This document shows, one piece after another, positions 1 through 52,848 of a stretch of 52,848 bases of DNA. The notes beneath the pieces are model-generated. The model ran no database searches. It was given only the letters and a program-made list of their open reading frames with translations, and had not been told where the DNA came from. Within the stretch, counting starts at the first letter, position 1. Every line of letters begins with the position of its first letter. The position numbers and the translations under genes are program-made. The stretch lies in NCBI GenBank assembly GCA_009923495.1, contig RFTJ01000008.1, positions 1-52,848 on the forward strand, written 5' to 3'. Source of the stretch: Actinomycetota bacterium. Its GTDB lineage: Bacteria > Actinomycetota > Actinomycetes > S36-B12 > UBA5976.

Positions 1-822
1 CTTTCGGGTGGCAGTGCTTCAGTCGCTGGTTCATTTGCTTATGCAACCCCAAGCGCAGCGCCAGCAACCGGCACGGAAAATCAGAGTGTGGTCTTTACCC
101 CATCTGATACCACGACGTACAGCACGGTCACATTTGGGGTAAGCGTTACGGTAAACAAGGCCAATCCAACTGTGACCACATTGCCAACTGCATCGGTCAT
201 CACTTACGGTCAGACTCTGGCAGATTCAACTCTGGGCACCGGCTCAGTTAGTGTTGCCGGTTCATGGGCATGGCTGGATTCAACGATTGCGCCAAGTGCC
301 GGAAGCGCTTCGCAGACTGCCGTATTTACGCCAACTGATGGAGACAACTACAACTCGGTCAATAGATCAGTAACAGTTGTAACCAACAAGGCGAATGCCT
401 CGGTCTCGATAACTGGAACAAGTACCGACTACACCGGTTCGGCACAAGGAGTCACGGTAGATACCACGCCAAGTGGGCTAAGCGTCACAGTTACCTACAA
501 CGGTTCAACCACTGTTCCGACAAATGCAGGCAACTACTCAGTAAGCGTCACAGTGAACGATGCGAATTATGCTGGCTCTGGATCAGACACATTCGCAATT
601 GCAGCGGCAACGCCAGATGTGACTTGGCCAACAGCTAGTGAAATTCGCAACCCAGCTGCTTTGAGTGCATCTTCACTAACTGGTGGAAGTGCTACATTTG
701 GCGGCAACTCGGTTGCTGGAACATTTGCTTGGGCTACTCCAACAGCAGTTCCAACTCCAGGCTCAGCCGATTACAGCGTCAAGTTCACCCCAACATCGAG
801 TGACTTACAGTGTTTCAGGTGA
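1..822 (+). CDS. Large secreted MBG-repeat protein, 5' partial, frame broken at its 3' end
   Basis: The reading frame is open from base 1, so the gene begins outside the window. The translation is made of repeated Ig-like MBG/YDG-type modules, with recurring phrases such as GSFAYATPSAAP, VFTPSDTTTY, VFTPTDGDNY and VNKANPTVT. Proteins of this kind are large extracellular, adhesin-like surface proteins. The last module stops abruptly after KFTPTSSD, and the frame closes at TGA 820-822. The family pattern resumes in the +2 frame from about 800, in the middle of a different repeat type, so this fragment and the next one were probably one gene. A deletion with frameshift, or an assembly collapse in repetitive DNA, explains this equally well. 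Function beyond surface or adhesin-like is not known. Confidence 0.7.
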   Translation, partial: LSGGSASVAGSFAYATPSAAPATGTENQSVVFTPSDTTTYSTVTFGVSVTVNKANPTVTTLPTASVITYGQTLADSTLGTGSVSVAGSWAWLDSTIAPSAGSASQTAVFTPTDGDNYNSVNRSVTVVTNKANASVSITGTSTDYTGSAQGVTVDTTPSGLSVTVTYNGSTTVPTNAGNYSVSVTVNDANYAGSGSDTFAIAAATPDVTWPTASEIRNPAALSASSLTGGSATFGGNSVAGTFAWATPTAVPTPGSADYSVKFTPTSSDLQCFR

Positions 823-3800
823 TACATATTCGGTAACTTTGTCCCGAAGTGATATCGGAAGTTCAGTGGTCTTCAGTGCAACTGCTATTGCAGAAGGTTT
901 CATGGAATCAGATGTTGTTTCAAGTAGTGCCTTCACCGTCACTGCGGCAGCGGCACCGAGTGCAATTAGCTTGTCTCAGTCTGGCCTTGATGTCGAAGCC
1001 GAAGTTACTCTAGCTTCGGGCACATCACTGGGTACAATTTTGGCTCAGATTGGTTCGGCAAGTCCAGTTTCAGTCACACCAGACGAAGATGGTCGGATTG
1101 CAATAACCTTAAGCAGAAGTGACAAGGGTAAGTCGGTTACTTTCTCAGCAACTGCAACGCAAAGTGGCAAAGCCGAGTCCGAAGTAACCAGCAGCGATTC
1201 CCTAACCTTCGGTGTTGCCGATACGCCAACGCTAGGCACCGTAACCCAGAGTGGCTTAACGGTAAGTGTCACGGTCGAAGTAAGTCTCGGGCAATCAATT
1301 GGCAGCGTAACTGCAACTGTTGATGGTTCGGCAGCAACCGTTTCGAGTTCTGATGGCACCTACTCGGTAACGGTAGCTCGTTCTGCCATCGGCAAGAACG
1401 TGGTATTCACGGCAGTTGCCTCAGGAACCGGAATTGCTGATTCAGCTGCAGTTTCGACTGACGCTTATACGGTGCTTGTCGCAGCAGCCCCGACATTTGG
1501 TGCTATTACTCAAAACGAACTGACGATTAGCGCCAAAGTAAATCTTGGTGGCGATCAGACCTATGGGGCTGTTACCGCAACCGTTGATGGTGGAGAAGCT
1601 CAGGCAACTGAGTATGAAGGCGATGGCGTCTTTAGCATCACTTTGACTACTGCCGAAATTGGCAAGAGCATTGTGTTCAGTGCCACTGCGGCACAGTCAG
1701 GTCGTGCTGATTCAAGTGTCGCCTACAGCAATGGCTATACCATGGTCACTCCGCCACCTCAGTTGTCTAACTTAAGCGTTGATTACGGAATTCGTGGCGC
1801 ATCGATTACTGCTAATGGAAATTACTTAACCGGTGGAAGTATCAAGGTTGGTGGAGTAACGGCGACGACAACTTCAGTCAATTACACAAGCATTACCTTT
1901 ACTGTTCCATCTGGCGTAGCTTCTGGCGCAGTAACTGTAGTGGCAACTACAGCTACAGGTAGTTCCTCAGGACTCGATTTCACGGTTGCTGATGCACCGA
2001 CCATCACTGGCTTCGCGTCATGGATGGGCACGACTGCACCATACGTTACAAACCGCGGTCGCACGTTTGACATTTATGGTACAAACCTTGCCAATGCTTC
2101 CTTCACGGTAGGCGATGTCCCTGTGTCAACAGTCAAGGGTGGCGACACAGTCGTTCGCGTTATGCTTCCAGTGGATGCCGCGCTTGGCACCGATCAAGCA
2201 GTTGTTGCAACAACTCCGATGGGTGGCGCGTCAAACACAATGTACATCGATGTCATCGAGCACTTGCCGGTAATCACTGGTTTTGGTGCTTCAGCAGTCC
2301 GACCTGGTGAACTAATCACCATTTACGGTAACTGGCTAGATAACCCAACAAGAGTTCGATTCTCAGTAGGTGGACTTGTTAACGCAACAGTTGGCGTTGA
2401 CGCCGCCCTTACTGGAACCGATGTTGCGTTAATGACAACAGCAATCACAGTTCGTGTCCCTGCAGGTGCGCAAACTGGCCGCGTCAGAATCTATACGCCT
2501 GTTGGCTCAGTATTGAGTGCGGACATCCTTACGATTTATCCAGCGCCGAAAATCTCGTCAATGAAGGTAGCGGGCAAGACTGCAACTGGAGCTGCTCGAG
2601 GCCAGAGAGTAGAGTTGGCCGGCAGTGGGTTCTTAAATGGATCGGTGACAATCGGTGGAGTCTCTGCGCAGATTGCTGCCAGCCCCGCGCCAAAAGATTC
2701 GGGAATGACAGTTATCGTGCCCAATGGGGTAACGCCAGGTGCGTCTACAACCTTGGTTGTGACTTCCCAGTACGGTGTACCGTCAGCGGCGGTGGCATTC
2801 ACCGTTGGCTATGACAAGCCTGTGATTAATTCGCTATCGGTGAGTGCTGGTGCACTCGGCTCGTTAGTGACCATTAATGGAAAAGATTTCACCGGAACTA
2901 CCTCGGTTAAGTTCAATTCCAGCAAGTCAGCCAATCTAAGTGATCCGGCCACCGTTATCACGGATACCGCCGTAACCGTCAAGGTGCCAACCGGTGCTAT
3001 CACGGGAACGATTACGCTGACAGCTCGTGGTGGATCTGCTACATCTGCTTCATTTACGGTTTACCAGCCACCAACATTGACTACGATCTCACCTAATGTT
3101 GGAAAGGCTGGAACCGTAATCTCAGTCACCGGAACCAACTTGCTCAGTGCAACATTCCAAATTGGCGGAGTTACGGCATCGCCAGCACCATCATTCGTGG
3201 CAACTGCAACTTCGGCTCGAATCCTGGTTCCGGCTGGAGCAGCAATTAGCAGCGCAATGGGAGATAGCACAGTTTCGGTTAATGCACTTGGCGGAACTGC
3301 CAGTGCACCATTCACGGTAGTTGGCGCTCCAGCAGTCACAAGCTTGAGTAGTAGCTCGGCAGTAGTGGGAACTGAAATCACAATCAATGGATCTCGACTA
3401 CTAAATCCAACGGCTAGCCCATCGCCTTCAGCGATCTCGGTAAAGATTGGGGGATTGACAGCGACTGTGAAAGCGGGTGCAACGGCAAGCCAGTTAGTAG
3501 TTACTGTTCCACTAGCTGTTCCTGGCGGAAGTTCATCAATAAGTGTCACCACTTTGGGTGGAACTGTGACGACGGGCTTGACTGTGATTCCGCTGGCTCC
3601 TACCGTTTCTTCGCTTGGGGCTACTACGCAGAATCGCGGCCTGACTGTGCGAATAAACGGAACTAACTTACTGAACTCAACGGTAACCATCGGCGGTGCA
3701 ACAGCCACCGTGTCGGCTGGAGCTACGGCAACAGGTATTACCGTAACGGTTCCTGCCAATGCTCCGCTAGGAAGTCAGACGGTGGTAGTTACCACAGCTG

Positions 3801-4114
3801 GAGGTTCAGATAGCACCAAGTCGATCATGGTTAAGGTGCAAGCGCCTACGGTGACCGCAGTTAGCCAATCCGGAACTAAGCGTGGAGTAGGCACGGTAAC
3901 CATCACTGGTTCCTTCCTAGCCAATGCCACAATCAAGGTTGGAAGTGTGACCGTAGCTAGTTCGGCGGTTAACATCAATGGTGCAGGCACCTCGTTAACC
4001 TTCACCATCCCGCCAACTGCCACTGTCTCCACGGCTGCCTCGGTCAACATCAACACATCTGGTGGCGCTTGGCAGTCATCAACTAGTTCGCAAAAGATTG
4101 CAGTCACTTCTTAA
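800..4114 (+). CDS. Large secreted IPT/TIG-repeat protein, C-terminal part after the frame break
   Basis: An ORF formally opens at 683, but the first ~39 codons are an out-of-frame shadow of the preceding MBG module. Protein-like sequence starts at about 800 with VTYSVSGDTYSVTLSRS. Three to four copies follow of a ~90-residue repeat with signatures such as QSGLTVSVTVEVSLG and IGKNVVFTAVASG. From about 1760 there are roughly nine IPT/TIG Ig-like domains (for example APTVSSLGATTQNRG, then VRINGTNLLNSTVTIGG). No LPXTG, C-terminal hydrophobic segment or catalytic domain is visible. The last domain (QSGTKRGVGTVTITGSFL) resembles the C-terminus of the protein ending at 16098, which suggests a shared terminal module. 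Likely an extracellular structural or binding protein. The missing beginning could hold its binding domains. Confidence 0.75.
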   Translation: MTYSVSGDTYSVTLSRSDIGSSVVFSATAIAEGFMESDVVSSSAFTVTAAAAPSAISLSQSGLDVEAEVTLASGTSLGTILAQIGSASPVSVTPDEDGRIAITLSRSDKGKSVTFSATATQSGKAESEVTSSDSLTFGVADTPTLGTVTQSGLTVSVTVEVSLGQSIGSVTATVDGSAATVSSSDGTYSVTVARSAIGKNVVFTAVASGTGIADSAAVSTDAYTVLVAAAPTFGAITQNELTISAKVNLGGDQTYGAVTATVDGGEAQATEYEGDGVFSITLTTAEIGKSIVFSATAAQSGRADSSVAYSNGYTMVTPPPQLSNLSVDYGIRGASITANGNYLTGGSIKVGGVTATTTSVNYTSITFTVPSGVASGAVTVVATTATGSSSGLDFTVADAPTITGFASWMGTTAPYVTNRGRTFDIYGTNLANASFTVGDVPVSTVKGGDTVVRVMLPVDAALGTDQAVVATTPMGGASNTMYIDVIEHLPVITGFGASAVRPGELITIYGNWLDNPTRVRFSVGGLVNATVGVDAALTGTDVALMTTAITVRVPAGAQTGRVRIYTPVGSVLSADILTIYPAPKISSMKVAGKTATGAARGQRVELAGSGFLNGSVTIGGVSAQIAASPAPKDSGMTVIVPNGVTPGASTTLVVTSQYGVPSAAVAFTVGYDKPVINSLSVSAGALGSLVTINGKDFTGTTSVKFNSSKSANLSDPATVITDTAVTVKVPTGAITGTITLTARGGSATSASFTVYQPPTLTTISPNVGKAGTVISVTGTNLLSATFQIGGVTASPAPSFVATATSARILVPAGAAISSAMGDSTVSVNALGGTASAPFTVVGAPAVTSLSSSSAVVGTEITINGSRLLNPTASPSPSAISVKIGGLTATVKAGATASQLVVTVPLAVPGGSSSISVTTLGGTVTTGLTVIPLAPTVSSLGATTQNRGLTVRINGTNLLNSTVTIGGATATVSAGATATGITVTVPANAPLGSQTVVVTTAGGSDSTKSIMVKVQAPTVTAVSQSGTKRGVGTVTITGSFLANATIKVGSVTVASSAVNINGAGTSLTFTIPPTATVSTAASVNINTSGGAWQSSTSSQKIAVTS

Positions 4115-4137
4115 TCCGAAGGTAAGCAACTTAAATA

Positions 4138-4166
4138 GTTGCCGGGTCCGAGGCGGGCCCGGCAAC
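4138..4166 (+). terminator. Hairpin terminator after the TIG protein
   Basis: GC-rich hairpin with a 12-bp stem (4138-4149 with 4155-4166, one G-T pair) and a 5-base loop, followed by TAGCAGTTTT. It lies 23 bases after the stop codon at 4114 and separates the adhesin-like gene from the pullulanase operon. Confidence 0.75.
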
Positions 4167-4293
4167 TAGCAGTTTTAAGCTCCGAAAAGACACAGTTTGA
4201 TAACAATTGGGTTAGTGGGCTTCCGTTGTGGGAATTATCAGATTTACCCTAAGTTAAGGTGGAAATCATCAGGAAAGTGGAAGGATGACAAGG

Positions 4294-7200
4294 ATGTCAG
4301 GACTGAGTATTGCACGATTAAGTCGTAAAGCGGCTATCGCGCTGTTGGCAGTTACAGCTTTACTCCTAGGTTTCAATGTCGGTGTGGCTAAGGCGCTGCC
4401 GGCAACGGTTAACCTAACCATCCACTATTTCCGCGACGCAGGTGATTATGCAACCCCGGCTGGCGCCACAGGCCCTTGGAATGTCTGGATCTGGAAAGAT
4501 GCTCCAGGTGGAGCCGATGACGTAGCAGTTAATGCCCCAAATGGAAATGCGTTTACCCAGCCGACGACTACGAAAGTTCTTGATAGTTGGAACTACAGTG
4601 CAACATTGAAACTAACTATCACAGGAATGCAGCCAGTTCATACTCAGATCGGTTTCATTGTTCGCCAAGGTCTTTGGGATGCAACAGACATCGGCTTTGA
4701 CCGATTCATTACTAACATTGATCCTGTTTCAGGCAACGCTGAAATTTGGCTGAAGCAAGGCGATAAGAATGTTTACACTTCTGTGCCTCGATTAGGCCCA
4801 GGCATTAAGAGTGCAAGCATCGATGACTTCCGAAAGATTACTGTTAACCTAAATCGCGCGCCTGCTACTGGTACCGCTGCAGCTAACTTCACAATTTGTC
4901 CGGTCCCCACCACGTCTGCAGAACCAGCACCATCTCCAGTTGCACCAACTGGCGTAACAGCGGCCGCCGGCAATGCGAAAGTTTTCTTAAAGTGGACCCA
5001 TGTTGCTGGCGCAACCGGATATAAGGTCTACCGAGCAGCATCAACTTTGCCAGCTGCCCCAACCGGTTTGACCGCAATTGCCGGCAATGCGAAAGTTTTC
5101 TTAAAGTGGACCCATGTTGCTGGCGCGACTAGTTACAAGGTTTATCGCGGCGCGAGCGCAACTTCGGTCACAACACTTTTGGGCGGCGACAGTACCAATG
5201 GCTACACCGACAGCACGGCCGTTAATAACACGAGTTACTACTATGCGGTAAAGGCATCAAATGCGGCAGGAGATTCGCTTAATTCAACGGCAGTACTCAG
5301 CAAGCCAGTCGCTACCTCGACTATCGCCGTGATGCCAGCGCCAACACCTTCAGCAGCTGCCGCAATTGTGCTGCCAACTACGGCTCTTGGCACGACAACA
5401 GCAAATGGTTACACCGACGCAACTGCAGTAAATCTCACCACCTATAACTACGGTGTTCGAGCCACCAATGGAACAGTTGACTCTCCTCTTTCAGCCATTG
5501 TCGCTAGCCGCCCGATTTCCACATCAACTGTGCTAGCTATGCCAACGCCAACGCCGTCAAACGTGGTCGTTGCCCCTACTTCTCCATGTCCGGGCGCTAC
5601 TGGTGTACCAACGATCTCAACGGCAACAGTTAGTGGATCGGTGGCGACGCTAAATCTTGGCTCTGATGTAACACTAGGCACCAACTACCTAATCTTCTTA
5701 AAGGACAAAAACAACGTTGACTTTGGCAGTCAAAAGACTTACTCGGGCAAGATTTTGACCTCAACGCAGTTCAATGCAAATTTTGTATACAGCGGTGACG
5801 ATTTAGGTGCCACTTATTCCGCTCTAAATACCAAATTCCGCGTATGGGCGCCCACCGCCTCCGCACTGTCCGTCAAGATTTATGACAGTGCAACGTCAGC
5901 ACTACCAAGCAGCACTGTGCCAATGACCAAGAGCACGCAGGGAACCTGGGTAGCTACTGTAAACGGTGACCTAAATGGCAAGATTTATATGTATGGGGTG
6001 ACCGTTGATGACCGTACCCTAGAAACGATTGACCCATATGTCCGTGCAACCACGATTAATGGAACGCGCGGCGTCATTTTAGATCTAACTAAAACTGACC
6101 CAGCAAATTGGGCTAATGATAAGGCTCCTGCTTTCAGTGGCAGTGCAACCGATGCAGTTGTTTACGAACTACATGTTCGGGACCTGTCTATGGATGCAAG
6201 TAGCGGATACCCAGCTGATCAAAAAGGTAAGTTCTCTGCACTGACCAACTTCAACACCACCTACTGTTCTGTGGCTTCTCCAGCGCCGACTGCTCCCACC
6301 GCTCCCACTGGCTTAGCGACAACAGCTGGAAATGCGAAAGTATTTTTGAAGTGGAACCAAACTGCAACCACCACCGGATATAAAATTTTCCGCGGCGCAA
6401 GTTCAACCACTGCAACAACTCAAATTGGTACAGCAACTGTCAACGGTTACACGGATTCGACTGCGGTAAATGGTACTACCTACTTCTACACAGTGAAGGC
6501 ATCAAATTCAACCGTCGATTCACCTGCTAGTACAGCAGTTTCAGGCGCAGCCTCAGCGACATCAATAGTTACTGCGATGCCGGCACCAACGCCTAGCGCG
6601 CCAGCTGCCATAACGCCATGGACCTGTCCCTCAGCATCAATCGTCAAGACTGGCATGGGCGCAATCAAGGATCTTGGCATTACCCACTTGGAACTTTTGC
6701 CGGTCTACGACTTTGGTTCAGTGAATGAAACCAATCCAACCTTTAACTGGGGTTATGATCCACAAAATCCGAATGTTCCTGAGGGCTCTTACTCAAGCGA
6801 TGCGACTAACCCTGCTGCTCGAATTACCGAATTAAAGCAAGGTGTCCAGGCCATCCATAACAATGGTATGCGCGTGGTTATGGATGTTATTTACAACCAT
6901 GTCATGAATCCAAACACTTTCAGTCAGGAAAGCTTGGTGCCTGGGTACTTCTTCCGCACAGACGCTTCGGGCAATCTAACCAATCAGTCTGGTTGTGGAA
7001 ACGATGTCGCATCCGAACGACCAATGGTTCGCAAGTACATCGTTGATTCAGTTGTTTACTGGGCAAAGCAATATCACATGGACGGCTTCCGCTTCGACAT
7101 TATGAGCTTGGTCGACAAGGTGACTATGGGCCAAGTGATGACTGAACTAAAGAAAATTGATCCGACCATTATCGTTTTCGGTGAAGGTTGGAGTTATGAC

Positions 7201-8124
7201 GAAAATAAGGCTCAGTTGCCTTATTCAATGCAGTCCCGCCAGGCAAATGCTGGCAACACAGAGTTGCAAGGCATCGGCTTCTTTAATGATCAATTGCGTG
7301 ACGGACTTAAAGGCGATACTGGAACCGATACCCTGCCAGGCTATGTGAATGGCCTAGCGAGCAATTACATTAACCAGGTAATAAATGGCATCTTTGGTCA
7401 AACTGCAACTAACTTCAACACCGACAAAGCCAGCAGCAGAAGCTGGACCGCAACTACTCCTGGGCAGTCGGTTAACTATGTTGAGGTCCACGATGGTTTA
7501 ACACTTTGGGACAAGTTGAAAGCAGCTAACACATTTGGAGTTACTGATACTGTATTGCAACGCCAGGGTAGGCAAGCCGCTTCACTAATGCTGCTGTCGC
7601 AGGGAATGCCATTCCTGCATGCAGGACAGGAATTCTTGCGTAGCAAGGGTGGAAACGCTAATAGCTATGCACCACCTGACTCAGCTACTACCACTGCACT
7701 CAAACTTGATTGGGAACTAAAAACTAATTCACTGAAGTGGAATCAAGCTTCGACCAATAAGATCAATGTTGATTACTATCGTGGTTTGATCGCCCTGCGT
7801 AAGGCCCACCCACTTTTTAGAATGAACAGTGTTGCTGAAATTAACAAACGTTTCGAATGGTTGCCGGGTTACGCAAGTAATGCACTTGGTTTTATGTACA
7901 AGAACACTGCAAGCGACGGTAGCAAACTTGGTGATACTTGGAATCGTATTGTGATTGGCTCCAATCCAAACGACACTGCGAAAACCATGGGCCTGCCATC
8001 TGGCACTTGGTATGTTGTTGTCAATGACACAGCGGCTGGCGTTTCAACACTGGCAACCATCACCAATGGTCAGGTTAGTGTGCCAGCAAACTCAACCGTG
8101 GTATTGACCGATACCAAGCCGTAG
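4294..8124 (+). CDS. pulA: Secreted type I pullulanase (GH13) with two inserted FN3 cassettes
   Basis: Debranching enzyme for alpha-1,6 links in pullulan, starch and glycogen, secreted by a signal peptide (about residues 1-37). The order is a PUD/CBM41-like starch-binding domain (TIHYFRDAGDY), an FN3-rich region (residues ~203-431), a GH13 N-terminal beta-domain (FRVWAPTASAL) and the GH13 barrel. Visible catalytic signatures are FNWGYDPQNP, DVIYNHV, nucleophile D935 in DGFRFD, acid E964 in GEGW and D1067 in VEVHDG. A second FN3 cassette (~659-777) interrupts the barrel before KDLGITHLELLPVYDF. Each FN3 cassette is bracketed by a cysteine pair (C202/C432, C658/C778). Start ATG 4294 was chosen over 4285 because GTGGAAGGA lies 8 bases upstream. 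malE follows 36 bases downstream, which suggests one operon. The catalytic set looks complete, so it is probably active. Confidence 0.93.
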   Translation: MSGLSIARLSRKAAIALLAVTALLLGFNVGVAKALPATVNLTIHYFRDAGDYATPAGATGPWNVWIWKDAPGGADDVAVNAPNGNAFTQPTTTKVLDSWNYSATLKLTITGMQPVHTQIGFIVRQGLWDATDIGFDRFITNIDPVSGNAEIWLKQGDKNVYTSVPRLGPGIKSASIDDFRKITVNLNRAPATGTAAANFTICPVPTTSAEPAPSPVAPTGVTAAAGNAKVFLKWTHVAGATGYKVYRAASTLPAAPTGLTAIAGNAKVFLKWTHVAGATSYKVYRGASATSVTTLLGGDSTNGYTDSTAVNNTSYYYAVKASNAAGDSLNSTAVLSKPVATSTIAVMPAPTPSAAAAIVLPTTALGTTTANGYTDATAVNLTTYNYGVRATNGTVDSPLSAIVASRPISTSTVLAMPTPTPSNVVVAPTSPCPGATGVPTISTATVSGSVATLNLGSDVTLGTNYLIFLKDKNNVDFGSQKTYSGKILTSTQFNANFVYSGDDLGATYSALNTKFRVWAPTASALSVKIYDSATSALPSSTVPMTKSTQGTWVATVNGDLNGKIYMYGVTVDDRTLETIDPYVRATTINGTRGVILDLTKTDPANWANDKAPAFSGSATDAVVYELHVRDLSMDASSGYPADQKGKFSALTNFNTTYCSVASPAPTAPTAPTGLATTAGNAKVFLKWNQTATTTGYKIFRGASSTTATTQIGTATVNGYTDSTAVNGTTYFYTVKASNSTVDSPASTAVSGAASATSIVTAMPAPTPSAPAAITPWTCPSASIVKTGMGAIKDLGITHLELLPVYDFGSVNETNPTFNWGYDPQNPNVPEGSYSSDATNPAARITELKQGVQAIHNNGMRVVMDVIYNHVMNPNTFSQESLVPGYFFRTDASGNLTNQSGCGNDVASERPMVRKYIVDSVVYWAKQYHMDGFRFDIMSLVDKVTMGQVMTELKKIDPTIIVFGEGWSYDENKAQLPYSMQSRQANAGNTELQGIGFFNDQLRDGLKGDTGTDTLPGYVNGLASNYINQVINGIFGQTATNFNTDKASSRSWTATTPGQSVNYVEVHDGLTLWDKLKAANTFGVTDTVLQRQGRQAASLMLLSQGMPFLHAGQEFLRSKGGNANSYAPPDSATTTALKLDWELKTNSLKWNQASTNKINVDYYRGLIALRKAHPLFRMNSVAEINKRFEWLPGYASNALGFMYKNTASDGSKLGDTWNRIVIGSNPNDTAKTMGLPSGTWYVVVNDTAAGVSTLATITNGQVSVPANSTVVLTDTKP
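4966..5126 (+). repeat. 47-bp exact direct duplication inside the FN3 region of the first pullulanase
   Basis: The 47 bases at 4966-5012 are repeated without mismatch at 5080-5126, an offset of 114 bases (38 codons, in frame). The duplication encodes the first half of an FN3 domain (AGNAKVFLKWTHVAGA). It leaves one half-domain followed by one full domain, and a third, C-terminal half-domain follows at about 5380-5540. Exact identity at the DNA level indicates a recent event, gene conversion, or an assembly effect. Confidence 0.9.
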
Positions 8125-8160
8125 CACAATATGGATATTTTGATGGAGGGGATTACGCCA

Positions 8161-9375
8161 ATGAAAAGAACTTTTCAACGCAGTTTCAGTGCGTCGATAG
8201 TCGTTGCCTTAATAACTGGCTCGCTAATTGCGAGCCCCAGCCAGGCGGCAAGTAAGCCGGTAGTCATCTGGTGTGACAACGCACGAGTTGCAATCATCAA
8301 AATGTGGGCCACCTCAAACGCCAGCAAACTTGGTGCAATAAAGGTAGTTGGCCAAGATAGCGTTAAAGGAAGCCTGAAAACAGTTCGCCCAGTTGATGCT
8401 CCAGACATCATCATTGGCGCCCACGACTGGATTGGCGCCTTAAAAGCGGATAGTAAAATTCAACCAGTAATCCTGCCCCCTACTGCAAAATTCGACCCAA
8501 AAGTGAAAGCTGCTTTTCAAATCAGTGGCCGTCAATATGGCGTGCCAATGCAGACTGAAAATGTAGCTCTTTTCCGCAACACAAAGTTAGTTCCTAAAGC
8601 ACCAAAAACCTTCGCAGATCTTGAGAAGGTTGCCCTTGCTCTTAAAAAGAAGAATTCTAAGAACCGTAACTTCGTGCCATTCGCAGTGCCGCAGGGTGCC
8701 GGTGGCGACGCATATCACATGTATCCATTATTCAGTGGCCTAGGTGGTTATTTCTTCGGCGGCAACTCGCTGAAATGGAAAACTAACGATGTAGGTGTAG
8801 CCAATTCGAAGTTCATAAAGAACTCGGTAATCATCGACAAGTGGTATAAAGAGGGTCTCATCAAGGCCTCAGTAAGTGCCGAAATCGCACTTACTGCTTT
8901 TACTAGCGGTAATGCGCCGTTCTACATCACAGGCCCGTGGAACCTGGGCAAGATTCGTTCTTCCGGCGTTGAATATGCCATCACACCGGTGCCAAACATT
9001 GTTAAAGGAATTCAGCCAGTTCCACTTATCGGTGTGCAGGGTGCCATGCTGACCAAGTGGGCTAATCAGCATAGAGTCACGATTGCGGCAAAGAAAGTAC
9101 TAACCGCCCTAGCCCAAAAGGATGCACAACTCTTCATCTCGAATCTGATGCTTCGTACGCCAGCTAACCTCGATGCAGCGAAGCAGTTTAATCGCCCAGG
9201 TGCGTCAGAATTTCAGCAGGCTGGGAAAGGCGGCATTCCGATGGCGGCGATGACTGCGATGAATGCAGTATGGGCCTCCGTCGGAACTGCATGGGTAAAG
9301 GCAACATCCGGAGCATCTAAAGCCGCCCCAGCCTTTAAGTCAGCAGATGCGGTAGTTCGCAAGGCTGTCAAGTAG
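8161..9375 (+). CDS. malE: Maltose/maltodextrin ABC transporter substrate-binding protein (first copy)
   Basis: Extracellular solute-binding protein of the MalE-like family 1, 404 residues. ATG 8161 is preferred over an upstream in-frame ATG at 8131 because GGAGGG (8145-8150) is correctly spaced. A signal peptide of about 31 residues ends in ASPSQAAS. No cysteine is present at the cleavage site, so it is not a visible lipoprotein, which is unusual for a cell with a single membrane. Family-like segments include DAPDIIIGAHDWIG, YGVPMQTENVALFRN and FYITGPWNLGKI. It lies between the pullulanase and malF and should deliver branched or linear maltodextrins released by that enzyme. A close paralogue sits at 24131. 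Exact ligand length preference cannot be read from sequence. Confidence 0.93.
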   Translation: MKRTFQRSFSASIVVALITGSLIASPSQAASKPVVIWCDNARVAIIKMWATSNASKLGAIKVVGQDSVKGSLKTVRPVDAPDIIIGAHDWIGALKADSKIQPVILPPTAKFDPKVKAAFQISGRQYGVPMQTENVALFRNTKLVPKAPKTFADLEKVALALKKKNSKNRNFVPFAVPQGAGGDAYHMYPLFSGLGGYFFGGNSLKWKTNDVGVANSKFIKNSVIIDKWYKEGLIKASVSAEIALTAFTSGNAPFYITGPWNLGKIRSSGVEYAITPVPNIVKGIQPVPLIGVQGAMLTKWANQHRVTIAAKKVLTALAQKDAQLFISNLMLRTPANLDAAKQFNRPGASEFQQAGKGGIPMAAMTAMNAVWASVGTAWVKATSGASKAAPAFKSADAVVRKAVK

Positions 9376-9403
9376 AGCCGACGCAAAAATCTTCTAGATT
9401 TTG

Positions 9404-9435
9404 GGTGTGGGTGCGGGTATTCTCGTACCCACACC
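9404..9435 (+). promoter_or_regulatory. malE-malF intercistronic hairpin (first operon)
   Basis: A 12-bp stem (9404-9415 with 9424-9435, one G-T pair) with an 8-base loop, located 28 bases after the malE stop. No poly-T run follows directly, so it may be a leaky terminator or an mRNA 3'-end stabiliser that makes more binding protein than permease. This role is known for malE-malF regions in other bacteria and is inferred here. Confidence 0.65.
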
Positions 9436-9474
9436 TACTAATAAAAAGTGTTTAAAATTCTGAGGGGTTTGTAA

Positions 9475-11016
9475 GTGTTTAAATTAGTCGCGCGGATTCT
9501 GGTTCTGGGCATTTTAGACGCACTTGCAATTGGCTCCATCCCACGAGTTTTAAGCCAAAAAGATTTATTGGTAACCATAGTTTTCTTTACCGTCTTCATT
9601 GGTTTAAACATTGTTTACTTCTGGCCAAAGGCAAAAGCCTCTCGCTGGCTAGCGCCCGGCACAACGCTACTTGCTATTTTCGTCATCATCCCAATCATTA
9701 TTAATGTGGTTCTGGCTGGAACAAATAATGCTACTGGCCATGAAGGAACACGCGAAGAAGCAATTACTGCGACGGTTGCCAGCTCTCTACAACAAAGTGA
9801 AGATGGTATTTATTACGATCAGCAAGCAGTATTTAAAGGTGACCAACTCGGCCTAATCTTGATAAATGCCCTATCTGGTGAAGTTTCATTCGGTACTTCC
9901 TCAGGAAATTCAATCATCGAAAATCCAAAGAAGCTAGCCGACGGTTCAATTGTCCCTCCCGAAGGCTGGACCGCTTACGGAACCTCTGATGCTGAGTTGC
10001 AAAAGCAAGTCGATTTTGTCACCGCTCAGCCAGGCGAGCAGTTCGCAATCCCAAATGGCAAAAATGAATTCATAGTTTGGGATGGAGCGAGTAATCCATA
10101 TAACGCTACGGCGCTTGTTATCTACGACAAGAAGAAGGATCGGCTAGTAGATACGACTAGCGGATACGTTTACGGTGAGACTAATGGCTCGTTCGTTGGC
10201 CCCAATGGCGAAGACATGACACGCGACGAGTCCTGGGTTGGATGGCAAACTTGGATAGGCATTGGAAACTTCACCAAGATATTTTCCGATCAAGACATTA
10301 GATCCGCATTCATGAAGATCTTGCTGTGGAATATCGCCTATGCAATCTTGGCAGTTGTTACCTCATTTGTTATTGGCTTGTTCCTCGCATTAACACTCAA
10401 CCACCCACGCATGAAGTTTCGTCGTTCAATGCGCTCCCTACTAATTATTCCGTATGCAGTTCCTGGAATTGTTGCAGTATCTGTCTGGGCGGGCTTGCTC
10501 AATGATGACTACGGGTTCATCAATGGAGTGTTCGGGACAAACATCAGATGGCTACTCGACCCAACTTGGGCCAAGGTTTCAGTCTTGCTGGTCAACCTTT
10601 GGATGGCTTTCCCTTACTTTTTCTTGATAACCACTGGAGCGCTACAAGCTATTCCAGCAGAACTATCTGAGGCTGCTGAAGTTGATGGCGCTCGACCAAG
10701 CCAGATACTGACTCGGATCAAAATGCCTTTACTTATGGTGGCCTTGACCCCCTTGATGATTGGTTCACTTGCTTACAATTTCAACAACTTTATGAACATC
10801 TATCTGCTCACCGGGGGAGGGCCGTTCACTGGCAATGACCCCAATGCTGGCGATACCGACATTTTGCTCAGTTACACCTGGAAAATGGCTTTCAATTCTG
10901 GCTCTGGCCAACAATTTGGTTTGGCTTGCGCGATTTCAGTACTTATATTCTTCTTCATCGCGCCAATTTCCATTTACGGATTTAAGCGTGCTCAATCGTT
11001 AGAGAATTTGAGCTAG
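9475..11016 (+). CDS. malF: Maltodextrin ABC transporter permease MalF (first copy)
   Basis: Inner-membrane permease, 513 residues, GTG start with GAGGGG 8 bases upstream. Membrane helices lie at the N-terminus (residues ~5-75). They are followed by a large extracytoplasmic loop (about 75-260), equivalent to the MalF P2 domain and containing IYDKKKDRLVDTTSGYVYGE. The binding-protein-dependent transport core follows, with the EAA loop EAAEVDGARPSQILTRIKMP that docks the ATPase. The last helix ends near the C-terminus. It is followed by malG, whose likely ATG start lies 9 bases beyond the malF stop. It should pair with MalG (11026) to form the channel for the MalE at 8161. No ATPase gene is in the window, so a MalK/MsmK-type subunit encoded elsewhere must serve it. 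Confidence 0.94.
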   Translation: MFKLVARILVLGILDALAIGSIPRVLSQKDLLVTIVFFTVFIGLNIVYFWPKAKASRWLAPGTTLLAIFVIIPIIINVVLAGTNNATGHEGTREEAITATVASSLQQSEDGIYYDQQAVFKGDQLGLILINALSGEVSFGTSSGNSIIENPKKLADGSIVPPEGWTAYGTSDAELQKQVDFVTAQPGEQFAIPNGKNEFIVWDGASNPYNATALVIYDKKKDRLVDTTSGYVYGETNGSFVGPNGEDMTRDESWVGWQTWIGIGNFTKIFSDQDIRSAFMKILLWNIAYAILAVVTSFVIGLFLALTLNHPRMKFRRSMRSLLIIPYAVPGIVAVSVWAGLLNDDYGFINGVFGTNIRWLLDPTWAKVSVLLVNLWMAFPYFFLITTGALQAIPAELSEAAEVDGARPSQILTRIKMPLLMVALTPLMIGSLAYNFNNFMNIYLLTGGGPFTGNDPNAGDTDILLSYTWKMAFNSGSGQQFGLACAISVLIFFFIAPISIYGFKRAQSLENLS

Positions 11017-11025
11017 GGGGAAGTG

Positions 11026-11985
11026 ATGGCAACTACAACTAATGCTCGTTTGGTAGCAAAAAAATCGTCTACTAAGCCTTTTATCAGCCTGAATCAACGA
11101 GGAACGATTTGGTGGCGTTACATTATTGGGCTAGTAGCCATTTGCTTCTCACTTTTTCCAGTTTTATTCGTGGTGTCTACTGCTTTTAATTCCCTCGGCA
11201 TTCTTGATGGTACCCACCTATTGCCTAAGCAGTTTGGCTTAGATAATTTCCGCCACTTGTTCATTGATTTCAACGATCCAAATAGTGACCCTTCGCTTCC
11301 GGCATCGCATCCACCGTTTTGGTCTTGGTACCGAAATTCGCTTTTGCTTTCATTTACTGCCGCATTCTTGCAGGTAGTAATTGCTACTTACGCTGCATTC
11401 GCATTCAGCCGCCTGCGCTTTAAGGGTAGAAAAGCAACAATTAGCGGTTTGTTGATTATCCAGATGTTTCCGCAGGCTTTAGGTCTGGTTGCATTAATCA
11501 CCATCGCACAACGTATCGGCGCAATTTGGCCAGCAGTTGATCAGAATACCTATGCCGGCTTGCTACTTGTTTATTTAGGTGGCTCAATGGGATTCAATGC
11601 ATATCTGATTAAGGGTTACTTTGACACTATTTCAACAGAACTCGATGAAGCAGCTCTGCTGGATGGTGCAACAATCACCCAGATATTTTTCAAAATAATT
11701 TTGCCACTTTCAGCACCAATTTTGGCAGTGGTCGGATTACTCTCGTTCATAGGCTTAATAAACGACTTTTTGCTCGTTCAAACATTTTTAACTTTGACTG
11801 GTAGTGATGACACTCGTAACACATTAGCAACGGGGTTGCATACCCTAGTCGGAGATCCTCGATCGTCGAACTGGGGTGTTTTCGCTGCCGGCTCGCTGTT
11901 AGCGAGTATCCCGATGGTCGTGCTCTTCCAGTTCTTGCAGCGCTATATCGTAGGCGGCCTAACCTCTGGTTCGGTTAAAGGTTAA
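11026..11985 (+). CDS. malG: Maltodextrin ABC transporter permease MalG (first copy)
   Basis: Second permease subunit, 319 residues from ATG 11026. An alternative GTG at 11023 is possible, but AGGGGG (11015-11020) fits the ATG better. About six membrane helices are visible. The ATPase-docking EAA loop reads EAALLDGATITQIF, and the C-terminus is the typical QRYIVGGLTSGSVKG. It forms a unit with MalE and MalF immediately upstream. The reading frame is intact and close in sequence to the second copy at 26972. The operon appears to end here, since a ~200-base gap follows before the next gene. Confidence 0.94.
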   Translation: MATTTNARLVAKKSSTKPFISLNQRGTIWWRYIIGLVAICFSLFPVLFVVSTAFNSLGILDGTHLLPKQFGLDNFRHLFIDFNDPNSDPSLPASHPPFWSWYRNSLLLSFTAAFLQVVIATYAAFAFSRLRFKGRKATISGLLIIQMFPQALGLVALITIAQRIGAIWPAVDQNTYAGLLLVYLGGSMGFNAYLIKGYFDTISTELDEAALLDGATITQIFFKIILPLSAPILAVVGLLSFIGLINDFLLVQTFLTLTGSDDTRNTLATGLHTLVGDPRSSNWGVFAAGSLLASIPMVVLFQFLQRYIVGGLTSGSVKG

Positions 11986-12192
11986 TCGCCGAAGGCAGTC
12001 TCAGGTCTAGAAAGTGGCTTATTAGTCGTTGTCGGCTTGTCTGTAACGAAATCGTGACGGAAAATAGAAAATTTTTCGTTGATTTAGGGCAAATTCTGGG
12101 GATAGTCTTTAGCAATAGGCGATGCACGATTTAGCGAAAGAATCTTCATTCGATTGCTAATTGAGTTATCTCATCAGAAGGGGATATTTTCA
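11986..12192 (+). promoter_or_regulatory. AT-rich upstream region of the PUD-TIG gene
   Basis: A 207-base gap without a protein-like ORF. It contains TGTAACGAAATCGTGACG (about 12050) and an AT-rich stretch around 12060-12120, with a possible weak promoter TTGATT (about 12078) followed by ATAGTC-like bases. Probably the promoter region of the gene at 12193. No clear operator or terminator was found. Confidence 0.35.
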
Positions 12193-15100
12193 GTGTCCAA
12201 GTTCATCAAGTTTTCGACTAAATTACTTGTAACAATTCTGGCCATCGGTTCTTTGTCTTCGACCGTGCCAGCAAGTGCTGCACAAAGTGGGGACTTGACT
12301 GTGACCATGCACTATGCACGCCAAGCTGGTGACTTCACGGGACGCTATGCCTGGGTTTGGTACACCGGCACGAATGCTTCTGGAACTTTCGGCGGCACTG
12401 GCGTCATACCAGTAGGTTCAGGTTCGGCTTGGGTCCCAGTCAACAACGCAGGTATTGATTCCTACGGCGCCGTTTCAACCTTTACCTTAACTGGCGCTGC
12501 TAACATCGACCGCTTTGGTGTAATTGAGTGCTCTACAAACTCATGGACAAACAATTGTGGTCGCGATTTGGCAAGTAATACCGATCGTTTTTTCAACGTG
12601 CAAGGTTTAACTTCTGAAGTCTGGCTACGTTCGGGTTCATCAGCCACAGCCGACACAACGATTTATACTTCTGATTCCCTCTCGCCAAGCCCATCGGCAA
12701 CTCAAACTTTAAAAATTCATTACAACCGTACTGACGGCAATTACAGCGGCTGGAAACTTTACCTTGGCAGCGAAAGTAAAGTTATGCCATCCACTTTTTG
12801 GGTGAGTCCTAAAACCTATGACTTTGATGCCACAAGCCCAGCCGGTTACACAGTTGGTTCGGATCAATTTGGCGCATTCATTGAAACTACGTTGCCTTAC
12901 TACGCTGGGCAAACGAAAACATTAAACATGATTGTGTACTCACTTGCTGCCGATGGCGTCACGTGGGTCAAAGACGGCGGAAATGTTGATGGCCACCGGT
13001 ATCTTTCAGTGGATACCAGCGGAACTACCAGTGCTTGGCTAGTCTCGGGTGACACAACTGGAAACGCTGCTTTTGCAACAGATCCTGGCAACATTAGTGG
13101 CACTCCTACGCCAACACCGACGCCAACTGATACAACAACTCCAACAGCACCAGCAATCACATCGCTTAGCGTTACATCGGCTTCTGCTGGCGATGAAGTC
13201 ACAATTTTTGGAACTGATCTTCAGGTAGACCCAAACTCGCCAACCGTTACTGTTGGCGGTTTCGCAGCTAACGTGAACGCAAGCTCGACTAGTGCAGTGT
13301 CATTCATTGTCCCCGGTGGCCTTGCGGCAGGAGATGTTTCTGTCACTGTCACAACGGACTCAGGAACCTCAAATTCTGCAGCGCTAACAATTGTTGACAG
13401 TACAAACCCAAGTGGCCCGACCATCGATTCCTTTAGCCCCGAATCAGCTCATGCTGGGGATGTAGTAGTAATTAACGGTAGCGGCCTTTTGGATGGCGTT
13501 GTTTCTATTGATGGCATTGAAACACCTCTTGAGGCAGTTTCTGGTGACACTGTGATTACCTTCACTCTGCCTGCCGATCTTGCTACCGGTGCTTACTTAA
13601 TTCGTGTTACGACAGCTTCGGGCTCAACAGTTGCGGGATACACAGTTCTTCCTGCTGCGCCAACAGTTTCTTCGGTTACTGATTTGCAAGACAACCCAAT
13701 CACTGAGGTAACCGCGGGTGACGTTGTGAAAATTGTTGGAACAAACTTGTCAACTACTTCCAGTGTCAATTTCTCGGGTGTAGAAGCTGATCTAACTGGA
13801 GTCGGAGTCATCATCACAGACACCTCAATTACGGTTATTGTTCCTGAGTCAATTTCTGGCGTGGTTACGGTTAGCACACCAGGAGGTACAGCCACCAGCC
13901 CGCCGTTAACTTTTCTGAATGTTGCAGCTCCAGTTATAGACTTAGTCGATCCAGCAAGTGCCATTGAAGGTGACGTTTTAACAATTACTGGCTCACATCT
14001 TTTAGGTGCCACAGTAACGATAGGTGGGGTGTCAGCAGCAGTCCTGCAGGCAACCGCTTCAATTGTTACTGCCATAATGCCTTATGGAGTCACCTCGGGC
14101 GAGACAACAGTTGTTGTTAATACAGAGGGCGGTAGCGCAAGTGGCTTTCTAACAGCGCTTGATTCACCTAGCCCGATTATCAGTGAAGTCAGTCCAATTT
14201 CTGGTGCTCCCGGTGACGCAATTACCGTAACCGGAAAATACTTCATCCCACAAACAGGCTCAAGTGCAATTGTCTTGCTGGGCAACTTGCCGGCAAATGT
14301 GCTGTCGGCAACAACAACATCAATTACTTTTGAGGTGCCAGCTGGCTTAGCTCCAGGTGAGTATATTTTGGATATTGCTAATCTCGCTGGTTCAGTCACG
14401 ACTGCGTTTTCGGTAACTGAAGGCGTAAATCCGACACCAACAGATACACCGACACCAACAGATACACCAACACCAACAGACAGTCCGGGCGTTGACCCAG
14501 TCGTATCACTTGTTCTGCCACAGACCGTGCAAGCGGGAGATGTAATTACCATTCTGGGCACAAACTTTGGCAATAACCCAGTGGTAACAGTAGGTGGCCA
14601 AGAGACAACCGTGATTGATTGTGGCGGCTTCGCCTTCAATCCAAATGGAACATTTGATCCAGACTTTAACAATTGTGACGGACACTCAATCCTCATCTTG
14701 GTTCCAGAAGGATTGCCGGTAGGTTCAGCCGAAATTCTAATTAGTTGGGACAACCAAAAGACTGCCTCAACCAGTGTCGGCATCGTTGCCGACCCACCTT
14801 CAATTGACGGATTTAGTGATCAAAGCGGCAAAGCAGGAGATGTTGTCACAATTTATGGTGCTCACTTAACTGAAATCTCATCAGTGACATTTGATGGCGA
14901 TGGGGTATCTGGTTCAGTTACTGCAGATTTAACTGATTCCAATTATGTTGCTAATCCAGATGGCTCATCGGTCACGGTGACTGTTCCGGCTGGGTCAAGT
15001 ACCGGAACGATTACTGTAACGACTTTCAGTGGTATCGCGACAAGCGAAGACACCTATGAAGTTCTGCCAGCACCTACCATTGATTCACTCAGCTCAACTA

Positions 15101-16098
15101 GTGGAATTCCTGGTGATGTCATCACCATCTACGGAACCAATCTTGATAGTGTCCTGTCGGTCACTTTTAATGGAATCGAAGCTGATTTAACCGACTTCAA
15201 CACCGTAGTAGCTGAAGATGGATCGAGCATTTCTGTTGTTGTTCCAGAGGGAGCCGCAACCGGAAATGTCTCAGTCACTACCAGCGGTGGCTCAGCGGTT
15301 TCCGCTGATGTCTTTAGTTTGGCTTCAGCGCCTGAAATTCTCTCCTTGAGTTCTTTGATGGGCAAAGAAGGCTCAGTTCTATCAATTAGCGGTTCAAATC
15401 TAGGCGGCTTAGTCTCCGTCTCATTCGATGGCGACGAAGACAGCTCACCAGTCCTAGCCGATCTAACCGATCCACTTACAAAGATGACAGACTCACAAGT
15501 TGTTGTGGTCGTACCAGTTGGTGCCACTTCCGGAACCATCACTTTGACAGCTGCCGGTGGCGTAGCGACTTCCGATGATGTTTATGAAATCGTTTCGCCA
15601 CCCGTTGTTACCTGGATGAGCGACACTTCGTTAAAGCCGGGTAGCACATTGACAATGCGTGGTTCAGGATTTACTTGGGCTAAAGTTCGGGTCAGAGGAG
15701 TGCTGGCAACGGTTTCTGCAAGTTCCACAGATACTCAGCTCAAGATTACCGTTCCGCAGCTTGGCCCAGGACGCACAACTCTGGTTATTACGACTCCAGG
15801 TGGCGTAGTTACCAGGCAGGTGTCCATTTCAACTCCAGCCCCAATAATCAAGTCATTCACCCAGAGCGCCTCTAAGAAGCGTGGCGTTGGAACTGTAACC
15901 GTAATCGGTCGCAATCTAATTGGCGCTGTCGTGAAAGTTGGTAATGTGACTGTGAAGTTACGACCTGGTGCATCCTCAACCAAGTTTACTTTCACCCTGC
16001 CAAAGCGGGCAGCGGTGACAGCTAAGGGTATTTTCACTGTCACAACCGATGGTGGGGTAGTCAAGAGCAAGGCAGCCCTCAAGGTCACTGCCAAGTAG
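12193..16098 (+). CDS. Giant secreted starch-binding protein: two PUD/CBM41-like domains plus ~11 IPT/TIG domains
   Basis: 1301 residues from GTG 12193; AAGGGG at 12178-12183 supports this start over an upstream in-frame TTG at 12154. A signal peptide (to about residue 30, ending VPASAA) is followed by two PUD-like modules (TMHYARQAGDF near residue 36 and KIHYNRTDGNYSGW near 175). A PTPTPTPTD linker follows, then about eleven IPT/TIG domains with the pattern APTIDSLSSTSGIPGDVITIYG. A second PTDTPTPTD linker lies in the middle. No glycosidase motif is present, and there is no LPXTG, no C-terminal membrane helix and no lipobox. It sits between malEFG and the amylase genes. PUD domains bind alpha-glucans in pullulanases, so a role in holding starch at the cell or in the matrix is a reasonable inference, but attachment to the cell is unexplained. 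Confidence 0.85.
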   Translation: MSKFIKFSTKLLVTILAIGSLSSTVPASAAQSGDLTVTMHYARQAGDFTGRYAWVWYTGTNASGTFGGTGVIPVGSGSAWVPVNNAGIDSYGAVSTFTLTGAANIDRFGVIECSTNSWTNNCGRDLASNTDRFFNVQGLTSEVWLRSGSSATADTTIYTSDSLSPSPSATQTLKIHYNRTDGNYSGWKLYLGSESKVMPSTFWVSPKTYDFDATSPAGYTVGSDQFGAFIETTLPYYAGQTKTLNMIVYSLAADGVTWVKDGGNVDGHRYLSVDTSGTTSAWLVSGDTTGNAAFATDPGNISGTPTPTPTPTDTTTPTAPAITSLSVTSASAGDEVTIFGTDLQVDPNSPTVTVGGFAANVNASSTSAVSFIVPGGLAAGDVSVTVTTDSGTSNSAALTIVDSTNPSGPTIDSFSPESAHAGDVVVINGSGLLDGVVSIDGIETPLEAVSGDTVITFTLPADLATGAYLIRVTTASGSTVAGYTVLPAAPTVSSVTDLQDNPITEVTAGDVVKIVGTNLSTTSSVNFSGVEADLTGVGVIITDTSITVIVPESISGVVTVSTPGGTATSPPLTFLNVAAPVIDLVDPASAIEGDVLTITGSHLLGATVTIGGVSAAVLQATASIVTAIMPYGVTSGETTVVVNTEGGSASGFLTALDSPSPIISEVSPISGAPGDAITVTGKYFIPQTGSSAIVLLGNLPANVLSATTTSITFEVPAGLAPGEYILDIANLAGSVTTAFSVTEGVNPTPTDTPTPTDTPTPTDSPGVDPVVSLVLPQTVQAGDVITILGTNFGNNPVVTVGGQETTVIDCGGFAFNPNGTFDPDFNNCDGHSILILVPEGLPVGSAEILISWDNQKTASTSVGIVADPPSIDGFSDQSGKAGDVVTIYGAHLTEISSVTFDGDGVSGSVTADLTDSNYVANPDGSSVTVTVPAGSSTGTITVTTFSGIATSEDTYEVLPAPTIDSLSSTSGIPGDVITIYGTNLDSVLSVTFNGIEADLTDFNTVVAEDGSSISVVVPEGAATGNVSVTTSGGSAVSADVFSLASAPEILSLSSLMGKEGSVLSISGSNLGGLVSVSFDGDEDSSPVLADLTDPLTKMTDSQVVVVVPVGATSGTITLTAAGGVATSDDVYEIVSPPVVTWMSDTSLKPGSTLTMRGSGFTWAKVRVRGVLATVSASSTDTQLKITVPQLGPGRTTLVITTPGGVVTRQVSISTPAPIIKSFTQSASKKRGVGTVTVIGRNLIGAVVKVGNVTVKLRPGASSTKFTFTLPKRAAVTAKGIFTVTTDGGVVKSKAALKVTAK
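14431..14484 (+). repeat. Three 18-bp tandem repeats coding for a PTPTDT linker
   Basis: Units at 14431-14448, 14449-14466 (identical) and 14467-14484 (diverged) encode the threonine/proline linker in the PUD-TIG protein. Such repeats can change copy number without breaking the frame. Confidence 0.85.
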
Positions 16099-16126
16099 TG
16101 TAGGTAGGGTAACTCCTACCTACACT
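16097..16126 (+). terminator. Hairpin overlapping the stop codon of the PUD-TIG gene
   Basis: A perfect 12-bp stem (16097-16108 with 16115-16126) with a 6-base loop. It starts inside the TAG stop (16096-16098) and ends just before the ribosome-binding site of the next gene. It has no T-run, so it may be a weak terminator or mRNA-protecting hairpin between 12193 and the glycosidase fragments. Confidence 0.6.
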
Positions 16127-16143
16127 CAACGAGGTAATTCACT

Positions 16144-16629
16144 GTGCGTAATACCGACTTGATTCATCACGATGGATCTGACCTTTATTTAAGTAACTCC
16201 CACCCGAAGCTGGGCGAGACGGTAAAGCTGTACCTTCGTATTCCCAGTGAATTAACGCCAACAGTGGTTGCATTGCGGCAGGTGCGAGATGGCGAGCCGG
16301 TAGCGAATCTTGCTAAGCAAGTATCATCACCTTTCCCGGGCGATTCTGATAATTGGTATGAGGCCGAGTGCCTGGTGCATAACCCACGCACGAATTATCG
16401 CTGGCTGATTAGCGGCGGCAATGTTGGCTATGGCTGGCTCACTCAACTTGGCTGGGTTGATCATGACGTTAATGATGCCGCTGATTTTGTAATTACGCCG
16501 CATAAGCAAATTGCTGATTGGGCACGGCGTTCGACTATTTATCAAATATTTCCAGATCGCTTTGCCAGTTCAGGACGAGAATATGAAGTTCCGGCCTGGG
16601 CAGTAGCGAGAAACTGGGATCAACTATGA
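16144..16629 (+). pseudogene. Intracellular alpha-glycosidase (GH13), N-terminal fragment
   Basis: GTG 16144 with GAGGT 9 bases upstream opens 161 residues and has no signal peptide. It begins like cytoplasmic actinobacterial GH13 maltodextrin glycosidases: an N-terminal beta domain, then RSTIYQIFPDRFASSG, which starts the barrel, then WAVARNWDQL before TGA 16627-16629. In complete relatives this position leads into the GGDL and DxxxNH barrel segments; here those are absent. The rest of the gene resumes in the +2 frame from about 16622. By comparison with what I know of the family (about 600 residues), roughly 120-170 residues are lost at the junction. Either a true deletion made a pseudogene, or an assembly dropped a segment. 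Confidence 0.8.
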
Positions 16630-17578
16630 GTCGGAAGCTCTGCGTGAACGATTAATTACTGGAACTGACAGCGTCATCCGCAAGTGGTTGCGGGCCCCTT
16701 ACAACCTAGATGGTTGGCGGGTTGATGTGGCAAACATGTCTGGACGCCTTGGCACATTAGACATGACCAAGGAAGTTGCCCGATTGACTCGCGAAGCAGT
16801 GTCACTCGAAGGCCCAGACAAGATTTTGATTGGCGAGCACAACCATGATTCAGGGCCTGATCTTGATGGCGATGGCTGGTACGGAAACATGAATTACACT
16901 GCATTTCGTAATCCTGCATTGATGTGGCTCGTTGCTGACTCAATGACCAACATCGAAGAGTTAGATTACGCCAAGGTACCCCAGGGCATAATTCCACAGG
17001 TTTCTGCAGAAGAAATGTTGAAAGTTATTCGCCAGTATTCTTCACGAATGCCGTGGCGCAGCTACTGCTCAAGTTGGAATTTATTGAGTAGCCATGATTC
17101 GCCGAGAGTTCGGTCAATTGTTGGTTCCCGGGGTCGACAAATTGCTGCTGCCACATTAATGACCACCTTTCCAGGCACGCCAATGATCTTTGCGGGCGAC
17201 GAATTAGGGGCACAAGGACTCTGGGGCGAGGATTCGCGCACAACCCACCCATGGCATTTGCAGGACAAATGGGACATCGACCTACTCGATTCCTACAGAT
17301 TGCTAAATAGATTGCGTACCAGTAGTGAAGCGCTCGCCTATGGCGGGTTGCGGATTATTTTTGCAACTGACGATGTGTTGGCGTACCTGCGCGAAATAAA
17401 AGAGGAGCGAATTTTCGCAGTTATCGCGCGTGAGCCAGCAGGTGAAGTTGAAATCACACTTCCAACATGGAGCTTTACTCAAGTTGAAGCACTATTTGGT
17501 TTTAGTGCTAAGCATTCAGGGAAGACTGTCACGGTTAACATCGACTCTGCAGGTGGGGGAATTTGGCGATTGTCATGA
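16622..17578 (+). pseudogene. Intracellular alpha-glycosidase (GH13), C-terminal fragment
   Basis: The +2 frame from 16622 reads NYESEALRERLITGTDSVIR, then KWLRAPYNLDGWRVDVANMS. This is the standard approach to the catalytic nucleophile in cytoplasmic GH13 maltodextrin glycosidases. The general-acid segment LIGEHNHDSGPDL and region IV SSHDSPRVRS follow, then a C-terminal beta domain. An ATG at 16688 could start a shorter product, but that protein would lack half the barrel. The stop TGA 17576-17578 overlaps the ATG of the secreted amylase (ATGA), which indicates that the two were translated together. It was probably one gene with the fragment at 16144. It is the only cytoplasmic maltodextrin-hydrolysing enzyme in the window. 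Confidence 0.8.
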
Positions 17579-19677
17579 AGAGAACCCGATTGACCTTCAT
17601 GACTTTGGCCTTTCTGCTGTTCGGCACACTGTTTAGTCAAATTTCGGTGCGCGCCGAATCCCAGCCATTTCAAATGGTCAAGAATCCAATGATCTATTTC
17701 GTGATGCTAGATCGGTTTGCAAATGGTGATCCAGCAAATGACAGTGGCTTCCTAAGTGGTGGCGCAACTAAATCGGGGTTCAACCCTTTGGCAACGGGCT
17801 TTTATCACGGTGGCGACTTAGCCGGACTCACTAGCAAAATCTCTTACATAAAATCACTTGGCTTTAATGCAATTTGGGTTACGCCGGTTGTGCGCCAAGT
17901 TACCGTTGCACCAGATGAGAGCAGTGCGGGATATCACGGCTATTGGGGTGCAGGTTTTAATCAAGTTGATTCACACCTCGGGACGATGCAAGATTTTAAA
18001 GACTTTGTTTCGGCTGCTCACGACCAAGGCCTCGGCGTAATTTTAGATATTGTCGTTAACCACACTGGTGATGTGATTTACTCTTCTGCTGGTACTGGGT
18101 ATTCAGATACCGATTTCTTTCCTTACCTACTTAAAAATGGCAAGGAGTTTGATGCAACCAAACTAGCTGGGTCAACAAAGTTTCCCAAGCTGAGCCAACT
18201 AAATCCCGATACTTCATTCCCCAACCCACCACTGCTTAATAACTCAGACTCCAGGGTTAAAACTCCGGCTTGGCTAAATGATGTTCGTAACTATCACAAT
18301 CGTGGAAACACAACTTTTACCGGTGAGTCTAGCCAGTTTGGCGACTTCTTTGGCCTAGATGATTTGTTCACCGAATCCCCTGTAGTAGTGAAGGGGATGA
18401 CCCAGATTTTCGCGGATTGGATAACAAACACTGGCGTTGATGGCTTTCGAGTAGATACGGCCAAACATGTAAACGAAAAATTCTGGAAATCATTCTTACC
18501 GGCAATGCGCAAGGCGGCAGCGAAGCAAGGAAAAACTAATTTTCCAATGTGGGGCGAAGTTTATGATGCCGATGAGAGTCAAACTTCTTATTGGGTCAAA
18601 AACGCATCCTTTAATGAAGTCCTAGACTTTCCGTTGCAAAGCCAACTACTCAGTTTCATCAACACTGGTTCGACAAATGGCCTTGTTTCAGTTTTGAATG
18701 GCGATGACTCGTATACAACGGCAACTAGTAATGCAAACCAACTAGTGACCTTTCTGGGCAATCATGACATGGGTCGCGTTGGTTCATTCATTACGCGAGC
18801 AACAAACGACAAAGCTTTACAACTGGCTCGGGTAAAGCTAGCACATGCGCTGTTGTTCACCCTGCGTGGTAACCCTGCCGTTTATTACGGTGACGAATTC
18901 GGCTTAGGTGGTGGCGGTGATCAACAGGCACGGCAGGATCTATTCCCAACCCAAGTTAGTCAGTGGAAAACCGAAGCTCGAATTGGTGGCACCCCTATCG
19001 GCTCTGGAAGCAGCTTTGATTCAACTAATCCGATTCAGGACACTATCAAAGAGGTAACTGCGCTTCGCAGTAGCGATTCGGCATTCACTGCTGGCCCACA
19101 AATAATCCGATTAACTGGCTCGGGAATCCTAGCCTTCAGCAGAATAAATCCAGACACTGGCATTGAGTATCTTTGTGTATTTAACTCAGGCAACTCAGCA
19201 ATTGATAAAAATGTTACAGTCGGCGCTACCAATTCAAACTGGTCAAGAGTGCTAGGTGAAGGAAGTCTGAATCCAGATGTTGCTAGTGTGAAAGTCCAGG
19301 TGCCAAAAAATAGCTGGGGAATCTTTAAGTCAGGATCTGCAACACCTACAGCCGAAAATATTTCGATTAAGTTAGATCCAATTAGAACTAGTGCATACGA
19401 CAGCAATCAATATCAGTTGCAGGCAAAAGTTACAAACACTGCTTATCAGCAGGTGCGTTTTTATCGAAAAGCACCTGCTGGAAAATGGACCTACCTAGGA
19501 AGTGACAACTCGCCAATTTACTCAGCAGGTACGAGTTCACAAACTTTGAACACGCATCGAATCTTTCCGCTAAGAAGTTCATTGAAGCGTGCAACGACTT
19601 ACGCCTACAAAGCTGAAGTAGTGATGCTGAATGGAGAAATTTCTACCTCAAAAATCCTGAGCTACCGGATGAAATGA
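17575..19677 (+). CDS. Secreted alpha-amylase (GH13)
   Basis: 700 residues from ATG 17575, which overlaps the preceding stop as ATGA. A TTG at 17563 is less likely. A signal peptide of about 30 residues ends SVRAES. The GH13 barrel is complete: YFVMLDRFANGD, YHGGDLAGL, GVILDIVVNHTGD (region I), DGFRVDTAKHV with nucleophile D294, WGEVYDADE with acid E328, and FLGNHDMGRVG with D398. A calcium-site-like FANGDPAND segment follows the first strand. After the barrel there is a C-terminal beta domain and an extra ~100-residue Ig-like tail (from about TAENISIKLDPIRTS). It should cut internal alpha-1,4 links of starch outside the cell and supply the MalEFG importers. Cyclodextrin or maltooligosaccharide specificity cannot be decided from sequence. 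Confidence 0.92.
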   Translation: MKRTRLTFMTLAFLLFGTLFSQISVRAESQPFQMVKNPMIYFVMLDRFANGDPANDSGFLSGGATKSGFNPLATGFYHGGDLAGLTSKISYIKSLGFNAIWVTPVVRQVTVAPDESSAGYHGYWGAGFNQVDSHLGTMQDFKDFVSAAHDQGLGVILDIVVNHTGDVIYSSAGTGYSDTDFFPYLLKNGKEFDATKLAGSTKFPKLSQLNPDTSFPNPPLLNNSDSRVKTPAWLNDVRNYHNRGNTTFTGESSQFGDFFGLDDLFTESPVVVKGMTQIFADWITNTGVDGFRVDTAKHVNEKFWKSFLPAMRKAAAKQGKTNFPMWGEVYDADESQTSYWVKNASFNEVLDFPLQSQLLSFINTGSTNGLVSVLNGDDSYTTATSNANQLVTFLGNHDMGRVGSFITRATNDKALQLARVKLAHALLFTLRGNPAVYYGDEFGLGGGGDQQARQDLFPTQVSQWKTEARIGGTPIGSGSSFDSTNPIQDTIKEVTALRSSDSAFTAGPQIIRLTGSGILAFSRINPDTGIEYLCVFNSGNSAIDKNVTVGATNSNWSRVLGEGSLNPDVASVKVQVPKNSWGIFKSGSATPTAENISIKLDPIRTSAYDSNQYQLQAKVTNTAYQQVRFYRKAPAGKWTYLGSDNSPIYSAGTSSQTLNTHRIFPLRSSLKRATTYAYKAEVVMLNGEISTSKILSYRMK

Positions 19678-19724
19678 TTTAGGAAATTTGATTCAATACC
19701 TGTTCACTTTGCGGTATTTTTAGC

Positions 19725-19760
19725 GTGAAACCGCTTACAAATTTTGTGAAACCGCTTACA
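19725..19760 (+). promoter_or_regulatory. Tandem LacI-family operator (two identical copies)
   Basis: The 15-mer GTGAAACCGCTTACA occurs at 19725-19739 and again at 19746-19760, exactly 21 bases apart, or two helical turns. It has the central CG and half-site layout of LacI/CcpA/MalR-type operators. Placement in the 222-base gap before the starch-binding gene at 19900 points to control by a maltose- or carbon-responsive LacI-family regulator encoded elsewhere. A possible -10 box TATTAT lies at 19817-19822, so the operators sit about 60-90 bases upstream of it. Confidence 0.75.
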
Positions 19761-19816
19761 CGAAAATCGTTACAATTTTTTCAAAATTTTTCATTACTTT
19801 TTCGTTAATTTCTGCC

Positions 19817-19822
19817 TATTAT
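19817..19822 (+). promoter_or_regulatory. Possible -10 box for the PUD-TIG gene at 19900
   Basis: TATTAT in a very AT-rich stretch downstream of the tandem operators. The -35 position (about 19794) is poorly matched to consensus, as expected for an activated or sigma-relaxed promoter. Position is tentative. Confidence 0.35.
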
Positions 19823-19899
19823 GAATTTGCGATTGAAGGGGAATTCAACACAGTTGCTCAATCAATTTGCATCGGTTACGAATGGAAGGACATCACATC

Positions 19900-22404
19900 G
19901 TGATTTCATCAAAGGCACTGGCTCGAAAAATCTTCGTGCCATTCCTAGCAACATTAATGGTTGCTGGGTTGTCTGCTGGCTTTGCATCACCTGCAAAAGC
20001 GGACAACGTAAGCAATACAGTTACGATTCACTATCAGGATCCAGCAGCAACTGATTTTGATAGCTACAAGGGTTGGAATTTATGGCTCTTTAAGGGAGCT
20101 GGTACTTCAACTGACACTGCTCAGTGGAATGTAGCAACCTACTTCAATGGCTCTGACTCGTTTGGTAAAAGTTACACTTTTACAGTTAGCGATTCAGCAA
20201 CGCTCAGCACAATCGGCACAATCGTGCGCACAAATGCTTGGGACAAGAAAGAATGGAATGCACCCGCAGGCCAGGACAAGGGCAACCGTTACATTGCTCT
20301 AGATTCTGACGGTTCAACTGAGGTCTGGATTGTTGCCGGAACTGATAAGGCTGCTTACTACACCTCATTGGCAGACGCTCAGGATGCTGGCGCTGGATCC
20401 GCTCCTTGGGAAGCTGGCGCAACTGACCCTAATTACGACTGTGCTGATGGTGTTTGTACTCCGGTGTCAACCGCATCTAACACTCAAGCACTGACCATCC
20501 ACTACCAAGGTAAGAACGTCACTGGCTTTAATAGCTACCGTGGCTGGGATGTATGTATCTATAACTTTGGCGATTTCGCCTGCCATAATTTCAATGGCGA
20601 GGATGCTTACGGCAAGGTATTCAAGAAAAACCTCACTGGAACAAAGCTGCTTCCTGCTATCGGCATCATCATTCGTAAGAATGACTGGTCGACTCGTGCT
20701 TCATGTGCGCAGTGTACTGGTGATGGAGACGGTAACCACTTGATCACCCTAGATCCAAGTGGAACAACTGAAGTTTGGGTTCTTGACGGATCAGACGGAC
20801 CATTCTTCTCATCCAAAGCAGATGCAGAAGCCGCTGGCGCAGTTTCAGCTCCTTGGGAAGCTGGCGCATCAGATCCAAACTACAGCTGTACTGGAACTGG
20901 ATTCGACGCAGTTTGTCAGAGCCTAATCAGCTACTCATCAAGCCAGACCATTCGCATCCACTACAACCGCCCAGCAGGCGACTACGACGGCTGGAACATT
21001 TGGTACTGGAACATCGGTACTGGTGGTCAGCTCGACTTTAGTGGTGAAGATGCTTACGGCAAGGTTGCGACTTTGACCGTGAACAACACCGCTGCAGTTT
21101 CCGGATTTGGTTTCTTATTGCGCAGTAGTGATAACTGGGATACGGCTACCAAGAACGGTCTCGATGGAAATGGTAACCAGGACTCAGTTACATTCACTTC
21201 AGTTCAGGACGGTGCTCCATCAGGTGCAGGGACTGTTGATGTCTATGTAAAGCAGGGCAAAAAAGCGGTCTACTCCTCAAATCCATACGGAGCACCTACT
21301 CTAAGTGGCTCGCTTCCAACCACAACTGGTGGAAACAAGACCTTCGAGGTAAGCGGAACTAACTTCCCAACTGATGGAAGCGTACGGGCGAATCTAGTTC
21401 GCGCTGCAGTACCAGCTGTGCTTGCTACCAAGGTTGGCAATGTGTACAAGTGTGGATCTGTAACTCGTTCGCAGGGCTATGTCTGTACTGCTGCTGTTCC
21501 TGCAGCTACTGCACCAGCAGTAGCTCGCGCACTGTCGGCTACCAAGCTTTCAGTTAGCTTGGCCAAGCCAACCTCAGCGATTACCGGCAAGCTTGTAGTA
21601 ACCACCCCAGGTGGAAGCGCAACTTCTACTGGCTCAATTGCCTTGACAACCGCTAACAATCTGCCAAGTGCACCAGTTGCTTCACCAGCTGCTGGTCTAG
21701 TTGGAGATACAGTTACTGTCACCGCAACTAACGCTGGCGCAGCAACGGCTGTGAAACTTGGTACATTGTCAGTTGACTTCACCGTCACTGCGATTAACAA
21801 GTTGACCTTCGTGGTACCTGCTGGTGCTGAAGATGGCAAGATTTCAATCACCACTGCTGGTGGAACTGCATCCTCGTCGGCATTGTTCAGAATGAAGCCA
21901 GTAATCAGCAGCTTGTCGCCAAGTTCTGTAGCAGTCGGTGGCATTGTTACCATCAATGGTGCAAATCTTGCGGGAGTAACAGCAGTAAAGATGGGTACTA
22001 AGGTTTTGGTGAAGAAGACCGCCGGAGCAACCTCAATTACCTACCAGGTTCCAGCTGGAACTGTTACTGGCAAGGTTTCAGTAACCACCCCTGGTGGCAC
22101 TGTAACCAGCGCAGACGACCTAACGATCATCCCAGCTCCTTCAATCACTGCGGTGACTGGAACAAAGGGAACTGGTGCAAATGCATCTAAGTTCGTTAAG
22201 GGAACCACGATGACAATCACTGGTACAAATCTGACCGGTGCTACTGCGGTTCGCATTGGTGCAAATACCATTGCTGAATTCACCGTAGTTAGCAGCACTC
22301 AGATCACATTCACTGCGCCTACCAATAAGACTGGTACCTCAGTGTCTGTGGTAACTCCTGGTGGTACTGCAACCAAGTCTGGCACCGTAGCTACGACTGC
22401 CTAA
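19900..22404 (+). CDS. Secreted starch-binding protein: three PUD/CBM41-like domains plus ~4 TIG domains
   Basis: 834 residues from GTG 19900, supported by GGAAGGA at 19884-19890. The upstream in-frame start is less likely. A signal peptide (about 1-33, ending SPAKAD) is followed by three PUD-like modules with signatures TIHYQDPAATDFDSYKGW, TIHYQGKNVTGFNSYRGW and RIHYNRPAGDYDGW. The first two end in the same phrase SAPWEAGA-DPNY, an internal duplication. About four IPT/TIG-like domains follow. There is no catalytic domain, sortase motif or C-terminal helix. It is first in the second half of the locus, behind the tandem operator, and so is probably induced with it. A non-catalytic alpha-glucan-binding function is inferred from the PUD modules. 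Confidence 0.85.
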   Translation: MISSKALARKIFVPFLATLMVAGLSAGFASPAKADNVSNTVTIHYQDPAATDFDSYKGWNLWLFKGAGTSTDTAQWNVATYFNGSDSFGKSYTFTVSDSATLSTIGTIVRTNAWDKKEWNAPAGQDKGNRYIALDSDGSTEVWIVAGTDKAAYYTSLADAQDAGAGSAPWEAGATDPNYDCADGVCTPVSTASNTQALTIHYQGKNVTGFNSYRGWDVCIYNFGDFACHNFNGEDAYGKVFKKNLTGTKLLPAIGIIIRKNDWSTRASCAQCTGDGDGNHLITLDPSGTTEVWVLDGSDGPFFSSKADAEAAGAVSAPWEAGASDPNYSCTGTGFDAVCQSLISYSSSQTIRIHYNRPAGDYDGWNIWYWNIGTGGQLDFSGEDAYGKVATLTVNNTAAVSGFGFLLRSSDNWDTATKNGLDGNGNQDSVTFTSVQDGAPSGAGTVDVYVKQGKKAVYSSNPYGAPTLSGSLPTTTGGNKTFEVSGTNFPTDGSVRANLVRAAVPAVLATKVGNVYKCGSVTRSQGYVCTAAVPAATAPAVARALSATKLSVSLAKPTSAITGKLVVTTPGGSATSTGSIALTTANNLPSAPVASPAAGLVGDTVTVTATNAGAATAVKLGTLSVDFTVTAINKLTFVVPAGAEDGKISITTAGGTASSSALFRMKPVISSLSPSSVAVGGIVTINGANLAGVTAVKMGTKVLVKKTAGATSITYQVPAGTVTGKVSVTTPGGTVTSADDLTIIPAPSITAVTGTKGTGANASKFVKGTTMTITGTNLTGATAVRIGANTIAEFTVVSSTQITFTAPTNKTGTSVSVVTPGGTATKSGTVATTA

Positions 22405-22435
22405 GTTGCAAAACTAAAGGGGTAAAACCTTAAGG

Positions 22436-22472
22436 GGTTGGGGCTTGTAACACTTTGTTGCAAGCCCCAACC
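22436..22472 (+). terminator. Strong hairpin terminator after the PUD-TIG gene
   Basis: A 17-bp stem (22436-22452 with 22456-22472, one G-T pair) closed by a 3-base loop, 31 bases after the stop. It is the strongest hairpin in the locus. It separates gene 19900 from the three-PUD gene at 22548. Confidence 0.75.
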
Positions 22473-22547
22473 TTGAGGTAATTAACGAGGCTATCCAATC
22501 CACGGATAGTTAAAAAGGAGCAACGGCTCTGATTATGAGGGGGAATC

Positions 22548-24080
22548 GTGGATACATCGAAGGCAATTAGTCAGAAAAACAACATGCGACCTTCATTCAA
22601 GGTAGCGAAAATTCGAATAGGACAATTTTTGATGAAGCGAACTGCGCGTCAAATTAAATCAATGGTTTTGGCTGCACTAGCTGTAGCACTTTTTTCTGGC
22701 GGTTTGACCGCTACGTCAGCGCAAGCCGCTGGCGACAGAACTCTCATAATTCATTACTCACGTACAACACTCGATAATGACGGAACATCTGCTAACGGAT
22801 ACTGCGATGAAGATCCTTGTGGACTCTATGATGGTTGGAATTTATGGCTCTGGCAGACCGGTGATTCAGACTCAGGCAATACTGCAACCTGGGGAGAAGT
22901 TGGTGGCGGATGGCAATTTGATCCTGCCGACCAGGATAATTTCGGTGCGAAAGCGATCATTAAAGTTACCAGTGCTTCAACAAAGGTAGGCTTCATAGTT
23001 CGTATTGGTTCAAATAAAAATGATGTTGCTGAAGATCGCTTCATAGACATGAAGCCAACTGGAACCACTGAAGTTTGGCTTAAGCAAAACGATTCAATGA
23101 TTTATACCTCAAATCCAAACGATCGAGTACTTCGGATTCACTACAAGCGAGGAGATAATAAGTACACCGGATGGGACATCCTGACCCAAGAAGAGGATTC
23201 GGCTGACAACAAGGCCGTGCCATTTGCTAGTGCGCCTGATTGCTTTGGTCGGGTAGCAAGCATTAACTTGCCCGACATTACCCAAGTGGACCAAAAGTTT
23301 ATTTTGCGTAAGGGTGGAAATGCACTCACGCTTCAGTCAGAGGTATTCACTGCAACTTTGTCTCCGAAAAAGTACACAGACTTTTGGCTGGATGCCAATC
23401 TATTTGACGACGGTGGCACGCTGGTGGACATTACCGTCGACAAGACTGTTGGCGAGGAAACCGTTACCTATTTGGACATGACTGATAAAGCTAGTTTGAC
23501 TAATCCCACCGGAAATTTGGTGGCAGTTCATTACAGTCGCCCACTGCAAGATTATGCAGGTTGGAAAGTTAATCACCTTGGAAATGGTGTTGCCTACAGC
23601 CCTGACTTGAAGGACAGTTTCGGCCGCATTGCGTGCGTTTACGAATTCGATCGCACAGCATCTTCGATTGTTATCACCATCAAGAAGGGTTCAACTATGG
23701 ACCTTGCTTCGGGGGAACTGCCAACTGGACTCGGTGGTCAGCGCACTGTTAACATCACTGGCTCAATGACTGAGGTATGGATTAAGCAAGGCAATAAGAC
23801 AGTCTTCGACAAAGTGCTTGTTCCAGATCCAGCAATTAAGGCTGCCCAAAAATTATCAAAGGTCCCAACATCTCTCAAGCGAGGCAAGAGTGTAGCTTTG
23901 CCGGCAAAAACCGATGCCAAGCTTGTGGTTAAGTGGACAGTGATTACGCCACAAAATTGCAAAATCAAGTCTGGCAAACTCTTCGCTAAGAGTCCTGGAA
24001 CTTGCAAACTTGGTGCAATGCAAAGTGGTAATGCAGCTTTCAAACTTTATACCAACCAGTTCAGAATCACTATTAACTAA
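22548..24080 (+). CDS. Secreted protein made of three PUD/CBM41-like domains
   Basis: 510 residues from GTG 22548, which has a strong GAGGGGGA just upstream. This gives a ~40-residue N-terminal stretch before the hydrophobic signal segment (MVLAALAVALFSGGL, cleavage after SAQAAG). ATG 22632 would give a conventional signal peptide and remains possible. Three PUD-like modules follow: IIHYSRTTLDND (with GWNLWLW), RIHYKRGDNKYTGWDIL and AVHYSRPLQDYAGWKV. A short lysine-rich C-terminal domain of about 80 residues (from KLSKVPTSLKRGKS) resembles cell-surface Ig-like tails. No enzyme domain is present. It stands immediately before the second malE, with only 50 bases between, so it is likely cotranscribed. 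Probably an accessory alpha-glucan-binding protein for that importer. Confidence 0.83.
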   Translation: MDTSKAISQKNNMRPSFKVAKIRIGQFLMKRTARQIKSMVLAALAVALFSGGLTATSAQAAGDRTLIIHYSRTTLDNDGTSANGYCDEDPCGLYDGWNLWLWQTGDSDSGNTATWGEVGGGWQFDPADQDNFGAKAIIKVTSASTKVGFIVRIGSNKNDVAEDRFIDMKPTGTTEVWLKQNDSMIYTSNPNDRVLRIHYKRGDNKYTGWDILTQEEDSADNKAVPFASAPDCFGRVASINLPDITQVDQKFILRKGGNALTLQSEVFTATLSPKKYTDFWLDANLFDDGGTLVDITVDKTVGEETVTYLDMTDKASLTNPTGNLVAVHYSRPLQDYAGWKVNHLGNGVAYSPDLKDSFGRIACVYEFDRTASSIVITIKKGSTMDLASGELPTGLGGQRTVNITGSMTEVWIKQGNKTVFDKVLVPDPAIKAAQKLSKVPTSLKRGKSVALPAKTDAKLVVKWTVITPQNCKIKSGKLFAKSPGTCKLGAMQSGNAAFKLYTNQFRITIN

Positions 24081-24130
24081 TCAACCCTGCATGTGTTTAA
24101 CGTGCTAAAACCAAGTCCTTCGGAGGAAAA

Positions 24131-25336
24131 ATGAAAAGTAAGAAAGTTGGAATAGTAGGTGGCATAGTAGCTGCAGCTATGTTGGTAACAGGGTTGACAA
24201 TGCCTGCAGCTCAGGCAGCAACTGTAGTTACGATTTGGACCGATTTGGACCGGGCAAGTGCATTTCAATCATGGGCTAAGGCCTTTAACCGAAAGCATAA
24301 GTCAATTGTCGTAAATGTTATCGGCAAGGACGGCCATAAAGATAAATTGAAGACTGTTTCGGATACTGATGCTCCAGACATTATCGTGGGCGCGCATGAC
24401 TGGATTGGCCCACTGCAATCAGATGGTTCGATTCTTCCGCTGACAATAGCCAATGCTTCCCAGTTTGATAAGCGCGACAAGGATGCATTCAAACTCGGTG
24501 GTGCCACCTATGGCGTGCCAGTAGCTGTCGAAAATGTGGCACTGTTCCGAAATGCAAACTTGGTGCCTAAAGCACCAAAGAAGATGGCAGATATCGAGTT
24601 GGACTGCAAGAAGTTTTTTAAGAAGAACAAGAAAGCAAAATTCTGTCTCGCAGTTTCGCCAGGTGATCCGTATCACATGTACCCATTCTTTTCTGGACTA
24701 GGCGGATATATATTCGGTGGCTCATCAGGGAACTGGAACACCAACAAACTGGGAATTGCAAACAGCAAGTTCCTCAAGAATTCAACCTTGATTGACAAGT
24801 GGTATCGCGAGAAACTGTTTAATGTAAATGTGACTGGCGATACTGCTCTTGCAGCTTTTACCGGCAAGCAAGCCCCATACATGGTTACAGGTCCATGGAA
24901 CTTGGACAAGATCCGACTAAAGAACATCAATTACGAGATGTCACCATTCCCAACGGTAGTTAAGGGATTCAAGGCAGTTCCGTTTTATGGCGTGCAGGGT
25001 GCGATGCGCACTAAGTGGGCAGCGCCTGGCAAGCATAAGAACGTGTTGCAGGTAAACCAGGTTCTTGCGGATCTGACAACCAAGGACGCACAACTTCGGA
25101 TTGCAAATCTAACCATTCGGACTCCGGCAAATAAACTTGCTCGAGCTGCCTTTAAAGATCCTGACAGCGCGGCATTCTTCAAGGCCGGTCAAGGTGCAAT
25201 CACCATGCCGCAGATTCTGGCGATGGGCGCTGTTTGGACTCCGTTAGGTAATGCTTGGAGCCAGGTCAAGACCGAGAAACTTGCTTCCAAGCGGTTCAAG
25301 AAAGCGCAGTCAACCATCTCGAAAGCAATAAAGTAA
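24131..25336 (+). CDS. malE: Maltose/maltodextrin ABC transporter substrate-binding protein (second copy)
   Basis: 401 residues; ATG 24131 with GGAGG just upstream. A signal peptide (about 29 residues, ending AAQAAT) has no lipobox cysteine, as in the first copy. Shared segments with the paralogue at 8161 include DAPDIIVGAHDWIG, YGVPVAVENVALFRN and TGPWNLDKI. It should bind maltodextrins for the MalF/MalG pair directly downstream. Sequence differences in the middle region suggest a different oligosaccharide preference, which is inference. Confidence 0.93.
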   Translation: MKSKKVGIVGGIVAAAMLVTGLTMPAAQAATVVTIWTDLDRASAFQSWAKAFNRKHKSIVVNVIGKDGHKDKLKTVSDTDAPDIIVGAHDWIGPLQSDGSILPLTIANASQFDKRDKDAFKLGGATYGVPVAVENVALFRNANLVPKAPKKMADIELDCKKFFKKNKKAKFCLAVSPGDPYHMYPFFSGLGGYIFGGSSGNWNTNKLGIANSKFLKNSTLIDKWYREKLFNVNVTGDTALAAFTGKQAPYMVTGPWNLDKIRLKNINYEMSPFPTVVKGFKAVPFYGVQGAMRTKWAAPGKHKNVLQVNQVLADLTTKDAQLRIANLTIRTPANKLARAAFKDPDSAAFFKAGQGAITMPQILAMGAVWTPLGNAWSQVKTEKLASKRFKKAQSTISKAIK

Positions 25337-25366
25337 AAAGAGTTACGAAAGCGAAAGTTCACGAAT

Positions 25367-25412
25367 CGGCTAGCGCAGATACTTAGCAATTTGCCAGTGT
25401 CTGCGCTAGTCG
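25367..25412 (+). promoter_or_regulatory. malE-malF intercistronic hairpin (second operon)
   Basis: A 16-bp stem (25367-25382 with 25397-25412, two wobble pairs) and a 14-base loop, in the same relative place as the hairpin of the first operon but unrelated in sequence. A role in separating expression of binding protein and permeases is inferred. Confidence 0.65.
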
Positions 25413-25448
25413 ATGAACTACATATTTTAATTAGGTGGGGTTAAATCG

Positions 25449-26963
25449 GTGGTTGGCTTAGTTGCCCGAATTCTGTTCTTGGGACTTATTGATTCTTTGG
25501 CATTTTGGGCTGGAACCCACTTAGTAGTTTCCAGCAACTGGTTAGCCTTGACCTGGTTGGTAATTACCACTGTGATTATCAACATCGTCTATTTGGCCAA
25601 GCGAACTAAGGCTTCTCGCTGGCTGTTGCCAGGCACCATTCTGTTAGTAATTTTCCAGATCTATCCGGTCTTATTTACTGCAGTAGCTGCTTTTAGCAAT
25701 TATTCGACCGAACACTTTGTCAGCAGAGATGAAGCCCGAAAGGCCGTGCTGCTTTCATATGTTCAGCAGGTTGAAGATAGTCCTGAATACCCAATTCGAG
25801 CTATCCACAAAGGTAAAGAGTTCGGACTTCTGATAGTCAATCCAGAGACCGAGAAGGTTTACTTAGGCACCGAAGATGCAGCAACAGAGATTCCCTCTCC
25901 TAAATTTGATTCAGATGGCCTGCCGCTGCCTCCAGCGGATTGGAATGTATACAGTGACGATCAAATCAATTCGTCCGAGTCAATCCAAAATTCGCTCACG
26001 GACTTCGCCTCTCCGATAAGTAAGGACACTTACATAAAAGGTGATACCTATCCCGTTGGCTATGAGTATTCCACCACCGTAATCTATGACGCCAAAAAAG
26101 ATCAGTTGATAGATACAACAACTGGATATGTTTTCAAGGAAGTCGAAGGTGCATTCGTAGCTGAAGACGGCACTTCACTAACACCTGGTTGGCGAGTAAA
26201 TGTAGGATTCAAGAATTTTCACTCTGTAATCACTGATCCGGTAGTCCGAGGCCCATTTGTTCGAGTTTTGATTTGGACCTTCGTCTACGCATTCTTAACT
26301 GTGATAACTACCTTTATCCTGGGCTTAACTTTGGCTTTGATTTTGAATCATCCAGGCGTCAAAGGTCGCAAGTTCTTGAGATCCTCGCTAATTATTCCGT
26401 ACGCAATGCCCGGCTTTTTGTCTTTACTGATCTGGGCCGGCTTCCTTAATGATGATTTTGGCGTTATCAATAATTTGCTCGGAACAAACATTCCCTGGCT
26501 AACGGATGCATTTTGGGCAAAAGTATCAACGGTGCTGGTTAATTTATGGCTTGGTTTCCCTTACATGTTCCTAATTTGCACGGGCGCTATTCAGTCCATT
26601 CCAGCCGAGCTCGCCGAAGCGGCCTCGGTAGATGGAGCAAAACCGCGCCAGATACTTACCAGAATCAAATTGCCATTACTGATGGTCACCGTATCTCCAT
26701 TGCTAATTGGATCCTTTGCCTACAATTTCAATAATTTTGGCGGCATTTATCTATTGACTGGTGGTGGACCTCCAGCTGCAGATTCTGAAATTGCTGGCTC
26801 AACCGATATTTTGATTTCCTACACCTACAAGTTGGCTATTGAATCGGGACACGGTAACGATTACGGTCTGGCTTGTGCTATTTCGATCTTGATCTTCTTT
26901 ATTGTTGCGGGCATCTCAACACTTTCATTCACCCGTACCCGTGCTTTAGAGACTTTGAACTAG
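25449..26963 (+). CDS. malF: Maltodextrin ABC transporter permease MalF (second copy)
   Basis: 504 residues from GTG 25449 behind GGTGGGG. Same plan as the first copy: two or three N-terminal helices, an extracytoplasmic P2-type domain (about residues 75-260, with VIYDAKKDQLIDTTTGYVFK), then the transport core with ATPase-docking loop EAASVDGAKPRQILTRIKLP. It is followed after 8 bases by malG. Conservation with the first copy is strongest in the core and weaker in the extracytoplasmic domain. That fits two transporters with different partner proteins. Confidence 0.94.
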   Translation: MVGLVARILFLGLIDSLAFWAGTHLVVSSNWLALTWLVITTVIINIVYLAKRTKASRWLLPGTILLVIFQIYPVLFTAVAAFSNYSTEHFVSRDEARKAVLLSYVQQVEDSPEYPIRAIHKGKEFGLLIVNPETEKVYLGTEDAATEIPSPKFDSDGLPLPPADWNVYSDDQINSSESIQNSLTDFASPISKDTYIKGDTYPVGYEYSTTVIYDAKKDQLIDTTTGYVFKEVEGAFVAEDGTSLTPGWRVNVGFKNFHSVITDPVVRGPFVRVLIWTFVYAFLTVITTFILGLTLALILNHPGVKGRKFLRSSLIIPYAMPGFLSLLIWAGFLNDDFGVINNLLGTNIPWLTDAFWAKVSTVLVNLWLGFPYMFLICTGAIQSIPAELAEAASVDGAKPRQILTRIKLPLLMVTVSPLLIGSFAYNFNNFGGIYLLTGGGPPAADSEIAGSTDILISYTYKLAIESGHGNDYGLACAISILIFFIVAGISTLSFTRTRALETLN

Positions 26964-26971
26964 GAGAGCAT

Positions 26972-27913
26972 ATGTCAACTCAAACTTTGGATTCTGTGGC
27001 AGCTCGCCAGGTGCAGTCGCGTGCACCGAAAAAGCGCAACAAGAATAGAGGCAAACTTTGGTGGCGGTATTTAACCGCCGTCCTAGCATTTTTATTCGCT
27101 GTCATGCCAATTGTCTGGGTAATGATGGCAGCCTTGAATCCGGCTGGCACACTTTCAACTCTGAATTTGCACTGGAGCGACTTTGGTCTTGATAACTTCC
27201 GATTCTTATTCGGCAAGCATGACATTAGCAATGACGTAACTTATGAGAATTATCCATACCTACATTGGTATGGTAACTCGCTCATGATTTCTTCTGTGGC
27301 AGCAATCTTGCAAGTAACAGTCGCAACTGTGGCCGCTTACGCATTTAGTCGCATTGCTTTCAAAGGGCGCCGACTTAGTCTTGGTGGACTGCTCATTCTG
27401 CAAATGTTTCCCCAGATCCTTTCTTTCATTGCACTCTTTTTGATTATGCAGAAAATCGGAACAATTTTCCCATTCATGGGAACTGGCACCATTGCCGGAC
27501 TAATTCTTATTTATTTGGGCGGGGCAATGGGCTACAACACTTATTTGCTCAAGGGCTTCTTTGACACCATACCTCGTGAGCTCGATGAGGCGGCAATTGT
27601 TGATGGAGCTACCGCTAACCAAGTGTTCATGAAAATCATTTTGCCATTGGCAGCCCCAATGCTCGCGGTAGTTATGTTGCTCTCCTTCATCGGACTCATG
27701 AACGACTTCGTCTTAGCCAGCATTTTCTTGACTAAGACCGATCAGATGACCCTGGCTGTTGGCCTTCGTTCATTTATTTCAGGGCGATACGCATCAAACT
27801 GGGGGGTATTTGCGGCTGGCGCCATGTTGGCTGCGCTACCAGTTGTAATCCTCTTCCAAGTACTTCAGCGCTTCATCGTCGAGGGACTATCCGCAGGCTC
27901 TGTTAAGGGCTAG
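26972..27913 (+). CDS. malG: Maltodextrin ABC transporter permease MalG (second copy)
   Basis: 313 residues from ATG 26972, just behind AGGAGA that overlaps the malF stop. A longer in-frame opening from 26873 would overlap malF and is rejected. Six helices, docking loop EAAIVDGATANQVF and C-terminus QRFIVEGLSAGSVKG. It completes the second MalEFG transporter and is followed after about 50 bases by the second pullulanase, so all four are probably one transcript. An ATPase gene is again absent. Confidence 0.94.
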   Translation: MSTQTLDSVAARQVQSRAPKKRNKNRGKLWWRYLTAVLAFLFAVMPIVWVMMAALNPAGTLSTLNLHWSDFGLDNFRFLFGKHDISNDVTYENYPYLHWYGNSLMISSVAAILQVTVATVAAYAFSRIAFKGRRLSLGGLLILQMFPQILSFIALFLIMQKIGTIFPFMGTGTIAGLILIYLGGAMGYNTYLLKGFFDTIPRELDEAAIVDGATANQVFMKIILPLAAPMLAVVMLLSFIGLMNDFVLASIFLTKTDQMTLAVGLRSFISGRYASNWGVFAAGAMLAALPVVILFQVLQRFIVEGLSAGSVKG

Positions 27914-27966
27914 TAAATAACGAAATCTTGATGTTAAACAACATAGAAAAAGGGAAAAAGTATCAA

Positions 27967-30912
27967 ATGAAGGTATCAGTTCAGCGCAAGGCAATCATCA
28001 GAATCCTTGCCGCATTTTCACTACTAGCAGGGTTTTTAGGTGCATATGGATTTGCCCCGGCATCAGCATCCACAACAAGCACCATAACGATTCACTACAA
28101 TCGCCCGGATAATAACTACACCGACTGGAACATGTGGATTTGGTTTCCAGGGTTCACTGACGACTACGCCAAAGAACATGGCCTGATTGGCACTCAAGAT
28201 ACTTCAGCGCGAAATCTCTTCAATGGAACTGATGCGTATGGCAAGAAGTTGACTCTGACTCTGACTGATATTCAGGATGTCAAAAAGATTGGCTTTATCG
28301 TTCGCAAAGATGATTGGTCTAAGGATGTCGGCTCCGATCGATTTATTACTGAGTTTGATGCTAATGGAAATGCCGAAATTTGGATCCGCTCTGGAATTGC
28401 CAAAGTTTATACTTCAGTTCCATGTTTGTGTGCTGAAATTTATAGCGCAACCCAAGATGATTATCGAACCATCAATGTCACACTGAGCGAAACTTTCCGT
28501 GGCGTTACCGGCGACACTGGCGCACAAGGCTGGACAATTTCTGACGGATTAAATATTGTCTCAGTGGCGGTAGCTCAAGCTGGTAAAACTATTAGAACCA
28601 CCAGAGCGCTCCGGCTTACAACAGATGCCGACATGGTATTGGGCAAAACATATACCGTAACTAACACTCGATCATTTGCGGTCACGAAGAAGCAAGTGAA
28701 ATCAAATGTTGCAACTTTGACGACTACTACTGCACCTGGTGTTTCACCTGGTCAAACTGTGATTGTAAAAAATGTTGATGGTCGAATAGATGGTGTCGTT
28801 AAAGTAGTAGCTTCACCAACGCCAACTGCATCGCCAACTGCAATCACTTTCTCGTATGCAAAAACATCTCCAGACATTGCACTATCTGACGCAAGTGGAA
28901 CTGTTGAAACTGGCTTTGGCAGCGCACCTGTCGTAACCGGTCAAATCTTCTCTTCGCCTACCTTTGCGGAAAAATTCACTTACGACGGAGATGATCTAGG
29001 GAACACCTACACACCTACCAAAACCAGTTTCCGCGTTTGGGCACCAACAGCTACCGACGTTAAACTTCTGACATTCGGAAATGCACTGCCACCTTCGTCA
29101 ATCTCAGATACGCCAACTGTGATACAGCTGACTCAAGGTGTGAAGGGAACTTGGTTCGGTTCAATTGATGGCGATCAGCATGGTTTGATTTACCAGTACC
29201 GAGTCTCGGTTAATGGTGAAGTCAACGACACCATCGATCCTTATGCTCGTTCGGCGATGGCTAATGGCACCAAGGGTGTCGTTCTGGACTTGTCCAAAAC
29301 TAATCCCACGGGCTGGGCCACCCATAGCAAACCTGCATTCAGCGGCAAAGCCGTAGATGCTTCGGTTTACGAGCTTCACGTTCGTGATTTCTCAGTAGAT
29401 GCCACCAGTGGTATTCCGGAAAATCACAAAGGAAAGTTCCTGGCATTTACTGACCTGAACACTTCTTATTCGACAAAGGTAGGAACGAAAACCGTAACTA
29501 CCAAGACTGGTCTAAGTGCACTCAAGGAACTTGGAGTAACGCATGTTGAGTTGCTACCCATCTACGACTTCAACTCTGTCAATGAAACTCCTTCGCCTTC
29601 GGCAAGTCCGCAGTTCAACTGGGGATATGACCCACAAAACTTCAACATTCCGGAAGGTTCTTACTCAACCGACCCCAACGATCCAATTGCCCGCGTTAAG
29701 GAGTTAAAGCAGGCCATTCAGGCGATGCACGCAAACGGTCTACGCGTTGTGATGGACGTTGTCTACCCACACGTTGGAAGTGCAGTTGACTTTAGTCAGC
29801 AGCGCATTGTTCCCGGCTATTTCTACCGAACGGAAGCCAATGGTGAGCTAGCAAACGGAAGTGGCTGTGGCAATGAACTTGCATCTGAGCGGCCAATGGT
29901 TCGAAAGTTTGTAACCGACTCATTTAAGTATTGGACGTCGGAATACAAGATGGATGGATATCGGTTAGATCAAATGGGTCTAATGGACATCACGACTGTT
30001 AACGGAATTCGATCGGCGATTGACTCCGTTGACTCATCGGTAATCACTTACGGTGAAGGCTGGAACATCGGAAGCGTATTGCCGGTCGCACAAAAAGCCG
30101 CGCAGCCGAACGTCGCCCAGATTCCTAAGTTTGGAGTATTCAACGACCAGATACGAGATGCAATCAAGGGATCAACTGGCAATCTAGTAGCGCCTGGATG
30201 GATTTCTGGAGACCCTTACGCAAGCGTTGATGTCAAGACCGGCATTACTGCTAACACAGATTACAGTGCAGAATTGTACCCCAACTGGACAACTGTAAAT
30301 CCTGGCCAGTCTGTGAACTATGTAGAAGCCCATGACAACCACACCTTGTACGACAAGTTAAAGGCCAGCGCCCCAGGCACAGATGCTCAAGCAGCTGTCA
30401 AAGTCCGACTTGCTGGCGCAGTTATGTTATTGGCGCAAGGCATGCCATTCATTCATGCGGGACAAGAGTTCTTGCGCACTAAAGAGGGCAATGGCAACAG
30501 CTACAACGCTCCGAATGAGATTAACTCGCTCAAGTACGGTTCGCGGTTAGCCAATGCAGTGACGGTTAAGTACTACGCCGGTTTGATTTCTATCAGAAAG
30601 CAGCATCCAGCATTTAGGATGTCAACTTCGGCGCAAATCAGGGCGAATCTGAAGTTCATGAAAACTGCAGATTCCGTTATCGCTTACCGAATCAATGGGG
30701 CAGCGGTTCGAGATACATGGAAGAACATCGTTGTAGTTCATAATTCTCAGACCACGCCAGCATCGGTTAGTCTGCCATCTGCTGGTGAATGGCAATTGTT
30801 TGTGACTGGGACTTCAGTTTCAACTAATCCAACTAAGCCAGTTAAGACATTGAAGCGGGTGTACAACTTGAATGTACCTGCGCAGTCAACGGTGATTGCC
30901 GTAAAGAAGTAA
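27967..30912 (+). CDS. pulA: Secreted type I pullulanase-like GH13 protein (second copy)
   Basis: 981 residues from ATG 27967, where the signal peptide MKVSVQRKAIIRIL begins (cleavage near ASASTTS). In-frame ATG 27931 and TTG 27928 are less likely. A PUD domain (TIHYNRPDNNYTDW) is followed by the N-terminal pullulanase beta domains and the GH13 barrel. The YNWGYDP-type motif is FNWGYDPQNF. Catalytic residues are D668 in DGYRLD, E697 in GEGW and D790 in VEAHDNHTLYD. Region I reads DVVYPHV: the usual asparagine before the histidine is proline (P601). No FN3 cassettes are present, unlike the first copy. A small linker PSPSASP is inserted before the NWGYDP motif. Probably active, but the region I change leaves doubt about full activity. 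Confidence 0.9.
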   Translation: MKVSVQRKAIIRILAAFSLLAGFLGAYGFAPASASTTSTITIHYNRPDNNYTDWNMWIWFPGFTDDYAKEHGLIGTQDTSARNLFNGTDAYGKKLTLTLTDIQDVKKIGFIVRKDDWSKDVGSDRFITEFDANGNAEIWIRSGIAKVYTSVPCLCAEIYSATQDDYRTINVTLSETFRGVTGDTGAQGWTISDGLNIVSVAVAQAGKTIRTTRALRLTTDADMVLGKTYTVTNTRSFAVTKKQVKSNVATLTTTTAPGVSPGQTVIVKNVDGRIDGVVKVVASPTPTASPTAITFSYAKTSPDIALSDASGTVETGFGSAPVVTGQIFSSPTFAEKFTYDGDDLGNTYTPTKTSFRVWAPTATDVKLLTFGNALPPSSISDTPTVIQLTQGVKGTWFGSIDGDQHGLIYQYRVSVNGEVNDTIDPYARSAMANGTKGVVLDLSKTNPTGWATHSKPAFSGKAVDASVYELHVRDFSVDATSGIPENHKGKFLAFTDLNTSYSTKVGTKTVTTKTGLSALKELGVTHVELLPIYDFNSVNETPSPSASPQFNWGYDPQNFNIPEGSYSTDPNDPIARVKELKQAIQAMHANGLRVVMDVVYPHVGSAVDFSQQRIVPGYFYRTEANGELANGSGCGNELASERPMVRKFVTDSFKYWTSEYKMDGYRLDQMGLMDITTVNGIRSAIDSVDSSVITYGEGWNIGSVLPVAQKAAQPNVAQIPKFGVFNDQIRDAIKGSTGNLVAPGWISGDPYASVDVKTGITANTDYSAELYPNWTTVNPGQSVNYVEAHDNHTLYDKLKASAPGTDAQAAVKVRLAGAVMLLAQGMPFIHAGQEFLRTKEGNGNSYNAPNEINSLKYGSRLANAVTVKYYAGLISIRKQHPAFRMSTSAQIRANLKFMKTADSVIAYRINGAAVRDTWKNIVVVHNSQTTPASVSLPSAGEWQLFVTGTSVSTNPTKPVKTLKRVYNLNVPAQSTVIAVKK

Positions 30913-30927
30913 TCATTCAAATCCTTT

Positions 30928-30965
30928 GGGGGATGTGAGCGGGTGTGCGACCGCTTACATCCCCC
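30928..30965 (+). terminator. Hairpin terminator at the end of the starch locus
   Basis: A 15-bp stem (30928-30942 with 30951-30965, one G-T pair) with an 8-base loop, 15 bases after the pullulanase stop. The right arm contains CCGCTTACA, the same nonamer as the operator at 19725-19760. Confidence 0.75.
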
Positions 30966-31045
30966 ATTAATTTGCTGAGATGATGCCTAATTGTGTTGGG
31001 CAGCACCAAAACCATTAAACTTTTCTAGCGCCGCAATGGCGACTG

Positions 31046-31117
31046 GCCGCCTTAGCTCAGGGGTAGAGCAACGCACTCGTAATGCGTAGGTCCGGGGTTC
31101 AAATCCCCGAGGCGGCT
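31046..31117 (+). tRNA. tRNA-Thr (anticodon CGT)
   Basis: A complete 72-base cloverleaf: acceptor GCCGCCT with AGGCGGC, D-arm GCTC/GAGC, anticodon stem ACGCA/TGCGT with loop CTCGTAA (anticodon CGT at 31078-31080, reading ACG), T-arm CGGGG TTCAAAT CCCCG and discriminator T. CCA is not encoded. A possible promoter TTGTGT (30991) with TTAAAC (31015) lies upstream. Confidence 0.95.
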
Positions 31118-31150
31118 CTGAATCAAGGCCTGCTGGCCTTGATTCAGAGC
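31115..31150 (+). terminator. Perfect hairpin directly after tRNA-Thr
   Basis: A 16-bp perfect inverted repeat (31115-31130 with 31135-31150) with a TGCT loop. It begins inside the last bases of the tRNA. Probably a terminator or processing signal, though no T-run follows. Confidence 0.65.
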
Positions 31151-31316
31151 CCTATTCGTTTGAACCCCGGAAAGGGTGGGGAGGAGAACAAATCGCGTTA
31201 AGCGATTGTGTTCGACGGTTCCCCGAGGCGGCTCGCACCAGATTGGCCTATTGGCTCACCGTAGGTGCGAGCAGAAAGCGCTCTTGATTTCGCAACCGAC
31301 CATCAAGGCCTGCTCA
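31118..31316. repeat. Structured tRNA-derived repeat region, possible att scar
   Basis: About 200 bases without a gene. It holds an inverted copy of the tRNA T-arm (31092-31103 vs 31159-31170, 12 of 12) and a direct copy of the tRNA 3' end (CCCCGAGGCGGCTC at 31105-31118 and 31221-31234). It also holds a 13-base direct repeat ATCAAGGCCTGCT (31122-31134, 31302-31314), a small hairpin around AATCGC/GCGATT (about 31190-31206) and a 9-bp inverted repeat GCTCGCACC/GGTGCGAGC (about 31231-31273). Duplicated tRNA 3' ends are typical of integration sites. No integrase is near. Confidence 0.7.
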
Positions 31317-32180
31317 CTATTCCAATTCAACTTCTGATACCAAATCAATCCCTGAAAGTAATTTCCGCTTACTGGGCTTTGCATTGAAAAATTGATCAAG
31401 AGCCTGTGTCTTAATTACCGCATCAAATCTTTGATGGGAGATCCATGTTATGTAAGTTTGCTGATCTTGAATCTGCCCAAGTCTTTGCTGCAGGCTCTTT
31501 GTCCAAACCTCAAGCTGCTGGTTTCTATGTATGCCAAGCTGCCCAACAGCTTGATAGGTGTATCGGCAATGCTTTGTGGCAATACGAACAAGGTGCAGTT
31601 GGCTTGGCCTTGGCTTATTAGGAAGTTTCAGAATTTGATCAAAGAGATGGATCCAACTTTCTTCGATTAAGTAAATTATGTTGCGGTATTGCTCAAGATT
31701 ACTTAGCTCGAGCTGGGATTTAGACACTGGTGGATGTAATGAAAATTCAGCGAATCGATTCCAGAGTTGCTCAACTATTGGTTCCGTGAGTGATTGCTCA
31801 AGGCGGTTCACTTCGGTGGCGCGTTGCTGAATAAGTTCTTCTCTCAGAACTGTCTGAACGTGCTGATTTTCTAATTTAGCTGTAAGTGAAAGCAATGCAT
31901 CTAAGTTCCGAATTGGTTCTAGATGTTGATTAAACTCATTGATTTGATCAACTAGTTCGCGCCTAGCCCGCCGTTTGAGTAATGGCGAGAAGGATTTTAG
32001 CAGCGACTTTGTTGCTCTAATAGCCACCCGAGCATCATGAATTGCTTCAATCGTTATCTCAGTGCGCAACTTAGTGATGTTCTCGGTCAGAGTCTGATGT
32101 TGTCGACTTAAAAGAACGGCCATGAATCCCGCGGTTTCAAAATCAAAATCGTTTTCGATACTCGGAAGCTCTGTACTCAC
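31317..32180 (-). CDS. CHAD domain protein
   Basis: 287 residues, GTG start. The conserved histidine alpha-helical (CHAD) pattern is visible twice: HDARVAIRATKSLLKSF near residue 48 and HLVRIATKHCRYTYQAV near residue 200. Many basic residues and helices are expected. CHAD proteins bind inorganic polyphosphate and often sit on polyphosphate granules. There is no CYTH/triphosphatase domain fused here. It is last in a minus-strand group with HPP and arsC genes (gaps of 48 and 6 bases). A phosphate/arsenate-related link is possible but not shown. Confidence 0.8.
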   Translation of the reverse strand: MSTELPSIENDFDFETAGFMAVLLSRQHQTLTENITKLRTEITIEAIHDARVAIRATKSLLKSFSPLLKRRARRELVDQINEFNQHLEPIRNLDALLSLTAKLENQHVQTVLREELIQQRATEVNRLEQSLTEPIVEQLWNRFAEFSLHPPVSKSQLELSNLEQYRNIIYLIEESWIHLFDQILKLPNKPRPSQLHLVRIATKHCRYTYQAVGQLGIHRNQQLEVWTKSLQQRLGQIQDQQTYITWISHQRFDAVIKTQALDQFFNAKPSKRKLLSGIDLVSEVELE

Positions 32181-32228
32181 CTAATCATTGTTAGCAGGAA
32201 ATACCCTTACCTTGACTTGATTTTTGAT

Positions 32229-32771
32229 TTACCAGTATCGAGGGTATGCCTCATCCCGAGTTACATTGTTATAAATCAAGGCAACAGCGACCAAAATTGA
32301 CGAACCAAGGAATGCTGGAAAAATAATTGAGTGCCAGCCTGGATCAATTTCTAAATAATGAAAACTCAAGTAGATGATTACTGGATTAGCACCTGCTGGT
32401 GGGTGGACAGTGCCCGATAGCATCATGAATGTCAATGAGACAGCTAATGCAAGACCAACGGTCCACCATTGGGCCCCGAGAAACTTAGTGACAGCAATCC
32501 CCGAGGCATAACTTATGGTGTGGCCAATGATGACATTTCGGGGTTGAGCAAACGGTGAATCCGGGAAACCAAATAGCAACACACAGCTTCCGCCGAAAGA
32601 GCCCATAATCAGTAAATTATTTGGAGCCTTTGAAGCAGTTGCAATTACGGCTACCGCGATAAATGCCCCAATGGCTGAAATCAGGATGTGATTCCTGCTT
32701 GCAATCGGTGGGCGCTCGCTTCCTTGGCCCTTTAGTTTGGTTAAAAAATCAGAAATGGAAGTTTTCGGCAT
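32229..32771 (-). CDS. HPP family membrane protein
   Basis: 180 residues with four to five membrane segments and the hallmark VHPPAGANPVIIYL near residue 123. HPP family proteins are small integral membrane proteins; some plant and cyanobacterial members are linked to nitrite transport, but the general function is unsettled. Only 6 bases separate it from the arsC stop upstream, so the two are almost certainly cotranscribed. Confidence 0.85.
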   Translation of the reverse strand: MPKTSISDFLTKLKGQGSERPPIASRNHILISAIGAFIAVAVIATASKAPNNLLIMGSFGGSCVLLFGFPDSPFAQPRNVIIGHTISYASGIAVTKFLGAQWWTVGLALAVSLTFMMLSGTVHPPAGANPVIIYLSFHYLEIDPGWHSIIFPAFLGSSILVAVALIYNNVTRDEAYPRYW

Positions 32772-32777
32772 GGAGAG

Positions 32778-33185
32778 CTACTCGCTTGGCAACAGTTCGC
32801 TAATTAGTTGCTCAACAAGTACCTTGATTTCATCCCTGATTGGGCGAACAGCGTCCACGCCCTGTCCGGCAGGGTCTGCCAACTTCCAGTCTTCGTAGCG
32901 CTTGCCTGGGAAAATTGGGCAAACATCGCCGCAACCCATGGTGATTACAACATCCGAGATTTCAACCGATTCGGTCGTGAGGATTTTGGGCTGCTCCGCA
33001 GAAATGTCAATCCCAAGTTCGGCCATCGCGGAAACCACTGAGGGATTGATTGAGTCTGCTGGGGCGGAGCCAGCCGAACGCACCTCGATTTTGCCTGCGC
33101 TCAACTCTCGAAGGAATCCGGCAGCCATCTGAGAACGGCCGGCATTGTGAACACAAACAAATAGCACGCTTGGCTTTTCTGACAT
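32778..33185 (-). CDS. arsC: Arsenate reductase, low-molecular-weight phosphatase fold
   Basis: 135 residues; ATG 33185 behind AAAGGA. The active-site loop is VCVHNAGRSQMAAG near residues 10-23 (CX5R with the first cysteine). MGCGDVCPIFPGKRYEDW follows later, as in actinobacterial ArsC enzymes that use mycothiol and mycoredoxin, then DPAGQ. It reduces arsenate to arsenite in the cytoplasm. No arsenite exporter or ArsR regulator lies beside it, so detoxification must rely on genes elsewhere or the enzyme has another phosphatase-like role. Confidence 0.88.
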   Translation of the reverse strand: MSEKPSVLFVCVHNAGRSQMAAGFLRELSAGKIEVRSAGSAPADSINPSVVSAMAELGIDISAEQPKILTTESVEISDVVITMGCGDVCPIFPGKRYEDWKLADPAGQGVDAVRPIRDEIKVLVEQLISELLPSE

Positions 33186-33298
33186 TTGCTGTCCTTTCGA
33201 CTACTGTTTCAGTCTACTAATTTGTCCACTGTGCGCTGCAATGGCAACTCGCTTAGAGTTGAATTCACTTACCGTTCAGAGGGGAAAACCAGGCTGCA

Positions 33299-34204
33299 AT
33301 GACAAATCGAGTTCAGCATGCGATTGGGACTCGATTTCGGCGCATCATCACTAGTGATCCGGCAGGTGTTCCGCCCTGGCTCTCTGAAATTTCTTCAGGT
33401 GAAGATGCGGGTATGTTTTTGCCATCTGAAGCTCCGTGGATTGTGCATGGGGATCTGAGTACTTTAATCGGGGGCATCCGCGCTCTGCTAATTCAGGCGC
33501 TACATCCCGGTAGTCTGGCGGGAGTTGCGCAACATTCAAGATACGAATCAGATCCGCTTGGCCGACTTGCTGGCACCACCAAGTGGTTGACGATTCTCAC
33601 TTTTGGCAGCGCAGAGGCGATCCAAAGAGAGTCCGATCGAGTAAATTCCATGCATTCGAAAGTGCGGGGAAGTTACGACACACCTGATGGCCGTGTGATT
33701 AAATATCAGGCGACCGATCCCGACTTGCTGCAGTGGGTGCATGTGGCATTTACTGATTCCTTCTTACGCACTTTCCAAATGTATTCGACGGAGCGCGATC
33801 TCAACATCGCTGATGAGTATGTCGCAAAATGGGCACAGGCAGTTACTTTTTTAGGTTTAAGTACCGCGCCAAGATCTGAAACAGAACTTCAGGATGCAAT
33901 GGCTGGCTACCTAGCAAAAAATCAATTACAAGTAACCGAACAAACTAGGCGAGTTATTAAATTTATTAAACAGCCTCCACTTTCACGAACAGCATTAGTT
34001 GTGTACGGTCTACTATTCCAAGCAGCCTTAGTGTCGATACCCCAGCCATATCAATCAATGCTTGGTCTAAAAGCAAGACCTAAGTGGATAATTGTTCCCT
34101 TAGCTCGCACGTTAATGCGACTAATGCAGATTGCCATTGGTTCACATTCACCATTGGAAGAGGCTGCATTAGAGAGACTGCATCGAATCGGCGTACTTAA
34201 CTAG
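33299..34204 (+). CDS. Oxygenase MpaB / DUF2236 family protein
   Basis: 301 residues; AGAGGGG lies upstream of ATG 33299 at a longish spacing. Family signatures are ALLIQALHPGSLAGVAQHS, DPLGRLAGTTKWL and LLQWVHVAFTDSFLRTF. The histidines in these segments match the haem-binding pattern of the rubber-oxygenase/MpaB group. The reaction here is unknown. It is convergent with the membrane protein ending at 34197 and overlaps it by 8 bases. Confidence 0.8.
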   Translation: MTNRVQHAIGTRFRRIITSDPAGVPPWLSEISSGEDAGMFLPSEAPWIVHGDLSTLIGGIRALLIQALHPGSLAGVAQHSRYESDPLGRLAGTTKWLTILTFGSAEAIQRESDRVNSMHSKVRGSYDTPDGRVIKYQATDPDLLQWVHVAFTDSFLRTFQMYSTERDLNIADEYVAKWAQAVTFLGLSTAPRSETELQDAMAGYLAKNQLQVTEQTRRVIKFIKQPPLSRTALVVYGLLFQAALVSIPQPYQSMLGLKARPKWIIVPLARTLMRLMQIAIGSHSPLEEAALERLHRIGVLN

Positions 34205-34772
34205 TTGCTGAGTTCTCCCTGTATGGTCTCCATTTGATCATCCCCAAGCCGACTAAGGCAGCGATAAACAGGACCTGAACCGCAATTGCAACTGGCGAAG
34301 TAATGTTTTCCTTAATTAGTTGTCCAAGAGAAGTGGCCGCAAAGGCACTTGTGCCAAATACATAAAGTGAATACGTAACAACGCGACCCGAGGCAAAAGC
34401 TACTACCAACGGCCTAAGTGCCACACTTTTCATTAACCCGGCCGCTTCAAATAACTGCGCAGACGAAAATGGGCTGACAAAAAAGAGCAACCAGATAGCG
34501 GCTATGTGACCTTTAGACCTACTTAAATGTGTAGCTGCATTCTCCAAGTTACTTATGTACGAACGAGGGAACCTGTGCTGATTTTTTCGAAAGGTAACTG
34601 CCAAAATGAGCCGGGCACTAGTTGCGGACACAATCCCAAGAGTGATCAAGGAGATTTCATTTAGGTTTTGATTCAAGGCGAAAAAGACTAAGACCGACCA
34701 AGTAGGCGGAGCGAAAGCTGGCAGCAAATTGATGCCGAATACCACGGCAAAAACCAACATGTAATCGGTCAA
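34197..34772 (-). CDS. Small multi-pass membrane protein, function unknown
   Basis: 191 residues if started at TTG 34772, which overlaps the alkyltransferase stop. ATG 34760 is a possible shorter start. About five hydrophobic segments are visible (for example MLVFAVVFGINLLPAF, WLLFFVSPFSSAQLF, VLFIAALVGLGMI). The pattern is loosely reminiscent of SNARE-associated/DedA-like proteins, but I do not recognise a specific family. Translational coupling with ogt upstream is likely. Confidence 0.7.
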   Translation of the reverse strand: MTDYMLVFAVVFGINLLPAFAPPTWSVLVFFALNQNLNEISLITLGIVSATSARLILAVTFRKNQHRFPRSYISNLENAATHLSRSKGHIAAIWLLFFVSPFSSAQLFEAAGLMKSVALRPLVVAFASGRVVTYSLYVFGTSAFAATSLGQLIKENITSPVAIAVQVLFIAALVGLGMIKWRPYRENSATS

Positions 34773-35287
34773 AGGTCAACGCCTTCAAATTCGAGAAGTT
34801 TTCGTTTCACAGACTCGCCGTAGCCGTAACGGCCGAGAGAACCATCTGTTTTGATAATTCGGTGACATGGAATTATTGGAGCGATCAGATTCTGTGCGCA
34901 GGCAGTGGCAGCGGCACGAACCGCCGCGGGACTGGAAGTCTTCTTCGCCAGTTCCGAATATGAAATTGCTTTTCCTGGTTTAATCTGGCGCATCGCACGC
35001 CAACAATCTTGCCTAAATTTCGAACCTCCCTGGTCAACTTTGAGTGTATCCAGAGCTAGAAAATTGCCAGCGAGCCAATCCTGAAATACATCGGCAATAG
35101 GTTTTGGGATTTTCTGACGTTTTATTTGTAATCCGGGGCGCTGGGATAAAACACGCGTAGTTAATTCAGTTAACGAACCAAAACCCGCTCCAATTATGAC
35201 CGGCTGCAAATCAGCAGTGACAAGAATGTTGAGCGAACCAAATGGCGTACCGATTTTCTCAGCACTTACCGGTTGCGCGAGTTCCAT
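34769..35287 (-). CDS. ogt: Methylated-DNA--protein-cysteine S-methyltransferase
   Basis: 172 residues. The suicide-repair motif IPCHRIIKTDGSLGRYGYG near residue 138 contains the alkyl-accepting cysteine, and AISYSELAKKTSSPAAVRAA matches the DNA-binding helix region. It transfers alkyl groups from O6-alkylguanine to itself. It is 6 bases downstream of the aminotransferase stop on the same strand, so probably in one transcript. Length is typical for Ogt-type proteins. Confidence 0.9.
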   Translation of the reverse strand: MELAQPVSAEKIGTPFGSLNILVTADLQPVIIGAGFGSLTELTTRVLSQRPGLQIKRQKIPKPIADVFQDWLAGNFLALDTLKVDQGGSKFRQDCWRAMRQIKPGKAISYSELAKKTSSPAAVRAAATACAQNLIAPIIPCHRIIKTDGSLGRYGYGESVKRKLLEFEGVDL

Positions 35288-35293
35288 GGAATT

Positions 35294-36454
35294 CTAGGCC
35301 CCTAAGACGTTTGCGGTTCTGGATATCGCTTGAGAGATTATTTCAGCGCTCGTGCCAAAGTTCAGGCGGATATGACCAGCGCCGGCAGGCCCAAAATCTG
35401 TTCCTTCACTGAAGGCGACTCTGGCCTGCTCGCGAATAAAAGCTGCTGGTGCTTGCTCTCGATAAGCCGAAATATCTATCCAGGCTAAGTAAGTGGCTTG
35501 CGGGATCTGGTACCTCGCCTGCGGCAAGTGCTCGTCTAATAATTGAGCTACGAGCTTTCGATTACTATCAAACAGCGAAAGTGCGCTTTCGAGCCACTGT
35601 GAGCACTGGTTGTACGCGATGATATTTGCCCAAGCACCAAGTAGTGATGCCCGCCAAGAAATATGTTCGGGAAAATGGCTAAAGGCCGCAGCGCGTTGCG
35701 TATCTTGCGTAATGATTTGCGCACATTTCAAGCCGGCAGTATTCCATGCCTTGCTTGCAGAGGTAATTAAGACCCCAGTTCGCCGGGATTGTGCATTAAC
35801 ACTTAGGTACGGAGTGAATGTTTGCCCTGGGTAGATTAGTGGCGCATGTATTTCATCGCTAATAACTAGAACGTTGTGCTCATCCGCCAAATCAGCCAGC
35901 TGTTCTAGCTCACTTCGCGATGGCACATAACCAACTGGATTGTGTGGATTGCACAATATGTAGGCAGTAAGTCCCGAAGTGAATGCGGATTCAATGCCAT
36001 TGAGGTCAAGCCTCCAACCATTGCCAGGTACCTGCTGTAGTGGAATGTCGACAACTTCACAGTTTGCTTCCGAGATCCAGTTTTGAAAATCGTGGTAAAC
36101 CGGCGAGCTAATTCCAACTTTGTCGCCAGCTTCACAAAATTGCCGCATGGTTTCGATGCCAGCTATGGCAACATCAGTGACCAGCCAACATTGGCTAGGG
36201 TCTGATTCCCAGCCCCAGCGTCGCCCCGCAAAAGAGCTAAAGGCCTGCCCAAGCTCTGGGGCAATTGCGCCATATCCCAAGTCAGACTCGGCGATCATTT
36301 TGCTTAGTCCCGCTTGAATCGGTTCAGCAACAGGCAAGTCCATCTCGGCCAACCCCATGGGAAGGACATCCTGCTCGTACATCCGCCACTTGGCGCTTCT
36401 GCGCCTATGTAATTGCGCTAGCGGTTGAACAGGTAGGTTTTCCACGCTTTCCAC
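35294..36454 (-). CDS. MalY/PatB-type PLP-dependent C-S lyase/aminotransferase
   Basis: 386 residues from GTG 36454. The frame stays open to 36610, but that extension would cover the HAIR operator of dnaK and is not family-like, whereas 386 residues fits MalY/PatB enzymes (about 390). Visible are RRSAKWRMYEQDVLPMGLAE (start of the fold), CNPHNPVGYV and VISDEIHAPLI (PLP contacts), the Schiff-base lysine in ITSASKAWNTAGLKCA, and IRLNFGTS (arginine binding the carboxylate). Likely cystathionine beta-lyase or a related methionine/cysteine enzyme. It is divergent from dnaK. Exact start is uncertain because no strong ribosome site is seen. Confidence 0.85.
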   Translation of the reverse strand: MESVENLPVQPLAQLHRRRSAKWRMYEQDVLPMGLAEMDLPVAEPIQAGLSKMIAESDLGYGAIAPELGQAFSSFAGRRWGWESDPSQCWLVTDVAIAGIETMRQFCEAGDKVGISSPVYHDFQNWISEANCEVVDIPLQQVPGNGWRLDLNGIESAFTSGLTAYILCNPHNPVGYVPSRSELEQLADLADEHNVLVISDEIHAPLIYPGQTFTPYLSVNAQSRRTGVLITSASKAWNTAGLKCAQIITQDTQRAAAFSHFPEHISWRASLLGAWANIIAYNQCSQWLESALSLFDSNRKLVAQLLDEHLPQARYQIPQATYLAWIDISAYREQAPAAFIREQARVAFSEGTDFGPAGAGHIRLNFGTSAEIISQAISRTANVLGA

Positions 36455-36590
36455 AGTAGCAATCAGTTTTGACCGTTTGGTGGTCTCGGCAAAAATTTGG
36501 CCAGAATTGCAGACTGCTAAATCCCTTGATTTTGCTAAGGTTTCAGGCCCGGGAATAAAGTAGGCCACCAGATGGGTTATGCTAGATGAA

Positions 36591-36611
36591 CTTGAGCCAA
36601 CCCGACTCAAG
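36591..36611 (+). promoter_or_regulatory. HAIR operator (HspR-binding site) upstream of dnaK
   Basis: CTTGAGC, 7 bases, ACTCAAG, matching the HspR-associated inverted repeat CTTGAGT-N7-ACTCAAG in 13 of 14 arm bases. It lies 78 bases before the dnaK start. The repressor HspR is encoded at the end of the same operon (40055), giving autoregulation. Confidence 0.9.
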
Positions 36612-36688
36612 GTATCTGATAGTCAGCCTCTCAGATGTCATGAACATGGGATAACTTAAGGAAAAGTCCAAACCTGGAGGAAGAAATT

Positions 36689-38503
36689 ATGTCTCGTGCC
36701 GTAGGTATCGATTTAGGAACCACAAACTCAGTAGTCAGTGTTCTAGAAGGTGGCGAAGCTACCGTAATTGCCAACGCAGAAGGATCACGCACCACGCCAA
36801 GTGTCGTGGCTTTTGCTAAAAATGGCGAAGTTCTTGTTGGTGAAGTTGCCAAGCGTCAGGCCGTAACCAATGTTGATAGAACTATCCGTTCCGTCAAACG
36901 ACACATGGGCGACCCAAAATGGTCAATTGAAATTGACGACAAGAAGTACAACGCGCAAGAAATCAGCGCCCGCATTTTGCAAAAGCTCAAGCGCGATGCC
37001 GAAGCATACTTAGGTGAAACAGTTACTGATGCCGTTATCACAGTACCCGCTTACTTCAATGATGCAGAACGTCAGGCGACAAAAGATGCCGGTCAGATTG
37101 CTGGCCTTAACGTATTGCGTATTGTCAACGAGCCAACTGCAGCTGCGCTTGCCTACGGTCTTGACAAAGGTGAACGCGATCAAACTATTTTGGTTTTCGA
37201 TCTCGGTGGTGGAACTTTCGATGTATCACTACTTGAAATTGGCGAAGGAATTGTTGAGGTTAAGGCAACTAGTGGCGACAACAAACTTGGTGGCGATGAT
37301 TGGGATCAAAAGATTGTCGACCACTTAGTGAAAGCCTTCAAGAGTGCAAACGGTGTTGACCTAGCCGCCGACAAAGTCGCATTGCAACGCCTGCGTGAAG
37401 CCGCAGAAAAAGCAAAAATTGAGTTGTCTCAGTCAATGTCAACCAATATTAATCTTCCCTACATCACCGCTTCAGATGCCGGGCCGCTACACCTAGATGA
37501 AACTCTAACTCGCGCCCAGTTCCAGCAAATGACTGCAGATTTACTTGAGCGGACTAAAGCACCGTTCGCTGCTGTAATCAAGGATGCGGGAATCAAAGTA
37601 GGAGACATTGACCATGTTGTGCTAGTTGGTGGCTCAACTCGTATGCCAGCTGTCACTGACTTGGTTAAAGAACTTACAGGTGGCAAAGAGCCAAATAAGG
37701 GTGTAAATCCAGATGAAGTTGTTGCAGTTGGTGCAGCTCTGCAGGCTGGCGTATTGCGCGGCGAAGTTAAAGATGTGCTCTTGCTTGATGTCACACCATT
37801 AACCCTCGGTATTGAAACCAAAGGTGGCGTAATGGCTAAGATGATTGAGCGCAACACCACGATTCCAACAAAGCGATCAGAGAAGTTCACTACTGCTGAA
37901 GATAATCAGCCATCTGTTTTGATTCAGGTATTCCAGGGTGAGCGCGAAATGGCTGCCTACAACAAGAAGCTCGGCACCTTTGAACTAACCGGTCTGCCAC
38001 CAGCACCGCGGGGTGTGCCACAGATTGAAGTAACCTTCGACATTGACGCCAACGGTATTGTGCACGTTTCAGCCAAAGACCTTGGAACTGGAAAAGAGCA
38101 GTCCATGACCATCACTGGTGGATCGGCTCTTTCTAAAGAAGAAATTGATCGCATGATGGCAGATGCTGAGGCACATGCTGCAGAAGATGCTGCGCGTCGT
38201 GAAGAGGCCGAGATCCTTAATCAGGCCGATTCACTCGTATTCACCACTGAGAAGTTCTTGCAGGAAAATGACGAGAAACTTCCTCAGGATGCCAAGTCAA
38301 ACGTCACTGGTCCGCTGGAAGATTTAAAAAAGGCGCTAGAGGCCAAGGACTTTGAAGCAATTAAAGATGGCATCGAAAAAGTTGCTACCGCGAGTCAGGC
38401 ACTTGGGGCGGCACTCTATGAATCACAACAAGCAGACGCCGCTACCTCATCTGACGATGATGTTGTAGATGCTGAGATTATTGATGAAGATCAAAAAGCA
38501 TGA
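36689..38503 (+). CDS. dnaK: Molecular chaperone DnaK (Hsp70)
   Basis: 604 residues; ATG 36689 behind GGAGGA. Phosphate and adenosine motifs are complete: [35 protein letters not shown] and [13 protein letters not shown]. The substrate-binding domain and a helical lid with an acidic tail ([15 protein letters not shown]) follow. ATP-driven folding chaperone in the cytoplasm, working with GrpE and DnaJ encoded next. Its stop overlaps the grpE start by 4 bases. Heat-shock control by HspR through the HAIR site at 36591-36611 is expected. Confidence 0.98.
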
Positions 38504-39051
38504 GTGAGTCTGAAGAAGGCGTAAAGATAACAGACAAGCGCAAGCTTGATCCGGAAACTGGCGAATTGCGGGTATCGGGTGCGCAGGCACCCGATACCTC
38601 AGCAACAGAGGACTTGGAATCGGGTACTGCAACAATCTCTGACCCGATAGCCGAACTGACTGCGGATTTACAGCGAGTCCAGGCTGAATTTGTAAACTAT
38701 CGCAAGCGAGTGGAGCGCGACCGGCTAATTGAACGCGAAGCGGCAATTGCAAAAGTGCTCACTGAGTTACTGCCAGTTCTTGATGATATTGGTCGAGCAC
38801 GATCGCACGGTGAACTTGAAGGCGGCTTTAAGTCAGTTGGCGAAGCGCTGGAAGCAACGGTGGCGCGCCTGGGCCTTACTTCATTTGGTCAGCCCGGTGA
38901 CGAATTTGATCCCATGCGCCACGAAGCCATTACCCACGAGCACAGTGCTGAGGTAGTCAAGCCGACTTGTGTTTCGGTGTTCCAGCCAGGTTATGAGTTT
39001 GCGGGGCGAATAATTCGCGCAGCAATTGTCAGCGTCGCTGATCCGGAATAA
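38500..39051 (+). CDS. grpE: Nucleotide exchange factor GrpE
   Basis: 183 residues with an acidic disordered N-terminus, a long coiled coil ([19 protein letters not shown]) and the C-terminal beta domain ([14 protein letters not shown], then [18 protein letters not shown]). It releases ADP from DnaK. Its ATG overlaps the dnaK stop (ATGA), a sign of translational coupling. Confidence 0.95.
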
Positions 39052-39098
39052 GCGGATTCGTAAGGCGTTAGAGCGATTGGTCAGCAAGGGAGGTGACT

Positions 39099-40058
39099 AT
39101 GAGTCAGCAGGATTACTGGGAGAAGGACTATTACAAAACATTAGGTGTTGCAAATAGTTCAGACGCGACCGAGATCAAACGCGCTTATCGAAAATTAGCC
39201 AAGGATCTACATCCAGATAAAAATCCGGACAATCCTAAAGCCGAAGAACGCTTCAAAGAAGTATCTAAAGCCTATGAAGTTCTCAGTGATGAGAAGTCTC
39301 GAGCTGAATATGATGAAGTTCGTGCGATGGTGGCAAGTGGTCGTCGCCCAAGTGATTTTGGCGGTCCTGGCGGATTTACTCAAGGAAACGTAAATCTAGA
39401 AGATCTACTGAACAGCGGTGGCGGATTTGGCGGACTTGGTGATATTTTCGGCGGACTATTTGGTGGTGGTCGTGGGCCACAAAAAGGTGCAGATCTAGAA
39501 ACCCAAACCACACTGACCTTTCTTGATGCCATGCGCGGTGCGACGGTAACTCTGCGCACGAGCACGGGTACGACAACTGCGCGTATTCCAGCTGGAGTAA
39601 CTGATGGAGCCCGCATTCGGCTGAAAGGAAAAGGCGCTCAAGGACAGCCTGGTGCGCTAAACGGCGACCTCTACGTTTCAATTAAAGTGCAAAAACATCC
39701 AGTATTTGGGTACGAGGGCAAAGCATTAACCATAACCGTGCCAATCACAATTACAGAGGCAACATTAGGCGGTCAGGTCAAGGTGCCAACTCTAGATGGC
39801 ACAACAGTGACCTTGAAAGTAGCACCAGGCACCAAATCTGGAACAAAAGTGCGAGCCCGTGGAAAAGGTGTTACTCGCACAGATGGAAAGGCTAGTGATC
39901 TGCTAGTCACATTAGAAATCGTGGCTCCTGCTGAGCTCTCCGATCAAGCCAAAACTGCACTCGAGGCATTTGCCTTGGCTACAAGCGAGTTCGACCCTCG
40001 CGCCGCGTTAATGCAGCAGGCTGGCCTAAAAGACGAGTCGAGATCGAGCGCATCATGA
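39099..40058 (+). CDS. dnaJ: DnaJ co-chaperone without cysteine zinc finger
   Basis: 319 residues; ATG 39099 fits GGGAGGTG better than GTG 39093. The J domain (residues ~8-75) carries the essential HPD in [12 protein letters not shown]-rich stretch follows (about 92-130). The usual four CxxCxGxG zinc repeats are absent: the text runs from [17 protein letters not shown] straight into the C-terminal substrate-binding domains ([14 protein letters not shown]). This is the CbpA/type II layout, found in the dnaK operon position where actinobacteria commonly have a zinc-finger DnaJ. It stimulates DnaK ATPase. Its stop overlaps the hspR start (ATGA). Confidence 0.92.
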
Positions 40059-40399
40059 GCGAACATGAAATCGGTCAAGATGTGCCAGCTTTTGGCATTA
40101 CAGTAGCTGCGCAACTTGCTGGTCTACACCCGCAAACTTTGCGCCAATATGATCGGCTTGGTCTGGTGTCGCCAGATAGAACAGTTGGCCGCAATCGACT
40201 CTACTCGGCTAACGACATCCTTCGCTTACGAGAAGTAGCACGGCTATCAGCAGCTGGGGTCACTCTGGCCGGCATCATTCGCATTATGGAATTAGAACAT
40301 CAATTAGAGGCGGCCGTGCGTGAGATAACTGCACTGCGGGAACAAATCGGACCCTCTACAGCTCTTGTAGTCTGGCGCCCCGCGCGCCGACAGCTATAG
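40055..40399 (+). CDS. hspR: Heat-shock repressor HspR (MerR family)
   Basis: 114 residues. The MerR-type helix-turn-helix is visible ([20 protein letters not shown], then [18 protein letters not shown]), followed by a short coiled coil and the conserved C-terminus [12 protein letters not shown]. It binds HAIR sites and represses the dnaK operon, often with DnaK as co-repressor. Being last in the operon that carries the HAIR site makes a feedback loop. Confidence 0.95.
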
Positions 40400-40438
40400 T
40401 CGAATTGCCAGGTGCATTCACACTGGCAAGATAGTGAT

Positions 40439-41227
40439 ATGACTCAAACATTTGTCGGCAAAACCGCATTGGTAACCGGCGCAACTTCCGGAATTGGCAG
40501 AGCCTTCGCAGAGGTTTTAGCTCATCGGGGCATGGACTTGGTTGTCAGTGGTCGAGACAGTTCGCGCCTGGCTCAGATCGCAGAAGATTTGCACGAAGAT
40601 GCTGGATCAAATGTAGAGATTCTTGTTGCAGACCTTTCTGACCGCGCTCAAGTGGATCTGGTGGCCAACCGCGCCGCCCTTGAAGATATCGCGTTGGTTG
40701 TAAATAACGCGGGTTATGGCCTTGCCACACCTTTCGTCGGCGGTGATTTAGCCAGCGAACAGGCGCTACTCGATGTCCTGGTAACTGCGGTGATGCGAAT
40801 TTCACATGCGGCACTTCCTGGTTTAGTTGAGCGAGATTTTGGTGGCATCATAAATGTCAGTTCGGTCGCTGGGTGGTTATCGAGTGGAACTTACAGCGCA
40901 GCGAAGTCTTATGTCACAACATTTAGCGAATCACTAGCTATGCAACTGCGCGAGAGCAACGCACATGTTATGGCGCTTTGTCCAGGGTTCACACGAACTG
41001 AATTTCAGCAGCGTGCCGGTATGAACACCGAAACTATTCCAGAAATCCTTTGGCTTGATCCGCACGAAGTTGTGCAGGAGGCGCTGCTAGATTTTGCCGC
41101 GGCTAAGGCGGTAAGCGTCCCTAGCGTTCAATACAAAACACTCGGTATCGCAGCGCAGTATTTGCCTCGACCATTAGTTCGCATATTTTCGACCTTAGAA
41201 CGTAACTACCGAAATTTACCTCGATAG
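40439..41227 (+). CDS. Short-chain dehydrogenase/reductase (SDR)
   Basis: 262 residues from ATG 40439; an in-frame extension to 40412 is less likely. The NAD(P)-binding motif TALVTGATSGIGRAFAE, NNAGYGLATPF, the catalytic serine in INVSSVAGWL and YSAAKSYVTTFSES (Tyr and Lys) are all present. This is a classical SDR, similar to short-chain reductases acting on lipids or ketones. The substrate is unknown. It follows hspR by 39 bases but is probably independent of heat shock. Confidence 0.9.
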   Translation: MTQTFVGKTALVTGATSGIGRAFAEVLAHRGMDLVVSGRDSSRLAQIAEDLHEDAGSNVEILVADLSDRAQVDLVANRAALEDIALVVNNAGYGLATPFVGGDLASEQALLDVLVTAVMRISHAALPGLVERDFGGIINVSSVAGWLSSGTYSAAKSYVTTFSESLAMQLRESNAHVMALCPGFTRTEFQQRAGMNTETIPEILWLDPHEVVQEALLDFAAAKAVSVPSVQYKTLGIAAQYLPRPLVRIFSTLERNYRNLPR

Positions 41228-41254
41228 GCCGGTCTTGCTCATTTGCGCTGGCAC

Positions 41255-41677
41255 TTAGTGCAAGATTTGAGCCAGCTGTTCACGAGTAACTTCCCAACCA
41301 CGCAGCTTTGCTTGGCGGGCAGCATCAAGGGCAAATTCTGGCGCTACTTCAGTAAGCACAATTGTTACGGGGGCATCTGGCCAGTCGCCATAATCGCCAC
41401 CAATACTTGGCATAACTGGATCAATGAGAATGTATCCGACTGCTGGACTACGAAGAGCTTTGCGACTGAAGCCAAGGGCTGGTGCGTACTGACTTGTTTG
41501 ACCTGAAAACACCAGAATTAATGAATCTGCAGTCCCCGCAAGCTGTGCTGCAACATGCGTTATCCACCGAGCGCCAGCAGGGGGAGGACTTATCACATAC
41601 GGAGCGATCTGAAGATTTATGTTTTTGGCATGTGGATTTATGTCGGTATCGGTCGGACAGAATGCCACGGTTGCCAT
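41255..41677 (-). CDS. Hypothetical protein, possibly with an incomplete N-terminus
   Basis: 140 residues from ATG 41677 with no ribosome-binding site. The same frame stays open upstream to about 41770 and reads as protein (LENVELCGGDYESALKAW), but has no ATG, GTG or TTG. A strong GGAGGTGATTATG at about 41710 starts a 23-codon ORF in another frame. Segments such as AGTADSLILVFSGQTSQYA and YILIDPVMPSIGGDYGDWPD look like an alpha/beta protein. I recognise no family. Either a start is hidden or the 5' end has been lost. Confidence 0.5.
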   Translation of the reverse strand: MATVAFCPTDTDINPHAKNINLQIAPYVISPPPAGARWITHVAAQLAGTADSLILVFSGQTSQYAPALGFSRKALRSPAVGYILIDPVMPSIGGDYGDWPDAPVTIVLTEVAPEFALDAARQAKLRGWEVTREQLAQILH

Positions 41678-41776
41678 AGGACTACTGTGCCATGCTTTGA
41701 GAGCCGACTCATAATCACCTCCGCAAAGCTCAACATTTTCTAAGCTAGAACTCGTCCGGAAGTTAGACTTCTAAAT

Positions 41777-42541
41777 ATGACAACAAATCAAAGCGCTCTT
41801 TCAAAACTTCGTAGATTCAATTTCATCGCTGGTATTTTTCACCTCCTTCAATTAGTGGCTGTGCTGTACCTGGCAAATGATTTTTCCTTGCCGGTAACCG
41901 CTCGATACATGTCTGGACCCCCAGGAACTACCTACGCTGACCCAGTTACTTTGTTCGACACCAGAGTCGGTTTGGCGGTGGCGGCATTCTTGGCTCTTTC
42001 AGCACTGGCTCACTTTATTGTCATTAGTCCAAAATTCTTCCCTCGTTACAGTGCTGGCTTAATTGCCAATCACAACAATTTCCGCTGGGTCGAATATTCA
42101 ATTAGTTCATCAGTGATGATTGTGTTAATTGCTCAAGTTTGTGGAATAAGCGAAGTTACTGCGCTACTTTCAATCTTCGGTGTCAATGCTGCGATGATTT
42201 TGTTTGGCTGGCTGCAAGAGAAGTATGAGCAGCCAAAATCAGGCGGTTGGTTACCATTCATCTTTGGTTCAATTGCCGGAGCGGTTCCCTGGTTGGCGAT
42301 TGCAATTTACGTGGTTGCACCAGGGGCAGAATTTGCGAGTAAGCCACCGGCTTTCGTCTATGCAATCGTTGCAACACTGTTTATTTTCTTCAATATTTTT
42401 GCAGTGGTTCAGGTTTTGCAATATCGCGGAAACGGCCGTTGGGCTGATTATCTGGCGGGTGAGCGCACCTACGTGGTCCTGAGTTTGGTCGCAAAATCAG
42501 CCTTGGCTTGGCAGATTTTTGCCGGCACTCTCATTTCTTGA
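41777..42541 (+). CDS. Heliorhodopsin
   Basis: 254 residues, seven membrane helices, no signal peptide. Signature blocks match heliorhodopsin: FRWVEYSISSSVMIVLIAQ (counterion-type E106 in helix 3), FGVNAAMILFGWLQEKYEQP, and helix 7 VLSLVAKSALAWQIFAGTL with retinal Schiff-base lysine K240 and S236. Histidines H22 and H79 are at the positions noted in characterised members. The family has a long photocycle, inverted topology (N-terminus inside) and no established ion pumping in most members. No Shine-Dalgarno precedes ATG 41777, so a leaderless transcript is possible. No retinal-synthesis gene is adjacent. Function in this cell is unknown. Confidence 0.95.
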   Translation: MTTNQSALSKLRRFNFIAGIFHLLQLVAVLYLANDFSLPVTARYMSGPPGTTYADPVTLFDTRVGLAVAAFLALSALAHFIVISPKFFPRYSAGLIANHNNFRWVEYSISSSVMIVLIAQVCGISEVTALLSIFGVNAAMILFGWLQEKYEQPKSGGWLPFIFGSIAGAVPWLAIAIYVVAPGAEFASKPPAFVYAIVATLFIFFNIFAVVQVLQYRGNGRWADYLAGERTYVVLSLVAKSALAWQIFAGTLIS

Positions 42542-42600
42542 TAACTAAATTTTCTTACCTCGAGTGCACAGAAACTTTTCGACATGAATAGGGTTTAGGT

Positions 42601-43134
42601 ATGTCAGATCGCGATGAACTCCGCCAGCAAATTTTGGACAAAGCGGTAGTGCACGGCAAAGTAATTTTGTCTAGTGGCAAAGAAGCTGAATATTATGTGG
42701 ATTTGCGACGAGTCACTCTAGATTCGGTGGCAGCTCCACTCGTGGGCAAAGTGATGCTGGAGCTTTTGGCAGACGTTGAATTTGATGCAGTAGGTGGCCT
42801 AACTTTAGGTGCAGACCCAGTGGCAACTGCCATGCTTCATGCAGCGGCAAACCTAGGACGCTCCCTTGATGCCTTTGTGGTCCGCAAAGCCGAGAAGGCT
42901 CACGGTTTACAGCGCAGAATTGAAGGGCCAGATGTAGCCGGCCGAAATGTAGTAGCAGTTGAAGACACCAGTACTACTGGTGGATCAGTGATGACAGCGG
43001 TAGAGGCACTTCGTGAAGCTGGTGCCAATGTTGTGGCGGTAGCGGTAATTGTTGAACGCGGAGCTGCCCCGATGATTGAGGCTGCAGGACTGCCTTACTT
43101 TGCAGCCTTCCAACTTTCAGACCTTGGCCTTTAA
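42601..43134 (+). CDS. pyrE: Orotate phosphoribosyltransferase
   Basis: 177 residues. Conserved are KVILSSGKEAEYYVDLRR, the loop FVVRKAEKAHGLQRRIEG, and the PRPP-binding motif VVAVEDTSTTGGSVMTAVEA. It makes orotidine monophosphate from orotate and PRPP in pyrimidine synthesis. Its stop overlaps by 4 bases the convergent DedA gene on the other strand. Confidence 0.95.
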   Translation: MSDRDELRQQILDKAVVHGKVILSSGKEAEYYVDLRRVTLDSVAAPLVGKVMLELLADVEFDAVGGLTLGADPVATAMLHAAANLGRSLDAFVVRKAEKAHGLQRRIEGPDVAGRNVVAVEDTSTTGGSVMTAVEALREAGANVVAVAVIVERGAAPMIEAAGLPYFAAFQLSDLGL

Positions 43135-43775
43135 TTAGCTTTTTTTGCGTTTCTTATTTCTAAAATAATCGGAACCACACTTATCGCCACAACAATTAGT
43201 GTGAATATTTCAATGTGGTCGTGAATGATTTTTATCGTGCCTAAGAAGTAGCCAAGTAGGGTCATTGAGAATACCCAAAGCACGCCACCTAATCCGCTGT
43301 AGATGGCGAACTTGCGAAAATCCATTTTGGCAATTCCTGCCGTGAGCGTAATCAAGGTCCGCACAATGGGTGTAAAGCGAGCTAAGACAATCGATCTCGC
43401 GCCGTATTGGGCAAAAAATTTGCTGGTTTTTTCAACGTATTCCTGCTTGAAGATCCGCGAGTCTGGTCGCCGAAATAATGCCGGCCCAACACTTCCGCCA
43501 AACCAATAGCCAACAAGATTGCCCAAGATGGCAGAAACTGTCATTAGGACTAGTGCTAAGACCAGATTTACTTTAATCACTTCTGTTGCAATAAATAGGC
43601 CTGTGATGAAAAGTAGCGAGTCACCTGGCAATACCAGTCCAACCAAAAGCCCACATTCAATGAAAAGGATGGCCAATACGAGGGCAAAGGCATATGGGCC
43701 AGCAGATTTCAAAAGGCCATCAGGGCTGAGGATTCCAGCTGGGGTTAGCAGTGTGGCAAGAGTACTCTGAATCAC
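43131..43775 (-). CDS. DedA family membrane protein
   Basis: 214 residues from GTG 43775, chosen because AAGGTGG lies 5 bases upstream; an extension to 43841 looks non-family. Typical DedA/VTT features are present: FIECGLLVGLVLPGDSLLF, NLVGYWFGG, and ARFTPIVRTLITLTAGIAKMDFRKF. DedA proteins are polytopic lipid-transport (flippase-like) proteins needed for membrane homeostasis. Divergent from the aldolase gene at 43862. Confidence 0.92.
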   Translation of the reverse strand: MIQSTLATLLTPAGILSPDGLLKSAGPYAFALVLAILFIECGLLVGLVLPGDSLLFITGLFIATEVIKVNLVLALVLMTVSAILGNLVGYWFGGSVGPALFRRPDSRIFKQEYVEKTSKFFAQYGARSIVLARFTPIVRTLITLTAGIAKMDFRKFAIYSGLGGVLWVFSMTLLGYFLGTIKIIHDHIEIFTLIVVAISVVPIILEIRNAKKAN

Positions 43776-43861
43776 ATTTCCCACCTTATCCGTGACACAA
43801 TAGGTATTGGGCAAAGGTGCCCAGTTCCCTCCAACCGCCACTCTTTGAGGAGTCTTAACGC

Positions 43862-44887
43862 ATGCCTATTGCATCACCCGAGGTTTACAACGAAATGCTC
43901 GATCGCGCTAAAGCTGGCGCTTTCGCATATCCCGCAATTAACTGCACTTCATCCCAGTCCATCGTCGCTGCCATTCGTGGTTTTGCCGAGGCCGAATCTG
44001 ACGGCATCGTACAGGTCTCCTGGGGTGGCGCTGAATTTGCATCTGGACAGCTTGTTAAGGACATGGTTGCCGGAGCAAGTGCCCTTGCCGAATTCGCACA
44101 CTCTATTGCGAAGCACTACAACGTGAACATCGCACTTCATACAGACCATTGCCCAGCCGAGAAGTTAGACGGTTTTATGCGCCCGCTAGTTGCACTTTCA
44201 GCTGACCGAGTTGCCAAAGGCCTTGAGCCACTATTCCAGTCGCACATGTGGGATGGTTCAGCAGTAAGTCTTGAAGAGAACCTTGATATCGCTGACGAGA
44301 TGCTAGATAAGTGCTCTGCTGCTAAGACGGTTTTAGAAATTGAAATCGGTGTCGTTGGTGGTGAGGAAGATGGCATTGAAGCAAAACATGATGCCAAGCT
44401 ATTTTCAACTCCGGAAGATGCTCTAGCTATGGTGGACAAGCTTGGCCTTGGCGAGCGTGGCCGCTATCTAGTTGCTGCAACTTTCGGCAACGTACATGGC
44501 GTCTACAAGCCTGGAAATGTGGTACTAACTCCTTCGATTTTGAAGGATTTGCAGGATGCAGTTTCGGCCAAGCACCCGGGCAATGACAAGCCACTCGATT
44601 TAGTTTTCCATGGTGGCTCAGGTTCCTTGCTTTCGGAAATCCGAGAGTCTCTTGATTATGGTGTAATCAAGATGAACATTGACACTGATACTCAGTACGC
44701 ATTTACCCGACCAATTGTTGATCACATCTTCAAGAACTATGACGGCGTCTTGAAGGTGGATGGCGAAGTGGGCAATAAGAAGGCTTACGACCCACGTGCC
44801 TATGGCAAACTAGCCGAAGCTGGCATGGCTGCTCGCGTTGTGCTTGCATGTGAAGACCTACGCTCGACTGGCACGCGCATCAAATAG
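43862..44887 (+). CDS. fba: Fructose-bisphosphate aldolase, class II
   Basis: 341 residues. Zinc-binding and catalytic motifs: ALHTDHCPAEKLDGF, VLEIEIGVVGGEEDG, LVAATFGNVHGVYKPG, DLVFHGGSGS and KMNIDTDTQYAFTRP. Central glycolytic and gluconeogenic enzyme. ATG 43862 follows GAGGAG. A terminator follows the gene. Confidence 0.96.
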   Translation: MPIASPEVYNEMLDRAKAGAFAYPAINCTSSQSIVAAIRGFAEAESDGIVQVSWGGAEFASGQLVKDMVAGASALAEFAHSIAKHYNVNIALHTDHCPAEKLDGFMRPLVALSADRVAKGLEPLFQSHMWDGSAVSLEENLDIADEMLDKCSAAKTVLEIEIGVVGGEEDGIEAKHDAKLFSTPEDALAMVDKLGLGERGRYLVAATFGNVHGVYKPGNVVLTPSILKDLQDAVSAKHPGNDKPLDLVFHGGSGSLLSEIRESLDYGVIKMNIDTDTQYAFTRPIVDHIFKNYDGVLKVDGEVGNKKAYDPRAYGKLAEAGMAARVVLACEDLRSTGTRIK

Positions 44888-44899
44888 TTTAAAAATCTT

Positions 44900-44935
44900 T
44901 TGCGCCAGCATCTACCTAGGTAGCTGCTGGCGCAA
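44900..44935 (+). terminator. Rho-independent terminator after fba
   Basis: An 11-bp stem TTGCGCCAGCA/TGCTGGCGCAA (44900-44910 with 44925-44935) extended inward by CTACC/GGTAG, followed by TTCATTTT. It lies 12 bases after the stop. Confidence 0.88.
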
Positions 44936-44970
44936 TTCATTTTGGGTAGAAAGAAGATAGACTTAAAAGC

Positions 44971-45072
44971 GTGCTCGAACACTTTTTCACTGGTCTGTTA
45001 GTTGCAACTTCAGTTGCAATTACTTGGTTTGCTGGGTATGTAATTTACAAATTATTCAAGGGCCAGCGCTGA
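44971..45072 (+). CDS. 33-residue single-helix membrane peptide
   Basis: GTG 44971 to TGA 45070-45072. It begins MLEHFFTGLLVATS and has one hydrophobic helix (LLVATSVAITWFAGYVI) and a basic tail (YKLFKGQR). It lies directly before the nitrobindin-like gene, whose start region overlaps or abuts its stop, so the two may be coupled. AAGAAG upstream is a weak ribosome site. Coding status rests on composition and placement only. Confidence 0.5.
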   Translation: MLEHFFTGLLVATSVAITWFAGYVIYKLFKGQR

Positions 45073-45092
45073 CTTCTGAAATTCATTACGAT

Positions 45093-45587
45093 GTGAATCC
45101 AATTGCATGGCTGCTTGGCACTTGGGTCGGCTTAGGTGTTGTTCATTTCCCTGGGATGCAAGGTAGCGTGCAGGCGGCACATGAATTAACTGTGGTCACC
45201 GATGGCCAACCTTTTCTGACACATCTGTCTCGAATCTGGCAAGTCGATGAAGCCGGGAACCGAGTGCAACTTTTAACCACTGAATCAGGAATTTGGCGAC
45301 CACTTCCTAACCTAGAGGTCGAATTTACTCTTGATCCGGATGGCAATGCTCGTACTTGGATAGGAGAAGTTAAAGTAACTGGTCTAGTAGACGCAACAAT
45401 CACCCGTGCACACACAATCATGAATAGAACCGGCTTGCCAACAAGTGATGAGAATGGCTTGGTTGGCCAGGACATTCGGACCTATGGGCTAGACCCAAGT
45501 GGCCGACTTGGCTGGGTGCATGAAGTTGAAACAGCTCAAGTACCATTAACATCACAAGCATCCTTTTTATTGACCAAGGCAGGCTAG
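45093..45587 (+). CDS. FABP/nitrobindin-like heme-binding-fold protein
   Basis: 164 residues if started at GTG 45093. The frame is open from TTG 45024, and a CTG at 45069, overlapping the previous stop behind AAGGG, is also conceivable. NPIAWLLGTWVGLGVV at the start and ESGIWRPLPNLEVEF match the beta-barrel nitrobindin/DUF1794 family; members of this fold bind haem or fatty acids. The barrel histidine expected near the C-terminus may be in GWVHEVETA. It is followed 3 bases later by the Fur-family gene. Confidence 0.78.
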   Translation: MNPIAWLLGTWVGLGVVHFPGMQGSVQAAHELTVVTDGQPFLTHLSRIWQVDEAGNRVQLLTTESGIWRPLPNLEVEFTLDPDGNARTWIGEVKVTGLVDATITRAHTIMNRTGLPTSDENGLVGQDIRTYGLDPSGRLGWVHEVETAQVPLTSQASFLLTKAG

Positions 45588-45589
45588 GA

Positions 45590-46018
45590 ATGAGTCGGGA
45601 TTGGGACGAAGTCCTTCGGGAGCATGGTTATCGAATCACGCCTCAGCGCCAATTAGTGCTCGAAGCTGTTAACGCGCTTGGCCATGCAACCCCAGAGACT
45701 CTTCTTGCCGAAGTCCAGAAAACCGCAGGAGCGGTTAATCTATCCACTATCTATCGAACGCTAGAAGTACTGGAACAGGTTGGCCTAGTTACTCACGCCC
45801 ACATTGGTCATGGTCCACCGACGTATCATTCAGTAGATGAAGATCCCCACATTCATTTAGTGTGCGATACCTGTTCGTCAGTTGATTCGATTCCTGCGGA
45901 ATCCGCAACACTGTTTGTGCAACTACTTCGTGATCAAGTTGGCTTTGAGACCGATGTGGCACATGTTTCTGTACACGGGCAGTGTGCTGACTGCGTAAAA
46001 AGACTTAAATATCTTTAA
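45590..46018 (+). CDS. Fur-family metalloregulator (Fur/Zur type)
   Basis: 142 residues. The winged helix is visible (YRITPQRQLVLEAVNALGHAT, then VNLSTIYRTLEVLEQVGLV). Metal-binding segments are DPHIHLVCDTC near the middle and HGQCADC at the end, the usual structural zinc site. ATG 45590 sits behind AGGA after the previous stop. It likely senses iron, zinc or peroxide; the class cannot be decided by sequence alone. Coupled with the nitrobindin-like protein, so haem/metal homeostasis is a reasonable theme. Confidence 0.9.
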   Translation: MSRDWDEVLREHGYRITPQRQLVLEAVNALGHATPETLLAEVQKTAGAVNLSTIYRTLEVLEQVGLVTHAHIGHGPPTYHSVDEDPHIHLVCDTCSSVDSIPAESATLFVQLLRDQVGFETDVAHVSVHGQCADCVKRLKYL

Positions 46019-46074
46019 TGTGCCAGTAGCGAACAGCGCGTAATTCCTCAACACTTTTCAGGGACAATAGAAGT

Positions 46075-47052
46075 ATGACGGCAATTCCGATGATGGACCA
46101 AACCGCAATCGATGCTGCTGTGCCGTGGCATTATGGCGATCCATTCCGAGAGCAGCGCCAACTTGTTGCGGGGCTTGGTCGAGTTGATTTATCACATCGA
46201 GAAGTTGTCATGGTTTCTGGTCCTGACCGACATGAATGGTTGCACGCATTACTAACTCAGCACTTACTCGAACCATATTCCAGCACCCAAGCTCTTAGTT
46301 TGTCGCCAAATGGCCACATCGAACACGACCTTCACCTGATTGACGACGGTCAGATAACTTGGCTTATTTGCGAAACGGGTTCCGCTCAATCTCTCGTCGC
46401 TTATCTAACCAAAATGAAGTTCCGCTCGGATGTGGCTGTTACCTTAGTCACCGCCGATTATGCAGTCATTGGAGCGCCAGGTTGGGTAGTTAGCGAATTT
46501 CCTGTTTGGCATTCTCCAGCCGCCTACCTCGGAGATTCAGATACTCCTGTCGCATATGTTCCGAAGCGTCCTGCTCCTTGGCAAGTAAGTGAAATAGTCG
46601 TCCCAAGAGAATTGCTTGCCGCCGAGTTAGGTGAAGTATTGGTCGGAACCTGGGCTTGGGAGGCGCACCGCATCAGAGCCGGAGTTGCGCGATTCGGATT
46701 CGAAACCGATCATCGAACAATTGCGCATGAGCTCGGCTTGATCACCCCCGCAGTTCATCTGCAAAAAGGGTGCTATCGCGGACAGGAAACTGTAGCTCGC
46801 GTTTACAACTTGGGAAAACCACCGCGTCGACTAGTTCAGTTGCAAATTGATGGTTCTACAAACGAACTTCCCATAATCGGAGCACCAATTGTTCTTGGCG
46901 ATGCTGAAGTTGGCCGACTGACTTCAGTAATTCAAGATTATGAAAGTGGTCCGTTGGGACTTGGGGTAATCAAGCGCAATATTGACTTAGCTGACATCCT
47001 GATTGTTGGCGGCGTAACAGCCGCTCAAGTCCCAATTGTTGTTGCTGACTAA
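46075..47052 (+). CDS. ygfZ: YgfZ/GcvT-like folate-binding protein
   Basis: 325 residues. The hallmark KGCYRGQETVARVYNLGKPPRRLV near residue 232 contains the conserved cysteine of the K-G-C-Y-x-G-Q-E motif. Earlier, GPDRHEWLHALLTQHL resembles the GcvT-type folate-binding domain. YgfZ helps assemble or repair iron-sulfur proteins such as MiaB. Its last 4 bases overlap the convergent dtd gene. Confidence 0.93.
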   Translation: MTAIPMMDQTAIDAAVPWHYGDPFREQRQLVAGLGRVDLSHREVVMVSGPDRHEWLHALLTQHLLEPYSSTQALSLSPNGHIEHDLHLIDDGQITWLICETGSAQSLVAYLTKMKFRSDVAVTLVTADYAVIGAPGWVVSEFPVWHSPAAYLGDSDTPVAYVPKRPAPWQVSEIVVPRELLAAELGEVLVGTWAWEAHRIRAGVARFGFETDHRTIAHELGLITPAVHLQKGCYRGQETVARVYNLGKPPRRLVQLQIDGSTNELPIIGAPIVLGDAEVGRLTSVIQDYESGPLGLGVIKRNIDLADILIVGGVTAAQVPIVVAD

Positions 47053-47519
47053 ACTTCCACAAGTATCGTCATGGGGCCATCGCAGGTCTGAGTGATTTGC
47101 ATGTCAGCGCCAAATTTTCCAGTTTCCACGCTTGCACCTAAGTCGCGAAGTGCACGAGTTAGTTCATTTATCAGTGGTTCGGCTTGTTCACCTCGAGCGG
47201 CTTGCTGCCAAGTCGGTCGCCTTCCACGGCTAGTATCCGCAAATAAAGTGAACTGACTTATTAGCAAAATGGGAAGGTTTGCATCCGCTGCCGAAACCTC
47301 ATTTTTCTCTGGTTCAATTTTGATCCCATGCGCGCGAAGCGCTCCCGCTTCGAAAATTCTAAGTTTCCAGATTTTGTCTGCAAGGGTCACACATTTAGAG
47401 ATATCGTCATCAACACTCACGCCAACTAAGACGCAAAGGCCAGGACCAGAAAATTCGCCAACTACCTGTCCAGCAATGTGTACGGCCGCCCCAGTTACTC
47501 GTTGAATTACCGCACGCAT
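47049..47519 (-). CDS. dtd: D-aminoacyl-tRNA deacylase
   Basis: 156 residues. The catalytic SQFTLFADTSRGRRP near residue 87 and the C-terminal CDGPMTILVEV (family motif with GP and T) are present. MRAVIQRVTGAAVHI is a typical start. It removes D-amino acids mis-attached to tRNA. The motif position usually occupied by Asn before DGP is Cys here, a minor variation. Confidence 0.93.
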   Translation of the reverse strand: MRAVIQRVTGAAVHIAGQVVGEFSGPGLCVLVGVSVDDDISKCVTLADKIWKLRIFEAGALRAHGIKIEPEKNEVSAADANLPILLISQFTLFADTSRGRRPTWQQAARGEQAEPLINELTRALRDLGASVETGKFGADMQITQTCDGPMTILVEV

Positions 47520-47577
47520 AACTCCATTTTGGTCTACCTGCCCAGCAAATTATCTGAACCCGTGCCACTATGAACCT

Positions 47578-48525
47578 ATGTCGGTTCCGTTGGCCCAGGT
47601 GATTCGCAGTGGACTTGTTGAAGGCACCCACTTCGGCAGTGCAGTTGTTGTTGGCTCGAGTGGGGAAGTACTTTGGTCGACAGGTGATGTAACAAAAACA
47701 TTTTTCCCGCGATCAGCAAACAAGCTGATGCAGACTTTGGGCATGGTAAGAGTAGGCTTACCACTCAACGATCAGCTACTCGCGCTGGCTTGTTCATCAC
47801 ATAGTGGCGAAGCTTTTCACATCGCTGGCGTTAGACAAATTCTGCAAGAAGCAGAATGTAGCGTTTCAGATTTGCAGTGCCCTAGCGACTACCCACTTGA
47901 TGAAACGCAGCGAACTGAGTTAATTACACAAGGGCAACCTAAATCATCGCTTTACATGAACTGCAGTGCTAAACATGCAGCAATGCTCCTAGCCTGCAAA
48001 ACTGCCGGTTGGCCGATTTCAAACTACTGCGCACCAGATCACCCGCTCCAACAAACTTGTCAGGCGGCAATCGAAGAGTGCACAGGCGAAAAAGTGGAAG
48101 TAGTCGGAATTGACGGATGCGGGGCGCCAGTGATGTCCAGCACGCTAGTCGGTTTGGCCAGGGCTTTTGGCCAATTCGCCGGTCCAAGTGCAACCGCGGA
48201 TCAACGCATGATCAGCAGTGCGATTAAGTTATACCCCGAATTTCTCGCCGGAACATGGCGCGATGTAACCAGGCTCATGCAAGGTTTACCGGGCGCAATC
48301 GCCAAGGATGGGGCAGAAGGTGTCTATGCGATTGGCCTTGGTGATGGACGCGCGTTAGCAATCAAAATTGCTGATGGTGGCGAGCGGGCTCGAATCCCAG
48401 TTGCAATGGCTATTCTGCGCGATGTACTTGGCGTCGTCTCTGAAGAGGTGGACCGACAACTCGACAGTAGAGTCACACTCGGCGGCGGTCAGCCCGTGGG
48501 CAAAGTCATCCCCTTAATCTCGTAG
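47578..48525 (+). CDS. L-asparaginase II (Rhizobium-type) family protein
   Basis: 315 residues. Family features: ACSSHSGEAFHIAGV, the active-site-like KSSLYMNCSAKHAAML (serine, lysine and cysteine), and EVVGIDGCGAPVMSSTL. This is the metal-binding asparaginase family named from Rhizobium etli, unrelated to the E. coli enzymes. It probably hydrolyses asparagine in the cytoplasm. The gene is divergent from dtd. Confidence 0.85.
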   Translation: MSVPLAQVIRSGLVEGTHFGSAVVVGSSGEVLWSTGDVTKTFFPRSANKLMQTLGMVRVGLPLNDQLLALACSSHSGEAFHIAGVRQILQEAECSVSDLQCPSDYPLDETQRTELITQGQPKSSLYMNCSAKHAAMLLACKTAGWPISNYCAPDHPLQQTCQAAIEECTGEKVEVVGIDGCGAPVMSSTLVGLARAFGQFAGPSATADQRMISSAIKLYPEFLAGTWRDVTRLMQGLPGAIAKDGAEGVYAIGLGDGRALAIKIADGGERARIPVAMAILRDVLGVVSEEVDRQLDSRVTLGGGQPVGKVIPLIS

Positions 48526-48632
48526 CCACAGCATTGCCAGCCGTAGTTGTCACCGATAAAAACATGATGAGTTTGCCAACATGTGCGGTGTGCCTCCAGA
48601 GGAAATAACTACTCAGTTAATACCGTGAAAGG

Positions 48633-49328
48633 GTGTCAGGAGTTGTGCATCCAGTTGGACCAAAACCACAGGCAGTTTATTGGCGCAGGCGTGCAGTATT
48701 TCTAGTAGTTGTTTTGCTGACTCTTTTCGTTATCGGTCGATCAGTTTTTGGAAACTCGGGATCCGATAACAAGGTGGCTGCAGCTCCCTCAAGTTCACCG
48801 ACAACCACAGTTAGTCCTTCGCCATCAGCAACCGAATCTAGTGAACCAGTCGGTGTTGAGAGTCCAGAACCAGAACCTAGCGACGCTGTTGATCCAATAA
48901 CTTTGCAGTCGCCAAGTCCGATTGTCACCGGCAGTCAACCAGCAGGAAGTTGCCTTGACAGTGAAGTAAGCGTAAAAGTTGCACTCAAGAAAAAGGTAGT
49001 AAGGGCGGGCGCTGGGCAAGACATAATTATGTCCGTGACCAACATTTCAAACCGCACTTGCAAGCGCGATGTTGGGTCTGGGGCAAACGAAGTTACCATA
49101 ATTTCTGGTCCAGCTTTAGTTTGGTCTACTGATCATTGTTCGCCTGGCTCGGAGAGCAATTATGAATCCTTGAAGCCAGGGCAGACTTGGTCAGTAAAAG
49201 TGGTTTGGAATGGCCGACTTTCCGCGCAAAATTGTCAGGTTTTGGCAGATGCCACATACGGCGCCTATTGGGCACATGCGCGAAACGGCGCACTAACTAG
49301 CCCTGGCGCTCGCTTCGTAGTCGAGTAA
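48633..49328 (+). CDS. Membrane-anchored hypothetical protein with Ser/Pro linker
   Basis: 231 residues, GTG start uncertain (48633, or 48645 with AGGAG close by). A short cytoplasmic stretch with RRR is followed by one membrane helix (AVFLVVVLLTLFVI), a Ser/Pro/Glu-rich linker of about 60 residues, and a C-terminal extracytoplasmic beta domain with four cysteines (CLDSE, RTCKRD, DHCSPG, QNCQV) likely forming two disulfides. The layout is common among actinobacterial envelope proteins. I recognise no specific family. It is convergent with disA. Confidence 0.75.
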   Translation: MSGVVHPVGPKPQAVYWRRRAVFLVVVLLTLFVIGRSVFGNSGSDNKVAAAPSSSPTTTVSPSPSATESSEPVGVESPEPEPSDAVDPITLQSPSPIVTGSQPAGSCLDSEVSVKVALKKKVVRAGAGQDIIMSVTNISNRTCKRDVGSGANEVTIISGPALVWSTDHCSPGSESNYESLKPGQTWSVKVVWNGRLSAQNCQVLADATYGAYWAHARNGALTSPGARFVVE

Positions 49329-49349
49329 TTTACAAAACTTCTGATTTGG

Positions 49350-50441
49350 TTAAACGTAGCGTTCGAGCAGGCTAGATTCAGCTAGTCGCGACAAACTTTC
49401 GCGAATTGTTCGGGCCCGTGCTTCACCGACACCTTCAACGTCGCGTAAATCCTCAACTGTAGCTGCAAGAATTTTCTGTAGCCCGCCAAAATGCGAAATC
49501 AATTTATCAATTACTACTTCAGGAAGCCGCGGGACCTTGGCCATCAGACGATAACCACGTGGCTGAATCGGCGAATCTTGCGAATCAATGTCACCGGGCA
49601 GACCTAGGGCGACAGCAACCTGGCCTAAATCTAATAAGCCAGCCGAATCTAGTTCGGAAATAGCTATCAGTGCCTTTTCAACCGCCTTATTTCGCCGAGT
49701 CAGATTAGGGACATAATCCTGAACTACTAGGCGCTGTTCGTCGACAGTACCGGCAATCAATTCGTCATGCTGAAGTGAGAGCAATCGGCCATCGGTACCG
49801 AGTTCAACGACATAACTAGCAATTTCGGCAGCAATGCGTCGAACCATTTCGTGTCGTTGCGCAACGATTGCAACATCACGAATAGTCACCAAATCTTCAA
49901 TTTCAAGTGCAGAGAGTGAGCCAGCTACTTCATCCAGACGCTGCTTGTACCGCTCTAATGTGGCAAGTGCCTGATTAGCGCGCGACAAAATCGATGCCGA
50001 ATCTTCAAGTACATAACGCCGACCATCAAGATAGAGCGCAATGATGTTCATTGATTTACTCACACTTATTACCGGGAGTCCCGTTTGCCGAGAAACTCGA
50101 TCTGCGGTTCGGTGACGAGTACCTTGTTCATCAGTTGGTATCGAGGGGTCTGGTAGCAGTTGAACTGCGGCGGCAAAAATGTTGTTTGCTTCGCGATCGC
50201 ATAACACCGCCCCGTCCATTTTTGCTAATTCGCGTAAGCGAGTAGCGGTGAACGGAATGTTTACGTTGAAGCCGCCACTGCTAATTTGATTGATAGATTT
50301 GTCTTCACCTAGAACAATCAAGGCGCCAGTGCTACCACGCAAAATACGTTCCAGACCATCACGAAGTGCGGTTCCAGGTGCAACTTGAGCTAGCACCGAG
50401 CGCAAGATTGCCTCGGTATCAACTACTTCTTTAGCGGGCAC
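49350..50441 (-). CDS. disA: DNA integrity scanning diadenylate cyclase DisA
   Basis: 363 residues from GTG 50441 with AAAAGGA upstream. The DAC domain motifs DGAVLCDRE and GTRHRTADRVSRQTG are intact, followed by a linker helix domain and C-terminal helix-hairpin-helix DNA-binding motifs (LRDVEGVGEARARTIRE). It makes cyclic-di-AMP from ATP and scans DNA for branched structures. It lies 99 bases downstream of radA on the same strand, the common actinobacterial/firmicute arrangement. Confidence 0.96.
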   Translation of the reverse strand: MPAKEVVDTEAILRSVLAQVAPGTALRDGLERILRGSTGALIVLGEDKSINQISSGGFNVNIPFTATRLRELAKMDGAVLCDREANNIFAAAVQLLPDPSIPTDEQGTRHRTADRVSRQTGLPVISVSKSMNIIALYLDGRRYVLEDSASILSRANQALATLERYKQRLDEVAGSLSALEIEDLVTIRDVAIVAQRHEMVRRIAAEIASYVVELGTDGRLLSLQHDELIAGTVDEQRLVVQDYVPNLTRRNKAVEKALIAISELDSAGLLDLGQVAVALGLPGDIDSQDSPIQPRGYRLMAKVPRLPEVVIDKLISHFGGLQKILAATVEDLRDVEGVGEARARTIRESLSRLAESSLLERYV

Positions 50442-50540
50442 TGCGATATCCTTTTCCTAGCGGGTGCACAAGAAGTCTAGGGCTCAAATCAAAAAAATAA
50501 AATGCCTCTGCACAAATCCGATGCCAAATCTGCCCTTAAT

Positions 50541-51914
50541 TCACAGGTGAGCAATCGCCCCAGCAAGATTCGCCACTTCGATGAGTTTCAAGCCGGCCAA
50601 ATTTACAGATTTGCTCGTACCTCTGGGCACGATTGCTGTGGTAAACCCGAGTCGAGCCGCCTCGGCCAGTCGCTGGCTTAAGCCAGGCACCGGACGGACA
50701 TCACCGCTGAGGGCTACTTCGCCGATTGCCACAAGATCATCAGCGATTGCCTGATCGCGAGCGGCGGAGGTGAGGGCCAAACACATTGCCAAATCTGCGC
50801 CTGGATCAGAAACTTTTGCTCCAGCAACCGTAGCTAAATAGACATCCTGATCCCAAAGTTTGATTCGAGCAGCCCGCTCCGTTACTGCAGTGAGCATTGT
50901 TGCTCGGGTTACATCTAACCCAGTTGTGCGCCGAACTGGATTATTTCCTGAACTAGTTGTGGTCAAGGACTGAACTTCAACCAGGAGCGCCCGACGACCT
51001 TCGAGGGTGATTGTGATGCAGGTGCCCGGAATCGCTGAATCACGCTGTGATCTAAAAAGTGTCGACGGATCAGAGACTTCGTGAAGCCCATCATCCGTTT
51101 GTTCAAAACAGGCAACCTCATCAGCTGGCCCATAACGATTTTTATTTGCGCGTAGTAATCTCAGCGGGGTGCTGCGGTCGCCATCAAAAGTAAGCACAGT
51201 GTCAACAAGATGTTCCAGGGATCGCGGTCCCGCAACAGAGTTATCCCTGGTCGATTGACCAATTAAGAGCAAGGGCATACGCCGGCCTTTGGCAGCTCGG
51301 GTTAGCACTTGAGTAACTTCGTGTACCTGAGCTACTCCTCCCGCACGTCCATCTAGTTCGGCCGATGCAATTGTTTGCACACTATCTACAATGAGCAGGT
51401 CTGGATCCACATCTTCAACATGCCCCAGCAAGACAGCAAGATCTGTTTCATCTGCGATAAGCACATTTGGTGACATCGCATCAATGCGTCGTGCGCGGAT
51501 ACTAATCTGTTCGGCAGACTCTTCTCCAGAAACATAAAGCACCTTCCGCGGCTTGCCTGAAGAGTTGGCAAAGGTATTTGCCGCAGCCAGTAACAGAGTT
51601 GACTTTCCGACGCCTGGTTCACCAGCCAACAAAACACATTGTCCAGCGACTAAGCCCCCGCCTAGCACTCGGTCGAGTTCGCCAAGTCCGGTCAATGTTC
51701 GTTCAACTTCACCGATTTTGATTTCAGAAACTGGTCTAGCTGGCTGGCTAGGTGATACCCCAACGGAGGTTGTTTTTAGGCCAGCACGATTTGTGCTAGT
51801 CGTAGATTCAACAACAGAACTCCAGGCCTGACACTCGGGACAACGCCCTACCCACTTTGATCCAGACCAGCCACATTCAGTGCATTTAAATGCCGCCCGC
51901 GCAGTTTTAGCCAT
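50541..51914 (-). CDS. radA: DNA repair protein RadA
   Basis: 457 residues. The N-terminal zinc finger FKCTECGWSGSKWVGRCPECQAW is followed by Walker A LAGEPGVGKSTLLL, Walker B DLLIVDSVQT, the RadA-specific KNRYGP segment and a Lon-like C-terminal domain (GDVRPVPGLSQRLAEA). It is a RecA-related branch-migration helicase in recombination repair and is known to limit DisA activity in related systems. Placed upstream of disA and downstream of a cysteine-rich hypothetical. Confidence 0.96.
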   Translation of the reverse strand: MAKTARAAFKCTECGWSGSKWVGRCPECQAWSSVVESTTSTNRAGLKTTSVGVSPSQPARPVSEIKIGEVERTLTGLGELDRVLGGGLVAGQCVLLAGEPGVGKSTLLLAAANTFANSSGKPRKVLYVSGEESAEQISIRARRIDAMSPNVLIADETDLAVLLGHVEDVDPDLLIVDSVQTIASAELDGRAGGVAQVHEVTQVLTRAAKGRRMPLLLIGQSTRDNSVAGPRSLEHLVDTVLTFDGDRSTPLRLLRANKNRYGPADEVACFEQTDDGLHEVSDPSTLFRSQRDSAIPGTCITITLEGRRALLVEVQSLTTTSSGNNPVRRTTGLDVTRATMLTAVTERAARIKLWDQDVYLATVAGAKVSDPGADLAMCLALTSAARDQAIADDLVAIGEVALSGDVRPVPGLSQRLAEAARLGFTTAIVPRGTSKSVNLAGLKLIEVANLAGAIAHL

Positions 51915-51952
51915 GGCTTTAGATTACGGGCTCAGTCCGACAGCAGCAGAAT

Positions 51953-52750
51953 CTATTGGTTGGTAGGTGCTGGTTTTGGATCAGCTGGATGTGCGGCTAA
52001 GACCTTTAGTAGTTTTCGATCACCCATATTTTGCGCCGCCGCTAATGTGACTTCGCGGGCCTGGCAGTGTGTCTTCAAAATCTGGTAGGCCTTTTGACCC
52101 ATTAACTCAATAAGTTCGGCCTCGTACGATTCGTATACCGCTTTGCTAGCGATGTGTGCTTCCGTAGCGGTACTGCAGTACCAATCCAAATCCTTACCGC
52201 CAGCCCCCCAGCCGCGCCGATTGAATTCACTAATCACCACAACATCAACTTTGCTGCCATCGCCACGATCTTGTTCTTCGAAAGTGCGCCTAATTGGCAA
52301 TTGCCAACACACCCAGGGCTTGGTCTCAATGGGGTTTTTCCCCTGCTGTAGTGCCAAAATGTGTAGCGCGCAACCATCGCCACCGGAGAATCCGCCCCGA
52401 TTATGGAAGATACAGGCACCATTAATTGCACGCGTCTTTTTATCACCATCAGCATCACGTTCCATAAAGCCGTTTGCTCGACCCTCTTCATAGTTTTGCC
52501 AAATTTCAGGAGTTAGTTGTTTGGCAAAAGTTCGGGTTTTCTTTTCATCTTCTTTATCCGCCATATGCGCACCGTAAGTGCAACAGCCAACATCGGGGCT
52601 ATCTTTATCGATGCCTTTGCAACCTTGACCCCAGATACAAGTCCAGCGACTCGTTAGCCAAGTCAAATCACAACGAAATATGTTTGTTGAATCTTCGGGA
52701 TCGGCGAATTCCACCCAGTGACGAGGGAAGTCAATTTTCTTTTCTGGCAC
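51953..52750 (-). CDS. Cysteine-rich conserved hypothetical protein
   Basis: 265 residues. Cysteines cluster in RCDLTWLTSRWTCIWGQG followed by CKGIDKDSPDVGCCTYG, and again in NGACIFHNRGG, GDGCALHILAL and PWVCWQLP. The pattern resembles metal-chelating YkgJ/DUF3109-type proteins, and the later cysteines fit the same cluster. The hydrophilic composition suggests a cytoplasmic protein. It precedes radA by 38 bases and is probably cotranscribed. Specific function unknown. Confidence 0.75.
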   Translation of the reverse strand: MPEKKIDFPRHWVEFADPEDSTNIFRCDLTWLTSRWTCIWGQGCKGIDKDSPDVGCCTYGAHMADKEDEKKTRTFAKQLTPEIWQNYEEGRANGFMERDADGDKKTRAINGACIFHNRGGFSGGDGCALHILALQQGKNPIETKPWVCWQLPIRRTFEEQDRGDGSKVDVVVISEFNRRGWGAGGKDLDWYCSTATEAHIASKAVYESYEAELIELMGQKAYQILKTHCQAREVTLAAAQNMGDRKLLKVLAAHPADPKPAPTNQ

Positions 52751-52825
52751 AGGGTGAGCCTATCTGAAAAACGAGTGCGCTACACATAAAGTTAGAAGGG
52801 AATTTGATTTCGGGGAGTGACCACA

Positions 52826-52848
52826 ATGTTGCGCAAAGTTGTGCAGGG
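52826..52848 (+). CDS. Possible start of a gene running off the right edge
   Basis: ATG 52826 lies 9 bases after CGGGGAG and begins MLRKVVQ. Only seven codons are in the window, so it cannot be identified. The preceding gap (52751-52825) holds no other feature. Confidence 0.3.

Follow-up and report, generated by a model that had tools for sequence, protein, structure and literature searches.

Gene clusters for polysaccharide use in monoderm bacteria have been described as gpPULs, for example in Roseburia and Eubacterium rectale, one of them being for starch. A gpPUL is defined by a polysaccharide-degrading enzyme, a transport system and a transcriptional regulator; it does not include enzyme-free binders (PMC5320581). 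Secreted enzyme-free starch binders have nevertheless been reported from monoderms. Sas20, a flexible or extended protein of the Ruminococcus bromii amylosome, carries several starch-binding domains, acts beside amylases and pullulanases, and belongs to an assembly formed by dockerin/cohesin pairs (PMC9112005). Cgt of the actinomycete Actinoplanes sp. SE50/110 has a single CBM20 and, in the cited part of the report, is not considered to be membrane-anchored and is described without an importer cluster; its deletion did not affect growth on starch (PMC7275007). Tandem CBM41 modules that bind glycogen occur in streptococcal SpuA, PulA and SAP, fused to the enzyme and accompanied by an LPXTG sortase anchor (PMC2582482; PDB 2j44, 2ya1). 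In diderm Bacteroides, the SGBP-B proteins (PDB 5e7g, 6e57, 7k44) are enzyme-free glycan binders of the outer membrane built on an IPT/TIG chain and belong to SusCD loci for beta-glucans or xyloglucan. CBM41 has also been noted in planktonic actinobacteria (Luna-1) by a genome survey, in the cited part of which it does not appear as free binders (PMC12422013).

Comparison with the described systems

The locus analyzed here is located in the window, a stretch of 52,848 nucleotides (bases 1-52848 of contig C8) from a 1.45-Mb actinobacterial genome that is 97% complete in 59 contigs. Coordinates are window positions unless another contig or locus is named. This small actinobacterium carries a large starch/glycogen-type cluster, in which enzymes and sugar importers are combined with long secreted enzyme-free proteins carrying PUD (CBM41) domains. 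As in the gpPULs, degrading enzymes and ABC importers are clustered in a monoderm, so that the enzyme and the transporter of the gpPUL definition are present, but a regulator within the cluster is absent and enzyme-free binders are added. The binders resemble Sas20 as secreted, extended multi-domain proteins without an enzyme that are encoded beside an amylase and pullulanases, whereas their binding domains are unrelated to those of Sas20, being CBM41 placed on TIG, and Pfam detected no assembly domain in them. They share with Cgt the secretion by an actinomycete and the lack of an enzyme, but carry multiple CBM41 beside importers. Unlike in the streptococcal proteins, the tandem modules are free of the enzyme and lack LPXTG. 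Among solved structures, the TIG stalks were closest to the SGBP-B proteins, although their binding domain is different and TIG itself is widespread.

The original prediction regarded this layout as undescribed and as a monoderm counterpart of the Sus-type system. The open-access literature contained no PUD/TIG binders beside ABC importers, but enzyme-free monoderm starch binders are already known from Sas20 and Cgt, and the locus with its CBM41-TIG binders beside malEFG is an elaborate new version of a feeding locus of known type. The Sus analogy held for the division of labour and for the TIG stalks nearest to SGBP-B. It was not supported for the surface location, as no known signal for anchoring the binders on the cell surface, as in Sus-type systems, was detected. 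Pfam found no SusC/SusD among the locus proteins either, ABC importers being present instead.

We read the locus, with a probability of about 0.65, as a gpPUL-like feeding locus for alpha-glucan (starch/glycogen) equipped with secreted multivalent CBM41 binders. This reading is based on the domain and enzyme families, the nearest CBM41 structures, and at least one module with an intact aromatic motif in each binder of the window. It is also based on the synteny with two related genomes (G035 and G038), an operator common to the window species and G035, a MalK-type ATPase in the genome, and a parallel beta-glucan-type locus with enzyme-free Ig-like proteins. The unaffected starch growth of the Cgt mutant is a caution against it by analogy. 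In the proposed scheme, four binders, namely a giant PUD-MBG-TIG protein, PT1, PT2 and P3, would bind the polymer extracellularly and keep it close to the enzymes. Through its own PUD each pullulanase would attach to this polymer and remove alpha-1,6 branches, with alpha-1,4 bonds being hydrolysed by the amylase. The two MalEFG importers would then take up maltodextrins, presumably powered by one MalK-type ATPase encoded elsewhere. A common LacI-type operator would control two binder operons, and the hairpins that follow binder and malE genes may ensure that these gene products outnumber the permeases and enzymes. The substrate, binding, regulation and stoichiometry in this scheme are those we infer.

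Gene organization and enzymes

The gene content, domain identities, secretion signals, synteny, operator and hairpins described below are features of the DNA itself. All genes across 4285-30912 are in a single orientation (+), as are the other window features given here, in the order pul1, malE1, malF1, malG1, PT1, a broken malZ-like gene, the amylase gene, PT2, P3, malE2, malF2, malG2 and pul2. The two predicted pullulanases were confirmed, as type I, by the NCBIfam profile TIGR02104, with 637.7 bits for pul1 (4285-8124) and 711.4 bits for pul2 (27928-30912, probable start ATG 27967) against the equivalog cut-off of 504.5 bits. Pul1 contains an N-terminal secretion signal, one N-terminal PUD (4414-4788), CBM48 and a pullulanase C-terminal domain, and pul2, also secreted, one N-terminal PUD (28081-28422). 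The single amylase was likewise found as a GH13 alpha-amylase with a signal peptide (17563-19677; Pfam Alpha-amylase, E 6e-60). A separate PUD-bearing amylase is encoded on contig C14 of the same genome.

The locus had been predicted to start at 4294, but it begins earlier, because positions 1-4114 encode the C-terminal part of the giant enzyme-free PUD-MBG-TIG protein (TIG and MBG by Pfam; orthologue in G035). Its N-terminal 1863 aa are encoded on the adjoining contig C19, the end of which shares an exact 99-bp overlap with the window start, and PUD and TIG were detected in this part. The total protein of approximately 2,900 aa showed 57-73% identity to the intact 2936-aa orthologue in G035, whose gene sits directly upstream of pullulanase 1. 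Four PUD-like modules were found in the giant protein by a custom profile, which is less independent than Pfam because it was seeded with modules of this very locus.

Two genes of the locus are broken. The giant gene appears in the window as two ORFs in different frames (88-822 and 683-4114) with a break near 806. The malZ-like maltodextrin glucosidase gene (16144-17578), omitted from the original prediction, was assigned by NCBIfam (maltodextrin glucosidase) and by tblastn against the G035 and G038 copies, which are both intact with 612 aa; tblastn located the loss of residues 161-293 and a frame shift near 16620. Compared with G035, approximately 130-145 codons are missing at each break and the reading frame changes; either true deletions or errors of the assembly may account for this.

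Enzyme-free PUD proteins

Three secreted enzyme-free proteins with eight PUD modules had been predicted, and Pfam confirmed them as two, three and three modules. PT1 (12154-16098, probable start GTG 12193) carries PUD at 12298-12648 and 12703-13059 and at least seven TIG domains. PT2 (19867-22404, probable start GTG 19900), supported also by orthologue alignment, carries PUD at 20017-20361, 20485-20802 and 20944-21285 and at least two TIG domains. The module limits in PT1 and PT2 were set with the custom profile. P3 (22548-24080, probable start ATG 22632; Pfam PUD E 4e-36, aligned orthologues) contains PUD at 22737-23117, 23127-23396 and 23517-23813 and a C-terminal domain, and Pfam detected no TIG in it. 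The proposed separation of the binding domain from the enzyme was supported for all three proteins, and its placement on TIG stalks for PT1 and PT2 but not for P3. The Pfam E-values of the free PUD proteins ranged from 4e-18 to 4e-36 per protein, far past chance. The scores of PT1, PT2, P3, pul1 and pul2 for PF03714 (PUD/CBM41) were 40.9-124 bits against the curated cut-off of 25, which the single modules likewise exceeded.

The nearest structure to the PUD modules was CBM41, for which complexes with alpha-glucans have been solved. P3 matched PDB 2j71 with an E-value of 5.6e-13, and the solved CBM41 of Thermotoga PulA could be aligned with module 1 of P3 and module 3 of PT2. In this alignment the aromatic platform lies in the WNLWIW motif, and the second and third aromatics of the motif (W..W.W) were read for each module. 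Both were W in all enzyme-borne PUDs, namely those of pul1, pul2, the C14 amylase and the equivalent enzymes in G035 and G038. The platform aromatics were retained in four of the eight free modules, with W/F in one: the pairs were W/W and Y/G in PT1 modules 1 and 2, W/F, C/Y and W/W in PT2 modules 1 to 3, and W/W, L/Q and N/L in P3 modules 1 to 3. Since the other four free PUDs had lost one or both aromatics, alpha-glucan binding cannot be assumed for every module, and this counts against the feeding reading.

Such losses, with none among the enzyme-borne modules, would also be expected if most free PUD modules no longer bound glycan and had become Ig-like building blocks in a layer that is secreted or part of the cell envelope. 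The aromatic losses in P3 are common to the window and G035, which is in line with this alternative. However, PT1, PT2 and P3 each possess at least one module with an intact-looking aromatic motif, and the P3 of G038 has the aromatics in all three modules, so that we consider structural units of this kind quite improbable. Judging from G038, P3 modules 2 and 3 probably lost their binding role in the lineage to which the window species and G035 belong. The natural CBM41 series found here, intact and degenerate, free and enzyme-borne, provides material for studying the recruitment and loss of binding modules.

Structure prediction of the PUD proteins, which had been proposed as a check, added little. 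The AlphaFold models of P3 (from a four-sequence alignment) and PT2 (from a three-sequence alignment) had low mean pLDDT values of 53 and 61, respectively. The best Foldseek matches of the P3 model were streptococcal tandem-CBM41 pullulanases, which at this model quality lends weak support to the CBM41 assignment; the matches of the PT2 model were given the same low weight.

The C-terminal domain of P3 (23826-24077) reappears with 37-43% identity in secreted proteins encoded near GH16 genes on contigs C4 and C12 (L061; L062), and may be a domain for secretion or for the envelope that these proteins have in common.

Secretion and the lack of a known anchor

Sec-type N-termini were found in PT1, PT2, P3, both pullulanases, the amylase and both MalEs. 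In the same proteins, neither LPXTG near the C-terminus, nor a C-terminal membrane segment, nor a lipobox was detected, the last being absent even from both MalEs. The genome encodes sortase, Lgt and LspA. Sortase anchoring was rejected, as sortases exist but no locus protein has a C-terminal LPXTG. A lineage without lipoprotein processing was rejected as well, given the presence of Lgt and LspA and lipobox-bearing solute-binding proteins in the genus, for which sister genomes provide typical examples with, for instance, LSAC.

The capture of glucan at the cell surface, as originally proposed, was not supported, because no known cell-wall or membrane anchor signal was present on any of the locus proteins. 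Extracellular alpha-glucan capture by the free PUD proteins can reasonably be inferred. The absence of an anchor also counts against the feeding reading, as products and binders could diffuse off.

The same result weighs on the idea that the free PUD-TIG proteins act in adhesion or aggregation, attaching cells to one another, to algal debris or to particles that bear starch, with feeding being secondary. Long TIG and MBG repeat arrays are common in adhesins, and those of the binders are very long; moreover, free PUD proteins occur apart from malEFG in three genomes (G011, G012 and G038). Nevertheless, no known anchor would tie the PUD-TIG proteins to the cell, and in two species the binder genes stand among those for importers and hydrolases, and we regard an adhesin role as unlikely.

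The feeding reading itself might be extended to a diffusible, unanchored network, in which multivalent CBM41 binders and non-lipidated MalEs would be released jointly as an extracellular alpha-glucan depot surrounding the small monoderm cell, MalE would shuttle sugars to MalFG without a lipid anchor, and the beta-glucan-type locus on contig C4 would be a second such system. This extension is speculative and, taken as a whole, doubtful. The locus bears on the ecological question of how small streamlined actinobacteria can feed on polymers and still keep the products from their neighbours. It makes product retention testable, with much coding length spent on enzyme-free binders and no visible anchors even on the MalEs.

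Importers

Two malEFG sets were present as predicted (8131-11985 and 24131-27913). The best NCBIfam families of the six subunits were MalE, MalF and MalG, but all six stayed under the equivalog cut-offs, and the importers are therefore called maltodextrin-type here rather than certified MalEFG. MalE1 (8131-9375, SBP_bac_8) and MalE2 (24131-25336, assigned also by Pfam) were 47% identical to each other. MalF1 (9475-11016) and MalF2 (25449-26963) scored 299.8 and 343.4 bits, respectively, against a cut-off of 392, and MalG1 (11023-11985) and MalG2 (26873-27913, probable start ATG 26969) scored 221.1 and 240.5 bits against 261. These scores, together with malZ being broken in the assembly, count against the feeding reading. 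The window contains no MalK gene, and the single OB_MalK-type ATPase of the genome is encoded on a different contig. All three SBP_bac_8 proteins of the genome, MalE1, MalE2 and that at L106 5157-6455, have Sec signals and lack a lipobox.

In trees of few sequences, the split between sets 1 and 2 predated the divergence of the window species and G035, and a third malEFG set of G035 clustered with its set 2.

Conservation in relatives

Recurrence of PUD-TIG proteins beside malEFG in related genomes, which had been proposed as a check, was observed in G035 and, in part, in G038. G035 has the full set in the same order, the sole interruption being the end of a contig within malF1, and a third PT2-P3-malEFG module comes after it. 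In G038 the set is reduced to P3-malE-malF-malG-malZ-pul2 with different neighbours. The proteins of the window and G035 were about 50-87% identical (65% for PT1), and the set has therefore been maintained across species.

PUD was found in 3 of the 23 genomes of the genus, the 20 others being without it, and the same eight genomes accounted for all PUD-bearing members of the family (8 of 43) and the order (8 of 166), several of the surveyed genomes being incomplete. No PUD was detected in the neighbourhoods of more distant MalE relatives in Micrococcus, Nocardioidaceae and Promicromonosporaceae. As PUD is limited to a few genomes of the genus, family and order, the locus is regarded as an accessory trait of few species.

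The absence from most of the genus argues against the idea that the locus handles an extracellular alpha-glucan or storage polymer made by the cell itself instead of foreign starch. PUD does not distinguish between sources of alpha-glucan, and the secreted enzymes and binders would suit either use, but the twin importers with secreted hydrolases point to consumption, and the parallel locus of the beta-glucan type hints at storage glucans from outside. We consider the use of own glucan highly improbable.

Small secreted PUD-only proteins apart from malEFG were found in another genus of the family and in G038, with two, one and two modules (L053 9184-10206, L054 2180-2863 and L052 1327-2514, respectively).

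Operator, parallel locus and hairpins

Two exact copies of a LacI-type operator, TGAAACCGCTTACA, are located before PT2 at 19726-19739 and 19747-19760. The motif TGAAACCGCTTWCA, which we take to be of the LacI type, precedes PT2 in two copies in the window and three in G035, and a single copy precedes the giant gene in the window genome as well as in G035. The two copies before PT2 were the only exact matches in the window, and there were none elsewhere among the 108 loci compared. At two mismatches, the genome showed no excess of sites over the reversed control, and only exact and one-mismatch sites were therefore used.

No transcriptional regulator was found among the scanned starch-locus genes. 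The genome has a single LacI gene, which lies on contig C4 in a locus (L106 3024-18635) that also has a one-mismatch TGAAACCGCTTWCA site and encodes two GH16 and one GH1 enzymes, two permeases with their solute-binding protein, and three secreted Ig-like or fn3 proteins without a Pfam enzyme domain. The C4 locus is probably a laminarin locus parallel to the starch locus, and a single LacI regulator may control both. The third G035 module lacks TGAAACCGCTTWCA and has three copies of the palindrome-like TTACCRYGGTAA before its PT2 copy (L047 3702-4057), suggesting a different regulator.

Strong hairpins were predicted in the malE1/malF1 gap (9376-9474; z -4.85, with no shuffle as stable), after PT2 (22405-22530; z -7.18), in the malE2/malF2 gap (25337-25448; z -5.77), and, by folding against shuffles, after the giant gene (4115-4200). 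A weaker hairpin lies downstream of PT1, and the stretches before PT1 and PT2 folded barely better than shuffles. In E. coli, the malE-malF hairpin raises the output of the preceding gene, and by analogy the hairpins here may raise that of the gene upstream of each. Hairpins after malE are also present in G035 and G038 with differing sequences. In the three species, the strong hairpins after malE or binder genes had z of -3.9 to -7.2, with further examples at L046 15561-15673, L047 9424-9536 and L049 12944-13050.
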